From: an uncultured Clostridia bacterium
Lineage (GTDB): Bacteria; Bacillota; Clostridia; Christensenellales; UBA1242
Reading direction: 5' to 3'
NCBI GenBank assembly: GCA_947624415.1
Contig: CANQKH010000009.1
Location: 1 to 54,945, forward strand
Length of the DNA: 54,945 bases
Under the pieces are notes generated by a model, which was not told the DNA's origin, made no database searches, and saw only the letters and a list, made by a program, of their open reading frames with translations. Shown here piece by piece: positions 1-54,945 of the stretch; positions within the stretch are counted from its first letter, which is position 1; every line of letters starts with the position of its first letter. The position numbers were made by a program, and so were the translations under genes.

Positions 1-9
1 ATTGTAGTA

Positions 10-35
10 AGTCCTACTATATATAGGCTTTTTTT
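10..35 (+). terminator. weak putative terminator at window edge
   Basis: A short stem (AGtCCTA with TAGGCT, one bulged T) is followed by seven T residues on the plus strand. It could end a plus-strand gene lying left of the window. The stem is only about six pairs. The rest of 1-130 is AT-rich and shows no convincing gene. Confidence 0.3.
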
Positions 36-130
36 ATGCTCTAAAAATGACTAGTTTCAATTAACCTAAACGCCCCCCATATGTCAAGCATTTTTTAGTG
101 TTTTTAAAAAATTTTTAATTTTTTTATTAA

Positions 131-167
131 AAAAAAGACTGAAGCTTATTTTTCTTCAGTCTTTTTT
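131..167 (-). terminator. intrinsic terminator of the rpoB-rpoC operon
   Basis: A perfect 14-bp inverted repeat (AAAAAAGACTGAAG with CTTCAGTCTTTTTT) and a 9-nt loop begins 15 bases beyond the rpoC stop codon. Read on the minus strand, the stem runs into a T-rich tail. It could also work on the plus strand. Confidence 0.9.
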
Positions 168-182
168 ATTAAATTTTCATTT

Positions 183-3100
183 TTATTCGGCAATATCCTC
201 TTCGACTACACCTTCTTCAAGCTCATCATCTTTTATTAATACCGGCATAACAGTCCTATATTTTTTCATCCCTGTTCCCGCAGGTATTAATTTACCGATA
301 ATAACATTTTCCTTAAGGCCAAGTAAATTGTCAATCTTACCCTTTACGGATGCGTCAGTCAAAGTTCTTGAAGTCTCTTGGAATGATGCCGCTGACAGGA
401 AACTTTCTGTTGAAAGAGATGCCTTTGTAATACCAAGTAAGATTCTCTTTACTGTAGCAGGAACACCGCCCTCTTGCAATATTCTTTCATTTTCCTCATC
501 GCATCTATAAACATCAACAATCTCACCTGGAAGAAGTGCTGTGTCTCCAGAAGATTCAACCTTAACCTTCTTCAACATCTGTCTAATAATCAACTCTACG
601 TGTTTATCATTAACTTTAACACCTTGCCCACGATATGTGTCAATAACTTGACTAAGCATATACTCTTGAAGTCCTTTGACACCTCTCATTCTTAGTAAAT
701 CTGCAGGATTAATTGCACCGGCTGTTATTTGTGTTCCAGGTTCTACCATATCACCATTATTTACAAGAAGAACAACAGGCTTCTTAGCCTCATATTCGAT
801 ATCTCCATCGCGAGATGAAACAGTGAAGTAATAATATTTTGTATCCTGCTTAAAAGTAATTTTTCCTGCAACTTCTGAAATTAAGGCTTCACCTTTAGGT
901 CGTCTTGCTTCGAATATTTCTTCGACACGAGGTAAACCTTGTGTAATATCAAGCGCCGAAGCAACACCGCCCGAGTGGAAAGTTCTCATTGTAAGCTGAG
1001 TTCCTGGTTCACCGATAGATTGAGCCGCAATAATACCTACCGCCTCGCCAACGGTAACCATATTTTTATTACTCAAATCTCTTCCGTAACATTTTGCACA
1101 AACACCATGTTTGCATCTGCAAGTAAATAAAGAACGTATTTGAACTTTTGTGATTCCCGCATTTTCGATTTGTGCTGCTTGTTCCTTGGAAATCATAGTG
1201 TTTGCTGGAACTATTAATTCATTTGTTACAGGATTATAAATATCATCAACACTTACTCTTCCATAAATTCTTTCTGCCAAGGTCTCTTGAACTGCACCAT
1301 CGACAACCAAATTGCTAACCCAAATACCCTTTACCTTTTCGCCTAAATCTTCAAAGCAGTCTTCTGTTGTAACCACAACATCTTGTGAGATGTCTACTAG
1401 ACGACGTGTAAGATATCCGGAATCGGCTGTTTTTAAGGCTGTATCTGAAAGTGATTTACGTATACCTCTTGCAGTAATGAAATATTCTATTGGAGAAAGA
1501 CCTTTAACGAATGATGATTTAATAGGTCCAACCCTTTCTCCTGATGCAGTAACCTTTAATCCAATCATACCGCACATAGAGTTTATCTGGTCAGTGCTAC
1601 CACGAGCACCCGATACATACATTATTTTGAATGGGTTATAATCATCCATGTTTGCAACTACTGCTTCAACAACTTTTGATTTTGTTTCCTCCCAGTAATC
1701 GTTATTTATCTTTATTCTTTCTTCGTTTGTAATAAGTCCTCTTCTAAATAGTTTTTCATTCTCTCGAACCTTTTCTTCTGCTTCTGCGATAAGAGCTGCT
1801 TTTTGCTCTGGCTCTGCTATATCGAATGCATTAACGGTTAATGCACCTAATGTTGAATATTTATATCCTGTTGCTTTTATTCTATCAACAAGTTTTGCAC
1901 ATTCAGTTGTTCCATGTTTATCATAAGCCTTTGCAAGAATATTTCCAAGGTCCTTCTTATTAATATCTCTATTTAATTCAAGTTCGCAATAGTTGTCAGG
2001 GTTTGTTCTGTCAACGTATCCAAGATCTTGAGGTATTTGCTCATTAAATAATATTCTACCAACTGAAGTTTCAACAAGCTTTCTATAAACTTTTCCATCA
2101 ACCTCTTTTTCAAGTCTAACTTTAATCTTTGCTTGCAGGTGTAAGCGTTGAGTTTGATATGCAATTATTGCTTCTTCTTTTGAAGCAAATATGTTACCCT
2201 CACCTATCACACCAGGTTTGATCATTGTCATATATGCACATCCAAGAATTATATCTTGTGATGGTGTTACGATTGGATCGCCATCTGACAATTTTAATAT
2301 ATTGTTTGACGCAAGCATTAATGTTCTCGCTTCTGCTCTAGCATCAAGCGAAAGAGGAACGTGGATTGACATTTGGTCGCCATCAAAGTCGGCGTTGAAC
2401 GCAGCACAGACTGATGGGTGTAATTTTATGGCTCTTCCCTCTACCAAAACAGGCTCAAACGCTTGGACAGATAATCTGTGAAGAGTTGGGGCACGGTTTA
2501 AGAATACTGGATGATCTTTAATTACATCGGCAAGAATATCCCAAACAATTGGTTTTTCCTTTTCGATCATTCTCTTTGCTGATTTTATATTGTGTGATTT
2601 ATTTAAATCCACCAATCTATTCATTATAAATGGTTTAAATAATTCCAATGCCATTTCCTTTGGAACACCGCATTGATACATCTTTAATTCTGGGCCAACA
2701 ACAATAACCGAACGACCAGAATAGTCGACACGCTTACCAAGAAGGTTTAATCTAAATCTACCTTGCTTACCACCAAGCATAGCAGTTAATGATTTTAAAT
2801 CTCTCTGCTTTGAAGATTGAACCGCTTTCCCTCTTTTACCATTATCAATAAGATTGTCTACTGCTTCTTGTAGCATTCTTTTTTCGTTTCTAACGATAAC
2901 ATCAGGAGCACCAAGTTCCATCAATTTTTTAAGTCGATTATTTCTATTTATAACCCTTCTATAAAGATCATTGAGATCGCTTGTTGCATATCTTCCACCA
3001 TCAATTGGAACCATAGGTCTTAAATCAGGTGGAATAACAGGAATAACATCGAGCACCATCCAAGTTGGATTGTTTCCGCTTTTTATAAAGGATTCAACAA

Positions 3101-3737
3101 CATCAAGTTTCTTTATTGCCTTCATCCTTCTTTGACCTTTTAATGTCAATAAAGCTTCCTTTAGGCTTTTAGACTCCTTTTCAAGGTCTACTTCACCCAA
3201 CAACCTCTTAATTGCAGATGCACCCATTCCAACTTCAAATGCGTCAGCACCATATTTTTCCAAAGCATCATGATATTCCTTGTCTGTGATAACTTGTTTA
3301 TATGCAAGATCAGTCTTCTTTGGATCAAGAACAACGTAGCAAACATAATAAACTATTTGTTCAAGCATTTTTGGTGTCATTTCAAGCAACGTCCCTATCT
3401 TTGATGGAACATTTCTAAAAAACCAAATATGAGTGCATGGGGCAGCAAGTTCTATGTGCCCCATTCTCTCTCTACGAACCTTGGCTCGTGTTACTTCAAC
3501 TCCACACTTATCACAAACTACACCTCTATATCGAACTCTTTTGTATCTTCCGCATTGGCATTCCCAATCTTTTCTTGGTCCAAATATTTTTTCACAAAAA
3601 AGTCCATCTCTCTCAGGTTTTTGTGTTCTGTAATTGATAGTTTCAGGTTTTGTAACTTCACCATGCGACCATTCCCTTATTTTTTCAGGTGAAGCAATAC
3701 CTATTTTTATAGAATCGAAATTGTTTAATTCAAACAT
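183..3737 (-). CDS. rpoC: DNA-directed RNA polymerase subunit beta' (RpoC)
   Basis: Largest core subunit of RNA polymerase; it carries the catalytic Mg2+ site. At 1184 residues it is normal for Firmicutes. The N-terminal zinc-binding segment has four Cys (CQCGRYKR then CDKCGV). The catalytic loop NADFDGDQ lies near residues 448-455, followed by SIHVPLS where most homologues have AVHVPLS. The second Cys cluster ([12 protein letters not shown]) and the trigger-loop/bridge-helix region ([18 protein letters not shown]) are both present. The start is the ATG at 3737, behind an AAGGGGA ribosome site. It follows rpoB by 17 bases and is surely cotranscribed with it; the operon ends at the hairpin at 131-167. 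Confidence 0.99.
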
Positions 3738-3754
3738 ATCAAATCCCCTTTTTA

Positions 3755-6700
3755 TTATTGATCATCAAAATCGCCGAAATCATCAAAGAGATCGAGATTA
3801 TCAAGTTCTGTATTCTTTGTTGTTTCTTCAAACACTTCGGTTAATTCTTTATCTTCTTCCGTTTTTTCATCATCAAGATGTTCATCAAAATCAAATATGC
3901 CTTCTGAAAGATCTTTTTCTGTTTCATGGGCAAGTGTATTTGGTTGGTCTTGTTCATCCTGACTCAACTCAGAAAGTGAAATCTCCTTATCTCCTTCTGC
4001 TAAAATTTTAACGTCTAATCCTAATGCCTGCAATTCCTTTACCAAAACTTTGAATGATTCTGGAATACCTGGTTCTGCGATTGGCAGACCTTTAATAATC
4101 GACTCGTATGTTCTTAATCTACCATTAAGGTCATCGGATTTTACTGTTAACATTTCTTGAAGGATGTGGCTTGCGCCATATGCTTCTAGAGCCCAAACTT
4201 CCATTTCACCAAATCTTTGACCACCAAACAATGATTTTCCTCCAAGAGGCTGTTGGGTAATCAAAGCGTATGGACCTATTGAACGTGCGTGAATCTTTGA
4301 ATCAACCATGTGTTCAAGTTTTAACATATATTTAACACCGACAGTTGAAAGGTTGTCAAATGGCTCACCTGTTCTTCCATCGTATAATTGCATTTTACCA
4401 TCTGGCCTAAAGTTATTTTCTACTAGAAGTTCACGAATGTCTTCTGTTGTAGCACCATCAAAAGCAGGAGTTGCAACCTTCCATCCTAATGTTTTTGCAA
4501 CTAGTCCAAGGTGAACTTCCATAACCTGACCAATATTCATACGTGATGGAATACCTAAAGGGCTTAAAACAATATCTATTGGTTGCCCATTTGCCATATA
4601 TGGCATATCAGCTTCTGGTAGGACTATAGAAACAACACCTTTGTTGCCATGACGTCCAGACATTTTATCTCCGACAGATATCTTTCTCTTTTGAGCAACG
4701 GTTACTCGAACCATCATGTTAACTCCAGGTTCAAGGTCGTCTTTGTTCTTCTTAGAAAAGACTTGAACATCAACAACAACACCGCCTTTACCATGTTGAA
4801 CGCGGAGAGATGTATCTCTAACATCTCTTGCTTTATCACCAAATATAGCACGTAATAGTCTTTCTTCTGGTGTCAGATCCGTTTCACCCTTTGGTGTTAC
4901 CTTTCCAACCAATATATCGTTTGGATGAACCTCGGCACCTATTCTTATAATACCATTTTCATCAAGGTCTTTTAATGCATCCTCACCAAGATTTGGTATA
5001 TCTCTTGTTATAACTTCATCACCTAACTTTGTTGTTCTACATTTAATCTCATGGTCATAAAGTGTTATAGAAGTATAAACATCTTCCTTAACAAGTCTTT
5101 CGCTTATTAAAATAGCATCCTCGAAGTTTTGACCTTCCCAGTTCATATACGCGATTAAAACATTTTTACCAACCGCCAATTCACCTTTTTCAGTTGAATA
5201 ACCATCAGTCAAAACATCTCCTTCGTTTACCATTTCACCTTTTACAACGCAGGGTCTTTGGTTAAAGCAAACATCATCATTTGCTTTCGCAAACTTAATT
5301 ACAGGATAAATATCTTCGTCGCCTTTTTCAGTTAACACTCTAATTTCATCTGCAGAAACATAACTTACCCTTCCTGCTCGTTTTGCAAGAACTACACAGC
5401 CGCTATCATGTGCAGCAACCGCCTCCATACCTGTTCCAACAATTGGTGCTTCAGGACGAATTACAGGCACAGCCTGACGTTGCATATTCGCTCCCATTAA
5501 GGCACGGTTTGCTTCATCCCCGTTTACAAAAGGAATCAACGATGTTGCAACCGAGATAAGTTGTTTTGGTGAAACGTCCATGTAATCAACTTTATTTACA
5601 GGAACATCGATATTTGTTGAGCCATGACGACAAATTATATGGGTATTTATAAAATGACCTTCTTCATCGAGTGGCTCTATTGCCTGTGCAATATAACTAT
5701 CATTTTCCACGTCTGCCATTTTATAAACTATATCCCTTGTAACAATGCCCTTTTCCTTGTCAACTACTCTATATGGAGTTTCTAGGAAACCATAGTCATT
5801 TACTCTTACATAAGTTGCAAGCGTGTTTAAAAGACCAATTGATTGTCCTTCTGGAGTTTCAATAGGACAAATTCTTCCATAGTGAGTATAGTGAATATCA
5901 CGAATTTCAGGATCAGCTCTTTCCTTTTTAATACCTCCAGGACCAATTGCGGAAACACGTCTTTTTTGTGTTATACCCGAAAGAGGATTCTTTTGATCCA
6001 TGATTTGAGAAAGTTGTGATTGAGAGAAGAAATCTCTTACTGCCTTATTTACAGCTTTTGGATTCATAATTTGTGAAGGAGTAACTTCAACAAATTCTCT
6101 TCCTTGCAATGTCTCCTTTACGTTGGTTGAAAGTTTTGTAACGCCCGCTCTAAATGCATTACATGTGAGTTCACCAACAGTGGCAACTCTCTTATTTGAT
6201 AAGTGTTCAATTTTATCAATTCCTGCAAAACCTTCAAGAACATCGAGATAAACAGATATTGTTGCCAAAATATCATCCATTGTGAGAGTGGTAATGATTA
6301 AATCTTTGGCATTTTCTTTTATAGCCTTTAAGGCATCTTCTTTATCTGGGTGATCATTTAAGATTTGCTTTAAAACAGGATAATAAACGTCTTCAAAAAT
6401 TCCATATTGTTCTTGCTGGCAATCTAAAACTTCAGACAAATTTACGCGATTATTTCCTCTCATTAAGTGTCTATGACCATTAAATTGTATCCAGACCTCG
6501 TTAATACCAGCATTTTGAACGAGTTTTGCACTTTCTGGCGTAAACTCCTCGCCTGCTTTTACTAAAATTTCATCTTCATAGATAATATTGTCTGCATTAA
6601 TAAGTCCAGGCAATCTCTCTTTAAGAGATAGTTTCTTGTTTACTTTGTATCTTCCTACGCTTGAAAGATTGTAATAAGCATCTGTAAAGAACGATGCATT

Positions 6701-7462
6701 AATAAACGCCCGTGTGCTTTCTACAGAAGGAACATCTGTTGGCCTTGTTTTTCTTGAAAATTCAAGAAGAGCCTCGTCCTGTGTAACTTGTGTTTCCTTT
6801 TCAACAACGTATTTAATATATCTGTTTTCCCCAAAAAGTCGAACAATTTCTTCGTTTGTAAAACCAAAACATTTAAGAAAAACACCTAAACTTATAACAT
6901 TCTTTCTTTCAAGCACAATTTTTAAATTCTCATTTGCCCCCTGCTTTATTTCAATCCAAGGTCCATGGACAGGAATAATTTGTGCTTTTAATGTAGCATT
7001 ATTCTCTTTTTCGCGTTGCATATAAACGCTTGGTGCTCTAACAATTTGATTTATGACAACTCTCTCAATTCCATTAAAAATAAATGAACCTTGATCAGTC
7101 ATCATAGGGATATCCCCCATAAATACCTCTTGTTCAACCGCTTGTCCCGTTTCTTCAACAACAAAACGTGCCTTTACCTTTAATGGAGCAGAATATGTTG
7201 CCCCTCTTCTTTTGCACTCCTTGATATCATATTTAGGTTCACTAAATGGCAAAATTTCTGTTATATAAAGTTTTGCTTTACCAGAATAATCAGTGAGTGG
7301 GAAAAACTCATCAAGGACCCTCTTGATACCTTTTTCCAAAAAGTTCTTGTATGACTTCTTTTGAATCTCCAAAAGTGGTGGAACACTTATAAGTTCTTGG
7401 TGATGTCCAAAAGTTTGCCTTACAATTTTTCCTTGTTTTACTTTTCTTACATTGACAGCCAT
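3755..7462 (-). CDS. rpoB: DNA-directed RNA polymerase subunit beta (RpoB)
   Basis: Second core subunit of RNA polymerase, forming the pincer and the rifampicin pocket. It has 1235 residues, with the usual lobes, the [11 protein letters not shown] rifampicin region (about residues 485-505), GRHGNKGV and the C-terminal [18 protein letters not shown] clamp-binding segment. The last 60 or so residues form an acidic tail. The ATG at 7462 follows a strong AAGGAGA site. In E. coli numbering the rifampicin pocket has Ile at 514, Gln at 526 and Ile at 533, while Asp516 and Ser531 are kept. The upstream neighbour is a giant lipoprotein gene, not rplJ-rplL, so rpoBC is an independent operon here. Confidence 0.99.
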
Positions 7463-7494
7463 AATTTCTCCTTCTTATCGTGAGAATAAAACAC

Positions 7495-7534
7495 AAAAAA
7501 GGACTTTATGGCACAAAAAATCCCATAATAGTCC
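7495..7534 (-). terminator. terminator/attenuator in the rpoB leader
   Basis: GGACTATTATGG pairs with CCATAAAGTCC on the minus strand: eleven pairs with one bulged T, an 11-nt loop, then six T residues. It lies between the consensus promoter (7591-7620) and the rpoB ribosome site (about 7467-7476), so transcripts from that promoter must read through it. This layout is typical of attenuation. Leader sequence GTGAGAG near 7570-7575 can also pair with TCTCAC just before the ribosome site, a possible alternative fold. Confidence 0.7.
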
Positions 7535-7590
7535 CCATTATTAAGTTTAACGGCTTAAAATTATCTTCACTCTCACAAAAAATCTTAAAT

Positions 7591-7620
7591 ATTATATCAA
7601 ATAAGACACTAAAATGTCAA
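7591..7620 (-). promoter_or_regulatory. consensus sigma-A promoter of rpoB-rpoC
   Basis: On the minus strand TTGACA (7615-7620) and TATAAT (7591-7596) are both perfect consensus hexamers, 18 bases apart. The predicted start is near 7584, giving a leader of about 120 nt that contains the hairpin at 7495-7534. Confidence 0.85.
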
Positions 7621-7729
7621 CACTTTTTTGATATTTTATACAATTTTTTTTATTTTTTAATAACAAACTTTGTCTTATTTTGATGAATAAAAATAAAATG
7701 CCTCACAATTTCCTATTCTTTGCACACAT

Positions 7730-7763
7730 AAAAAAGTTCCAGGCTGTTTGCCTGAAACTTTTT
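7730..7763 (-). terminator. terminator of the giant lipoprotein gene
   Basis: On the minus strand GTTTCAGGC pairs with GCCTGGAAC (nine pairs including one G-T wobble, 5-nt loop) and flanking A and T runs extend the stem. The T-tract is read at 7735-7730. The stem begins at the stop codon of the 11.4 kb gene, separating it from rpoB. Confidence 0.85.
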
Positions 7764-10700
7764 TACATCTTATTGAGCCAATCAATATTGTCCTCAAAAT
7801 ATAATGTGCTTAGTTTTTCACCACTTGAAACCCAAACCCTTATAGGATTGATATTTAGTTCGTTTAATATCTCTCCATTAGTTAGATTCTTGTATTTTGG
7901 AGTTGTAATCTCATTTGGGTCTTCAATAGAAAGATAGTTGTAAGTGTTTTGTTTCTCATCGGTTGCTGATGATATTCCGATATTAACGCATATGATACTT
8001 ATATAGTAATTACCTTCTGCATCTCTATAAACCTCTTTTTTAACAAGAGATGAAATTTCAAACGACTCAACCATAGTTAATGTTTGATCAGCATCCGCCG
8101 TTCCCAATTTAAACTCTCCTTCATTTATCGCATTTCCCCCTCCGGCACATTCGACAAACTGATTATTCTGGATAGTTCCACTAAAATCATGAACATACTT
8201 AAAATCATATTCTTTTTGACTTTCATTATCTCCATTATTTGATGTTAAAATATACTTCCTGTCAATTGATGTTGTTAAAGGTTTTATTATATTTGATTTT
8301 CCAATTTCAACATCATAGTTAGAATATAGCAATTTACTTTCATGTTTTACCGGCCTACTTCCTTCATTCTTTTTGGTCTCGTCAATTTTAGTCGATGCCG
8401 TATATGTATTCATAGTCCCTGGCTTGAGTTTAAATAATGTTCTTACAATCTTTTTATCTTCAGTTCTTAAAAGATTGTATGAAGTTTGTCTTGTTACAAT
8501 ATCGTAAAAGGCATCAATCTCATAAACACCAGAAATACCACTATAGCCATTTGAATCTTGTTTTACTTCCTTGAAATCAAATTCGCCATAATCAAAAATT
8601 TGATATTTGTTGCCATATAAATTATTAAATATTGTCTTCTCAAATGATTTTTCATCTTGGCTAGCATACTCCCAAGACGATTTACCAAAATTGTTAACAC
8701 TTAATGATATCTTATGATTCTTTGCCTTTGTTTCAAATGATGCATAAGGTTTAAAATTGCTTGTGTATTTATTTAAATCAACAGAATCAGGTTCAGGATA
8801 AGACTGGCTATGCCCATAGAAATAAACTTCATTGATTTTTACGTTATCTACATCTTGTGATTTAATGTTGTAATTATAGTCTACTTCCTGGTTTTCCGCT
8901 TTCGCAACTGCAAAATCATTCACACTGCCAACAGCACGAGTATCATATATTTTTGCCGTAATAGATGAAGTTGTATAACAATATGATAAATTTAATGGTC
9001 TATTTGATGGAATTGAACCAATCAAACCGCCAACACCAGCAGTAGTTTCTAGTCCTGCGACATTGCTGTCAATCGAAAGATCCGCCCAGCAATAACTTTG
9101 AGACAAATCAACAGACGCATGCGAATCGTAAGTAACGTTTCCTATAATACCACCAAGACATGGATTAGTATTATTGCCAACAATCGACAATGAGGAAGAT
9201 TTAATTGCAACTTCTTTCGCAACCAAACTTGACGAAACTGTTCCGACAGCACCTCCCAATATAGTTGAACCGACAATATCTCCGTTGACAATGCACCTAT
9301 CTAAAGTAGATATTTCATTTGCAGAGCTAACTAAACCTACCAGGCCACCTATATTTTTTATTGGACTTTCTTTCTCAGAGTTGACAACTCTAAAACTTTG
9401 TTCCATTACAGCATTAGAAATATATCCTCCACTAAATAAGCCTGTAATACCACCAACAGCAGTTGCTGCTTTTGGAATACTTGTAAATATACTCTCAATA
9501 TTATTATTATCAGAAACGTGAGAATAATTTAATTTTCCGCTGTTTTCACCGGCAATAAGTCCGCCATAGTATTTTGCTTTAATTTGCAATCCGTCATATA
9601 CATCAGCATAGGTTTTATCAACCCTGCCTCCACTTCCAATTCCGCCATAAGCCAATCCCGCCATAGCACCAGAAATAGAAGTTAAGGTGTTTATATGAGC
9701 ATTCTTTACTACACCGCTTCCAATATAACCGATTAAGCCACCGGCATAAGAAAACTTGTCTTCATTGCCAGCATTTTCAATATAACTTTGAGAATTGTTG
9801 TCAGGTGAATAAATCGACCAAATATTAGAATCAGAATATATATCTTTTATTTCAAACTTGCTAACCGCTCTACCAATAATACCGCCTACGAAGTTTAATC
9901 CAGAAACTGCCGTTAAGTTATTCTGTGAACCATTGACAGTAATATCATATATGTATCCAAATTTTAATGTTCCTGCCAATGTTCCCACATTAACAGCATT
10001 ATTAAATTTAACTTCACGTGGCAAGATGCTTAAATTTTTAACAACACCCTCTCTATTTGCACTAAATCCTATTTGGGCAAATAGTCCACCATTTGTCAAT
10101 TGATCCATACTTGCGAGAGAAATAGCTTGTATTTCCATTCCATTTCCTTCAAGAGAACCAGCAAAAATCACTTTATTAAGTGCCGAATAACTTTCTGCCT
10201 CTAAGTAACTTACATCACTAACCATTCTGTATGCACCTGTATTCAAGCCATTGGATGCAGTCTCGTTTAAAATTTCACTCTCCATACTTTGATAATCATC
10301 AATTAGTCTTGGATTGTGTTTTGTTCCTCTATTTGGTGCTGACACGTCATCAAGATAGAAATATGTTATATTTCCTGTGCCCTCATCAACTTCCGAATAA
10401 GAGAAGTTTCTCAAAGATAATGCTTTAACATTTGGCGCAACAAGTTCTAGTCTATTTTTTGCAAAGGTAATTAATTCCGTTCTAAATATTGTATTACTCT
10501 GTGAACTTCCATGTTTAACATTTTCGTCATCTGTTTTAATAATTACCTTTTCAGTTGAAGGAATGAAATCTACAAAATCACCATTGTTTTTACCTTGAGA
10601 ATAGAACCAAACTGCATTTGTAGAAATTTGTTCGTTGTAAGAAAAATCTTCGAAATAATTGCCAATTTCTGCAAAATTTTCAGATTTTAGTTTTTCAACA

Positions 10701-13700
10701 CCTTCGTAATTTACATTATATAAGTCAATATTAATATCTTTATCGCCATTTTCTTTTGATGCATTCTCAGAAAGATAGAAACAGTTTTCAAATTCACCAT
10801 AGATATCTTCAATGAAATTATCTCGAACAAAGCCTGCAGATGCTGTAGTCTTGCTTCTTAAAATTGAAAGAGAGAAACAATTCCTAATTATTGATGCATT
10901 TGCATGACAGAATCCAGACATTGATCCACTTGATGCTGAAAGATTAATATCCGAATAGCAATCTTTTATTAACCCCTCATTTTGATAAATGAACCCTGCT
11001 CCAGGAAGAGAAGATATGATGTTGCTGTTTTCATCAGTGCTGTATAAAGACTCAGTGGATTGAGCACCGGCAACATAACTTGTAATTATTTGCGCTTGTG
11101 ATGAATTTGTAATAGCAAAGCCAGACACGTGCTGATTATAGTGTGAATTGTTTATTAAGTTGCCTTCTTTGAAATAACAAGCCGCAACTTTTTTATTATT
11201 TCTTGCAACAACACCCGCCAAATTAAATGGCACTTTTGCATTCATACTTACACTGCAATTAGTTATAAAACCAAGGTTTGTTCCTGCAACACCGCCAACG
11301 TAACTGTTTCCATTTAAGGCATTATCTGCTTTTATAGTAAGATAATAATTGCCATCGCTAGTTTTTGCCGTAAAGACGCTACAATTTGTTATTATTCCAT
11401 AATTTTCTGCAGTAACAGAACCAAAAATAAACGAATCCGATGTAGTGATAAATTTAACGGTTCTTAAACCATTTAATTCATAAATATCATTAGGTTGAGT
11501 ATTTAAATCATTACCTTGCTCCGATGGTAAATAGTTTACAATTAAATTCTTTACCGTCGCTCCGTCTTCAACACTACTAAATATACCTATGGAAGATAAA
11601 TTCCCCATATTGTATTCGCCAGAGAAGTTTATACTATGTCCATTTCCATCAAATGAAGCAAAATTCCCGGCAATAGGCATAAATTGCTCTTCACCTCTTT
11701 CTGCATCATAAGCATTTGGCAAGTTAATGTCATTTAGAAGAATATAATAGCCACCCGCCATCATGTTTGTAAAGTCATCATAGTCATAAATAGGAATTGG
11801 ACTTTCTTCACTACTTGTTGAATAAACATTTAATATTATTATTGTTGAGATATTATTTGATTTAATGTCTGGACTTTCTGGTCCTGTTTCTCTAGAATAA
11901 ACACTATAAGTTCCATTCTCAAACGTAAAGTTGACATTATATTTTATAAAGTAGAATTTTTCTTCAGGTAAATGAGTCCTTTTTGGTTGTATTCTCAACC
12001 CATTATAATTAAGATAATAATTTTCTCCACTAAGAAGAATGTTGTTTGAATAACCAATATAAGGAGATAATGCTTTTAAATCCTCATCTATTTCTTCAGT
12101 CGCAACATTATAACTTGGTTGCTCGGTTGAAATTAAATTTGTAAAAACTCTCCACATTCCCATAGTTTCAAGTTCATTAATAAATTCCTCAACCTTATTT
12201 ACAACACTTTGATTATTTGTATCATATTCAAGATAGTCATAAATATCAATTTCAAGATTATAATAAGAACCAACTTGTATATTGATTATACCATTACTCA
12301 TTCCTTTAACTATATCTGGATTTTTAACATTTTCACCATTGTAATTTAATACAAATTCTTGAATACAAATCTTTGTTCTGCTTTCGGCATTTCGAATAAC
12401 TCCACTATCTGTTTGAGATGCTGTAGTTATAATTTCAAACTGACTGCCATCAACATAATTTATAGAATTTCCAGTAATAGTCAAATAATACGAGCCGTTC
12501 TCATATGAAATTTGCCCCAACTGGTTGTTTGATGATACCAAAGTAATATTATCTTTATTAAATCCATAAGATTCTAGTTTTAATTTATATTTTAAACCTC
12601 TTGCAACATTATAAACACGATAATAATTCCCTTCTGTTACTCCATCTTTACCTTCTATTTCAACTGCAACAAAATTTTGAATTTTAACAGTTAAGTCTAT
12701 GCTTGCCGTGTGAACAACTGCTCCATCCTTATAAATTAATACATTAAAGCGCGATATACTTAAATCTGAAACGTTTTGAGAACTTATATCATAACGAATA
12801 TATATAACTCCATTATATGGATTATAAAGATTTTTGTCTTCCTCATCTCCAGACTTTTTATTATACGCTTCTACAAGTTCACTAAGTTCGATTCTAAATC
12901 CTGTTCCCAACTGATGACCTGAGACAACACCATCGTTAAACATCTTTTTGTTGTTGTCTGCATATCTCGCAAGAAGACTAAATTGAGCAGATGCCCTTCC
13001 TAGCGTGTAATTTTGACTATCATTTTCAATTATAATATAATCAAAATCACTATCCTCAGGGTTGATTGTAATTTCTAACATTCCGCTTTCGCCAGGGTAT
13101 GCATACTCAGAAGATGCTCCTAAACTCATACTTTCGTTAATTTCCCTTACCGAAGTATAATTATCAATAATAACTGCAGTAACATTTGTTTTTTCAAAAT
13201 CAATTGGAATTGTTAATGTAACATCTGAATTGCTTGCTGATTGTAAATACAAAATGTATCGGCCATAAATATTTTGATTATATCTTTCTATATAGACGCT
13301 TGAGTTTGTATTAACACTAACGACCATCTTATAAGTGATTTTATATAGTCCATTTATGAGGTCATCCTTTGTGAGATTGCCAGTAAGCCTTGTGATGGAA
13401 ACTTTAAATAAATAATTTGCTTGATCACTAATTGCATATTCACAATTTGTTATATTCCCTTGTAAATCTTCACCTTCTAGACCTAAAATTTTATAGAAAG
13501 GAATGTCCTCCTCTGCATCTGTGGACATTATTTCCAATTCATCATTTACTGTTTTACTTGTCTGAATTGGAACTGAATTATAATTAATATTATTTAAACT
13601 AATAGCACCATATTTATAATCAACTGCAGTTTCTTTTAATGCCTTATTAACATTTGCAATATAATCTGCATCGCCATTGCCCAAGTTGACTTTTAAAATA

Positions 13701-16700
13701 GGAGTAATGTTCAAAGCATATACAATCTCTCTAGTATCATTTGTCCTTCTAAATGTTATATTTTGGTCAATTATAGTAATGCTAAGTTCTTTTTCATCAA
13801 CCTTTTCTATTTCTGTATCGCTATTTTTTTCAATGGTTGCTTCTTCATTAATTTCAACTTTAGCAGTTACACTATTATTTGCTGCAAGATTAAAGATTAC
13901 ACCTTTTATGCTTGCAACACCTGATTTATCTACATTAAAATTACCATTTTCTTCGGTCGAATCGGTAAATGTATAGTCAGGTTTAACATAAACAGAATAA
14001 TTATTATTTCCCCTTAACTCAATAATAGTATTATTGAATGGAACTGCATTACCACCAAGCGATGGATATATAATCGAATCTCGTTTACTATTATCTTTTA
14101 TTAGTGATTGAGAATTAAAGTAATTTACTACATAAATATAGAAAATTGTTGAATTTGAATTAGTATTCAAGACGCTGGTTGCTGAAATTTTTGCAAGCCC
14201 AGTTCGTTTGAAAGTTATAGTGCCTGTCGGGTCAATAGATAAAATACTTGGTGTTAATGAAGTAAATGTTAATTCACCTTCTACAACAAAAGGATACCAA
14301 GGTGATAACATTGTAACTCTATTAAGAGTTTTATCTAACTCTTCTTGCAATGTTACAATATCATTAGTTGGTGAAGATGCGACTTGATAATAATATGCGT
14401 AAAATACATTTTGACTACCATCGCTTGAAATTAATTTGTTGTTAAATTTTTGAGAAACAGACAAATCTTTTTGATTACCAGGTTCAAAAGTTGCCTGTTT
14501 TAACACCCGTTTATTTGAATTGCTAATGCCAACAATTATAAAGTTTCCATAATAAACATCTTTACTTGAGTTGTTTATTATAATATTGTCGCCATGCAAA
14601 TAATCTCTTGAATTAATATATGAATAAACATTTATTTCTGTTGTTGCACTTCCTTTTAAAACCAAAGTTCCTAAGTTTGTATTAGACGTAGTTCCAAATC
14701 CTAACTTGTTAATACGAAGTGCATTTGAATTATCAAAATATTGAGTATTCGCATCACTGCTATACAAAACAGCCATTGCACTTTCATCATTAACTCGTCC
14801 ATCGTCAACTGCTTGAATTGCGAATGTTCGGTATAAAGAAGCTTCCTCATTAATATTTGCAATGAGTGCCAGACTTGCAATTGCATCATTTGCTTGCTGT
14901 CCACGAACAAAAGTTCTGACAGTTAATCCTGTAAACGAATTTTTCTTGTCCTCAGAATCATCAAGGCCAAAAAACTTTCCAACTGCTCCACCAATATATC
15001 CATAGCCCCAAACTTCTCCGCCAACAATCAAACCTTTCCCTGCAGAGAAGTTGCTTTCATTCTTGCCATAAGAATTATAAACAGTAAAGCCTGTAGATTT
15101 ATTATAACCTGACTGGATTTTTGCGTCTCTAGAAGTGCTATCTCCAACAAGTGCTCCAACATAAACTCGTTGCAACGCAGCACCTACTATAGAAATATAT
15201 TGAGTTTTTAGTCGAGAATATACCATATAATTGGTATAACCGCTAAATTTCAAAACAGAACTATCAATTTTTTGTATTGTGCCATTATTTTGTCCAACAA
15301 CACCACCTATAGATATATCTTGGTCGGCAACATAATATACGTTTACAAAATCATTCATTAAAACAGTAATTTTAGGATTAAAATTTTTGTAAGAAATACG
15401 TCCTTCTTCTTCTGCAACCTTTGTTTTTGTTTGTGATGTTTCTTCGTCTTCAAATAATGTAAAATCTTGAATTATCTCACCATTATTTACACCGACTAAT
15501 CCACCAAATTCACTTATTGTTTGAATGTAAATATTAGAACGATTTATTGAAACGCCTACATTTATTAATTTGCCATCATTTTGTCCAGCAACCATACCAA
15601 TACGGGCTGTTTTTGGATTATCGTTTGAACCAATAATAAATACGCCGCTAAATTGAACATATTCAATGAACGCACCTTTAGCAATTTTTGAAAATACACC
15701 ATACAGATTTGTAATACCTTCACCATCATCAACGCCATGGCTTATTATAATATTGCTTAATTGAGCGTATTCATTTACACCAATAATTGACCCCTTTAAT
15801 TCTCCAAGAGGGAATTGATTTGAAATTGCAGCCACATCAATGTTGGTGCTGATTTTATAATGGGCAGACAAATTATCTCTCATGGCAAGCAAATCATCTG
15901 CATTTCTTATTGTAAATCTATTGCCTTCTGTTCCATTTTCATACTCAAATCTTAAAGAGATAACATTCTCTCTATAATCGCTTCTTATTACTCCCGAGTC
16001 ATCCAACCAATCTTGGGCAGCAATTAAAATTGTTCCAGTAATTGTTTTTGTTTCATTGCTTGCCTGTCTGATAAATTCATCGTTTAACTTGAAACTTATC
16101 TGTGTTTTGCCACCAGATTCAAGATATGTTATTGATGAGTCATCAAATACATTATATCTTCTTTCGCCAGCAGTAGCCTCAGAAGGAATTGCAACTATCT
16201 TAGGGTTTGTTGCCGTAGAATTAGTAGGAAAAGCAATTATAGATTTTTCACTTTCCAAAACTGAGAAAGTTACTCTGTCTTCCATTGTCTGTAAAGATAT
16301 TCTCGAAACTTCCTCATAAGTATGAATCGTTATATTTATAGAGAAAGAATAGAGTTTATTAAATTGTCTAACATGAGCAAATAATATTATTTTACCCGTT
16401 GTTAAAAGATTTTGAAACGCAGTAAATGTGAGATTTTCAGCATCAAATGTTCCATAATTGCCAATTGTATAAATATTGTTTTGAGGGTTTCTAGAATCGT
16501 AGTAAATCTTACTTACACTTTTTCCCTGCTGATAAATCTGAGTCCTACTTTCAAAATAAAGATATTCATTAGAGTAGTTTTCATCTTCAAAGAAATTATT
16601 TTCTGGATTCTCGAAAAGATAACCCTCTTTAGCACAATCTACTTCAAATTTAACCTCTCTTAATGATTGAGAATAGGTATTTGAGTAAAGGTCAACATAA

Positions 16701-19117
16701 CTAGCCTTTGTGTAAGGTGCATAATCACCTTGAGAAAAACCATCCTTTAATTTATAAACATTAAGTTCCTCTATGTAGTCAAATGTAATTAATTTAATAA
16801 TATATTTAATAGTAATATCTTCTCTTGCAAAAGCATCAATCTTATATCCACTTACTGTAAATGTAATTTGAGTTGTGCCATTTACTTTTGAATAAATCTT
16901 GAATCTATTGTCTACATTTGGATCCTGTTCCCATGTTATAGATGAAGAATTTAGACTTACAAGCACATTTCTTATAGCATTGGAATTCATATTATTGTTT
17001 GCATAAAGTTGAACATCAAAATAACTTTCTCCGTTCATATTATATAGATAAGCCGTTGAAGAATCTATTCCTGTTGATTCAAACAATCTTAAAGTTTTAT
17101 TTTCATTATTGGATGAGACATTAACTATTGTTAAATTTTCATTTACTGTTATATTTAAGAATACCGATCTTCCATTATCTATAGCAAGTCGATATGTCCC
17201 ACTTCCAATATTTTTTGGAATTAAATTAAGGTTAAGGTAATATAAATTATCACGGAATTCATATACGCTAGCTCCGTTATATCCAATGTTTATTACATCA
17301 ATGCCTGATTCTAAAGTTGAGGTAACATTTTCAAATTCTGCGTCGGCAAAAATATCAATAAATGGCTTTGATCCCCCCTCATATTGCAAATAAACATTAT
17401 TTGCAAATTCTTCAGTCGCAAATTCTAGTTTGCTTGCCCCCTTAACAATCTCATACTTTATTGTAGTTTCATATGCATCAGGCCTAATAACATTAAATTC
17501 TAATTTTACAGGAATTTCCTTAACATCTGATGTTATTGTAGCACCATCTACACCTTTTAAATAAACCGTTTCTCTTAAATTGTTTATTTCCACGATTTCA
17601 GTGTAAACTTTATTCATATATCGTGCTTGCAAGCCTGTATTGGTTAAATTCATTGTTAATTTTGTGAAATTTGAGCCTTCTGGTAAAACACTAAAGTTAA
17701 ATGGATACCAACCTGCATCAAAACTTGCATAACTATTATAAAATTTAAAAACTCTGCTTGTTGTATTGAAATCTGCATCATTAATTAATAATTGTGTTGG
17801 AATTTCTCTTATTACAACAGGTATGCTGTATGTATAACTTACACTATCATCTTCACTATCTTTAAATCCATCATAATAAAAAGTTATATCAAAATATGTT
17901 ACATCAGTTTCACCTAACGAACAATTAATTTCATAGTAATATGTGGTTTTTTCATTAGTTTTAATACTTCCCAAACTCATTGCACTCGAAATATTTACAT
18001 TTCGCGATTTTGCATCTATAAGCAAATTCGCATTTTCTGTTGCAAGAGTTACTTCAAGGTATGCTGTTAAATACTTTGCATAGCACCCTGCGAGCATTAC
18101 ATTATCAGCAATTGGCGTTTTATAACTTGGTATTAATATAATGTCGCCATTTTTATAGTCTTCTATTTTATAAGAAGTATTTTCCACACCTTTTTGATAA
18201 GGTATTTCTATGTTATGTTCATTTAATATTTTATAACCATATTCATGGGAAATGGCACTTTTGTCAATGTCTAACAGAATAGAGAAATCTCTTTTGCATA
18301 TAATATCTGGCTCTTCTTCCTCTTCTTTTTCCTTCAAATATTTTGCAATAAAAGTAAATTTTTGACCTGGATTAACTGCTGTTGCCTTAGAAGCATCAAT
18401 CACAAATTCGCCATCATTTTGAGCAATTTCAGTTAAATTAAATGTTTTGTTATTTGAATCTTGAACATTTTGTTCATTACCCAAGGTATAGAAAAGCCCA
18501 TCCTTATTTTTAAAGATGAGATAATTCTTACTATTTATACTTTTTAATTGAATTTCTTGGAATTGATTGCTTTCTTTGATATCATCGACAGTAAGTTCAT
18601 CTTCTTCCTCATCTATACCATAAAAATAGTAGGACAAGTTCCTTTCAGTCGCATTATCATTAAAAACAAAATTTGAGGATGTAGGTGTTAGAATTTTTGA
18701 CGGAGTTACATAAAGTTTTTCTAGCCCCTCTTCTAGTATATCAGAAAATTCTTTAACATAAATGGTTATTTCTGTTTTTTTGCCTCCTTCAACAGAAGCA
18801 AATTCCAAATTTGTAGTTCCTCCATTTTTTCCTAAGACTTTAAATGTGGTTGTAAAACTTTGACTTGCTTTTCTCTCAACCTGTGCTACATTAGGATTAG
18901 ATATTGAACATAAAATGCCATTCGACATCCCCTTTTCAGGATTGTTTATTGTTACTGAAACTTCTGCTTCTTTTCCGGCAAACATCTCTACAAACTCTTG
19001 GTTTGTTGAAATATATGTATCGGCATATTTACTCTTTCCGCAGGCGACAAAAAGTATGCTCGACAGAACTAGCAACAAACTAAATATAAATAAAGTAAGT
19101 TTTGATGATTTTGCCAT
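7763..19117 (-). CDS. giant surface lipoprotein with Ig-like regions and GLUG-type repeat arrays
   Basis: About 3784 residues from the ATG at 19117, chosen because AAAAGGAGAA precedes it and because it places MAKSSK directly before a signal peptide. The hydrophobic stretch ends in FVAC, a lipobox-like Cys, so the protein is probably lipidated outside the membrane. Long beta-rich regions resemble bacterial Ig-like (Big_2) domains. Three regions, near residues 1070-1390, 2450-2780 and 2950-3390, carry repeated GGLVG.NNG, GGVVGQNNG and GGLIG motifs, each opening with a 'Y.L..DI' lead-in as in GLUG/beta-helix surface proteins. No catalytic motif or C-terminal anchor was recognised. It lies 58 bases after the VirB4-like gene with no terminator between, so they probably form one operon. 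Adhesion or surface scaffolding is an inference. Confidence 0.85.
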   Translation of the reverse strand: MAKSSKLTLFIFSLLLVLSSILFVACGKSKYADTYISTNQEFVEMFAGKEAEVSVTINNPEKGMSNGILCSISNPNVAQVERKASQSFTTTFKVLGKNGGTTNLEFASVEGGKKTEITIYVKEFSDILEEGLEKLYVTPSKILTPTSSNFVFNDNATERNLSYYFYGIDEEEDELTVDDIKESNQFQEIQLKSINSKNYLIFKNKDGLFYTLGNEQNVQDSNNKTFNLTEIAQNDGEFVIDASKATAVNPGQKFTFIAKYLKEKEEEEEPDIICKRDFSILLDIDKSAISHEYGYKILNEHNIEIPYQKGVENTSYKIEDYKNGDIILIPSYKTPIADNVMLAGCYAKYLTAYLEVTLATENANLLIDAKSRNVNISSAMSLGSIKTNEKTTYYYEINCSLGETDVTYFDITFYYDGFKDSEDDSVSYTYSIPVVIREIPTQLLINDADFNTTSRVFKFYNSYASFDAGWYPFNFSVLPEGSNFTKLTMNLTNTGLQARYMNKVYTEIVEINNLRETVYLKGVDGATITSDVKEIPVKLEFNVIRPDAYETTIKYEIVKGASKLEFATEEFANNVYLQYEGGSKPFIDIFADAEFENVTSTLESGIDVINIGYNGASVYEFRDNLYYLNLNLIPKNIGSGTYRLAIDNGRSVFLNITVNENLTIVNVSSNNENKTLRLFESTGIDSSTAYLYNMNGESYFDVQLYANNNMNSNAIRNVLVSLNSSSITWEQDPNVDNRFKIYSKVNGTTQITFTVSGYKIDAFAREDITIKYIIKLITFDYIEELNVYKLKDGFSQGDYAPYTKASYVDLYSNTYSQSLREVKFEVDCAKEGYLFENPENNFFEDENYSNEYLYFESRTQIYQQGKSVSKIYYDSRNPQNNIYTIGNYGTFDAENLTFTAFQNLLTTGKIILFAHVRQFNKLYSFSINITIHTYEEVSRISLQTMEDRVTFSVLESEKSIIAFPTNSTATNPKIVAIPSEATAGERRYNVFDDSSITYLESGGKTQISFKLNDEFIRQASNETKTITGTILIAAQDWLDDSGVIRSDYRENVISLRFEYENGTEGNRFTIRNADDLLAMRDNLSAHYKISTNIDVAAISNQFPLGELKGSIIGVNEYAQLSNIIISHGVDDGEGITNLYGVFSKIAKGAFIEYVQFSGVFIIGSNDNPKTARIGMVAGQNDGKLINVGVSINRSNIYIQTISEFGGLVGVNNGEIIQDFTLFEDEETSQTKTKVAEEEGRISYKNFNPKITVLMNDFVNVYYVADQDISIGGVVGQNNGTIQKIDSSVLKFSGYTNYMVYSRLKTQYISIVGAALQRVYVGALVGDSTSRDAKIQSGYNKSTGFTVYNSYGKNESNFSAGKGLIVGGEVWGYGYIGGAVGKFFGLDDSEDKKNSFTGLTVRTFVRGQQANDAIASLALIANINEEASLYRTFAIQAVDDGRVNDESAMAVLYSSDANTQYFDNSNALRINKLGFGTTSNTNLGTLVLKGSATTEINVYSYINSRDYLHGDNIIINNSSKDVYYGNFIIVGISNSNKRVLKQATFEPGNQKDLSVSQKFNNKLISSDGSQNVFYAYYYQVASSPTNDIVTLQEELDKTLNRVTMLSPWYPFVVEGELTFTSLTPSILSIDPTGTITFKRTGLAKISATSVLNTNSNSTIFYIYVVNYFNSQSLIKDNSKRDSIIYPSLGGNAVPFNNTIIELRGNNNYSVYVKPDYTFTDSTEENGNFNVDKSGVASIKGVIFNLAANNSVTAKVEINEEATIEKNSDTEIEKVDEKELSITIIDQNITFRRTNDTREIVYALNITPILKVNLGNGDADYIANVNKALKETAVDYKYGAISLNNINYNSVPIQTSKTVNDELEIMSTDAEEDIPFYKILGLEGEDLQGNITNCEYAISDQANYLFKVSITRLTGNLTKDDLINGLYKITYKMVVSVNTNSSVYIERYNQNIYGRYILYLQSASNSDVTLTIPIDFEKTNVTAVIIDNYTSVREINESMSLGASSEYAYPGESGMLEITINPEDSDFDYIIIENDSQNYTLGRASAQFSLLARYADNNKKMFNDGVVSGHQLGTGFRIELSELVEAYNKKSGDEEDKNLYNPYNGVIYIRYDISSQNVSDLSISRFNVLIYKDGAVVHTASIDLTVKIQNFVAVEIEGKDGVTEGNYYRVYNVARGLKYKLKLESYGFNKDNITLVSSNNQLGQISYENGSYYLTITGNSINYVDGSQFEIITTASQTDSGVIRNAESRTKICIQEFVLNYNGENVKNPDIVKGMSNGIINIQVGSYYNLEIDIYDYLEYDTNNQSVVNKVEEFINELETMGMWRVFTNLISTEQPSYNVATEEIDEDLKALSPYIGYSNNILLSGENYYLNYNGLRIQPKRTHLPEEKFYFIKYNVNFTFENGTYSVYSRETGPESPDIKSNNISTIIILNVYSTSSEESPIPIYDYDDFTNMMAGGYYILLNDINLPNAYDAERGEEQFMPIAGNFASFDGNGHSINFSGEYNMGNLSSIGIFSSVEDGATVKNLIVNYLPSEQGNDLNTQPNDIYELNGLRTVKFITTSDSFIFGSVTAENYGIITNCSVFTAKTSDGNYYLTIKADNALNGNSYVGGVAGTNLGFITNCSVSMNAKVPFNLAGVVARNNKKVAACYFKEGNLINNSHYNQHVSGFAITNSSQAQIITSYVAGAQSTESLYSTDENSNIISSLPGAGFIYQNEGLIKDCYSDINLSASSGSMSGFCHANASIIRNCFSLSILRSKTTASAGFVRDNFIEDIYGEFENCFYLSENASKENGDKDINIDLYNVNYEGVEKLKSENFAEIGNYFEDFSYNEQISTNAVWFYSQGKNNGDFVDFIPSTEKVIIKTDDENVKHGSSQSNTIFRTELITFAKNRLELVAPNVKALSLRNFSYSEVDEGTGNITYFYLDDVSAPNRGTKHNPRLIDDYQSMESEILNETASNGLNTGAYRMVSDVSYLEAESYSALNKVIFAGSLEGNGMEIQAISLASMDQLTNGGLFAQIGFSANREGVVKNLSILPREVKFNNAVNVGTLAGTLKFGYIYDITVNGSQNNLTAVSGLNFVGGIIGRAVSKFEIKDIYSDSNIWSIYSPDNNSQSYIENAGNEDKFSYAGGLIGYIGSGVVKNAHINTLTSISGAMAGLAYGGIGSGGRVDKTYADVYDGLQIKAKYYGGLIAGENSGKLNYSHVSDNNNIESIFTSIPKAATAVGGITGLFSGGYISNAVMEQSFRVVNSEKESPIKNIGGLVGLVSSANEISTLDRCIVNGDIVGSTILGGAVGTVSSSLVAKEVAIKSSSLSIVGNNTNPCLGGIIGNVTYDSHASVDLSQSYCWADLSIDSNVAGLETTAGVGGLIGSIPSNRPLNLSYCYTTSSITAKIYDTRAVGSVNDFAVAKAENQEVDYNYNIKSQDVDNVKINEVYFYGHSQSYPEPDSVDLNKYTSNFKPYASFETKAKNHKISLSVNNFGKSSWEYASQDEKSFEKTIFNNLYGNKYQIFDYGEFDFKEVKQDSNGYSGISGVYEIDAFYDIVTRQTSYNLLRTEDKKIVRTLFKLKPGTMNTYTASTKIDETKKNEGSRPVKHESKLLYSNYDVEIGKSNIIKPLTTSIDRKYILTSNNGDNESQKEYDFKYVHDFSGTIQNNQFVECAGGGNAINEGEFKLGTADADQTLTMVESFEISSLVKKEVYRDAEGNYYISIICVNIGISSATDEKQNTYNYLSIEDPNEITTPKYKNLTNGEILNELNINPIRVWVSSGEKLSTLYFEDNIDWLNKM

Positions 19118-19175
19118 ATTTTCTCCTTTTAACTGAATATTCAATCAAAAAATAATGAAATTTTTTTAATTTTTT

Positions 19176-21869
19176 CTATTTTTTCTTTTCAATAATCGAC
19201 AAAACGTATGGTAAAGGTCGTATTTGAACCATTGTTCTAGATGTTGGTGATGTTATAATAAATGCTTGACCTACTGATGCACTGACAATGCTGTTTCTTT
19301 CTTGTTTGTTAATACCACCAGAGTTTTTATAAAGTTCTATAAGGTCGTTAACGTCATTAGGTGATAGCGAGAATATTAATGAATATTGACAGGCATTAAT
19401 AACCGCCGTTGACTGACGCTTGATTTCTTCAGAACCAACAAAGTCATTAATATTTTGAGTAATAACAATAAGCATACCACCATACTTCCTAATACGCTTA
19501 GCCATTGATGTCATAAAGTTTAAGGCAATTGGGTATTTTGGGTTAATAAATATATGCGCCTCGTCGCAGACGACAATAATTTTTCTGTTTGATTTATGTA
19601 ATTCGTTGTAATCCTTATTGTTAATAACTTCACTTTCTATATACTTAAACACCAAAAGCATTTGAGCAAGTGTAAGCATATCGTTATTACCTGCAATAAG
19701 TGATTGAAAGTTGAAACAAACAAAGTTTTCATTGGTTTCAATAGATGTAGGGCCATTCCACAAGTTTGCGTTTCTTCCGCCTTTGGCGAATTTTCTAATA
19801 TATGTTTCCGCAACACGTAAGTTGTTTAAAACATAATCTTCTTTTGCTGTTTTTATTCTCTCTTGCAAAATGGCATATAGATCATCAAACGTTGGATAAT
19901 CTGTTGGCTTTAAATTCTTAAGGTCTGTATATTCATTAATACCAAATTTTTCATACATTTCAAGAACCAAGGTGTTTATGACCTCAAAAGCATCCGAGGA
20001 AATACCTTGCAAAATTGTTCGCAAGAATTGTTCAAGGAATTGAAGGTGCTGGTTGAATGAGTCATCGACCTTTTTCTTTTGAACAACCTCTACCTTATGT
20101 CCTTCCTCCCCTTCTTCGGTTGGTTTCTTTTCTTCATCATCATCTTTATCGAGCGCTCTTATAACGTTGAAAGGATTGATTATACCTTGCATAGATGAAC
20201 CAACATCGATGAACTTTCCTTTAAGTTTTTCTGTTAATTCTGCATATTCCTTTTCTGGGTCGCAAATGAATATTTTGGTGTTATCCGCAGAAAAGTTTGC
20301 AAGCAACGTTTTTGTTGCAAATGATTTTCCTGAGCCTGATTTCCCAATAATCATCATATTTGAGTTAACTCTTTGTGGGTCTCTGACAAAGAAATCAATG
20401 AATACAGGGTAGGCATTATCTCCGAGATAAAATCCCCCTTCATCTTGAAGTTCTGATGAAATAAATGGGAAGACCCCTGCCAATGTGTATGTAGGAACAC
20501 CTCTTTGAAGTTCTTTTATATTATCACGCATAGAAATTCCCGTGCTGATAAAGGCATCAATTTGTCGTGCAAATAATTCTGTATATTTGTATCCCTCTTG
20601 CTTAAGCATACCTTTAACATCCTTTCTTGCTGAATCCTCACAGGTGATAAAGGTGTTTACATCATATAACTGCTGATTGGAATTCTTTAATTCTTGTAAT
20701 AAATTTCTTAATGTTTCAAGGTGAGTTGTAAGTTCAATTCGCGTACTACTTTTACCCGTTCTGGCAAGCTTTGTTTCCATATCCATTATGGCTTTATCAA
20801 TTTTTTTCTCTGATTCGTATTTTGGGGCTTTCTTAAATTTCATAACAACCTTAGTTCTATCAAGAAGGAAGAATGATGCACCCCAAGCATTTCCAACTTG
20901 TAATGGGTATTCACTTATCGCATAGGTTCTATAATTAATATTGTCAATAGAATATTTCGCCGATGAAAATTTTATTGTATTTGGAGTTGCCCAATTTAAA
21001 AATTCATTGTAAGGAATATTCTCCAGATCCCTTTCATTGAAATCTCTTACATAATTTGCTTTTACAAATATTGCGAGGTCATTACCTACAAGTCTTTTTG
21101 TTTGCACAGGTGTTAATGATGATGCAAGAGAAGTTGCCATACCTGCAAGAGTGTTTTCCAATGCTTCGATATCTTTTCCTAAAACTACAAGATAAAAATA
21201 GTCCTTATATATTTTATCTGTTCTATTTTTGTTTTCAATAAAGTTGACCCTTTCCTCGAAAATTGGAGAACGTGCATCAATTTCTTCTTGACTCATTTGT
21301 TTTTCATATAATTGGTCAAGAAGTCTGTCATACTTTTTGTTTTCAACATATGAGTAATTGTCAAGAACCATTGCCTTGTTTAATTTTACAATTTCACAAA
21401 CTTGATTATCGTCAAGCCTTCTAAGTGCATTACCAAAACCTACATCAATTACATTATTTTGGCTATATTCGTTCAAGAGGTCAAATAAAATAGGTTTTAC
21501 TTCTAGAACTCCAGCATAATAACCATTATAATCAATCAATTTTTCTTCATAAAATTTTTCATAAGGAATAATGTCTTTAATATTAGACTTCCCAGATTTT
21601 GGTGCTTTTAGATATTTTTTCTTTTGCATCGAAAATCTTGCAAGGTGTGCAAGTGTTACATAAAATCTATCACTATCTGCAATTTTGAAAAATAGTGAAA
21701 GACCAAGAATAGCCCAGGCCATCGCAATCCAAATATGCCCTGGGAAGTTTGATGCTGCAAGAACAATTAATACACCCGCTACAACAAGTGCAATTAAAAG
21801 GTCAATACCGGTAAAGCCTTTTACAAATTCTAGTTTTACTTTCGTTCTTCTAGGAACAACTCTAACCAT
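19176..21869 (-). CDS. VirB4/TraC-type ATPase with N-terminal PrgI-like membrane segment
   Basis: 897 residues from the ATG at 21869, behind GAGGTAA; a longer in-frame extension to 21953 lacks a ribosome site. Residues 1-90 contain PRRTKVKLEFVKGFTG followed by two membrane helices, resembling the PrgI family of Gram-positive conjugation systems. The rest is a VirB4-type ATPase: Walker A GKSGSGKS at about 509-516, Walker B VVCDEAHIF with Asp769 and Glu770, then TQNINDF near the C-terminus. VirB4 proteins power type IV secretion at the inner membrane. No relaxase, VirD4 coupling protein, VirB6 or peptidase gene occurs in this window. The neighbour downstream is the giant lipoprotein, which suggests a shared envelope role (inference). 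A charged insertion (about residues 565-595) follows the Walker A region. Confidence 0.88.
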   Translation of the reverse strand: MVRVVPRRTKVKLEFVKGFTGIDLLIALVVAGVLIVLAASNFPGHIWIAMAWAILGLSLFFKIADSDRFYVTLAHLARFSMQKKKYLKAPKSGKSNIKDIIPYEKFYEEKLIDYNGYYAGVLEVKPILFDLLNEYSQNNVIDVGFGNALRRLDDNQVCEIVKLNKAMVLDNYSYVENKKYDRLLDQLYEKQMSQEEIDARSPIFEERVNFIENKNRTDKIYKDYFYLVVLGKDIEALENTLAGMATSLASSLTPVQTKRLVGNDLAIFVKANYVRDFNERDLENIPYNEFLNWATPNTIKFSSAKYSIDNINYRTYAISEYPLQVGNAWGASFFLLDRTKVVMKFKKAPKYESEKKIDKAIMDMETKLARTGKSSTRIELTTHLETLRNLLQELKNSNQQLYDVNTFITCEDSARKDVKGMLKQEGYKYTELFARQIDAFISTGISMRDNIKELQRGVPTYTLAGVFPFISSELQDEGGFYLGDNAYPVFIDFFVRDPQRVNSNMMIIGKSGSGKSFATKTLLANFSADNTKIFICDPEKEYAELTEKLKGKFIDVGSSMQGIINPFNVIRALDKDDDEEKKPTEEGEEGHKVEVVQKKKVDDSFNQHLQFLEQFLRTILQGISSDAFEVINTLVLEMYEKFGINEYTDLKNLKPTDYPTFDDLYAILQERIKTAKEDYVLNNLRVAETYIRKFAKGGRNANLWNGPTSIETNENFVCFNFQSLIAGNNDMLTLAQMLLVFKYIESEVINNKDYNELHKSNRKIIVVCDEAHIFINPKYPIALNFMTSMAKRIRKYGGMLIVITQNINDFVGSEEIKRQSTAVINACQYSLIFSLSPNDVNDLIELYKNSGGINKQERNSIVSASVGQAFIITSPTSRTMVQIRPLPYVLSIIEKKK

Positions 21870-21900
21870 AGTTACCTCGCTTTTTTTATATTTCAAAATT

Positions 21901-21930
21901 ATTTTACTACAAATCAAATCAAAAATACAA
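21901..21930 (-). promoter_or_regulatory. possible sigma-A promoter for the VirB4-like gene
   Basis: On the minus strand TTGTAT (21925-21930) and TAAAAT (21901-21906) are 18 bases apart. The start would be near 21894, leaving a short leader with the GAGGTAA ribosome site. The -35 box is imperfect in very AT-rich DNA. Confidence 0.4.
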
Positions 21931-21983
21931 ACGATTAAACAAGATTTTGGCAATTTTATTAAAAAATATTATTATATTTATAA

Positions 21984-22010
21984 TAAAAAACAACGACTTT
22001 CTATCGTTGT
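21984..22010 (-). terminator. terminator after the PRC-barrel gene
   Basis: ACAACGA pairs with TCGTTGT around a 7-nt loop; on the minus strand six T residues follow. It insulates the VirB4-like gene from the gene upstream of it. Confidence 0.8.
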
Positions 22011-22036
22011 CTATTATTTGTTTACTATTTCAGGGC

Positions 22037-22750
22037 TTATTTACTATAATAACTAAGTAAATTAAATTTATTATGGGCCTTAGCTTTGTTTATTATTTTT
22101 TGTGTTATTTCTTCGTTTTTTCTTGCAATTATTTCGTTATTATACCCTAATATATCGTTGGTTACAATTTTACCAATAAGCATCTTGGTGCTTGCATATA
22201 ACCTAACTGGTGCTTCAGGACTTACGACATTTGACGCTCCAATAAAGGGACTTGCTATTGTAACTTTTGGCAAAGAACTAAAATTTTGAATAACTTCGAC
22301 ATTAAACTCCCTTTCTTTGCCACCCTTTTTGCGTTTTTTTGAACCAAATATTATAAAACTGTCCCCAGATTTTCTAATATATCTTTGTGGGAATTCACAA
22401 AAAGAGGTGATTATCTTACGAACTGTCTTGCCTTGAAATTCAACATCCACAACTCTACCCAATCCATTTCCATGACAATCGTAAACCAACTTACCTATAG
22501 GATTGTTTGTTTTGCTGGAAATATTGAATTGTAGTTTACTTGAATTTTCTATCGTTAGTGTATCCTCACCTACCGAGTAAATGTTCTCTCGTGGCAATAC
22601 GAAAGAATTTTCGCTCTCTTCATCAACCACAATGAGACCTACATATGTTTTTACATTTTCATCTAAGATGACATCCAAAACATAGCCAACCTCTTTGGCA
22701 TCGTCAAGAGAAATAACTTTTTTTGAAATTAGTTTGCTTATCTTTTCCAT
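22037..22750 (-). CDS. PRC-barrel domain protein
   Basis: 237 residues. Residues 1-75 form a PRC-barrel (ISKKVISLDDAKEVGYVLDV, then a typical 'PRENIYSVG' segment). A second PRC-like unit follows (NPIGKLVYDCHGNGLGRVVDV). The C-terminal 55 residues (LIGKIVTNDILGYNNEIIARK) match the extension seen in Clostridia homologues. PRC-barrels occur in RNA-maturation and sporulation proteins such as YlmC/YmxH; the substrate here is unknown. There is no Shine-Dalgarno sequence. TACAAT ends six bases before the ATG, suggesting a leaderless mRNA, although the -35 box is weak. It is divergent from the DUF1858 gene. Confidence 0.75.
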   Translation of the reverse strand: MEKISKLISKKVISLDDAKEVGYVLDVILDENVKTYVGLIVVDEESENSFVLPRENIYSVGEDTLTIENSSKLQFNISSKTNNPIGKLVYDCHGNGLGRVVDVEFQGKTVRKIITSFCEFPQRYIRKSGDSFIIFGSKKRKKGGKEREFNVEVIQNFSSLPKVTIASPFIGASNVVSPEAPVRLYASTKMLIGKIVTNDILGYNNEIIARKNEEITQKIINKAKAHNKFNLLSYYSK

Positions 22751-22811
22751 AGTAATATTGTATTTTTAAATTTTTCATTTAGAACATTTTTTAAAAAATT
22801 TTATAAAATTC

Positions 22812-22840
22812 TTTACAAAAGTTTTCTGTTGTTCTATAAT
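22812..22840 (+). promoter_or_regulatory. sigma-A promoter giving a leaderless DUF1858 mRNA
   Basis: TTTACA (22812-22817), a 17-base spacer and a perfect TATAAT (22835-22840). The ATG at 22847 sits six bases after the -10 box, where transcription should begin. Confidence 0.85.
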
Positions 22841-22846
22841 ACTTGC

Positions 22847-23077
22847 ATGAGAAAGAAAAAGAATGTTGAAATCAATAAGGATATGATTATAGATGAAGTG
22901 CTAGCCCTCGATGATAGCCTGGGAGATATTTTTTTAGGTTTTGGAATGCATTGTATATTTTGTCATTTAGGAATGGAGGAAACTATTGAAGAAGCGGCAC
23001 TAGTTCATCAGGTCGATGTGGATTTCCTAGTTCAAAAACTTAATGAGGCATATAAAGAAAAGAATAGCAAAAAATAA
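22847..23077 (+). CDS. DUF1858 small redox-type protein
   Basis: 76 residues, similar to the small DUF1858 proteins annotated as hybrid-cluster-associated redox disulfide proteins and to the N-terminus of ScdA-like proteins. The signature is INKDMIIDEVL, then FGMHCIFCHLG with a CxxC pair, then ETIEEAALVHQVDVD. It probably binds a metal or cycles a disulfide in the cytoplasm (family inference). A TTG at 22829 is in frame, but it lies upstream of and through the -10 box, so the ATG at 22847 is the real start. That start has no ribosome site. The gene is convergent with hflX, and the two share a terminator. Confidence 0.85.
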   Translation: MRKKKNVEINKDMIIDEVLALDDSLGDIFLGFGMHCIFCHLGMEETIEEAALVHQVDVDFLVQKLNEAYKEKNSKK

Positions 23078-23113
23078 GGGATTGATTGTAAATAATCACA
23101 TTTATCCCTTATT
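23073..23113. terminator. bidirectional terminator between DUF1858 gene and hflX
   Basis: AATAAGGGAT (23073-23082) pairs perfectly with ATCCCTTATT (23104-23113), and an inner TGATT/AATCA pair extends the fold. A/T runs on both sides let it serve both convergent genes. Confidence 0.85.
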
Positions 23114-23117
23114 TTTA

Positions 23118-24215
23118 TTATAAACTTAATTTCTTTTTTATTAAATCAATCAGTCTATCTATTCCTTTAACCTGTTTTACAGATATTAAAACTTCATTTT
23201 CTTCAATCAAAATAGGATTTTGAAGTAAATCACACTTATTGAGAACAACTATTCTGTTTTTAGTTGCCCCTAAATCATCAAGCAAATCATTAGTAACTTT
23301 CATGTTGATTTTATATTCTTTTTCGCCATTTACCATTTTATCTTGCGACACATCTACAACGTGTAAAAGCAAGTCGGCATCTTTTGCTTCTTCAAGCGTT
23401 GAAGAAAATGCATCAACCAATTGATGTGGTAAATCAGATATAAAACCGACAGTGTCAGTTATGATTGCATAACTATTATCTCCTAAAAACAATTTTCGTG
23501 ATGTCGTGTCCAAAGTGGCAAAAAATTTGTCATCGGCATAGATATTCTCTCTCACGAGATGGTTTAATAGAGATGACTTCCCTGAATTAGTATATCCAAC
23601 TAAGGCAATCTTTGGCATAGGTGATTCCAATCTTTCTTTTCGCGTTGATTGTCTTTGCTGTTTAATTCTTTCTATTTGGCCTTTAAGATTATCAATTTCA
23701 CTCTCTAGTTTTCTTCTGTTAAGTTCCAATTTGGTTTCGCCAGGACCTCGCATACCAACCCCACCACTACCAAATCTACCACTTGTTCCTTGCATTTGCG
23801 AAAGCCTTGGCAAAATATATTTATCTTGTGCAAGTTTTACTTGTAGACGTGCTTCACGCGATTTTGCACCTTTTGCAAAGATATCAATTATTAATCCTAC
23901 TCTATCCAAAACCTTAGTTTTAAATGCATCAGCAAGATTTTTCATTTGAGAACCCGATAATTGATAATCAACAATTACAACATCAATAACTTCCTCGCAT
24001 TCGTTAATGTAATTTTTGATTTCTTCAACCTTTCCGCTCCCTATCACCGTTCTCCTGTTAAATTCTTTTACGTTTTGATAAAAGTCTTTGACAACATTAA
24101 GTCCAGCGGAATAACAGAGGCGTTCTATTTCCCCTGTTTTTCTTTCAATATTATCTTCCTTCTTGTCGCATACGATTATGATAACCGCATTTTCCCTTTC
24201 AATTTTATTTTCCAT
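23118..24215 (-). CDS. hflX: GTPase HflX
   Basis: Ribosome-associated GTPase that splits stalled or stressed 70S ribosomes. It has 365 residues, slightly short for the family. The N-terminal HflX domain includes VIVDYQLSGSQMKNL and the SGRFGSGGVGMRGPGETKLE segment. Next comes a coiled coil and the G domain: G1 GYTNSGKSS at about 207-215, G3 DTVGF and G4 NKCD. The start is the ATG at 24215. It has no ribosome site but lies six bases after a perfect TATAAT, so the mRNA is predicted to be leaderless. The gene stands alone and shares its terminator with the DUF1858 gene. Confidence 0.97.
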   Translation of the reverse strand: MENKIERENAVIIIVCDKKEDNIERKTGEIERLCYSAGLNVVKDFYQNVKEFNRRTVIGSGKVEEIKNYINECEEVIDVVIVDYQLSGSQMKNLADAFKTKVLDRVGLIIDIFAKGAKSREARLQVKLAQDKYILPRLSQMQGTSGRFGSGGVGMRGPGETKLELNRRKLESEIDNLKGQIERIKQQRQSTRKERLESPMPKIALVGYTNSGKSSLLNHLVRENIYADDKFFATLDTTSRKLFLGDNSYAIITDTVGFISDLPHQLVDAFSSTLEEAKDADLLLHVVDVSQDKMVNGEKEYKINMKVTNDLLDDLGATKNRIVVLNKCDLLQNPILIEENEVLISVKQVKGIDRLIDLIKKKLSL

Positions 24216-24221
24216 GTGGTT

Positions 24222-24250
24222 ATTATAGCATAAAATCTTAAGCCTGTCAA
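24222..24250 (-). promoter_or_regulatory. perfect sigma-A promoter giving a leaderless hflX mRNA
   Basis: On the minus strand TTGACA (24245-24250), a 17-base spacer and TATAAT (24222-24227), all consensus. The -10 box is followed by six bases and then the hflX ATG, so the transcript should start at or within a base or two of the start codon. Confidence 0.92.
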
Positions 24251-24262
24251 AATTTTACAAAT

Positions 24263-24284
24263 AAAAAAGAAAGATTAATCTTTC
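24263..24284 (-). terminator. terminator of the small lipoprotein gene
   Basis: GAAAGA, loop TTAA, TCTTTC, then six T residues on the minus strand, just after the stop codon at 24287. It lies upstream of the hflX promoter. Confidence 0.65.
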
Positions 24285-24286
24285 CT

Positions 24287-24925
24287 TTAAAATCTATCAT
24301 TTTCATCCATAACGTTTACAATAAGGTTGTATTCATTTCCATCAACATCAACAATAGTAAACAGCCAATAAAGTTTCTCTTCTTCATCTCTTGTCATAAC
24401 TTTTAAATAGCATTCTCCATTGAATGAATTTTTACTTATTAAATTTGAAATAGTCTTTTCAAAGTGTTTTTGTCCAATTTGTATTGCCTTTTCACTATCA
24501 ATGACAAATTCTTTGCTAATATTTTCAAATTCGAACTTAAAATCTTTATAAATTATTGATATTTCATCCTCTGCATTTAAAGAATAACCCAAATCTGCCA
24601 TATAAGTGGAATTTAAAGGATTTAGTTCTAAAATAATATTGTTTGATTTCTCATTTATATTTATCTCCACCTCAATTTCTCTTTCAAAAACATTATTAAA
24701 TTTGAGTATAATTAAAGAAAAATCAACATTTTTTTCGTGAATTCCATTAATTATATAAGGCTGTTCTCTTTTTCCAATACTTATACTCCCCTTTTCCGCT
24801 CCACATCGGGCAAAAAAATATATTTCTGTTTTTTCACTTATATTATTTTTAACTGTATTTTTTTGACATCCTGTTATTGTAATTAATCCCAAAATAAATA
24901 TTAAGCATAACAAATATTTTTTCAT
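24287..24925 (-). CDS. small lipoprotein of unknown function
   Basis: 212 residues. The N-terminal signal (MKKYLLCLIFILGLITITGC) ends in the lipobox ITGC, so it should be lipidated and sit outside the membrane. The rest is a mix of beta-type sequence with no domain I recognise. The final part, TRDEEEKLYWLFTIVDVDGNEYNLIV, looks like a PepSY-type fold but is too weak to assign. The ribosome site AGAGGTGA precedes the ATG. It is divergent from the aldolase gene and ends at its own hairpin, so it is monocistronic. Confidence 0.75.
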   Translation of the reverse strand: MKKYLLCLIFILGLITITGCQKNTVKNNISEKTEIYFFARCGAEKGSISIGKREQPYIINGIHEKNVDFSLIILKFNNVFEREIEVEININEKSNNIILELNPLNSTYMADLGYSLNAEDEISIIYKDFKFEFENISKEFVIDSEKAIQIGQKHFEKTISNLISKNSFNGECYLKVMTRDEEEKLYWLFTIVDVDGNEYNLIVNVMDENDRF

Positions 24926-24950
24926 TTATCACCTCTTTTTAAATATATGT

Positions 24951-24981
24951 TTGAAAAAAAGTAAAAATGTGTTATTATAAT
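24951..24981 (+). promoter_or_regulatory. probable promoter of the aldolase gene
   Basis: TTGAAA (24951-24956) and TATAAT (24976-24981) are 19 bases apart, slightly long. An AAAGGAA ribosome site follows before the ATG at 24997. Confidence 0.5.
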
Positions 24982-24996
24982 TAAAAGGAAATAAAA

Positions 24997-25911
24997 ATGA
25001 AAGATTTAAAATATTTTTTAGATAAAGCACTCAAAAATCATTTTGCCTTAGGTGCTTTTAACTTTTCAGGGTTAGAAACTTTGCAAGGAATTACTCTTGC
25101 CTGCAGGGAAATGAACTCGCCTGCAATCATTGCCGTAAGTGAAAGTGCCTTGAATTATATGAATGATTATGTAATCGCCCTAGCAAACACTGCCAAAAAA
25201 CAATTTAATGGTCTTTATCTTCATCTTGACCACGGCAAATCATTTGAAATTTGTAAAAAGGCTGTCGATTTAGGATTTGATAGTGTTATGATTGATGGAA
25301 GTGCATTAAAGATTGAAGACAATATAAAACTAACAAAATCTGTCTGCAACTATGCCCATAAAAAAGGCGTGCTTGTCGAAGGAGAACTTGGACAAATAAA
25401 AGGCATAGAAGAAGATATATCAAGGCAAAAAGACATTTATACTGACCCACATCGAGCCTTTCAATTTGTAGATGAAACTTCTCTCGACCTTCTCGCAATC
25501 TCAATTGGAACAAGCCACGGAGCATATAAATATAACGGAGAGCAAACTTTGAGATTTGATATCTTAAAAGAAATAGAAAAATCTCTTAAAAATTTCCCCC
25601 TTGTGCTTCATGGTGCTTCGACAATTAATGAAAATTTGATAAATATTATTAATGATAACGGAGGCGATATTCAAAATGCTAATGGCATACCTGAGAATTT
25701 ATTGAAAATGGCAGTGAAAGATCATAACATTGTCAAAATAAATACAGACTCAGATTTGCGACTAGCCATGACCTCTGCGACACGACAATGTCTCAACAAT
25801 AACAAAAGCATAATTGACCCAAGGGAATATTTAGGAAAGGGACGCGATAAAGTAAAAGAAATTGTCGAATATAAAATCAAAAATATTCTTTTGTCGCAAA
25901 ATCAATTTTGA
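24997..25911 (+). CDS. fba: class II fructose-bisphosphate aldolase family protein
   Basis: Zinc-dependent aldolase of 304 residues. Probable ligands and catalytic residues are visible: Asp78-His79 in HLDHGK, Glu130 in VEGELGQI, His174 in IGTSHG and His205 in LVLHGAST. The substrate is most likely fructose-1,6-bisphosphate (glycolysis). The GatY/KbaY tagatose-bisphosphate aldolases share these motifs, so specificity is not certain from sequence. No sugar PTS or tagatose genes lie nearby, which favours the glycolytic role. It is a single gene with its own promoter and terminator. Confidence 0.9.
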   Translation: MKDLKYFLDKALKNHFALGAFNFSGLETLQGITLACREMNSPAIIAVSESALNYMNDYVIALANTAKKQFNGLYLHLDHGKSFEICKKAVDLGFDSVMIDGSALKIEDNIKLTKSVCNYAHKKGVLVEGELGQIKGIEEDISRQKDIYTDPHRAFQFVDETSLDLLAISIGTSHGAYKYNGEQTLRFDILKEIEKSLKNFPLVLHGASTINENLINIINDNGGDIQNANGIPENLLKMAVKDHNIVKINTDSDLRLAMTSATRQCLNNNKSIIDPREYLGKGRDKVKEIVEYKIKNILLSQNQF

Positions 25912-25930
25912 ATTTGAAATTTTATAGAAT

Positions 25931-25968
25931 AAAACACCTAACACGATACGTTTTGAAAGGTGTTTTTT
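25931..25968. terminator. bidirectional terminator between fba and spoIIID
   Basis: AAAACACCT (25931-25939) pairs with AGGTGTTTT (25958-25966), followed on the plus strand by further T residues. The opposite direction also gives a T-rich tail, so it can end spoIIID too. Confidence 0.85.
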
Positions 25969-26007
25969 CAAATATAAACATAAGCAAGTTCATAAAGGTT
26001 TTATTAT

Positions 26008-26262
26008 TTAATTATCTTTTTTCTCATATTTCTTTCGAGTGGCTTCACCGCCTCGAATATGCTTTTCTGCAAAATTTGCATCCAATATTGTTTTTACTTT
26101 TAAATATAAAGCATAATCTATATTTTTTAATTTTAAAGAAACATCATTATGAATTGTGCTTTTACTAAAACCAAATTTCTCTGCAGTTTTTCTTATTGTA
26201 TCATGGGTATTTAAAATATGTTCCGCTACTGCGACTATTCTTAAAGTTATTGCATCCTTCAT
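26008..26262 (-). CDS. spoIIID: sporulation transcription factor SpoIIID
   Basis: DNA-binding regulator of the sigma-E mother-cell programme. 84 residues, the family's usual length. It has the helix-turn-helix TAEKFGFSKSTIHNDV (about 26-41) and the hallmark basic C-terminal stretch RGGEATRKKYEKK. The start is the ATG at 26262 behind GGAGGGG; the GTG upstream at 26274 overlaps that ribosome site. In many Clostridia spoIIQ and spoIIID are neighbours; here only acpP separates them. A sigma-E-like promoter precedes it, as expected for this gene. It is direct evidence that the organism sporulates. Confidence 0.96.
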   Translation of the reverse strand: MKDAITLRIVAVAEHILNTHDTIRKTAEKFGFSKSTIHNDVSLKLKNIDYALYLKVKTILDANFAEKHIRGGEATRKKYEKKDN

Positions 26263-26280
26263 TATCCCCTCCACTCTTTA

Positions 26281-26307
26281 AATTTATGAAGAAGAAAGTT
26301 GAATTAT
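26281..26307 (-). promoter_or_regulatory. sigma-E-like promoter of spoIIID
   Basis: On the minus strand an ATA -35 core (26305-26307), a 16-base gap and CATAAATT (26281-26288) resemble the Bacillus sigma-E consensus (ATA, then CATAyAnT). spoIIID is sigma-E-dependent in known sporeformers. The match is short. Confidence 0.45.
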
Positions 26308-26340
26308 GTCATATTTTGTAGAACCATGAAAAATATTATA

Positions 26341-26368
26341 AAAAAAATGAGCTCGGCAAAACCGAACC
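26341..26368 (-). terminator. terminator of acpP
   Basis: On the minus strand GGTTCGG pairs with CCGAGCT (with wobbles) around TTTTG, followed closely by seven T residues at 26347-26341. Confidence 0.75.
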
Positions 26369-26387
26369 CAAAATTCCTAATTATAAA

Positions 26388-26621
26388 CTACTTTTTATTT
26401 TCATCAATTGCTGTAACGATTTGTTTAATGGTCTTCAACTCTTCCAACTTTTCATCAGGAATAGAAACATTAAATTCATCTTCAAAACTCATTAGTAATT
26501 CTACAACGTCCAAAGAATCTGCACCTAAGTCTTCAATAATATTTGAATCTTCCTTTATATCCTCTGCCGAGATGCATAATTGTTCAGCAACTAATTGTTT
26601 TACTTTTTCTAATGTGTTCAT
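26388..26621 (-). CDS. acpP: acyl carrier protein
   Basis: Carrier of growing acyl chains in fatty-acid synthesis. 77 residues, strongly acidic. The phosphopantetheine attachment site is Ser36 in GADSLDVVELL. The start is the ATG at 26621: GGAGGTTGAA lies just ahead of it, and an earlier in-frame ATG at 26633 overlaps the ribosome site itself. It has its own promoter and terminator. No other fatty-acid genes lie nearby; it sits between two sporulation genes, which is unusual. Confidence 0.96.
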   Translation of the reverse strand: MNTLEKVKQLVAEQLCISAEDIKEDSNIIEDLGADSLDVVELLMSFEDEFNVSIPDEKLEELKTIKQIVTAIDENKK

Positions 26622-26640
26622 TTCAACCTCCATGTTTATA

Positions 26641-26669
26641 ATTATAGCATATATAAAAAAATATGTAAA
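26641..26669 (-). promoter_or_regulatory. sigma-A promoter of acpP
   Basis: On the minus strand TTTACA (26664-26669), a 17-base spacer and TATAAT (26641-26646), with an upstream TGC giving an extended -10. Transcription should start near 26634, leaving room for the ribosome site. Confidence 0.8.
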
Positions 26670-26670
26670 T

Positions 26671-26701
26671 AAAAAACACGAAAATTTTTCACGTGTTTTT
26701 T
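26671..26701 (-). terminator. terminator of the spoIIQ-type gene
   Basis: AAAAAACACG pairs perfectly with CGTGTTTTTT around an 11-nt loop, nine bases after the stop codon at 26710. The symmetric A/T flanks permit either direction. Confidence 0.8.
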
Positions 26702-26709
26702 ATCAATAA

Positions 26710-27273
26710 TCACTTAACCTGTAAATCTAAATAATCGTTAGGATCGACAAAACTATTGTTAAGTTTTAATGCAAAGTGCAAATGTGCCCCCATTGAAAGT
26801 TCTCCTGCCGCAGAATTGTCAATTTCAGCAATTTTCTGCCCTGCTGAAACAACATCTCCTTCCTTAACCAAAACATTTTCGCTTAATGAAGAATACACTG
26901 AGACAAAGCCATTTGCGTGTTGAATTGTAACTGTTGTGCCTTCTAAATAAGGTTGGTCGATTTTTAGAACTGTGCCATCTAAAATAGAATTAACACTCGC
27001 ATCGTCTGAAACAAAATCAACATAAAGGTGTGCTTCCCATTGATTTAACGTTTCATTTTTTTGAAGTTCCTTATTTGAAAAATCCTTAATGATTGTGGCA
27101 TTGTTCATAGGCGATCTGAAATCTAATCTTGTTGTTCCTGTTGGAACTGCCTTATGTAAGGCCGCAATCAAGGTAAACGTTAAAGCAACTGCAAAAATTA
27201 TAATTCCAACAATAACAAAAATGCCATACTTTTTTACAAATTCAACAAATCTGTTTTTCTCCTCGACTTCCAT
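26710..27273 (-). CDS. spoIIQ: SpoIIQ-type LytM (M23) peptidase, membrane anchored
   Basis: 187 residues: a short cytoplasmic tail, one membrane helix (about 17-40), then an M23/LytM domain in the intermembrane space. The zinc site looks complete: His82 and Asp86 (HLYVD), His164 and His166 (HLHF), plus His119 in IQHANG. Bacillus SpoIIQ lacks one ligand, whereas some clostridial SpoIIQ proteins keep the full site. SpoIIQ sits in the forespore membrane and pairs with SpoIIIAH during engulfment. Assignment rests on the architecture and on the nearness of spoIIID; a vegetative M23 peptidase is the alternative. The ribosome site AGGAGGTAA is strong. Confidence 0.78.
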   Translation of the reverse strand: MEVEEKNRFVEFVKKYGIFVIVGIIIFAVALTFTLIAALHKAVPTGTTRLDFRSPMNNATIIKDFSNKELQKNETLNQWEAHLYVDFVSDDASVNSILDGTVLKIDQPYLEGTTVTIQHANGFVSVYSSLSENVLVKEGDVVSAGQKIAEIDNSAAGELSMGAHLHFALKLNNSFVDPNDYLDLQVK

Positions 27274-27324
27274 TTTTACCTCCTAGAAGTTTATTGACAG
27301 ATTTATTTTTTTTATACATTTATT

Positions 27325-27783
27325 TTAAAATCCCGTTATAATTAATGGATAACCCACAATCCACTCATTCTCTGTTTTGACAAGTTGAACATTAACTCTC
27401 TTGTTTTCTATAATTCTATAATCACAATAATTTTTATCGTAACCATAATATACTTGCCTATCTTCTATGCTTTTTCCACCAAAAAGTGTATAATTAAATC
27501 GTTTGTTAAAATAATTAAGATTTACGTTTTTGTTAAAGTATAAGACAACTCCTTTGACATAAGAGAAGTCTAAATTGTCAATTTTTTCCTTTTCTTCCTT
27601 TTCCACTATAAAATAAACATCATCACTATTAAAAATCTTTTGACAATCTTCTAACAGATTTTCATTATTTGAGACAATTACCATTTTTTCGCAATTACAA
27701 TCAAAAATTTCATTGTTGTCTTTAATAATTAATAGCATAAATGAAAATAAAATTATAAAAATAAAAGCAATCAATCTTTTCAT
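27325..27783 (-). CDS. membrane-anchored hypothetical protein upstream of the spoIIQ-type gene
   Basis: 152 residues: a lysine start, one hydrophobic helix (about 4-20), then a soluble extracytoplasmic part with several Cys (CNCEK, YCDYR). I do not recognise the family. Its place directly upstream of the spoIIQ-type gene, 51 bases apart with no hairpin between, suggests cotranscription and a possible sporulation role. There is no ribosome site before the ATG. A seven-codon reading frame (27800 to 27780) ends in an ATGA overlap with this start, so translation may be coupled. Confidence 0.65.
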   Translation of the reverse strand: MKRLIAFIFIILFSFMLLIIKDNNEIFDCNCEKMVIVSNNENLLEDCQKIFNSDDVYFIVEKEEKEKIDNLDFSYVKGVVLYFNKNVNLNYFNKRFNYTLFGGKSIEDRQVYYGYDKNYCDYRIIENKRVNVQLVKTENEWIVGYPLIITGF

Positions 27784-27843
27784 AATAAATTGATTGCCAT
27801 AAATATTACATTATATATTAAGAAATTTGTCGAAAATAGGCAT

Positions 27844-28074
27844 TTAAAGTATAATCATAGTTATTATTAATGCTATACCACCCAACAAACAAAAGCCTCC
27901 CAAAAGTCCATACAAAATACCTTTTGACTGATCATTAAGCGGTTCTCTCGCTTTCTTTTGCTTTACCTTCCCTTCTTTAACTTTTTCTTCGTCAGCTTGC
28001 TGTGGCGTTTGTATTATGGGTCTTTGATTTGGAGGCGCAATAGGCCTTTGTGGAATATTTTCTTTGTCTGGCAT
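27844..28074 (-). CDS. small proline-rich tail-anchored membrane protein
   Basis: 76 residues from the ATG at 28074 behind GGAG; an upstream in-frame GTG overlaps that site. The first half is rich in Pro, Gln and Lys (IPQRPIAPPNQRP). One hydrophobic helix occupies the last 25 residues (GLLGGFCLLGGIALIITMIIL), so the protein should be anchored by its C-terminus with the charged part in the cytoplasm. No family recognised. It follows the TasA-like gene by about 40 bases and is probably part of the same operon. Confidence 0.65.
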   Translation of the reverse strand: MPDKENIPQRPIAPPNQRPIIQTPQQADEEKVKEGKVKQKKAREPLNDQSKGILYGLLGGFCLLGGIALIITMIIL

Positions 28075-28116
28075 ACTCACTCCTTTATTTTATTGTAATA
28101 TTTTAAAATTTATTTG

Positions 28117-28674
28117 TCAATCAATTTTTATACTATTTAATGGCCATATTTCTTTAATATTCACACTTTCGTCCAAAGCCTCAACAACAATTGTGGCAAT
28201 ATATTTTACATTTGATTTCAAAGATGTTTCCTCATCAATATAAATATGAGAACATAATGAGGCTTTATCTTTTTTTGATAGAACATCATTAAAATAATAA
28301 TATCCATCTTCTTGACTAAATGTCCAATTTACTGTTTCAACCAGTCCCATGTCAAGCGTTTTATTTTCACTTGTATAAATATAAATTTTTGCTCTTAAAT
28401 ATAATCCATCCTCTTCTTCATTGTTTTTTATAGAAATTATTTGCGGAAGTCTGTCTCCAGCCAAATAAGAACCATCAATATTAAAAGATATAGCATTTGA
28501 CATATTTTTTGACACATCAATTTGTATATTTTTCCCCAGAACTAGGTCTGTTGTATATGAGGACTGAGTTTTAAAATAAAAACCGGATATTCCTAGGTAA
28601 ATAGATATTGCCAGCAAAATTGCAAGCAATATCGATGTAAATATCCATCCAAAATTATCTTTATTTATTTTCAT
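28117..28674 (-). CDS. membrane-anchored TasA/CalY-like protein
   Basis: 185 residues with one N-terminal membrane helix (about 11-33) and a beta-rich ectodomain. The segment NWTFSQEDGYYYFNDVLSKK resembles the 'W...dGYYYY..vL' motif of TasA/CalY-type and SipW-dependent secreted proteins. No SipW signal peptidase gene is in the window. Its ATG overlaps the stop of the upstream UPF0104-type gene (ATGA), there is no separate ribosome site, and translation is presumably coupled. A fibre-forming role is inference only. Confidence 0.6.
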   Translation of the reverse strand: MKINKDNFGWIFTSILLAILLAISIYLGISGFYFKTQSSYTTDLVLGKNIQIDVSKNMSNAISFNIDGSYLAGDRLPQIISIKNNEEEDGLYLRAKIYIYTSENKTLDMGLVETVNWTFSQEDGYYYFNDVLSKKDKASLCSHIYIDEETSLKSNVKYIATIVVEALDESVNIKEIWPLNSIKID

Positions 28675-30068
28675 AAGTTTATTTTGTTATAATCTTCTAT
28701 TTTTATTCTTTCTTTGTTCTGTTTTTTTCGTTTTGCACGCTCTACCCTAAATTTATTAATTTGTTCTTGCTTAAACACTTCACTTTCTTGAACCAAATTC
28801 TCTCTTTTAACCTGCCACTTGTATTTTTTATTTCCATAGGCAATGTCATAAGACAATATTGAAACTCCTTGCAAAAGATAAATATAATATGAACAAAATC
28901 TCCAAACTATCAAAACCCACACAAGTAGTGCCGATTGATTTGCAAGCACACTACCAAAAGATGCTGTAAACGAAATTTCATTCATTCCCGTTCCACCTGG
29001 CAATGGGAAAAATGAAGAACTCAAATCAACAAGACAAGTCATAACAAATAACTTTATATACATCGCCCCGTCAATAGATGGTGAAAAAAACCTAACTATA
29101 AAAAATGGTAATGAGTAATTTACAATTATTTTTGCAAGACTCAAAAAAGTCATTACAATAAAATCCTTGGGCGAGCGAGCATATTGTTTCATAATATCTT
29201 GAAAATCGCTAATATATTTAATAATCCTCTCATATTGCTTGTCGTAATTTTTGATAATTTTCATTTTGTAGAGCATTTTTAAAATTTTTACAACTAGTTT
29301 TTTCCCTATTGTTTTGCAAACCGACAAAAATACCGTTGCTACCAAAATTAGAGACGCAAAAATAAAGCCCAGCAAACTCGTTACAGAAACCAAAGTTCCA
29401 TAACTTGAATCTGTCCAAGAAATAATAAGGCTTATAAAACTTACAAGCACCCAAGAAATTTGTCCAAAAACATATTTTGCAAGTGGTATTGATAATGATG
29501 TATGAATAGGCATTCCATGTGTTTTTAAATAATTAATTTGAAATGGTTGTCCACCCGTTGCCATTGGAGTAACACTATCATAATACCTTCCTAGTTCGGC
29601 GACTTTATATGCAATTCCCCATCGACATTTCCCTGTCGATTGCTTTAAAAGATAAGCGACTATCAACGTATCAAAACTTATAACAAGTGCTAGTAATAAA
29701 ATTATTACAAAAAATGAGCCTAATCCTAATTTAGGACTTCGTAAAGAGACCCAATCCTCTTTTAATATTTGATAAATCAAAATTCCAACAACAACACAAA
29801 TATTAACAATAAACAAGACGATGCTTATAATTTTGCTTTTCTTACTGTTTCGTTTAGAAACAGATTGCTCAACTTCGTCAAGTTTCTTTTTTTGCAGGTT
29901 AATGGTCTCTTCCTGCAATTCTTTCAACTCTTCTTTATGAGCATCATCAAAATTATTTGCATCGTCTTCTTCAACAGAAATATTTTCCACATTTTCAAGT
30001 GGAACCAAATCATCTATATTTGATTGAACTACAACTTCTTTTTTTGATTTGTCTGTTGATTTTGTCAT
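28671..30068 (-). CDS. UPF0104 / lysylphosphatidylglycerol-synthase-TM family membrane protein
   Basis: 465 residues with a long charged N-terminal tail (about 80 residues, partly coiled coil), then some eight membrane helices. GKCRWGIAYKVAELGRYYDSVTPMATGGQP and FFPLPGGTGMNEI are hallmarks of the YbhN/AglD/MprF flippase-like family. These proteins handle lipids or polyprenyl-linked sugars; the substrate cannot be told here, and no MprF synthase domain is attached. The ATG at 30068 has no ribosome site and lies six to eight bases after the -10 box, so the mRNA appears leaderless. It heads an apparent operon with the TasA-like gene. Confidence 0.85.
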   Translation of the reverse strand: MTKSTDKSKKEVVVQSNIDDLVPLENVENISVEEDDANNFDDAHKEELKELQEETINLQKKKLDEVEQSVSKRNSKKSKIISIVLFIVNICVVVGILIYQILKEDWVSLRSPKLGLGSFFVIILLLALVISFDTLIVAYLLKQSTGKCRWGIAYKVAELGRYYDSVTPMATGGQPFQINYLKTHGMPIHTSLSIPLAKYVFGQISWVLVSFISLIISWTDSSYGTLVSVTSLLGFIFASLILVATVFLSVCKTIGKKLVVKILKMLYKMKIIKNYDKQYERIIKYISDFQDIMKQYARSPKDFIVMTFLSLAKIIVNYSLPFFIVRFFSPSIDGAMYIKLFVMTCLVDLSSSFFPLPGGTGMNEISFTASFGSVLANQSALLVWVLIVWRFCSYYIYLLQGVSILSYDIAYGNKKYKWQVKRENLVQESEVFKQEQINKFRVERAKRKKQNKERIKIEDYNKINL

Positions 30069-30074
30069 GGTTAA

Positions 30075-30104
30075 ATATTATCAAAGATAGATGACTTTTG
30101 TCAA
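30075..30104 (-). promoter_or_regulatory. sigma-A promoter giving a leaderless UPF0104-gene mRNA
   Basis: On the minus strand TTGACA (30099-30104) is followed after 16 bases by GATAAT or after 18 by TAATAT; either -10 box ends only eight or six bases before the ATG at 30068. No Shine-Dalgarno sequence is present. Confidence 0.8.
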
Positions 30105-30108
30105 GTTT

Positions 30109-31857
30109 TTATTTCACACTATCTGCTATTCTTCCTCTAAAAATGCGAAATTCGTAATTTTCTCTTAAGAAATTAATATTTACACTTTCATAATAAGCAT
30201 AGTTATCTGCATAAAGTTCATCATATATAACATCAAAATATGTTTTATCTACAAGCAAGTTTACCCTAGTATTATATAATTTTTGAATGGCTTCATCTCC
30301 AGTCAATTTGAATGATAGGTCAACGCTGTCGCCAAATAGGTTTTCACATTTTCCAGTGTAAATAATTAAATGAATTCCATAATTGGTTCTTGTAACAATA
30401 CAATCTCCAATTTCACCTCTGCCTTCGTCATAAAGTTCAAGACCTGCCTCATTAAATTCTTCTACGAAACTTGAAACTGCATTACCCTCACTATCTACAC
30501 CTATCACATAATTAGATTCAGCATTAAACATTCCAGTATCTTCTCCATACTCATAAATAAAATCATTTATTGTATTTCCGAGTTCATTAAGTGTGGAATT
30601 TTTTACGCTCGCTAATTTATTTTCAATTAAACTTATTACATCGTCTACAGAAACATATTGCTCACTGTCGTTTCTATTGTTTACTTGTTCTTCGTATTCA
30701 CCAGTTGCACTATTTAAAACTCTAATTTTAGGATCAATCTTATTGTATAAATCTTCAAGATCTTCTTGATATTCTTGATATGAATATGTTCCATCCTTTG
30801 CATTATATTTTTCTTCAAGTTTAGAATATTGTGCTGTTTGTTCATCGTTAAATTTAAACAAAACATTTGCTACGGTAAAGAATTTTGTAACTCCATCTCC
30901 AGTTTTAAAATAATACATATCTTTTAAAGAATTTTGAACATCCGAATCATAACTGCTGTTTTGTTCTAATTGATACTTTGTGTAACTTGACTTCACCTTA
31001 TTTGAATAAGCATCTAAAACATTTTGTGGTGTAACTGCCGATTCTCTATTATGATTTTGATTGTCGGCAGAATATCTTTGAAGTAAATAATTTTCATAAT
31101 TTATTTGGTATAGTCTGTCAAGTTCTCTCATAAAGATTGATTTTGTATCAGTAGAAAGATTTAATCCAAATTCTGCAGTTTTTAATTGTTTTAAGTATTT
31201 TTCAAATGCTTTTGTGTAATTTTCGTCATATCTAATATAATCAAGCAAACCTAAATAAATTTGGGTTTTATCTTTGTTGTAATCCTTGTCGGTAACAGAT
31301 GGTCTGTAATCAGATAAAAACTCCTTATATTCTTCTGCATTTACAATAACAATATTTCCATCTTTATCTTGTTCAAGTTTTGCCTGTGGAGTATAGCCAT
31401 TAAAGGTTATATTATCCCCGCTTTCTTCATCTTCACTTTTATCATCAACAATCTCATCATAAAAAGATTTTAGATTTTCATAAAGAGAATCCTCTGTTTG
31501 CTCAAATAAATATGATTTATGGAGTGAAGATAAATTCTTTCCATCTATGTTTACATCATATTTTTTCTCTGCTTCTAATAATGTGATTTTTCTATTTTCA
31601 AGTTGGGTAATTGTCATATTTAGAGCTTCTTCTTTAGAGAATCCATATTGAAGGTAATAATTCCCATAACTTGAATAACTTGATAAAAGTTCACGGTTTG
31701 TTATTTGGGCTACAACCCTTCCTTCGCTATCTCGAATTTCGTCAACTACTGCATTATAAAGTTTTGCACTATTGGTCTCCACAAGAGAACAACCTGCAAA
31801 TAATGACATACATACTATTAATATACCCATTAAAATTCCAGTAAATCTTCGTTTCAT
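30109..31857 (-). CDS. SurA/PrsA-like foldase lipoprotein
   Basis: 582 residues. The signal peptide ends at the lipobox FAGC. The region after it (ITNRELLSSYSSYGNYYLQYGFSKEEALN) looks like a SurA_N chaperone helix bundle. Near the C-terminus VTRTNYGIHLIIYTG matches the last strand of a parvulin-type PpiC domain ('GyHii'), but the central rotamase motifs are poorly kept. It is probably a folding chaperone outside the membrane, perhaps without isomerase activity. It lies downstream of mfd, where many Firmicutes carry a prsA/surA-like gene. The ribosome site GGAGATAAA precedes the ATG. Confidence 0.75.
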   Translation of the reverse strand: MKRRFTGILMGILIVCMSLFAGCSLVETNSAKLYNAVVDEIRDSEGRVVAQITNRELLSSYSSYGNYYLQYGFSKEEALNMTITQLENRKITLLEAEKKYDVNIDGKNLSSLHKSYLFEQTEDSLYENLKSFYDEIVDDKSEDEESGDNITFNGYTPQAKLEQDKDGNIVIVNAEEYKEFLSDYRPSVTDKDYNKDKTQIYLGLLDYIRYDENYTKAFEKYLKQLKTAEFGLNLSTDTKSIFMRELDRLYQINYENYLLQRYSADNQNHNRESAVTPQNVLDAYSNKVKSSYTKYQLEQNSSYDSDVQNSLKDMYYFKTGDGVTKFFTVANVLFKFNDEQTAQYSKLEEKYNAKDGTYSYQEYQEDLEDLYNKIDPKIRVLNSATGEYEEQVNNRNDSEQYVSVDDVISLIENKLASVKNSTLNELGNTINDFIYEYGEDTGMFNAESNYVIGVDSEGNAVSSFVEEFNEAGLELYDEGRGEIGDCIVTRTNYGIHLIIYTGKCENLFGDSVDLSFKLTGDEAIQKLYNTRVNLLVDKTYFDVIYDELYADNYAYYESVNINFLRENYEFRIFRGRIADSVK

Positions 31858-31918
31858 TTTATCTCCATATTACTACCATTATATATTAACATATATTGAC
31901 GCAAAAATACAAGCAAAA

Positions 31919-34900
31919 TTAAATATTTTTTGCTCCTCTTTCAAAAAATTCTATAATTTTATTTAGTTTTCCATAAACATTTAAAGCAAAATTGAATTTT
32001 ACTTTTACAAAATTGTCTAAAGATAAAATACCATCATACTCGTCAAGCAGCCGCCCAAGCCTTTCATCAATAACATTTTTCTGTTTTTCAAAGTATACAT
32101 TACATTCATTTTTATTTATAACAATTTTTTTTACATAAAATCCGCCGGCAAGATTTCTAAGATAAGCCAAAAGACATAAATTTTTTATTTCACGCGGAAC
32201 TTCTCCATAAGCATCATTGAGGCTTATCATTATTGATTCAAGTTCTTCCCTTGTGTTAAGTTCACCTATCCTTGTATAGTAAATAATCCTTTGTTCGTCA
32301 TCAGTAATATAATCTTCACTTATAAATGCTGATAAATTGACTTCAAGTTTAACATCACTCTTAATGTTTACTTTTTCACCCTTAATATTTTTTACTTCCT
32401 CGTCAAGCATTTTCACATACATATCATATCCCACCTTTGCAATATGGCCATGCTGTTCTTTTCCAAAAATATTACCGGCGCCTCGTAATTCAAGGTCTCG
32501 CATCGCTATTTTAAAGCCGCTGCCTAAACTGCTAAATTCTTTTATGGCTTCAAGTCTTTTATAAGCATCTTCGTTAATAATTTTATCTTTGTCATACGTT
32601 AAATATGCGTAACCCAATCTATCGCTTCTTCCAATCCTTCCTCGAAGTTGATATAGTTGGCTTAATCCCAATCTATCGGCATCTATTATTATCATAGTGT
32701 TTGCTGATGGTAGATTTATTCCATTTTCAATAAGCGTTGTAGAAACCAAAACATTAAATTCATTGTTAAACAACTTTGATATTACATTTTCCAAATTTTT
32801 CTCTGCCATTTGCCCATGTGCAACACCTACATTTGCTTGTGGCACTAATTTCCTAATATAGTTGGCAAATTCCTCAATACTTTCTACTCGATTATATACT
32901 ATAAAAACCTGTCCTTTCCTCGCAAGTTCTCTTGAAATAACATCTTTAAATAACTGGTCATTTTCTTCAGTAATATATGTTTGTATTGGCAATCTGTCTA
33001 GCGGTGGCGTCTCAATTATTGAAATATCTCTAATTCCCGACAAAGACATATTTAGCGTTCTAGGAATTGGGGTCGCTGAAAGTGTTATGACATCTATATT
33101 TTTAAAAATAGATTTTAACTTTTCTTTATGTTCAACCCCAAAGCGTTGTTCTTCATCTAATATAAGAAGTCCTAAATCTTTATAACCAATTTTATCATTG
33201 AGAAGTTTATGCGTTCCAATTAGCATATCAATCTCACCTTCTTTGAGTCTTCTAATTATTTCATTTATTTGCAAATTAGACTTAAATCGGTTTATAACTT
33301 CAACCCTTACACCAAAAGGTTCTAGCCTATCCTTTGCCGTTAAATAATGTTGTTCTGAAAGAATAGTAGTGGGACATAAAAATGCAACCTGCTTTCCGTT
33401 ATAAATGGCCTTAAATGCAGCACGAAGTGCAACCTCAGTTTTACCAAAGCCAACATCTCCACATATAAGCCTTTCCATAACTTTATCACTTTCCATATCT
33501 TTATCAATATCTAAAATTGCTCTCTTTTGGTCTTGCGTTTCTTCAAATCCAAAAGAATCTGCAAATTGTTTTTCCAAGAATTCATCACGCTTAAAAACAA
33601 AACCTTTTACCTTTGCCCTTTCTCTATAAATATCTAGTAGAGAAATTGCCATTTCTTTTATGCTGGCTTTAACCCTTTCTTTTAGACGGGAAAACTCTCC
33701 ACCACCTAATGCAGAAAGTTTTGGATTTTCTCCTCCAACATAAGCGGAAATTGTGTTTGCTTCCTCGCTTGGCAAATATAACAAATCACCACTTTTATAT
33801 TCAATTACATAGTAGTCTTTTTCTATGTCTGATATTTTAAGTCGCTCAATTTTTATACACTTTCCAATACCATGAAATGTATGAACAACAAACTCACCTG
33901 GACGTGGCAAATAAAATGTTGAATGCTTGCTGTTTGAAAACGAAACTTGATTAGACTTAAAAAGACTATCTGTGCCGATAACTACAATGCCTTCCTTCAA
34001 AAATGAAGCACTAAAAGGGAATAATTCGCCCGAAACATATACTTCCTTCTTCTCAAGCGAAATATCATAAGAAAAATAATTAAAAGATATTTGATTTTCA
34101 TGTAAAAAATTTTCAAGTATCTTTTTATAGCGCTCCTCGCCAGCAAACAATATAATAGTCTGATTTAAATTTTTAAAATCAGCAATATCATGTTTTAATG
34201 CAATAAAATCGGTCAAATAACTTCTTGGAGATATAGTATCATTTTTATATCCACTATTGTTCACATTAAAATTATCAAATATATAATCGGCACTACTATA
34301 AAGATAATCAAACGATATATAATTATTTGAATTAAATATTGAAGAAGCACTATAACTTTGAATTAGTAAATTGATTTCATCATTAACCTTTTTGGGTTCA
34401 TCCAAAATTTTTGTTCCTTCCAAATCAAAGCAACTATTCTCGCCTAATGGTAAATATGCACAAAACACATCGGTTTTTTCAAGTTTTTCGATATTTTTCA
34501 TGTTTGTTTCATCAAATATTGAAATATTTTCAATTAAATCATCAAAAAATTCAATCCTTATTGGATGCTGATGTGTAGTTGAAAAAATATCGAGAATATC
34601 TCCTCTTAAAGCAAATTGCCCCTCGCCATCAACCAAAGAAACTCTTTCATATCCCATCTCTGCCAATTTTTGAATAAGCTTATCAATCTTAACGCACTCA
34701 CCTTTCTTTAAATTAATTGACGCAATTCTTGACAAATCAAATTTTATCATAGAAGAACAAGGCAAAAAAATTAACGCATCAAGATTGCCCGATAAGTATT
34801 TACTTAAATTTGACACAAAAGGTAATAAATTTTTATCTTTTTCATCCTCATTTTCTCTGGCATTTGTTATTATCTCTGCCCTTTTGCCAACAGCAGCCAA

Positions 34901-35053
34901 TCCCCTTTTTATCCTTCCAGCAGAAGCAAAATTGCTAGACAAAAAAATGAGGCGGTCAAAACTTCCTCCAACAAAAACTTTTTCTCCATCACCAAAGCCT
35001 GTAATTATATTATTTTTGGTGATATTTTCAATTATTTTTTTTAAATTTCTCAA
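31919..35053 (-). CDS. mfd: transcription-repair coupling factor Mfd
   Basis: Removes stalled RNA polymerase and recruits UvrA to the lesion. 1044 residues, about 100 shorter than typical Mfd, with the shortening in the N-terminal UvrB-like part. The order is UvrB-homology region, CarD-like polymerase-interaction domain (PGEFVVHTFHGIGKC), RecG-like helicase motor (Walker A GDVGFGKTEVALR, box II LDEEQRFG, then TLSATPIPRTL and QLRGRIGRS) and TRCF C-terminal domain. The start is a TTG at 35053 with GGAG in front; it overlaps the pth stop in TTGA, so translation is coupled. Confidence 0.96.
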   Translation of the reverse strand: MRNLKKIIENITKNNIITGFGDGEKVFVGGSFDRLIFLSSNFASAGRIKRGLAAVGKRAEIITNARENEDEKDKNLLPFVSNLSKYLSGNLDALIFLPCSSMIKFDLSRIASINLKKGECVKIDKLIQKLAEMGYERVSLVDGEGQFALRGDILDIFSTTHQHPIRIEFFDDLIENISIFDETNMKNIEKLEKTDVFCAYLPLGENSCFDLEGTKILDEPKKVNDEINLLIQSYSASSIFNSNNYISFDYLYSSADYIFDNFNVNNSGYKNDTISPRSYLTDFIALKHDIADFKNLNQTIILFAGEERYKKILENFLHENQISFNYFSYDISLEKKEVYVSGELFPFSASFLKEGIVVIGTDSLFKSNQVSFSNSKHSTFYLPRPGEFVVHTFHGIGKCIKIERLKISDIEKDYYVIEYKSGDLLYLPSEEANTISAYVGGENPKLSALGGGEFSRLKERVKASIKEMAISLLDIYRERAKVKGFVFKRDEFLEKQFADSFGFEETQDQKRAILDIDKDMESDKVMERLICGDVGFGKTEVALRAAFKAIYNGKQVAFLCPTTILSEQHYLTAKDRLEPFGVRVEVINRFKSNLQINEIIRRLKEGEIDMLIGTHKLLNDKIGYKDLGLLILDEEQRFGVEHKEKLKSIFKNIDVITLSATPIPRTLNMSLSGIRDISIIETPPLDRLPIQTYITEENDQLFKDVISRELARKGQVFIVYNRVESIEEFANYIRKLVPQANVGVAHGQMAEKNLENVISKLFNNEFNVLVSTTLIENGINLPSANTMIIIDADRLGLSQLYQLRGRIGRSDRLGYAYLTYDKDKIINEDAYKRLEAIKEFSSLGSGFKIAMRDLELRGAGNIFGKEQHGHIAKVGYDMYVKMLDEEVKNIKGEKVNIKSDVKLEVNLSAFISEDYITDDEQRIIYYTRIGELNTREELESIMISLNDAYGEVPREIKNLCLLAYLRNLAGGFYVKKIVINKNECNVYFEKQKNVIDERLGRLLDEYDGILSLDNFVKVKFNFALNVYGKLNKIIEFFERGAKNI

Positions 35054-35559
35054 ATTTTCTCCAATATTAAATCAACCGCCTTGTCAATTGCATCATTTAT
35101 AATTTTTCTCGTTTCTTCATTCATTTTTGACAAAACATAATCGGCAAGATTTTTTGTTTCATCTCGTCCAATACCAACTCTTACCCTTTCAAATTCCTCA
35201 CCTATGTATGAAACAATGGATCGCAGTCCATTATGCGTTCCCGAACTTCCTCTTTCCCTATATCTTATAACGCCTTGATTTAAATCAATATCATCGACAG
35301 CAACAATTATTCTTGCATCATGAAATTTTTTCTTTAACAATGCGACAGCTTCCCCACTATTATTCATAAATGTTGTAGGTTTACATAACAAGATTTTATT
35401 GCCATTTAAATTCCCTTCTGCAATTAAAGATTTATATTTCTCTTTGGAAAAAACAATGTTTAATTTCTGTGCAAGTTTTTCAACAACCATAAACCCTACA
35501 TTATGAAATGTGTTTTCATACTGCGTTCCTATATTTCCCAATCCTACAATTATAACCAT
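35050..35559 (-). CDS. pth: peptidyl-tRNA hydrolase
   Basis: Recycles peptidyl-tRNA released from ribosomes. 169 residues, slightly short. The family motifs are present: GLGNIGTQYENTFHNVGF with the catalytic His, KPTTFMNNSGEAV, and DDIDLNQGVIRYRERGSSGTHNGLRSI. It lies between the glmU-like gene (7-base gap) and mfd (4-base overlap), the gene order known from Bacillus, where pth is spoVC. Confidence 0.97.
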   Translation of the reverse strand: MVIIVGLGNIGTQYENTFHNVGFMVVEKLAQKLNIVFSKEKYKSLIAEGNLNGNKILLCKPTTFMNNSGEAVALLKKKFHDARIIVAVDDIDLNQGVIRYRERGSSGTHNGLRSIVSYIGEEFERVRVGIGRDETKNLADYVLSKMNEETRKIINDAIDKAVDLILEKI

Positions 35560-35566
35560 AATAATT

Positions 35567-36409
35567 CTACCTAACTTCTTTTATAACTCTATTCCCATAT
35601 TCAAGATTTACATTATCCAAAATCTTACTATCTTCGACATAGCACCCGCATAAATGACAGTTATTCGAGATTATACTATTTTTAATTATATTTCCACTTT
35701 CAAGAGTTGTGCCAGATGAAATTATACTTTCTCCTTGAATAATATTGTTTGGATAAATAACAACACCTGCATCTATTTCAACATCTGCATCGATAAAAAC
35801 AGTATTTTTTCCATAAATTACAACGCCATTTTTAATATGATAATCTTTAATTCTGTTATATAACTGCTCGCTTGCAAACGAAATATTTTGAGAATTGTCG
35901 CAAACTAAAAGATTTGTTTTTTCATCTCCAGACATTGTGCTTTGTGCTATGTTAGGATTATACTTTAAAAAATCGTTTTTGACTATAAATCCTCTATTTA
36001 AAAATAAAAAATTTATACTTTTTGCCGCAAAATACTCTACAATTCTTACAAATTGACTTTTGTCTAACAATGGTGTATCGCTATAAAAAACAGCAATTAT
36101 CTTTTTGTCGGTGTTGATGCTTCGAACTCGCTCGATTATATCATTACAATCATCTAATATCATCTGCTCGCAATTGCTTCCTGCTAATTTTACCCATTCA
36201 AGCATCATTTTACCACACAAATTCATGTTGTATTTTTCTGCTTTTACAACAACAAAAAGAACCTCATCTTTTATCCATTCGTGATTTTGTGGCTTTATCA
36301 ATGTTTCTGTTATTGATATGCTTTCCTCTTTTTCGCCAAGGTCTAAACTATCAAAATCAAATGAAATTTGGTTTTCTAAAACTTCTATATCTAAATCTTT
36401 ATTATCCAT
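35567..36409 (-). CDS. degenerate GlmU-like protein (NTase remnant plus left-handed beta-helix)
   Basis: 280 residues from the ATG at 36409. GlmU normally has about 450 residues and makes UDP-GlcNAc. Residues 50-120 align by eye with its nucleotidyltransferase core (NLCGKMMLEWV for 'vcGkpMl.hv', SDTPLLDKSQF for 'GDtPLl'). The nucleotide loop 'AAGKGTRM' is replaced by VKAEKYNM, and the sugar-binding half is mostly missing. Residues 195-275 are hexapeptide repeats. It is probably inactive as a uridyltransferase. Position next to pth-mfd supports descent from glmU. The mRNA is predicted to be leaderless. A TTG farther upstream is actually the -35 box and is not a start. Confidence 0.72.
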   Translation of the reverse strand: MDNKDLDIEVLENQISFDFDSLDLGEKEESISITETLIKPQNHEWIKDEVLFVVVKAEKYNMNLCGKMMLEWVKLAGSNCEQMILDDCNDIIERVRSINTDKKIIAVFYSDTPLLDKSQFVRIVEYFAAKSINFLFLNRGFIVKNDFLKYNPNIAQSTMSGDEKTNLLVCDNSQNISFASEQLYNRIKDYHIKNGVVIYGKNTVFIDADVEIDAGVVIYPNNIIQGESIISSGTTLESGNIIKNSIISNNCHLCGCYVEDSKILDNVNLEYGNRVIKEVR

Positions 36410-36416
36410 GATTTTA

Positions 36417-36445
36417 ATTATATAACTCCTTTTATTTTTTGTCAA
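36417..36445 (-). promoter_or_regulatory. perfect sigma-A promoter of the glmU-like-pth-mfd operon
   Basis: On the minus strand TTGACA (36440-36445), a 17-base spacer and TATAAT (36417-36422), all consensus. The ATG follows seven bases later with no ribosome site, predicting a leaderless mRNA. An AAGGAG inside the spacer would not be transcribed. Confidence 0.92.
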
Positions 36446-36592
36446 CCAATAATGCCAACCTATTGTCTTTTCATTAAAAATTTTGTGCTTTTTATTGATA
36501 AATTATGAAAAATCAAATTATTTAAGAAAATATATTGCAAAATCATTTTTTAATTTTTTTATTTTATGCTAAAATAACATTAAGGAGTTTTT

Positions 36593-37666
36593 ATGAAAAG
36601 AGTTAAATCATTTTCTATTTTCGGCATTATTCTAATTGCAGTCTTAGTCCTTTTATTACCTTGCTGGGTTGGTGTGAAGAATCAATCAAATGCGGCGGTA
36701 AGCCAATCGAATGAAAGTTTTCAAATAGAAGTATTTGGAAGAGGTGGCTCTAAAATCGAAATTCAAGAAGAAGCAGAATATGACCACCAAACAATTCAAT
36801 CTAATCTCAAGGCATTTGCTTTTAAATGGAAAGACGTTGAAAAATTTGTCTTTAAAGTAAATCCTGAATTATACTCTCCTTCTCCTGATGAACAAGATTC
36901 TTACACTATGACAATTTCTGTTGAATTTTTAAAAGATTATAAGGAAACTCCAAATTTCTACCAAGCAAAATTAATTACAGTAGAAAACTACGATTTGTTT
37001 ACTAGAACAAGTAAAGGAGATTTTAATGGAATAGTAAATTTTTCACCAGAACTTATTATAGATGACGGAATCACAGCTTTAGATTCTACTGGTCAACAAG
37101 TAAGTTTTAATGGTTGGGGAATTTATAGATTTATTATGTGTATTAATGGTGGCAACGACGTTTATTCTGATTTCTTTATAATAGAACCTGAACGAGAAAT
37201 ATACTTTAAACCACAAATTAATTATCACGAGGAAGCACCTGAACTACAATATTCAACTTACGCTTTCTCGCTCACTAACGAAGAGCAGTTCCAATATATT
37301 GACACATCAAGACTTGTTTGGTATGTAACCGGCCAAGCACAAGGTGGCATTAAATATGTTTTAGTTGAAAGCGATAAGACCGCATTTCCAGAATATGAAC
37401 ACGCACTTTATGATTCGTGGGATAGAACGGGATATACATTCTCTTTTAATGATAATGGTCATCACGGCGAATGGACTGTTTGGTGTGAATACAAATATTT
37501 TCAATCTGAAGCAAATCCTTCTGTAAGTAATAAAATAACACTGATTACTTCTGTTGCTGTTAAATTTAATACTTTAATTTGGGTCATTGTTGCACTTGCA
37601 CTTTCATCTATAATTATAACAATTTTAATTTGCTTATTTAAAATAAAAAGAGAAAAAGTATACTAA
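36593..37666 (+). CDS. exported protein anchored by a C-terminal helix, unknown function
   Basis: 357 residues: an N-terminal signal or anchor helix (about 8-30), a beta-rich ectodomain, and a C-terminal membrane helix followed by KIKREKVY. The ectodomain (for example FVECKFxx-like spacing is absent; instead FAFKWKDVEKFVFKVNPELYSP and WTVWCEYKYFQSEA) looks like Ig-type strands, but I recognise no family. AAGGAG precedes the ATG, and an extended -10 (TGCTAAAAT, 36567-36575) lies upstream. It is transcribed away from the glmU-like operon and ends at the hairpin at 37665-37713. Confidence 0.7.
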   Translation: MKRVKSFSIFGIILIAVLVLLLPCWVGVKNQSNAAVSQSNESFQIEVFGRGGSKIEIQEEAEYDHQTIQSNLKAFAFKWKDVEKFVFKVNPELYSPSPDEQDSYTMTISVEFLKDYKETPNFYQAKLITVENYDLFTRTSKGDFNGIVNFSPELIIDDGITALDSTGQQVSFNGWGIYRFIMCINGGNDVYSDFFIIEPEREIYFKPQINYHEEAPELQYSTYAFSLTNEEQFQYIDTSRLVWYVTGQAQGGIKYVLVESDKTAFPEYEHALYDSWDRTGYTFSFNDNGHHGEWTVWCEYKYFQSEANPSVSNKITLITSVAVKFNTLIWVIVALALSSIIITILICLFKIKREKVY

Positions 37667-37713
37667 AAAAATTCCAAGTTTGTGGGATAAACCCCATTGC
37701 TTGGAATTTTTTT
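37665..37713. terminator. bidirectional terminator between the exported-protein gene and DUF4363 gene
   Basis: A 14-bp perfect inverted repeat (AAAAAAATTCCAAG with CTTGGAATTTTTTT) and an inner TGGG/CCCA helix. T-runs on each strand serve both convergent genes. Confidence 0.9.
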
Positions 37714-38107
37714 ATAAAATATTGTGTAAATTTGCCCCCATAAAGTGTAAATAACTATGACAATAAAGTTTTAAAGACTCGATACATACTTTGAAGGCAT
37801 CTCTATCATCATTGGCAACATGAATTTTCATTTTTGCAATCTCCTGCCCTATTTCCTGAATATTTTTATGATTTACCATACAGCAAAGTTTGCCCTCATT
37901 TTTTGTCCATGAATATTCAAGATTGTCCACGGCAAGCACAACATCCATATCCTTCAATGATTCTTTTTTATCAATTATTTGCACAATTTCAAAACACCTA
38001 TTTTGAACATCTTTGAGCGATGAATTTACAACCATCTCCTCTGCAAGGCATATTCCAACGAGTAAAAAAATTATTAAAAATAAATTTACAATATTAAAGG
38101 CTCTCAT
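37712..38107 (-). CDS. DUF4363 family membrane protein
   Basis: 131 residues from the ATG at 38107: one membrane helix at the start (NLFLIIFLLVGICLA), then a helical extracytoplasmic domain ending in LKLYCHSYLHFMGANLHNIL. Genes of this family commonly follow a DUF421 gene, as here, where the two overlap by 14 bases; this pairing is the main support. Function unknown. A longer frame to 38152 lies inside the DUF421 gene and has no better ribosome site. Confidence 0.75.
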   Translation of the reverse strand: MRAFNIVNLFLIIFLLVGICLAEEMVVNSSLKDVQNRCFEIVQIIDKKESLKDMDVVLAVDNLEYSWTKNEGKLCCMVNHKNIQEIGQEIAKMKIHVANDDRDAFKVCIESLKLYCHSYLHFMGANLHNIL

Positions 38108-38816
38108 GTCGCACCAACCTTTCTGTTTGAAAAGATTTACCTTCTTTTTCAATCATTTGAATATATCCCTGTCCACGTTTATCAACAGTTAACAATAAGA
38201 CATTCTTTAATTTGTCTCCGCCATGCTGTCTTATCAAATCTTCGATTTTGTCTTTATTATATCCAGCAAGAATTATATTTTCCTTTAATATTTTCCCTTC
38301 ACTTACTAAAATTATTGGCAAAAAACTTTCGTCAACGCTTAATTTCATATCGCCATTTGTAACAGGAGAAAATTGGGCTTTGGGCATTACAGATAATTTC
38401 CCATTTGTTTCCATTATTGCATACTGTATCTGCGAAATATTAAAATATCCACATTCTCTTAAAGCCGCAAATATATCATCTGTCGTCAAACTCAACTTTT
38501 TCATGGCCTTATAATCTATACCCTTTGGATTTATAATTATACTTGGCTTTCCACTTATTAATTTACTAACACCTTGGCTTACCATTGTAATTAATGTTAA
38601 TAAAAAATGCACAACAACCAATGTGAGTAGTGGAACTATTCCATGAAGCACAGGCACCGATACCTCTGCCATTGGAATTGTGGCAAGATCGGCAATAATA
38701 AGTGTAAGGACAAGTTCAAAAGGTTGCATTTGACCAATTTGACGTTTTCCCATCAACCTGTATACTAAAAGCACTATAAAATATATTAATATCGACCTAC
38801 AAATAATAGTTAACAT
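38094..38816 (-). CDS. DUF421 (YetF-like) membrane protein
   Basis: 240 residues: three N-terminal membrane helices (VYRLMGKRQIGQMQPFELVLTLIIADLATIPM is the family signature), then a soluble domain with KPSIIINPKGIDYKAMKK, and TTDDIFAALRECGYFNISQIQYAIMETNGKLSV. Homologues in Bacillus (YetF, YcaP, YrbG) are common in sporeformers; the role is unclear. It follows the SpoVB-like gene by 27 bases. No clear ribosome site is present. CATAAT lies six bases before the ATG, but no good -35 was found. Confidence 0.9.
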   Translation of the reverse strand: MLTIICRSILIYFIVLLVYRLMGKRQIGQMQPFELVLTLIIADLATIPMAEVSVPVLHGIVPLLTLVVVHFLLTLITMVSQGVSKLISGKPSIIINPKGIDYKAMKKLSLTTDDIFAALRECGYFNISQIQYAIMETNGKLSVMPKAQFSPVTNGDMKLSVDESFLPIILVSEGKILKENIILAGYNKDKIEDLIRQHGGDKLKNVLLLTVDKRGQGYIQMIEKEGKSFQTERLVRHESL

Positions 38817-38843
38817 ATCTTTATTATGAGCGTTTTTCTTAAT

Positions 38844-40382
38844 TTATACTTGTTTTTTCTTTAATTTTAACCTTGGAATGTTAAATTTCTTCTTTGCACT
38901 AATTAAAAAGGCTTTCACATCAAATAAGTTCATAACTGCACCCAAAAGAATATAACTTGTAACACTTACAATGCCACCTATCATAAGTGTTATAAAGAGT
39001 GGAAAAATATATCCTGATAAACTCACTATAAATGTTGTGAGTGCGGCGGAAGGCAAGAGAAGAACTGCCAACTTTAATATTTTACTTGTTAATCTTAATT
39101 CAATTTTCAACTTTCTCTTTATTAATAAAATATTTAAGGATGAAACAATTAAATAATTTAGCCCCATGCCCCATATTAGCGAATTAATTCCAAAAAGAGG
39201 AGGGAAAAACCATAATGCTAAAAACATAACTATTGCTCCGCAAATAAAGTTTAAAAACGATTTCTTTTCTAAGCCAAGAGAATTTAAAATAGATGATGAT
39301 ATATTTGTTAGACCGAGAGGTATCATCACCCAAGACGCCGTTTGAAGGAGAACCCCGCTTAACGTGTTATCATATAAAAATTGACCTATTTGCTCGCCAA
39401 CTCCCATAAAAACAGGAACAAACATCGCCGAAATAAAAAGAGCAAATGCTATTGAAGAAACCACCCTTTCTTCAATATATTTTTTATTGTTTTGAGCAAG
39501 TGCCGTTGAAATCTCTGGAACTAATGCCGTTGAAAGCGAACCTATTATAGTCGTAGGTATAAAAAGCAGAGGGAAAGTCATTCCCATTGCCACTCCAAAA
39601 AGGCTCATAGCTTGATTGCTTGTATATCCTATTGCAATAAGCCTAGCAGGAATAATAATTGCGACTAAAGGACTTATAAATGAACCAGCAATTCTCATCA
39701 ACGTAATTGGTGTGGATTGTTTTATAAGTGGTGAAAATTCTTTTTTGCTCAATTTTCCTAGTCTGCCACCATAATAAAAGAATAAAAGAGTAACAAAAAT
39801 CATGGAAAGGAAGCAAGCGAGAGTCATTGTCCATCCCACGCTTAAAGCATTTTCTAAAGCAGTAAACGTTGTCGAAATTGCGAGAATTCCTAGAATTATT
39901 CTAACGACCTGCTCATAAAGTTCGCTCACGCATAACGCAAAATAATTGCCCTGCCCCCACAACGCACCACGAAAAACACTATATACTGCTGAAAAAATCA
40001 AACTTGGCAAAAGTATTATCAAAATTTGTATACATCTTTCATCTGATAATAGTTTTGAAAATAAATTTTTAAAAATTATTACTATTAAACATAATATAAT
40101 TGAAAGTATAAGTGAATAAAGTAATGCAACGCTTATTAAAGATGCCTCTCTCTTTTTATCTTTGCTTGCAATATAGGAGGCACTAATTCGTGAAATTATA
40201 AGAGGCAAACCACTTGAAACTATAGTCAATAGCACCATGAAAACAGATGATGCGACTTGATAAATTCCAACTCCTTCAGCACCAACAACTCTAGACAGAA
40301 TAATCCTAAACAAAAAACCCAATATTCTTGTCAAAACAGAAAAAATTGTAATTAAAACAACACTTTTAAATAAAGATTTCAT
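38844..40382 (-). CDS. SpoVB-like polysaccharide/lipid II flippase family protein
   Basis: 512 residues with about 14 membrane helices, of the MOP (MATE/MVF) superfamily. The N-terminus SVLTRILGFLFRIILSRVVGAEGVGIYQ and later FRGALWGQGNYFALCVSELYEQVVR are typical of SpoVB/YtgP. SpoVB is needed for spore cortex synthesis and probably moves a lipid-linked precursor; paralogues act in vegetative growth, so the exact role is not certain. A spoVB gene lies close to mfd in Bacillus, consistent with this place. GAGGAGAGAG is the ribosome site. Confidence 0.88.
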   Translation of the reverse strand: MKSLFKSVVLITIFSVLTRILGFLFRIILSRVVGAEGVGIYQVASSVFMVLLTIVSSGLPLIISRISASYIASKDKKREASLISVALLYSLILSIILCLIVIIFKNLFSKLLSDERCIQILIILLPSLIFSAVYSVFRGALWGQGNYFALCVSELYEQVVRIILGILAISTTFTALENALSVGWTMTLACFLSMIFVTLLFFYYGGRLGKLSKKEFSPLIKQSTPITLMRIAGSFISPLVAIIIPARLIAIGYTSNQAMSLFGVAMGMTFPLLFIPTTIIGSLSTALVPEISTALAQNNKKYIEERVVSSIAFALFISAMFVPVFMGVGEQIGQFLYDNTLSGVLLQTASWVMIPLGLTNISSSILNSLGLEKKSFLNFICGAIVMFLALWFFPPLFGINSLIWGMGLNYLIVSSLNILLIKRKLKIELRLTSKILKLAVLLLPSAALTTFIVSLSGYIFPLFITLMIGGIVSVTSYILLGAVMNLFDVKAFLISAKKKFNIPRLKLKKKQV

Positions 40383-40440
40383 ACTCTCTCCTCATATATG
40401 TTATTAAAGAAGAATAAAATTTAATACAAAAGGAGTTAAA

Positions 40441-40596
40441 ATGAAAAAAGAATTAAATTATATTTATATTGTTCAAGAAGGAGATAATATTGAGAGTATT
40501 GCAAAAAAATATGGAGTTAGTGCAATGAGAATTTTAATTAAAAATTCAATATCCCCATCTATGGTAAAAAAAGGAAAAGTATTAATTATTTGCTAA
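40441..40596 (+). CDS. LysM mini-protein
   Basis: 51 residues that are almost nothing but one LysM domain: YIYIVQEGDNIESIAKKYGVS, then N and GKVLII, ending at Cys. LysM binds peptidoglycan or chitin-like glycans. There is no signal peptide, so it may work in the cytoplasm or mother cell, as LysM proteins of spore coats do (inference). A good AAAGGAGTT site is eight bases upstream. The gene is divergent from the SpoVB-like gene and its last 11 bases overlap the end of the convergent TVP38 gene. Confidence 0.75.
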   Translation: MKKELNYIYIVQEGDNIESIAKKYGVSAMRILIKNSISPSMVKKGKVLIIC

Positions 40597-41299
40597 ATCT
40601 TTTGGTTACCTTCTTTACAAAAGCCTCTATTTTTTCGTTATATTTGCTTGAAAGATATAGCGCAAATAAAGATATGATGATTATTATTCCCCACACAACA
40701 AGTCCCCAGTCGTGATATGGAATTACCTTTCCGCTTGAAAGATAACTGACTAGAAAAATTGATATTGGTCTTGTTATAAGTTGAGTCAAAATAAAAAACG
40801 CCCAACTCATATCTGTAACTCCCGCCACTAAGCACAAAACATCATCAGGGAAAAATGGCAAAATCATCATTAATACAAATGTATATTTGCAATTTGACAA
40901 AAAACCTATCCATTTTTTTTGTGCTTGCTCACCCACCATAAACTTAACCAATTTTTTACCAAAAACACGCCCCAAGAAAAATGCTAATGCACTACCAAGT
41001 AATATGCCAGAAAGTGAAAGCAAACCACCCTCAAATGGTCCATAAATTAAACTACCTGCAATTATCAAAATTGGAGAAGGTATTGGAATAAATGTTACTT
41101 GCAAAAATTGGAGAAATACAAAGGCAAACCTTCCCCAAAAACCCAATTCTAGTATTATTGCCTGTAATTTTTCAACTGAATTAAACTTATCCCAAAGCCC
41201 CGTTTTGTATAAAATTAAATAAGTAATGCCAAAAATTAATGCCAGCAAAACTAATACAAATATTATTCTTAATATTTTTTTTGTAAGAGACATTTCCAT
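40586..41299 (-). CDS. TVP38/TMEM64 family membrane protein
   Basis: 237 residues with five or six membrane helices. The signature region FLQVTFIPIPSPILIIAGSLIYGPFEGGLLSLSGILLGSALAFFLGRVFGKK is the SNARE-associated/VTT (DedA-like) domain. These proteins are thought to act on membrane lipids. The start may be the ATG at 41299, five bases after TATAAT (leaderless-like), or the ATG at 41293 using AAGG. The 3' end overlaps the LysM gene. Confidence 0.88.
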   Translation of the reverse strand: MEMSLTKKILRIIFVLVLLALIFGITYLILYKTGLWDKFNSVEKLQAIILELGFWGRFAFVFLQFLQVTFIPIPSPILIIAGSLIYGPFEGGLLSLSGILLGSALAFFLGRVFGKKLVKFMVGEQAQKKWIGFLSNCKYTFVLMMILPFFPDDVLCLVAGVTDMSWAFFILTQLITRPISIFLVSYLSSGKVIPYHDWGLVVWGIIIIISLFALYLSSKYNEKIEAFVKKVTKRFSK

Positions 41300-41394
41300 A
41301 CCTTATTATAAAGAAAAAATTTGATAATTATTCTTATTACCGAAAGTATATTTTTTATTCAAAAACAAACAATATCTATATTAAAGGAGAAATT

Positions 41395-42906
41395 GTGAAA
41401 AGTTCGGTAAAAGTAAATAAATCAAATAAAAAACTTTCTATTTTGTGGCTTATAATTGTCGCTTTTATTGCTGTAAGTCTTTTACTATTTTGTCAATTTT
41501 ATTTTGGTGATTCTATTAATTCCAAATCTACATTCTATCCAAACACGTTTATAAATGGCGTCGATGTTTCTGGTTTGACAAAGGCAGAAGCAAGCAATGT
41601 AATTCAAGAAAATTTTATTTCCAACAAGGATAATATCAATATTACTTTAAAATCCAAGGATAAAACATGGAACATAACTGGTGAGGATTTGAGCTATATT
41701 GGCAATTTTAATCCTACCCTTGATGAAGTTATGCAATATGGACATGAAGGTAATATTTTTGAAAAGAAAAAATTATCAAATAAAATCAAAAAAGAAGGTT
41801 TAAATGTTAACATTCCAATAGAAGATGTTTATGGCGGATTTAACGATAAAATCGAAACAATCATAGGCGAGTTAGAAACTGCACCAAAACCTAGCAAAAT
41901 AGAATTTAATCCAAATAGCGAAAATATGTTTAATATATTACCCCCTCAAAATGGTCTGATAGTAAACAAAGATGAATTAAAAAAAATGCTGAGTTCTGCA
42001 CTTAATGAAAAAAATTTTGACATTGAAATCCCTATCGTTGAAGTATTGCCACAAGAAGACCTTCAATCCCTGCAAAATAAGATTGCCATTCGCTCATCTT
42101 TTTCAACAGATTACTCAAAGTCAACAAGTGATAGAAAATATAATATAAAAATGGCTTTGTCTAAATTTAATGGTATGATTATTGAACCCGGCCAAGAAGT
42201 GTCATTCAATAGCATTACTGGAGCAAGAACAAAAGATAATGGCTATAAAACAGCAAAAATAATAATTGGGGGCAAATATGTAGATGGAGTAGGCGGAGGT
42301 GTCTGCCAAGCATCTACTACACTTTATAATGCCTTAATTTTGGCAGATGTCGACATTTTACAAGTCAATCATCATACTCTACCAGCATCTTACGTCCCTC
42401 TTTCCTTTGACGCAATGGTGAGCGAGGGTTATGCCGACCTTGTTTTTAAAAATACATTAGAGACACCTATTTTTATCAAAACAATTTGCGATGATAAAAC
42501 AGCAACTGTTCAAATTTATGGTCAACCACTTGAAGAAGGAGTTACACTAAAAGCCCGTGCTGAACTTGTTAAAATCATTCCTCATGGCGGAGATGACATT
42601 ATAAAAGATGTTAAAAATGAATACGGCGACAAGGTTTTATATAAGGGCGAATACTATAGATTAAAATTCCCGCAAGAGGGCTACGAATCAAAAGGCTATA
42701 TTCAAAAAATAAAAAATGGAGAAATTATTGAAGAAAAAGAAATAAGGCACGACAAATATCTTCCTCAAAATGGCATTATTGTAGAGGGAAATTATACGCT
42801 TGAAGAGGGAATGACTCTTCCTGCAAATAATGTAAAATATATTCCACCCCAAAAAGTAACTGAAGAAAATGAAAAGAATGCTAAAATGAGATGGAATATG
42901 AATTAA
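41395..42906 (+). CDS. VanW family protein with YoaR-type domain
   Basis: 503 residues: one N-terminal membrane helix (about 16-37), then the extracellular part. PNTFINGVDVSGLTKAEASNVI marks a YoaR/peptidoglycan-binding-4 type domain, and a VanW domain runs from about 230 to 385 with VGGGVCQASTTLYNALILADVDI and ADLVFKNTLETPIFIKT. The last part resembles a G5-like tail. VanW proteins are found with cell-wall genes; their biochemical role is not settled. It begins with GTG behind AAAGGAG. Its stop codon abuts the stop of the convergent cca gene. Confidence 0.92.
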   Translation: MKSSVKVNKSNKKLSILWLIIVAFIAVSLLLFCQFYFGDSINSKSTFYPNTFINGVDVSGLTKAEASNVIQENFISNKDNINITLKSKDKTWNITGEDLSYIGNFNPTLDEVMQYGHEGNIFEKKKLSNKIKKEGLNVNIPIEDVYGGFNDKIETIIGELETAPKPSKIEFNPNSENMFNILPPQNGLIVNKDELKKMLSSALNEKNFDIEIPIVEVLPQEDLQSLQNKIAIRSSFSTDYSKSTSDRKYNIKMALSKFNGMIIEPGQEVSFNSITGARTKDNGYKTAKIIIGGKYVDGVGGGVCQASTTLYNALILADVDILQVNHHTLPASYVPLSFDAMVSEGYADLVFKNTLETPIFIKTICDDKTATVQIYGQPLEEGVTLKARAELVKIIPHGGDDIIKDVKNEYGDKVLYKGEYYRLKFPQEGYESKGYIQKIKNGEIIEEKEIRHDKYLPQNGIIVEGNYTLEEGMTLPANNVKYIPPQKVTEENEKNAKMRWNMN

Positions 42907-44142
42907 TTATAAAAATTTAAGTTTATCGCCCACTGCAAGCAAAAGGTCTGCTCTTTCATTATTGACCTTACCATCAAAAACATCGCTAAGCAAACTTTCC
43001 AATATAGGCTTATATCTATTTGCTTGAACTGTTGGAAAATTTATTTTCAAATCATCACCATTTATCTTTAAATCTTTAACCGACACAATGAGTTTATGGG
43101 ATATAATATATTTATAAAAGAAATAATATTTGTTTGCTAAAGATTTTGATTTGTGAATCAAAAGCAAATAAATTTGTTGGAAATTATTAAAATACTTAAA
43201 GAAATATGGCTTGTTTTGAACTTTATTTAAAGCTGCATAATAGCCTGAAAGAATATTTATATAACTCTCCGCCATTTTCTTGTTTAGGCCAAAAGAATTT
43301 AATAAAATTAAGTTTAAATAATATGAAACTGAAGTTGGATTTACGTTGTCAATAACATCTATCAAAAAGCCCTGAGATTTATGTTGAACTTTTTTTACCA
43401 TATTAAATTTTAACTTAGGACAATCTATACCAAAAATTGTCCACAAACCACCTTTATTAAAATTTTTAAGTGCCTGCATATATGCATTGGATTTTGAAAC
43501 GCCTTTATATTTACTACCACTATGAAGTATCCTAGTTATTTCATATACAACACGTTCTCCTGACACATCTTTTAAATTTTCCTTATATTTAAAAGCCCCT
43601 TCAAGCGTTGATTTATCAATTTTAAAATTTAATTCACATTGGAAACGAAAAAGTCGTAAAACCCTTACACCATCATGACAGAATACATCATCTGGCGTCT
43701 CTATAGTTTTTAAAATTCGCTTTTTAATATCTTCAATTCCGCCATAAAAATCATAAATTTTATCATTTTTTATGTCGTAATAAATAGAATTGCAAGAAAA
43801 ATCTCTTCTTTTGGCATCCTCTCGCACACTTGTTATAAACTCCACCCTTTCTGGCAAATGTGCACCACCTTCTGGATAATAATCTTTTCTAAAAGTCGTA
43901 TATTCATATTTTTCATCATCACATAAAATAAGAGCAGAGCCCAACACTTTGCTTTTTACCTTTAATGTGAAATTGCTGTCTTTTAATAATTTCTCGACTT
44001 CATCAAGTGTTAATGGAGAAACAATATCTATGTCGTCATTTTTTATCCCCATTATTTGATTTCTTATATATCCACCAACTATGTAAAGTTCTGGAAAGCT
44101 TTTTGCCAATTCCTCCAGATTCTTTGAAATTTTGATTTGCAT
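42907..44142 (-). CDS. cca: CCA tRNA nucleotidyltransferase / poly(A) polymerase family
   Basis: Adds or repairs the CCA end of tRNA. 411 residues, class II nucleotidyltransferase. Motifs: YIVGGYIRNQIMG, NDDIDIVSP (the catalytic DxD is ND-DID), RRDFSCNSIYYDI and RVLRLFRFQCELNF. The C-terminal region lacks an HD domain. A poly(A) polymerase (pcnB) is the alternative, as the two are hard to tell apart, but one such gene is expected to be cca in Firmicutes. GAGGTAAA is the ribosome site. Confidence 0.88.
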   Translation of the reverse strand: MQIKISKNLEELAKSFPELYIVGGYIRNQIMGIKNDDIDIVSPLTLDEVEKLLKDSNFTLKVKSKVLGSALILCDDEKYEYTTFRKDYYPEGGAHLPERVEFITSVREDAKRRDFSCNSIYYDIKNDKIYDFYGGIEDIKKRILKTIETPDDVFCHDGVRVLRLFRFQCELNFKIDKSTLEGAFKYKENLKDVSGERVVYEITRILHSGSKYKGVSKSNAYMQALKNFNKGGLWTIFGIDCPKLKFNMVKKVQHKSQGFLIDVIDNVNPTSVSYYLNLILLNSFGLNKKMAESYINILSGYYAALNKVQNKPYFFKYFNNFQQIYLLLIHKSKSLANKYYFFYKYIISHKLIVSVKDLKINGDDLKINFPTVQANRYKPILESLLSDVFDGKVNNERADLLLAVGDKLKFL

Positions 44143-44172
44143 TAGTTTACCTCAAATACTTTTTACATTAAT

Positions 44173-44201
44173 ATAATAAAATATTTGCTAAATATTGTCA
44201 A
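44173..44201 (-). promoter_or_regulatory. sigma-A promoter of cca
   Basis: On the minus strand TTGACA (44196-44201), a 17-base spacer and TATTAT (44173-44178). A leader of about 20-25 nt with GAGGTAAA follows. It is back to back with the promoter of the P-type ATPase gene. Confidence 0.8.
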
Positions 44202-44218
44202 ATCTATTTATAATAAAG

Positions 44219-44248
44219 TTGACTTTTTGACAATAAATAATATATAAT
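44219..44248 (+). promoter_or_regulatory. sigma-A promoter giving a near-leaderless P-type ATPase mRNA
   Basis: TTGACT (44219-44224), an 18-base spacer and TATAAT (44243-44248). The ATG follows eight bases later (44257) and there is no ribosome site. A nearer TTGACA (44227-44232) is only 10 bases from the -10 box and is not usable with it. Confidence 0.75.
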
Positions 44249-44256
44249 ATTAAAAG

Positions 44257-46848
44257 ATGAGCAAGAAAAAAACAGAAAAAATTGTAGATTCAAGAGTTCA
44301 ATTGATTCTTAAAAATAAAAATCAATATAATCGAAAAATATCAAACGTATATAGTATTGATACTCTTTTTTATACTCAAGAAGGTTTGGAAAATAATAAA
44401 TCCTTTATTGAAAAATTGAAAGATAAAAGAAAAAGAAAATCCGTCATTGAAGAATACAAACCTTTTGTTGATGAATCAGTTGAAAGATTTAATGTGGACT
44501 TGAATACCGGTCTGAGCGAAGAGCAAGTAAAGGCAAGATTTGAGGCAAATCTTACAAATAAAACTAAGGTCGCATCCTCAAAATCGGTAACCTCAATCTT
44601 GGTAAAAAATATTTTCACCTTCTTTAATATGTTATGGCTAATAATTGCAGTCGCCTTAATTTGGGTGGGTTCATACAAGGATTTAATTTTTGTATTTGTT
44701 ATTGTTGCAAACACTGCCATTGCAATCATTCAAGAATTGCGTGCAAAATTTGCAGTAGAAAAACTTTCGCTTGTTACGTCGCCACTAGTAAAAACAATAC
44801 GTGATGGGAAAATTATTGAAATCCCCGCCGATCAACTTGTTCTTGACGATATTATATTACTCACTAGCGGAAATCAAATCCCCTCTGATAGCATAATATT
44901 AAATGGTAACGTCGAAGTCAATGAAAGCCTTTTAACAGGCGAATCAAATGCCATTGAAAAAGGTAAAAACGACAACCTGCTTTCAGGAAGTTTTATAGTA
45001 TCTGGCGAATGTTACGCAAAAGTGGATAAAATTGGAAGCGATAACTATATTTACCAAATGGCAAAAAAAGCAAAAGAATTTAAAACTCCACAATCAAGTC
45101 TTTTTAAAGACTTAAATAGACTTATAAAATACATCGGTATTGCCCTTGTCCCTATCGGTGTGTTGACATTTTTAAAGGAATACTCCATAGCAGGTTCTAC
45201 AATTCAAACACAAATTACTAAAACAAGCGGCGCTTTAACAAGCATGATTCCTGCAGGAATGTTCTTGCTTGTTACTATTAGTTTGGCTTTAGGCGTTGTC
45301 AAACTATCAAGGAAAAAAACTCTTGTGAGAGATTTGTATTCCATTGAAATGCTGGCAAGAACAAATGTTTTATGTCTTGACAAAACGGGAACTATAACAG
45401 ACGGAACAATGAGAGTCGTTGACTTTATGAGTTATACAAGAAAAAGAACAACAAGCATAAAAAAAATATTGTCGAATGTTTTAAATGTTCAAAAAACATC
45501 AAATGCGACCTCCACTGCAATGATTAAAGAATTTGGAAGAAGCCAAGATATGAATGCTATAAATATTGCCGAATTTTCTTCCGATAAAAAATATTCTATA
45601 ACACAATTTTCAAACAAAAAAATTTATTTCCTGGGGGCTATATCTAAAATAGGTTGCCAATTGACAGAAGAACAGGTTGACTTCATAAAACAACAACAGG
45701 CAAAAGGTTTGCGTGTCTTAGGCTTAAGTGAACTTGAAAATGCAGTTTTTGACAAGAAAATGAATGGGAAAAAATCAACACTTTTAGCAATAATAGTCCT
45801 TGAAGAGCATATTCGTGATGATGCTATTGAAACTATACAATGGTTTAAAGACAATGGTGTAGAGATAAAAATTATTTCAGGTGATGATCCAGCAACTGTT
45901 TCAAAAATTGCACAACGTGTAGGAGTAAAAAATAGTGATAAATATGTTTCACTAGAAAACGTCAGCATGAAAGAACTTGAAATTCTTGCGGACCAATTCA
46001 CTGTTTTTGGAAGAGTTACTCCCGAGCAAAAATATACAATAATTAAAGCACTTAAAAACAAAGGCAAAGTTGTTGCGATGACTGGCGATGGCGTCAACGA
46101 TACCCTTGCCCTTAAGGAGGCAGATTGCTCAATAGCAATGGCAGACGGCAGTGAGGTTGCAAGAAGTATTTCTAAAATTGTTCTATTAGAATCAAACTTC
46201 TCCTCTATTCCGGCCGTAGTAAAAGAAGGCAGACAAGTTGTAAATAATGTTCAAAATTCTTCTTCGCTATTCCTTATGAAAACATTTTTTGCAATATCAC
46301 TTACAATACTTACACTATTTTTACAATTAGAATATCCATTCCAGCCAAGTATGATGATGCTTCTAGAATGCTTTGTAATAGGACTTCCTTCATTCCTGCT
46401 TACTTTTGAACCAAACACAAAACCTATTAAAGGTAACTTTATTCCACAGGTTATGAAACGGTCTTTACCGAGAGCATTCCTTATGCTTTTAAATGTCATG
46501 ATTGTTATTGCACTTAACCAAAAATTAAGTTATATAAGTCAAACAGACTATATCACTTTAGCAATTCTTGTTATGACGTTTACAGGATACTTAAACCTTG
46601 CAACTCTTTGTATTCCGCCTTCCTTATTGAAAGGGTTCACTGCAATTTTTGCTTTAGTCGCAAATATTGTTGCAATTATTGCATTGCCTCAACTTTTCTA
46701 TATAAAAGTTGAAAATATGCTTTCAACACTTTTGACATTCTTTGCAATAATGTTAGCATCTATTATAATACTTGTAGCCATTAAATTGAATCAAAAACGA
46801 ATTGATAAACTGCGAGCAAAAGTTATTAGTTTGTTACAAAAGCAATAA
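44257..46848 (+). CDS. cation-transporting P-type ATPase (CtpE-like)
   Basis: 863 residues. Actuator motif TGES at 227-230, phosphorylation loop DKTGTITDG from Asp375, hinge TGDGVND at 609-615, about ten membrane helices. The fourth-helix region MIPAGMFLLVT is close to CtpE-type pumps, reported as Ca2+ transporters in mycobacteria, rather than to heavy-metal CPx pumps; no N-terminal metal-binding Cys motif is present. The ion is therefore uncertain (Ca2+ favoured by similarity). The first 80 residues form a charged cytoplasmic extension. Starts without a ribosome site. Confidence 0.93.
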   Translation: MSKKKTEKIVDSRVQLILKNKNQYNRKISNVYSIDTLFYTQEGLENNKSFIEKLKDKRKRKSVIEEYKPFVDESVERFNVDLNTGLSEEQVKARFEANLTNKTKVASSKSVTSILVKNIFTFFNMLWLIIAVALIWVGSYKDLIFVFVIVANTAIAIIQELRAKFAVEKLSLVTSPLVKTIRDGKIIEIPADQLVLDDIILLTSGNQIPSDSIILNGNVEVNESLLTGESNAIEKGKNDNLLSGSFIVSGECYAKVDKIGSDNYIYQMAKKAKEFKTPQSSLFKDLNRLIKYIGIALVPIGVLTFLKEYSIAGSTIQTQITKTSGALTSMIPAGMFLLVTISLALGVVKLSRKKTLVRDLYSIEMLARTNVLCLDKTGTITDGTMRVVDFMSYTRKRTTSIKKILSNVLNVQKTSNATSTAMIKEFGRSQDMNAINIAEFSSDKKYSITQFSNKKIYFLGAISKIGCQLTEEQVDFIKQQQAKGLRVLGLSELENAVFDKKMNGKKSTLLAIIVLEEHIRDDAIETIQWFKDNGVEIKIISGDDPATVSKIAQRVGVKNSDKYVSLENVSMKELEILADQFTVFGRVTPEQKYTIIKALKNKGKVVAMTGDGVNDTLALKEADCSIAMADGSEVARSISKIVLLESNFSSIPAVVKEGRQVVNNVQNSSSLFLMKTFFAISLTILTLFLQLEYPFQPSMMMLLECFVIGLPSFLLTFEPNTKPIKGNFIPQVMKRSLPRAFLMLLNVMIVIALNQKLSYISQTDYITLAILVMTFTGYLNLATLCIPPSLLKGFTAIFALVANIVAIIALPQLFYIKVENMLSTLLTFFAIMLASIIILVAIKLNQKRIDKLRAKVISLLQKQ

Positions 46849-46854
46849 TACATT

Positions 46855-46883
46855 AAAAAAAGTCCATTAATTGGACTTTTTTT
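46855..46883. terminator. bidirectional terminator between the P-type ATPase and ftsH-partner genes
   Basis: A perfect 12-bp inverted repeat, AAAAAAAGTCCA and TGGACTTTTTTT, with a 5-nt loop. It lies seven bases from one stop codon and three from the other. Confidence 0.93.
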
Positions 46884-46885
46884 GT

Positions 46886-47596
46886 TTAAAGTTTTTCGGC
46901 ATACTCATACAACTTATAAGTATTTACTTTTACTTTAATTTCTGTTATTCTACCTGTCAAATATCCATCAGTAGCAAACAATAATGTAACTTCATGTTCT
47001 TGATTTGTGTTGTATATATTAAAATATAATTCAGTAAATGTAAGATTGACTCTCGAATCGATTTTTGAGAAATATTCGCTTCCATCCTTATTTAATAATT
47101 TTACTGGCTGATAATATTTAATTCTTACATAACTTGTATTTAATCTTGACCTCAAATCGCTACTTATACCAGTTTTGGTTGAACTTGAAGAATAGAATGG
47201 TAAATTTGTTTCATTAATTTCATAGCCTCCCAACCTGCCGGTAAATATTGCTGTAAGAAGTTTTGTTTCAAATACATCATCAACCAGATTATTAAACTTT
47301 TCGTATTCCTCATCAGTTTGCCCCAAATTGAATGTAGGTGAACCTGATTCAAGATAAACCTCGTATGTTGTTGGATTTGTCATAAAAATCGGTTTTAGAT
47401 CAATTTTTATACAAGATAATATTATAATTGTTAATGATAACAAAACTGCAACTAAAGAAATTGAAGAAAATACTATTATTCTCTTCTTTTTTTTCTTTGC
47501 GAGATATTCATCGCTAACAGTAGTTAAAATTTCATTATCAGCATCATTTTTTTCTGTAACAGGTTGCTCTTCTTCCTTTAACGTTTCATCCATCAT
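46886..47596 (-). CDS. single-pass membrane protein cotranscribed with ftsH
   Basis: 236 residues: an acidic cytoplasmic start, KKKKKRIIVF and one membrane helix (about 40-63), then an ectodomain with no family I know. Its ATG overlaps the ftsH stop (TAATG), so it is translationally coupled to ftsH. This could mean a partner or substrate adaptor at the membrane, as HflKC or similar proteins are elsewhere, but it does not resemble those. Confidence 0.7.
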   Translation of the reverse strand: MMDETLKEEEQPVTEKNDADNEILTTVSDEYLAKKKKKRIIVFSSISLVAVLLSLTIIILSCIKIDLKPIFMTNPTTYEVYLESGSPTFNLGQTDEEYEKFNNLVDDVFETKLLTAIFTGRLGGYEINETNLPFYSSSSTKTGISSDLRSRLNTSYVRIKYYQPVKLLNKDGSEYFSKIDSRVNLTFTELYFNIYNTNQEHEVTLLFATDGYLTGRITEIKVKVNTYKLYEYAEKL

Positions 47597-49887
47597 TATT
47601 CCCCTTTATTATCGTCATCGTTTGGAGTCTCTTCTTTTTTATTCTGCCCATTCTCTATTTTATCGTTCTGATTTTCTTTTTTAACAGGTTTTTCATCCTC
47701 ACCTTGTTTAGATTGTTCATCCTCTTTAACAATTTGCTCAAGACTTTTGCCCTGCTGAATATTTATAGTATAGTTATTTTCATTTCCAATTTTATCATAC
47801 TCTTTTTGAATATTTTTCTTTATAGCTTCAAACTCTTCTTGTGTTATTACTCCACTTGTCAAAAGTTTTTCGCCTTCTTTAAGTTTGTTTTCAAGAACTC
47901 TACGTTTTTCATCTTCTATCTGATGTTTTTTAATAAGTTCTTCCTTTTCTTGCTGAGCCTTGCGTTTCTCTTCCATATACTTGCCAACTTCTTCTGCACT
48001 CTTTCCTTCTGCAAGCATATCAACTTCTTCTTTGTTTATTGTTTCTTGATCCAAAAGTAGTTTTGCCATCTCTTCAAGAAAATTCATGTTTTCACTTAAA
48101 ATTCTTTTCGCACGAGCATAATTATATTCAAGAATTTTTCTTATTTCGTCATCGGCCTCAGCCGCGAGTTTTTCAGAAAATTCATTTTTGGTTTGATAAT
48201 CTCTACCTATAAATAATTGTTCTGATGAATCAAGGCTTATAAATCCAAGTTTTTTGCTCATACCATAGGTGTAAACCATACTTCTTGCAATCTTGCTTGC
48301 TTGATTAATATCGCTTGACGCACCAGTAGTTATGTCTTCAAAAATAAGTTCCTCGGCAATTCGTCCACCCATACATACAGCTATTTCATCCATTAAATAA
48401 TTGTAAGTTCTATAAGAATTATCATTTTCTGGACGTTGCATTGTATATCCGCCTGCCATACCTCTTGGAATTATTGACACTTCTTGAACATCATCGGTAT
48501 TTTTGAGTAATTTTGCCAATATTGCATGACCTGATTCATGATAAGCGGTAATCTTTTTATCACGTTCTGTAACAAGTCTGCTTTTCTTTTGAGGTCCCAT
48601 TGTAACTTTGTTTATGCCTTCAGTTATATCAGTCATTGTAATCTTTGGTCTATTATTTCTTGCAGCCAATATTGCCGCCTCGTTTAACATATTTTCAATG
48701 TCTGCCCCAGTAAATCCAACAGTTATTTTTGCAAGAGTTGTAAAGTCAACACTTTCATCAAGAGGTTTATTTCTTGCATGAATTTTTAAAATACCTTCCC
48801 TACCTTTTACATCTGGGATATTAACATAAACCTGTCTATCAAATCTGCCTGGACGCATAAGAGCTGGGTCAAGAACATCGCTTCTGTTTGTTGCGGCAAG
48901 AACTATTATGCCTTCATTTGGTTCAAATCCATCCATCTCAACAAGAAGTTGATTTAATGTTTGTTCTCTTTCGTCGTTTCCGCCACCTAGGCCAGCACCT
49001 CTTTGACGACCAACCGCATCAATTTCATCAATAAATACAATACATGGTTTATTTTTCTTTGCTTGCTCAAATAAATCCCTAACTCTTGATGCTCCAACAC
49101 CAACAAACATTTCTACAAAATCTGAACCGCTTATCGAAATAAAAGGAACATTTGCTTCACCAGCAACCGCTCTCGCAAGAAGAGTTTTTCCTGTTCCTGG
49201 ATGTCCAACAAGTAAAACCCCTTTAGGTATTCTTGCACCAAGGTCTGTAAACTTCTTAGGTGCTTTTAAAAATTCTACAATTTCCTTTAATTCTTCCTTC
49301 TCTTCTTCTGTTCCAGCTATATCTGAAAAGCGAACCTTGCTTGTTGTATATGCCCTTGCTTTGCTTTTTCCAAATCCCATAGCACCTTTTGTTTGAGACC
49401 CTAAAAGTTTGAAAATCATATACATTATAAATATTGCAAAGCCAATATAAAGCACTGGATAAATTAGGCTTATCCAATTAAAACCATCAACACTTGTTTT
49501 TATTGAAATTTTGTTTTCAGCAGCGGTATCTGGAGCCCCATTCTGCTTATTAATTAAATCTAGAGTCTGGAACAGAATATTGTCTCCATATTCATAGTAA
49601 ATATAATAATCTGCATATTTAGGGAAATTCCCCTCATATTTTGACCCTTTTACAAGAAAATAGATTACGTCATCTTTATAATATACTGCTTGTAATGTTT
49701 CTGTCTCGCCATCTTTATTTTTGTGTTCCCCTTTTACAAGCTCTTCTATTTCCTCAATATTTCTATCAAGATAAACCCCTTTATATCCTCTATCTAAACT
49801 TACAAATAAGATTATAACTACTAACAATAATAATACTATAAAAGAATACTTTAAAATTTTAGGTTTATTATTATTTTGTTCGTTCAC
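47596..49887 (-). CDS. ftsH: ATP-dependent zinc metalloprotease FtsH with SHOCT-like C-terminus
   Basis: Membrane AAA+ protease for quality control. About 763 residues from the GTG at 49887, placed right after AGGAGGT; an ATG further upstream has no such site. Two membrane helices (about 9-30 and 125-148) flank an extracytoplasmic domain. Walker A is GHPGTGKT at 228-235 (His instead of the usual Pro), followed by the SRH region ([22 protein letters not shown]) and the zinc site HESGH at 450-454. The tail contains [23 protein letters not shown] (about 665-690), which matches the SHOCT helix-pair pattern, then a long acidic/Asn-rich tail. Overlaps its partner gene downstream. Confidence 0.96.
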
Positions 49888-49903
49888 AATACCTCCTATA
49901 TTC

Positions 49904-49918
49904 CAATACAAGGTATTG
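49904..49918. repeat. perfect small palindrome at the ftsH transcription start
   Basis: CAATAC, spacer AAG, GTATTG. It overlaps the -10 box and predicted start of ftsH, where a repressor could act, or it could form a small hairpin at the 5' end of the mRNA. Confidence 0.5.
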
Positions 49919-49943
49919 TATCACAATTTTTAATTTAAAACAA
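49915..49943 (-). promoter_or_regulatory. sigma-A promoter of ftsH
   Basis: On the minus strand TTGTTT (49938-49943), a 17-base spacer and TACAAT (49915-49920) preceded by TGA, giving an extended -10. Start near 49908. Confidence 0.65.
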
Positions 49944-50011
49944 CTTTATAAAAGCAATTTTTTAAAAATTTTAAAAATATATTTATATATTCGACAAAGA
50001 AAGGCAAAAAA

Positions 50012-51274
50012 TCAATCAGATTTTAATTCCAAATTAATTTTAAAATTAACATAATTTAAAAAATCGTCTTTTTGAGGAATGTCCTTTATAAATTTTTTAT
50101 ATTCGCCTCTATTATTTCTAAAAAATTTGTTATGAATTCCTATAACATCCGCTTTATTTTTTCTTAAAATATTTATTGCTTCGGTATATTGCTTCTTTAT
50201 TTGCTCGTCTATTTTTTCTTTTATTTGAGGGGGCATTTCGCTAAATTCTGTATTGATTTTTAATCTTTCATGCTCTCCTTCAATTTCAACAAGTTCCAAC
50301 CCTAAAATTAAATATGACGAATAAATGGGAACACCATTCTCAAATTTTGTCGCTGTAGTTATTTTTTTATTTTTTATTCTGTATGAAAAATCATATTTAT
50401 TATCATTATAATCAACATCTTTTACTGTTATAATTTGATTAACTGATTTTCTATTTAAAAGATTTATTCCATTTAAGTTATCTGCCGATAGTTTCTCAAC
50501 TAGTTTTCCATTTTTTATAAGCACCGCTTCACCATTATTTGTAATTTGTTTTTGAGAACCACCGCCTTGTCCACTGCTACTTTCACCTCCAGATGTGTCG
50601 CTTCCCTCGTCAACCTGCGTAGAACCACCTTGTCCAGTTGATTGTGCAGACCCACTTTTATCTCCCTCTTTATCAGTCAAAGACAAATATCCTATAAGCG
50701 ATGCAGAACTTCTTGAATAATATCCCTTATAAAATGCTTCTAGTGATGTATCAGAAATATATAAATTTTTTGCATTATATGCTATCATTTCTTCAAGTTG
50801 TAACCCTACTGTTGATTGTAGCGATGATGATGTAGTTAATATTTCTTTTGCGGGAGAACTTGTGCAAACAAAGATTGTGTTTTCTGAAAGAGATGCAAAT
50901 CTACTTAAATAATCAATGTGCTTTGATACATCATCTTCAAGTAATTTCTCATTCACAACAGTGGTTTTTGCATGAGAAAGTCCTATCTTTCTTCCCATGA
51001 CAATTTCAGCATTATAAAGCGACTTCGCAATTGTATCGCCCTTACCAGATATAACTGAGTTCATCTGTTTATAAGACTGTTCAGGAGTTGGTATAAATGT
51101 CAACAATGATATCTCGTATTCATCATCCTCTTTATCTATTCCTATTGCAATAACCACCCCTCTTTCCCTATTTTGTCCAGGTGAAACTAGTGCTGGCGGC
51201 ATAAAAATAAATAAGATAATTAAAAAAACTATTAGCATAGGATTTTTTGCTAATTTGCTAAGTTGTTTTTTCAT
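50012..51274 (-). CDS. gerC: spore germination protein GerC, Ger(x)C family
   Basis: Third subunit of a nutrient germinant receptor. 420 residues from the ATG at 51274, behind AGGAGG. It keeps family features: GVVIAIGIDKEDDEYEISLL near the start, IVMGRKIGLSHAKTTVV, and a C-terminal domain with long amphipathic helices. The usual lipobox Cys is absent: the signal helix ends FMPPALVSPGQNRERG, so it is probably held by an uncleaved helix or released. A Ser/Gly/Gln-rich stretch (about 203-246) is inserted in the middle. The start overlaps the gerB end by 17 bases. Confidence 0.88.
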   Translation of the reverse strand: MKKQLSKLAKNPMLIVFLIILFIFMPPALVSPGQNRERGVVIAIGIDKEDDEYEISLLTFIPTPEQSYKQMNSVISGKGDTIAKSLYNAEIVMGRKIGLSHAKTTVVNEKLLEDDVSKHIDYLSRFASLSENTIFVCTSSPAKEILTTSSSLQSTVGLQLEEMIAYNAKNLYISDTSLEAFYKGYYSRSSASLIGYLSLTDKEGDKSGSAQSTGQGGSTQVDEGSDTSGGESSSGQGGGSQKQITNNGEAVLIKNGKLVEKLSADNLNGINLLNRKSVNQIITVKDVDYNDNKYDFSYRIKNKKITTATKFENGVPIYSSYLILGLELVEIEGEHERLKINTEFSEMPPQIKEKIDEQIKKQYTEAINILRKNKADVIGIHNKFFRNNRGEYKKFIKDIPQKDDFLNYVNFKINLELKSD

Positions 51275-52343
51275 TTTTCCTCCTCTCAATTCGCGACAAT
51301 ATCCATATTAAAATTGGAAAAACAAAACATACAAAAATTCCAATTGGTGGAAAATATTTTACAGTAGCATCAACCATTATTTCATAGTTGCCAATGAACA
51401 CATAATATAGAATTAGAAAAATTATATCAAATATTGCAACAGAATACCTTTTATCCATTAATGGAAAAATATTTAAAAGGCTATCACAAAAAGCATAACA
51501 AAAAATTTCCATTTGAAAAATTGTGGTGAATAAAAGCGTAAGAATTGCTATTATATCCAATCTGCCAATTGCATTAAATCGAACTGAGTAAGCAAGCAAA
51601 TCGGCAAGTGCATCATTGTGCATAAAAGATGTCATTTCATATTTTGCAAAAAATAACACGAATAGCAATATTACAAGAATATAGCCAAGAATTGTGTAAA
51701 AATATATTTTCTTTTCCTCGCTTTTTTTATAATCTATTTTCTCTATCATCATAAATAGAAAAATAAAATCTCCAAAAGCAAAAGCATATCTATAAATTGA
51801 ATTAAATATTTTACCCGCTGATGCAACAAAAAAATCGGGAACTGATAATGGCGTGTAGACCGCAATGCCTAAACAAAATAAAAAACCAAATAAGATTACA
51901 AAGAAAAACAGTTCCATTGTCCTTGCCATAGGCTTTAAGCCAGAAATTGTCGCATGATTCATTATGGGTAAAAATGATATTAATGCTATTGCAACAAACT
52001 CCTCTTGATAAATTTGTTGTTTGAAATAAACATATACTATTGAAAACGTTAAAATTGCTTTTAGCATCATAAATACTAAAAATATAATATACAGCACTTT
52101 TGCCACATATTTTGTTAAATATTGTTCTAGAATATCATATAATTTTTTTTCTTTAAATGTTTGCTTTAATTTAAGCAATATAGGAACAGAAATAAACTCT
52201 AATGCAAATATTAAAATTAATGAAATTACTGCATCACCCTTTACATAATCAAACATCAATGCCGGCAAAAGCAAAATTTTATTTGAAAAAATAAGAATTA
52301 AAATTAATATGCCTGCCTGTCGCATGGAAATTTTATTCTTCAT
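51258..52343 (-). CDS. gerB: spore germination protein GerB (APC-type, GerAB family)
   Basis: 361 residues with ten membrane helices and the GerAB/endospore-germination-permease pattern (ISMRQAGILILILIFSNKILLLP at the N-terminus, conserved sequence around FGDFIFLFMMIEKIDYKK). In Bacillus the B subunit binds the amino acid germinant. It begins 11 bases inside the end of gerA and ends inside gerC, so the three are translationally coupled. Its ligand cannot be predicted from sequence. Confidence 0.92.
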   Translation of the reverse strand: MKNKISMRQAGILILILIFSNKILLLPALMFDYVKGDAVISLILIFALEFISVPILLKLKQTFKEKKLYDILEQYLTKYVAKVLYIIFLVFMMLKAILTFSIVYVYFKQQIYQEEFVAIALISFLPIMNHATISGLKPMARTMELFFFVILFGFLFCLGIAVYTPLSVPDFFVASAGKIFNSIYRYAFAFGDFIFLFMMIEKIDYKKSEEKKIYFYTILGYILVILLFVLFFAKYEMTSFMHNDALADLLAYSVRFNAIGRLDIIAILTLLFTTIFQMEIFCYAFCDSLLNIFPLMDKRYSVAIFDIIFLILYYVFIGNYEIMVDATVKYFPPIGIFVCFVFPILIWILSRIERRKNEKTT

Positions 52344-53778
52344 CTTGTTTTACCTCTACTTTTTTACTTTTCTTAGGCGAAAAAGATTTCGGCAATTCGT
52401 CCATTTGCGTTGGTGCCGACGTAATTATCGCATCCTTTAAATCGGCAGGTATTCTTGGACTATATGGTGCTAAATATGGTGTTCCATAACTATCAATCTT
52501 ATTTAAATAATTCACTAAATAAATTAATCCGGCAGTAACCCCCATAACACCTAATGCACCGCCTAAAATTATAAAAACAACTTGCAACACTGTTATCTGT
52601 GATGCCTGCTCGGGAATTGTATATAAGGCTATCTTTGACAAAGCAACAATAATAACGCCTGGAGGAGAAATAAGCCCCGCTTTTATCCCTGTATCGCCTA
52701 AAATTAAAGCCCCAACAACCGATGTAGCCAACCCCAAATAACTTGGCAATCTTAAACTCACCTCATACAAAATTTGAAAAAGCAAAAATATAAATAAAAT
52801 CTCTAAAAAAGGTGTAAAAGGCAACCCCAATGTTGTATCTGCAATTGTGATTAGGAAATTTAATGGCAAAATATTATAATGATAAATTTGTAACGCTAAA
52901 TATGACCCAGGTGCCAATATTGCAATAAGCAAACCTATAAGACGCATTATTCTTATAAGGCTTGAATAGTGATGATTGGTGTAGTAATCGTTACTATTTT
53001 GCAAATCTTCAATAATTATAAAGGGAATTGTCAATACAATTGGCGAGTTGTCAACTATTATGGCGACCTTTCCTTCTAAAATCTTTGAAACAACTATGTC
53101 TGGCTTTTCTGCCCCACCCACTTGTTTAAATAAAGAATCTGGCCTTTCTTCCAAAAATGACAATATGTAATAAGAATCAACTACGCCATTTATAACAATG
53201 CTTTTTAATTTTTTATAAACTTTATCAACTAAATCATCATTTGCAACATCTTTCAAATAACACATCGCAACTTTGTTTTTTGATTCCGTTCCTATTTCAA
53301 GACTTTTAATGACAAGATTATCAGTTTTTAATCTTCTCCTTATCAAAGTTATGTTTGTCTGTATGTCCTCGACAAACCCCTCTCTTGGCCCTTGAATAAC
53401 AGGCGATGTAGGAGGCTCAGTTGGAACACGTGTTGGAAACTTAAAAAGGTCAATAGCAATTATTTTACTAGAAAAATTTGTAAAGATTATAACTCTTCCG
53501 TTTAAAATCTCATCAATAACTTTTTCTTCCTCTATTTCCTTTACCTCGGCACATTTTAAAATTTTATTTTGCATTATATCAATATCTAGCGTGCCTTCAT
53601 AAGTTTGTAAAGGCAAAAAAACAGCATTCGACAATAATTCCTGGTCGATTATGCTTTTTAAAAAAATTAATGATACCTCTTGGTTTTCTTTTCTATACGT
53701 TCGGCTAGAAAAATCAACACTATCATTTAACAATTTTTTGTATTTTTCAACTTGCTCTTTAACATTAAAATAAGACAT
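52333..53778 (-). CDS. gerA: spore germination protein GerA (GerAA family)
   Basis: 481 residues: a cytoplasmic N-terminal domain (about 1-260), then five membrane helices. Family signatures are FKFPTRVPTEPPTSPVIQGPREGFVEDIQTNI, TLIRRRLKTDNLVIK and RLPSYLGLATSVVGALILGDTGIKAGLISPPGV. GerAA proteins form the oligomeric ion channel of germinant receptors, opened when GerB senses nutrients. First gene of the gerABC operon, with a sigma-G-type promoter. The ATG and AGGTGAGGT ribosome site are part of an inverted repeat described separately. Confidence 0.96.
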   Translation of the reverse strand: MSYFNVKEQVEKYKKLLNDSVDFSSRTYRKENQEVSLIFLKSIIDQELLSNAVFLPLQTYEGTLDIDIMQNKILKCAEVKEIEEEKVIDEILNGRVIIFTNFSSKIIAIDLFKFPTRVPTEPPTSPVIQGPREGFVEDIQTNITLIRRRLKTDNLVIKSLEIGTESKNKVAMCYLKDVANDDLVDKVYKKLKSIVINGVVDSYYILSFLEERPDSLFKQVGGAEKPDIVVSKILEGKVAIIVDNSPIVLTIPFIIIEDLQNSNDYYTNHHYSSLIRIMRLIGLLIAILAPGSYLALQIYHYNILPLNFLITIADTTLGLPFTPFLEILFIFLLFQILYEVSLRLPSYLGLATSVVGALILGDTGIKAGLISPPGVIIVALSKIALYTIPEQASQITVLQVVFIILGGALGVMGVTAGLIYLVNYLNKIDSYGTPYLAPYSPRIPADLKDAIITSAPTQMDELPKSFSPKKSKKVEVKQDEE

Positions 53779-53807
53779 ACCTCACCTTTTATGGTTAGTA
53801 TGTCTTA
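53771..53807. repeat. perfect 10-bp inverted repeat covering the gerA start codon
   Basis: TAAGACATAC (53771-53780) and GTATGTCTTA (53798-53807) are exact reverse complements with a 17-base gap. In gerA-sense RNA the 3' arm contains the AUG and the loop holds the ribosome site, so a folded transcript would hide the start. The 5' arm (53798-53807) overlaps the predicted -10 box, so it would be absent from transcripts begun at that promoter. Confidence 0.75.
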
Positions 53808-53825
53808 AAAATTTTGTTTTAATAC
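53796..53825 (-). promoter_or_regulatory. sigma-G-like promoter of gerABC
   Basis: On the minus strand CATACTA (53796-53802) is an exact match to the sigma-G -10 consensus. GTATT (53821-53825) lies 18 bases upstream and fits four of five -35 positions. gerA-type operons are sigma-G-dependent in Bacillus. Start near 53789. Confidence 0.6.
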
Positions 53826-54718
53826 TACTCTACATATAAGATCTCGCCTGAATATATATTATATTCATCTATATCAGCAGGTTTTATTCCTATTTTTTCA
53901 TCGTCAACGTATTTTGCCTTGATATTTATTTTATAAGTGTAAATATTGTTATCATTTGTTACAGAAAAATCATCAACTTCATAAAGCATACTGCCAATAG
54001 CAACAATAACTTTATCATATTTTCTTGTGCAAGTGGCCGTTATTATACATTCAGTCTTATCAAATTCGATTTCTATAAAAGGTTCAAGATTATAAACTAT
54101 TTGCACTTCTAATTGTTTTGATGCCGCACTAGACTTATAACCAGCTTTGTTTGAATTAGCAACAACAGATATAGTTTTTTCACCCCCACCCAATTTTTGC
54201 AGATTTAATGAGGTCTCCTCTACATCAATATACTTTTCGCCATAATATACTCTGTATGAATTTGCATTCTCCACCGCTTGCCATGTTAAGGAATCACCCT
54301 CAACTGTAACAGATGGGGTCGCTAAATATACTGAACACATCCATTCAAGTTCATCACTTAATTCACTATTATTCCCAACATTTGTGGAAAGGTAGCAAAC
54401 AGACACCTTATATGTTTTGCCTATTTCACCACCCTTTTCAACAATTTCTGTTGAAGTCAAATAATTTTTTTCGCTATCAATTATCAACTCTTCCTTTCCG
54501 CGTTTTAGAACAAATCTATATCCGTCATAATTATCATTTAAGGTTGTAGTTATTGTAATTGTCTTGCCATCATCCACCACAACAGGTTTATCAGGGGAAA
54601 ATGCGTTGTAATTAAATATAAAAGCAACTGTCAAGCCACCAATCGCCACAGCCCCCAAAACTATTGCTATGATAATTAAAATTATTTTTTTACTTCTTTT
54701 TCCTGTTTTTTCGCTCAT
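53825..54718 (-). CDS. anchored protein with fibronectin-III-like domains, unknown function
   Basis: 297 residues: a short basic start (MSEKTGKRSKK), one membrane helix (about 11-35), then beta-type repeats. A region near 115-200 (PSVTVEGDSLTWQAVENANSYRVYYG) has the 'W..v.nA..Y.Vy' pattern of fibronectin type III domains, and a weaker repeat precedes it. Its TAG stop is 46 bases upstream of the gerA ATG. No ribosome site precedes the ATG at 54718. TATTAT five bases away may give a leaderless start, but the -35 box is poor. Confidence 0.7.
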   Translation of the reverse strand: MSEKTGKRSKKIILIIIAIVLGAVAIGGLTVAFIFNYNAFSPDKPVVVDDGKTITITTTLNDNYDGYRFVLKRGKEELIIDSEKNYLTSTEIVEKGGEIGKTYKVSVCYLSTNVGNNSELSDELEWMCSVYLATPSVTVEGDSLTWQAVENANSYRVYYGEKYIDVEETSLNLQKLGGGEKTISVVANSNKAGYKSSAASKQLEVQIVYNLEPFIEIEFDKTECIITATCTRKYDKVIVAIGSMLYEVDDFSVTNDNNIYTYKINIKAKYVDDEKIGIKPADIDEYNIYSGEILYVE

Positions 54719-54827
54719 ATATTATAATAATTGAGACATATTAATTTAAAATCAGCCTCATAACAACTTTATTATAACCTAAATTAAAAAAAAATCAAAA
54801 CATTTTTAAATAAATAAAAAAACATTA

Positions 54828-54856
54828 TTGACAAACAAATATATTTGTGCTAAAAT
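54828..54856 (+). promoter_or_regulatory. sigma-A promoter of the gene at the right edge
   Basis: TTGACA (54828-54833), a 17-base spacer and TAAAAT (54851-54856), with TGC ahead of it (extended -10). The rest of 54719-54880 is AT-rich with nothing else seen. Confidence 0.85.
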
Positions 54857-54880
54857 AATGTTGATTTAATTGGAGGAATT

Positions 54881-54945
54881 ATGTTTGATTATATGAGTTA
54901 TTCTCAAATTGCTGCATTGTTTTTAGGTATCGCTTTCACCGTAAT
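54881..54945 (+). CDS. start of a membrane or exported protein, cut by the window edge
   Basis: The ATG at 54881 follows a strong TGGAGGAATT site and a good promoter. Only 21 codons are visible, beginning MFDYMSYSQIAALFLGIAF, which is hydrophobic like a signal or first membrane helix. No family can be named. Confidence 0.65.
   Translation, partial: MFDYMSYSQIAALFLGIAFTV

Follow-up and report, generated by a model that had tools for sequence, protein, structure and literature searches.

A subset of genes in this uncultured clostridium is very probably leaderless, with sigma-A type promoters placed such that, as far as can be read from the DNA, RNA synthesis would start at the A of the ATG codon. 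Promoter position, absence of a Shine-Dalgarno (SD) sequence, a spacing kept in several genes and a pyrimidine at -1 followed by A at +1 are plain features of these loci. After background subtraction, ~6–8% of called ATG genes in 455 kb of the host genome appear leaderless; the mode appears mostly at genes not lying tightly behind another gene, and coexists with ordinary SD-led genes. In the 54,945-nucleotide stretch of DNA analysed (the window), the DUF1858 gene, hflX and the glmU-like gene are best read as leaderless, given their conserved spacing, the pyrimidine at -1 and the absence of an SD sequence. The UPF0104 gene is likely leaderless, with two readable orthologues, and the P-type ATPase gene probably has a very short leader rather than being strictly leaderless, since its spacing is not kept in relatives.

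Mechanistically, a TTGAC or TTGCA -35 box and an often TG-extended TATAAT -10 box would form a sigma-A type promoter, from which polymerase would start at the A of the ATG, giving an mRNA that begins with AUG and lacks an SD sequence; translation would then begin with the ribosome engaging the 5' AUG directly. Leaderless mRNAs are initiated by a 70S or a 30S-IF2 route. For the predicted leaderless genes, both the position of the 5' end and the route taken by the ribosome are inferred.

Promoters close to the start codon in the window

The initial annotation had described promoters with a -10 box ending 6–8 b before the ATG at five genes, and all five were found at the positions and spacings given (Table 1), with -35 boxes as claimed: TTGACA at hflX, the UPF0104 gene and the glmU-like gene, TTTACA at DUF1858 and TTGACT at the P-type ATPase gene. 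Inspection by eye found no SD sequence at a working distance in any of the five; an AGGAG of the glmU-like gene sits within its -35/-10 spacer. As had been pointed out, naive start calls at two TTG codons (22829 and 36445) lie within promoters. The window also carries GerA spore genes.

Table 1. Coordinates of promoter elements and genes in the window
Feature	Position	Strand	Remarks
-35 box TTTACA, DUF1858 gene	22812..22817	+	direct reading; 17 b from -10
-10 box TATAAT, DUF1858 gene	22835..22840	+	6 b before ATG
DUF1858 gene, hybrid-cluster-associated redox disulfide domain	22847..23077	+	PF08984, E 1.5e-12; TIGR03980; TTTACA-N17-TATAAT-N6-ATG
Predicted +1 of DUF1858 gene	22847	+	A of ATG
-35 box TTGACA, hflX	24245..24250	-	sequence
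-10 box TATAAT, hflX	24222..24227	-	6 b before ATG
hflX, ribosome-associated GTPase	23118..24215	-	Pfam GTP-bdg_N, GTP-bdg_M, MMR_HSR1; TTGACA-N17-TATAAT-N6-ATG; predicted +1 = 24215
Acyl carrier protein ORF (acpP)	26388..26633	-	PP-binding, E 1.9e-17; true start probably 26621, after GGAGG
-35 box TTGACA, UPF0104-type gene	30099..30104	-	also in L099, L103
-10 box GATAAT, UPF0104-type gene	30077..30082	-	8 b before ATG; alternative TAATAT, 6 b
UPF0104-type gene (LPG_synthase_TM)	28671..30068	-	PF03706; TTGACA-N16-GATAAT-N8-ATG, or TAATAT-N6
-35 box TTGACA, glmU-like gene	36440..36445	-	in most genus relatives (by eye)
-10 box TATAAT, glmU-like gene	36417..36422	-	7 b before ATG
glmU-like (left-handed beta-helix) gene	35567..36409	-	all matches (PF25084, GlmU models) below cut-off; TTGACA-N17-TATAAT-N7-ATG
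Predicted +1 of glmU-like gene	36409 or 36410	-	
-35 box TTGACT, P-type ATPase gene	44219..44224	+	sequence
-10 box TATAAT, P-type ATPase gene	44243..44248	+	8 b before ATG
P-type ATPase gene	44257..46848	+	PF00122, PF00702; TTGACT-N18-TATAAT-N8-ATG

Weaker versions had also been suggested at three further genes. By eye, the TVP38 gene has TATAAT-N5 with no clear -35 box, and in the Fn3-like gene only 2 b separate TATAAT from the ATG, with TATTAT at N5; leaderlessness is unsupported at both. The TACAAT-N6 of the PRC-barrel gene is present (by eye), but a different box is kept in relatives; judging by eye from familiar motifs, we take the box of this gene to be perhaps that of a sporulation sigma factor.

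Within the window, TATAATN{5,8}ATG occurred 21 times, where shuffles gave 8.6 ± 2.9 (maximum 16); this count alone proves little, because 15 of the 21 matches lie away from the starts discussed. The corresponding raw genome count (316 vs 102 for the backward pattern) is not tied to gene starts and carries no weight here.

Gene-anchored counts in the host genome and its relatives

A sample of 294 called, ATG-anchored genes from 455 kb of the host genome was compared with 200 shuffled versions of the 60-b upstream regions. A -10 box at 5–8 b from the ATG (leaderless-type) was present in 32 of the 294 genes, compared to 14.0 ± 3.8 in shuffles (maximum 25), so that shuffles explain up to half of this raw count; gene caller and start rule were simple, and at least one of the 32 is false. 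This false positive is acpP, where GGAGG precedes the next ATG; its orthologue matches were labelled SD in 18 of 20 cases and leaderless-type in two. The distribution of -10-to-ATG distances was two-peaked, with a sharp peak at 5–8 b (16 genes at exactly 6 b), a trough at 9–11 b and a broad peak at 15–30 b. An SD-like motif was seen in none of the 32 leaderless-type genes and in 184 of the 262 others (Fisher p = 8e-16), 78 of the 262 showing neither signal. Leaderless-type genes made up 16/71 divergent genes, as opposed to 1/102 genes lying <40 b behind a co-directional gene (Fisher p = 2.4e-6). Outside this ATG-anchored set, a box at 6 b was found in 1 of 30 genes without an ATG start. A 16S search gave no match in the assembly, and an S1 search of the same genome gave TIGR00717 matches below cut-off (best 168 bits, 345-aa frame).

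Features not used for selection were examined in eight family genomes. A pyrimidine occupied -1 in 45/47 genes with a 6-b spacer, compared to 278/481 SD genes and 40/86 internal ATGs with a -10 box at 5–8 b; it was frequent also at spacers of 0–4 b (44/50, partly the box's own T) and at 11 b (11/13), with 2/7 at 8 b. A TG extension was carried by 34/76 boxes at 5–8 b, 8/103 at 0–4 and 9–14 b and 112/458 at ≥15 b, and a -35 box with ≤2 mismatches by 45/76, 25/103 and 173/458, respectively; the sigma-A arrangement of a TTGACA-like -35 box 16–18 b from TATAAT was thus enriched at spacers of 5–8 b. At leadered promoters, the expected +1 purine was faint (A 46%, G 20%). SD-like motifs occurred in 3 of 44 leaderless-type genes of seven family genomes. 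These unselected features (-1 pyrimidine, TTG-type -35, TG-extended -10) fit a predicted RNA start at the A of the ATG.

Across 147 genomes of the family, TTGACA-N16-18-TATAAT-N5-8-ATG was counted 654 times vs 284 for N10-13, while in 112 genomes from other orders of the class the counts were 645 vs 585. The leaderless signal stands out clearly in the family, is reduced in the order and comes close to background in the class sample. The excess that the initial annotation had proposed to look for is present in the 455 kb examined and in the family. For hflX upstream regions from other families of the order, where most starts are unclear, 0/27 were leaderless-type, with 5 SD-like, 19 neither and 3 without a start in reach. 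An hflX-locus set (55/257 genes in the peak) was dominated by hflX itself and was left out of the rates.

Conservation among orthologues and alternative readings

Orthologues of the host's own leaderless-type genes were leaderless-type in 47 of 82 matches, compared to 3 of 123 for its SD genes. Leaving out hflX reduced this to 14/42 (12/22 when miscalled acpP was also omitted); in these 42, the control spacing of 9–12 b occurred in 9 matches vs 14 for 5–8 b, and an SD-like motif in 23, at least 18 of them acpP. For hflX, 41 of 45 orthologue rows were leaderless-type (ATG start in 38, GTG in 3), with a spacing of exactly 6 b in 38 and the control spacing of 9–12 b in 8. The glmU-like gene was leaderless-type in 23 of 24 genus orthologues, at 6 b (16) or 7 b (7), with a control of 0 and a pyrimidine at -1 in 23/23. 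For DUF1858, 16 of 41 rows were leaderless-type, at 6 b (11) or 7 b (5), with a control of 3, many having a TTGAC or TTTACA -35 box (by eye); the remainder comprised 21 SD-led rows, 3 with neither signal and 1 without a start, and at least three switches between modes were placed on the hflX tree. In the two readable UPF0104 orthologues, TAAACT stands 6 b before the ATG in L103 and 8 b before it in L099 (by eye). Elsewhere, lepA is leaderless-type in the host, but in G131 its TTG start is preceded by AGGAG, and uvrA is leaderless-type in G080 and not in G034 or G057.

An alternative to which we give only a slim chance is that of ultra-short leaders: the RNA would begin a few bases before the ATG, or else slightly within the gene and be translated from a different start codon, so that the ATG-proximal -10 box would mark no more than a compact promoter. 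The P-type ATPase gene, rejected here as leaderless, fits this picture, its relatives' spacers drifting through 7, 8, 11 and ~15 b (by eye) and only 4 of 25 orthologue rows having an SD-like motif; the GGAGG of acpP and an MBL-fold hydrolase gene, whose box lies >8 b away in some relatives, also favour it. However, the sharp peak at 6 b with its nearly invariant -1 pyrimidine argues against this alternative, as does the finding that most SD-led DUF1858 orthologues have their start codon no more than a few codons away from the leaderless one. That the boxes arise by chance from AT-rich, low-structure composition, with SD-less leaders transcribed from farther upstream, is highly improbable and already hard to hold: an AT content of 67%, the 14/294 genes yielded by shuffles and the genes with neither signal speak for it, but the position-specific peak, the -35 and TG enrichment, the -1 pyrimidine, orthologue conservation, the operon-first bias and the lack of excess in two class genomes of equally high AT content (G167, 1/62; G249, 1/63) speak against it.

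Implications and comparison with known systems

With leaderless starts of the kind preferred here, gene callers that expect an SD sequence may misplace starts in this lineage, at TTG codons inside promoters or at later ATGs; N-termini, signal peptides and operon maps would be affected in turn. The costs and gains of changing from one mode of initiation to the other could be studied in genes whose orthologues include both (DUF1858, class II aldolase, uvrA). HflX splits stalled 70S ribosomes, and lepA, engB/ysxC and rsmD are leaderless-type in the host genome alongside hflX. A speculative and, we think, unlikely reading is that leaderless initiation is, in this family, a regulatory choice for genes such as hflX to be made by intact 70S or SD-impaired ribosomes, a build-up of unsplit or damaged ribosomes favouring production of HflX in a feedback loop; if so, the repeated mode switches of DUF1858 would serve as a natural experiment on that choice.

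Leaderless genes as such are not new: they have been predicted before in some Firmicutes and are reported to be rare in mapped Clostridia. The earlier view that they are not common in Firmicutes needs qualifying, in that Zheng et al. 2011 report predictions in 56 of 209 Firmicutes genomes, at 4.2% of genes (2.4–16.6), mainly in Lactobacillales and Mycoplasma (PMC3160421). The present host lies outside these groups: 43 of 44 hflX relatives are titled Clostridia, Clostridiales, Firmicutes or Christensenella, and its family is absent among the Firmicutes clades named in that report (PMC3160421). Among the papers listed by a literature search, judged from titles and the openings of abstracts, none appears to deal with leaderless mRNAs from Clostridia that are uncultured. 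The new element is the clear leaderless sequence signal in a clostridial clade.

The genes described here resemble the TA-led genes of Lactobacillales and Mycoplasma, reported to have a TATAAT-like box ~12 b upstream of the start and no SD sequence, with TG before the -10 box in some low-GC genomes and SD-led genes coexisting; they differ in belonging to an uncultured gut Clostridia family and in being compared at the level of single-gene orthologues (PMC3160421). As in Actinobacteria and Deinococcus-Thermus, the Pribnow box would put +1 at the start codon, but those groups are reported to use this mode in ~20% and ~40% of genes, respectively (PMC3160421), well above the share estimated here. 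Mapping of transcription start sites (TSS) in four Clostridia gave 2–4% leaderless (PMC5171806, PMC9045289): 2–3% of transcripts in three solventogenic clostridia (PMC9045289) and, in C. phytofermentans, 4% of intergenic sense TSS as potentially leaderless, in general accompanied by a further TSS upstream and by a ribosome binding site (PMC5171806). An additional upstream promoter may exist at the leaderless-type genes of the present host. Unlike what is reported for the TSS-mapped Clostridia (PMC5171806, PMC9045289), these genes are SD-less and, in several cases, keep their spacing across species.

Position of the -10 box relative to the ATG

In the draft genome holding the window, which belongs to an uncultured gut Clostridia lineage (1.45 Mb in 42 contigs; the window itself contains GerA-type spore germination genes), all five promoters described in the initial annotation (DUF1858, hflX, UPF0104, glmU-like and P-type ATPase) were found in the sequence as claimed. 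Genes were called across 455 kb (400 kb of this genome plus the window) using a simple codon-usage caller, and each start was set at the 5'-most ATG fitting coding potential, with promoters and Shine-Dalgarno (SD) sequences ignored. TATAAT-like boxes were accepted with at most one mismatch and TA---T retained; genes with a box ending 5–8 b before the ATG and no SD are termed leaderless-type.

The box-to-ATG distance (spacer) showed a sharp peak at 5–8 b (16 genes at exactly 6 b), a trough at 9–11 b and a broad hump at 15–30 b, and the profile for internal ATGs was flat with no peak. The proposed excess over shuffled upstream regions was borne out: 32 of 294 genes fell in the peak versus 14.0 ± 3.8 (maximum 25) in 200 dinucleotide shuffles. 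Approximately 18 genes (6%) remain net of shuffles, and approximately 24 (8%) net of the internal-ATG rate (0.66 per 100 per position). Two other counts gave 31 peak genes among 293 and 32 among 296 (training differed slightly in the 296-gene run).

An SD-like motif preceded none of the 32 peak genes, versus 184/262 others. Peak genes tended to head transcription units, accounting for 16/71 divergent genes, 7/69 with upstream gaps of ≥ 100 b, 6/47 with gaps of 40–99 b, 1/102 with gaps below 40 b and 2/5 at ends. Transcription usually starts at an A (+1) preceded by a pyrimidine (-1). Across eight family genomes, and with the -1 base playing no part in gene choice, a pyrimidine preceded the ATG in 10/10, 45/47, 11/12 and 2/7 genes at spacers 5, 6, 7 and 8, respectively, compared with 278/481 SD genes, 134/217 genes with neither signal, 40/86 internal ATGs with a box at 5–8 b, and 99/163 and 196/316 genes at spacers 13–20 and 21–44. 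It was also frequent at spacer 11 (11/13) and at spacers 0–4 (44/50), where the T of the box itself accounts for part of the count. At the expected +1 of leadered promoters in these genomes the pattern was faint (A 46%, G 20%); of the 76 boxes at spacer 5–8 in the eight genomes, 34 were preceded by TG and 45 had a -35 box.

Coordinates of individual features
Feature	Location	Strand	Remark
ORF of 3793 aa	window 7763–19144	-	no Pfam match
TraG/HerA-type ATPase gene	window 19176–21953		adjoins the 3793-aa ORF
PRC-barrel gene	window 22037–22750	-	
acpP (acyl carrier protein)	window 26388–26633	-	rejected as leaderless
Deaminase-like gene	locus L089:14689–15141	-	leaderless-type
CAAX protease-like gene	locus L089:15221–16183	+	leaderless-type
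MBL-fold hydrolase gene	locus L087:860–1639	+	leaderless-type

Gene identities and conservation among orthologues

Twenty of the leaderless-type genes outside the window were searched with Pfam, some also with NCBIfam, and included lepA, engB/ysxC, rsmD, uvrA, RNase HII, a YitT protein, a U32 peptidase, the deaminase, CAAX protease and MBL-fold hydrolase genes of the table and others. Together with hflX, four of the leaderless-type genes are linked to the ribosome, a suggestive number; among relatives examined, lepA in one genome (G131) and engB in two (G125, G297) were not leaderless-type. The 79 b between the divergent deaminase-like and CAAX protease-like genes contains both promoters. Orthologue matches of the MBL-fold hydrolase gene were leaderless-type in 9/15, the box lying more than 8 b away in some relatives.

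Eight of the 32 own leaderless-type genes had orthologues in the DNA compared, and 47/82 matches were leaderless-type (14/42 without hflX, against 9/42 at a control spacing of 9–12 b; 12/22 without hflX and acpP). Orthologues of SD genes were leaderless-type in 3/123 (6/123 at the control spacing), and those of neither-signal genes in 2/17. Although one of the 32, acpP was rejected: ATG 26633 directly follows a -10 box, but GGAGG, common to relatives, precedes the next ATG, 26621, which is probably the true start, with a leader of ~12 nt.

For hflX, 41/45 rows (genome G034 counted twice) were leaderless-type, 38 with a spacer of exactly 6, two weak and two neither; a pyrimidine stood at -1 in 39/41, and control spacing gave 8/45. 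The glmU-like gene was leaderless-type in 23/24 genus relatives (pyrimidine 23/23, control 0). UPF0104 was found in 41/41 genus genomes; in its only two readable relatives, both with TTGACA, the ATG followed TAAACT by 6 b in one and 8 b in the other.

DUF1858 was leaderless-type in 16 of 41 rows (pyrimidine 16/16), SD-led in 21, neither in three and without a start in one (control 3). SD-led starts lay mostly a few codons at most from the leaderless start, and the predicted initiation mode requires at least three changes over 37 labelled rows of a quick 45-row hflX protein tree. Class II aldolase was SD-led in the window and most relatives and leaderless-type in two genomes of the same genus (G034, locus L102; G080, locus L097), while loci L044 and L048 were flagged at shifted starts only.

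For the P-type ATPase, the claimed box was present in the window, but fixed spacing did not hold among orthologues: spacing drifted across 25 rows including our own, with six leaderless-type, two both, two SD and 15 neither. Because the -1 pyrimidine drops at spacer 8, this promoter's type appears to differ from that of other leaderless-type genes. Orthologues in three genus relatives (G335, G349, G351) aligned at near full length with one TGA and four TAA inside, which may reflect decay or recoding.

At the PRC-barrel gene, previously annotated as having a weaker version of the promoter, several near relatives by eye had a AATAANNTA-like rather than a TATAAT box ~6 b upstream of the ATG; far relatives mostly had an SD-like stretch. 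The near-relative promoter is possibly of sporulation-sigma type and leaderless too.

Phylogenetic breadth and comparison with known leaderless genes

The excess extended to the family and, more weakly, to the order. In gene-anchored counts the peak held 44/478 genes in seven family genomes, 31 of them at spacer 6, and 22/587 (13 at spacer 6) in 21 order-mates from other families, whose small gene numbers (10–73 each) make family-by-family rates unreliable. Other orders of the class gave 4/255 (two at spacer 6; four genomes) and 2/59 (one at spacer 6; three more), and none of 27 regions upstream of hflX in the order's other families was leaderless-type. Whole-genome counts of TTGACA-N16-18-TATAAT-N5-8-ATG versus N10-13 were 654:284 in 147 family genomes including our own (higher in 104, lower in 25, equal in 18); the 112 genomes from other orders of the class gave 645:585 (higher in 52, lower in 38).

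Zheng et al. 2011 (PMC3160421) defined the leaderless signal of a -10 box near the ATG and report it for 56/209 Firmicutes genomes and 4.2% of genes (2.4–16.6), concentrated in Lactobacillales and Mycoplasma. For Clostridia, other papers give 4% of intergenic sense transcription starts as potentially leaderless (PMC5171806) and 2–3% of transcripts as leaderless (PMC9045289), and one cites predicted leaderless transcription in 21.6% of bacterial species (PMC9581028). The kind is thus already known; what is new, as far as the literature searched extends, is the clade and the switching at the level of orthologues.
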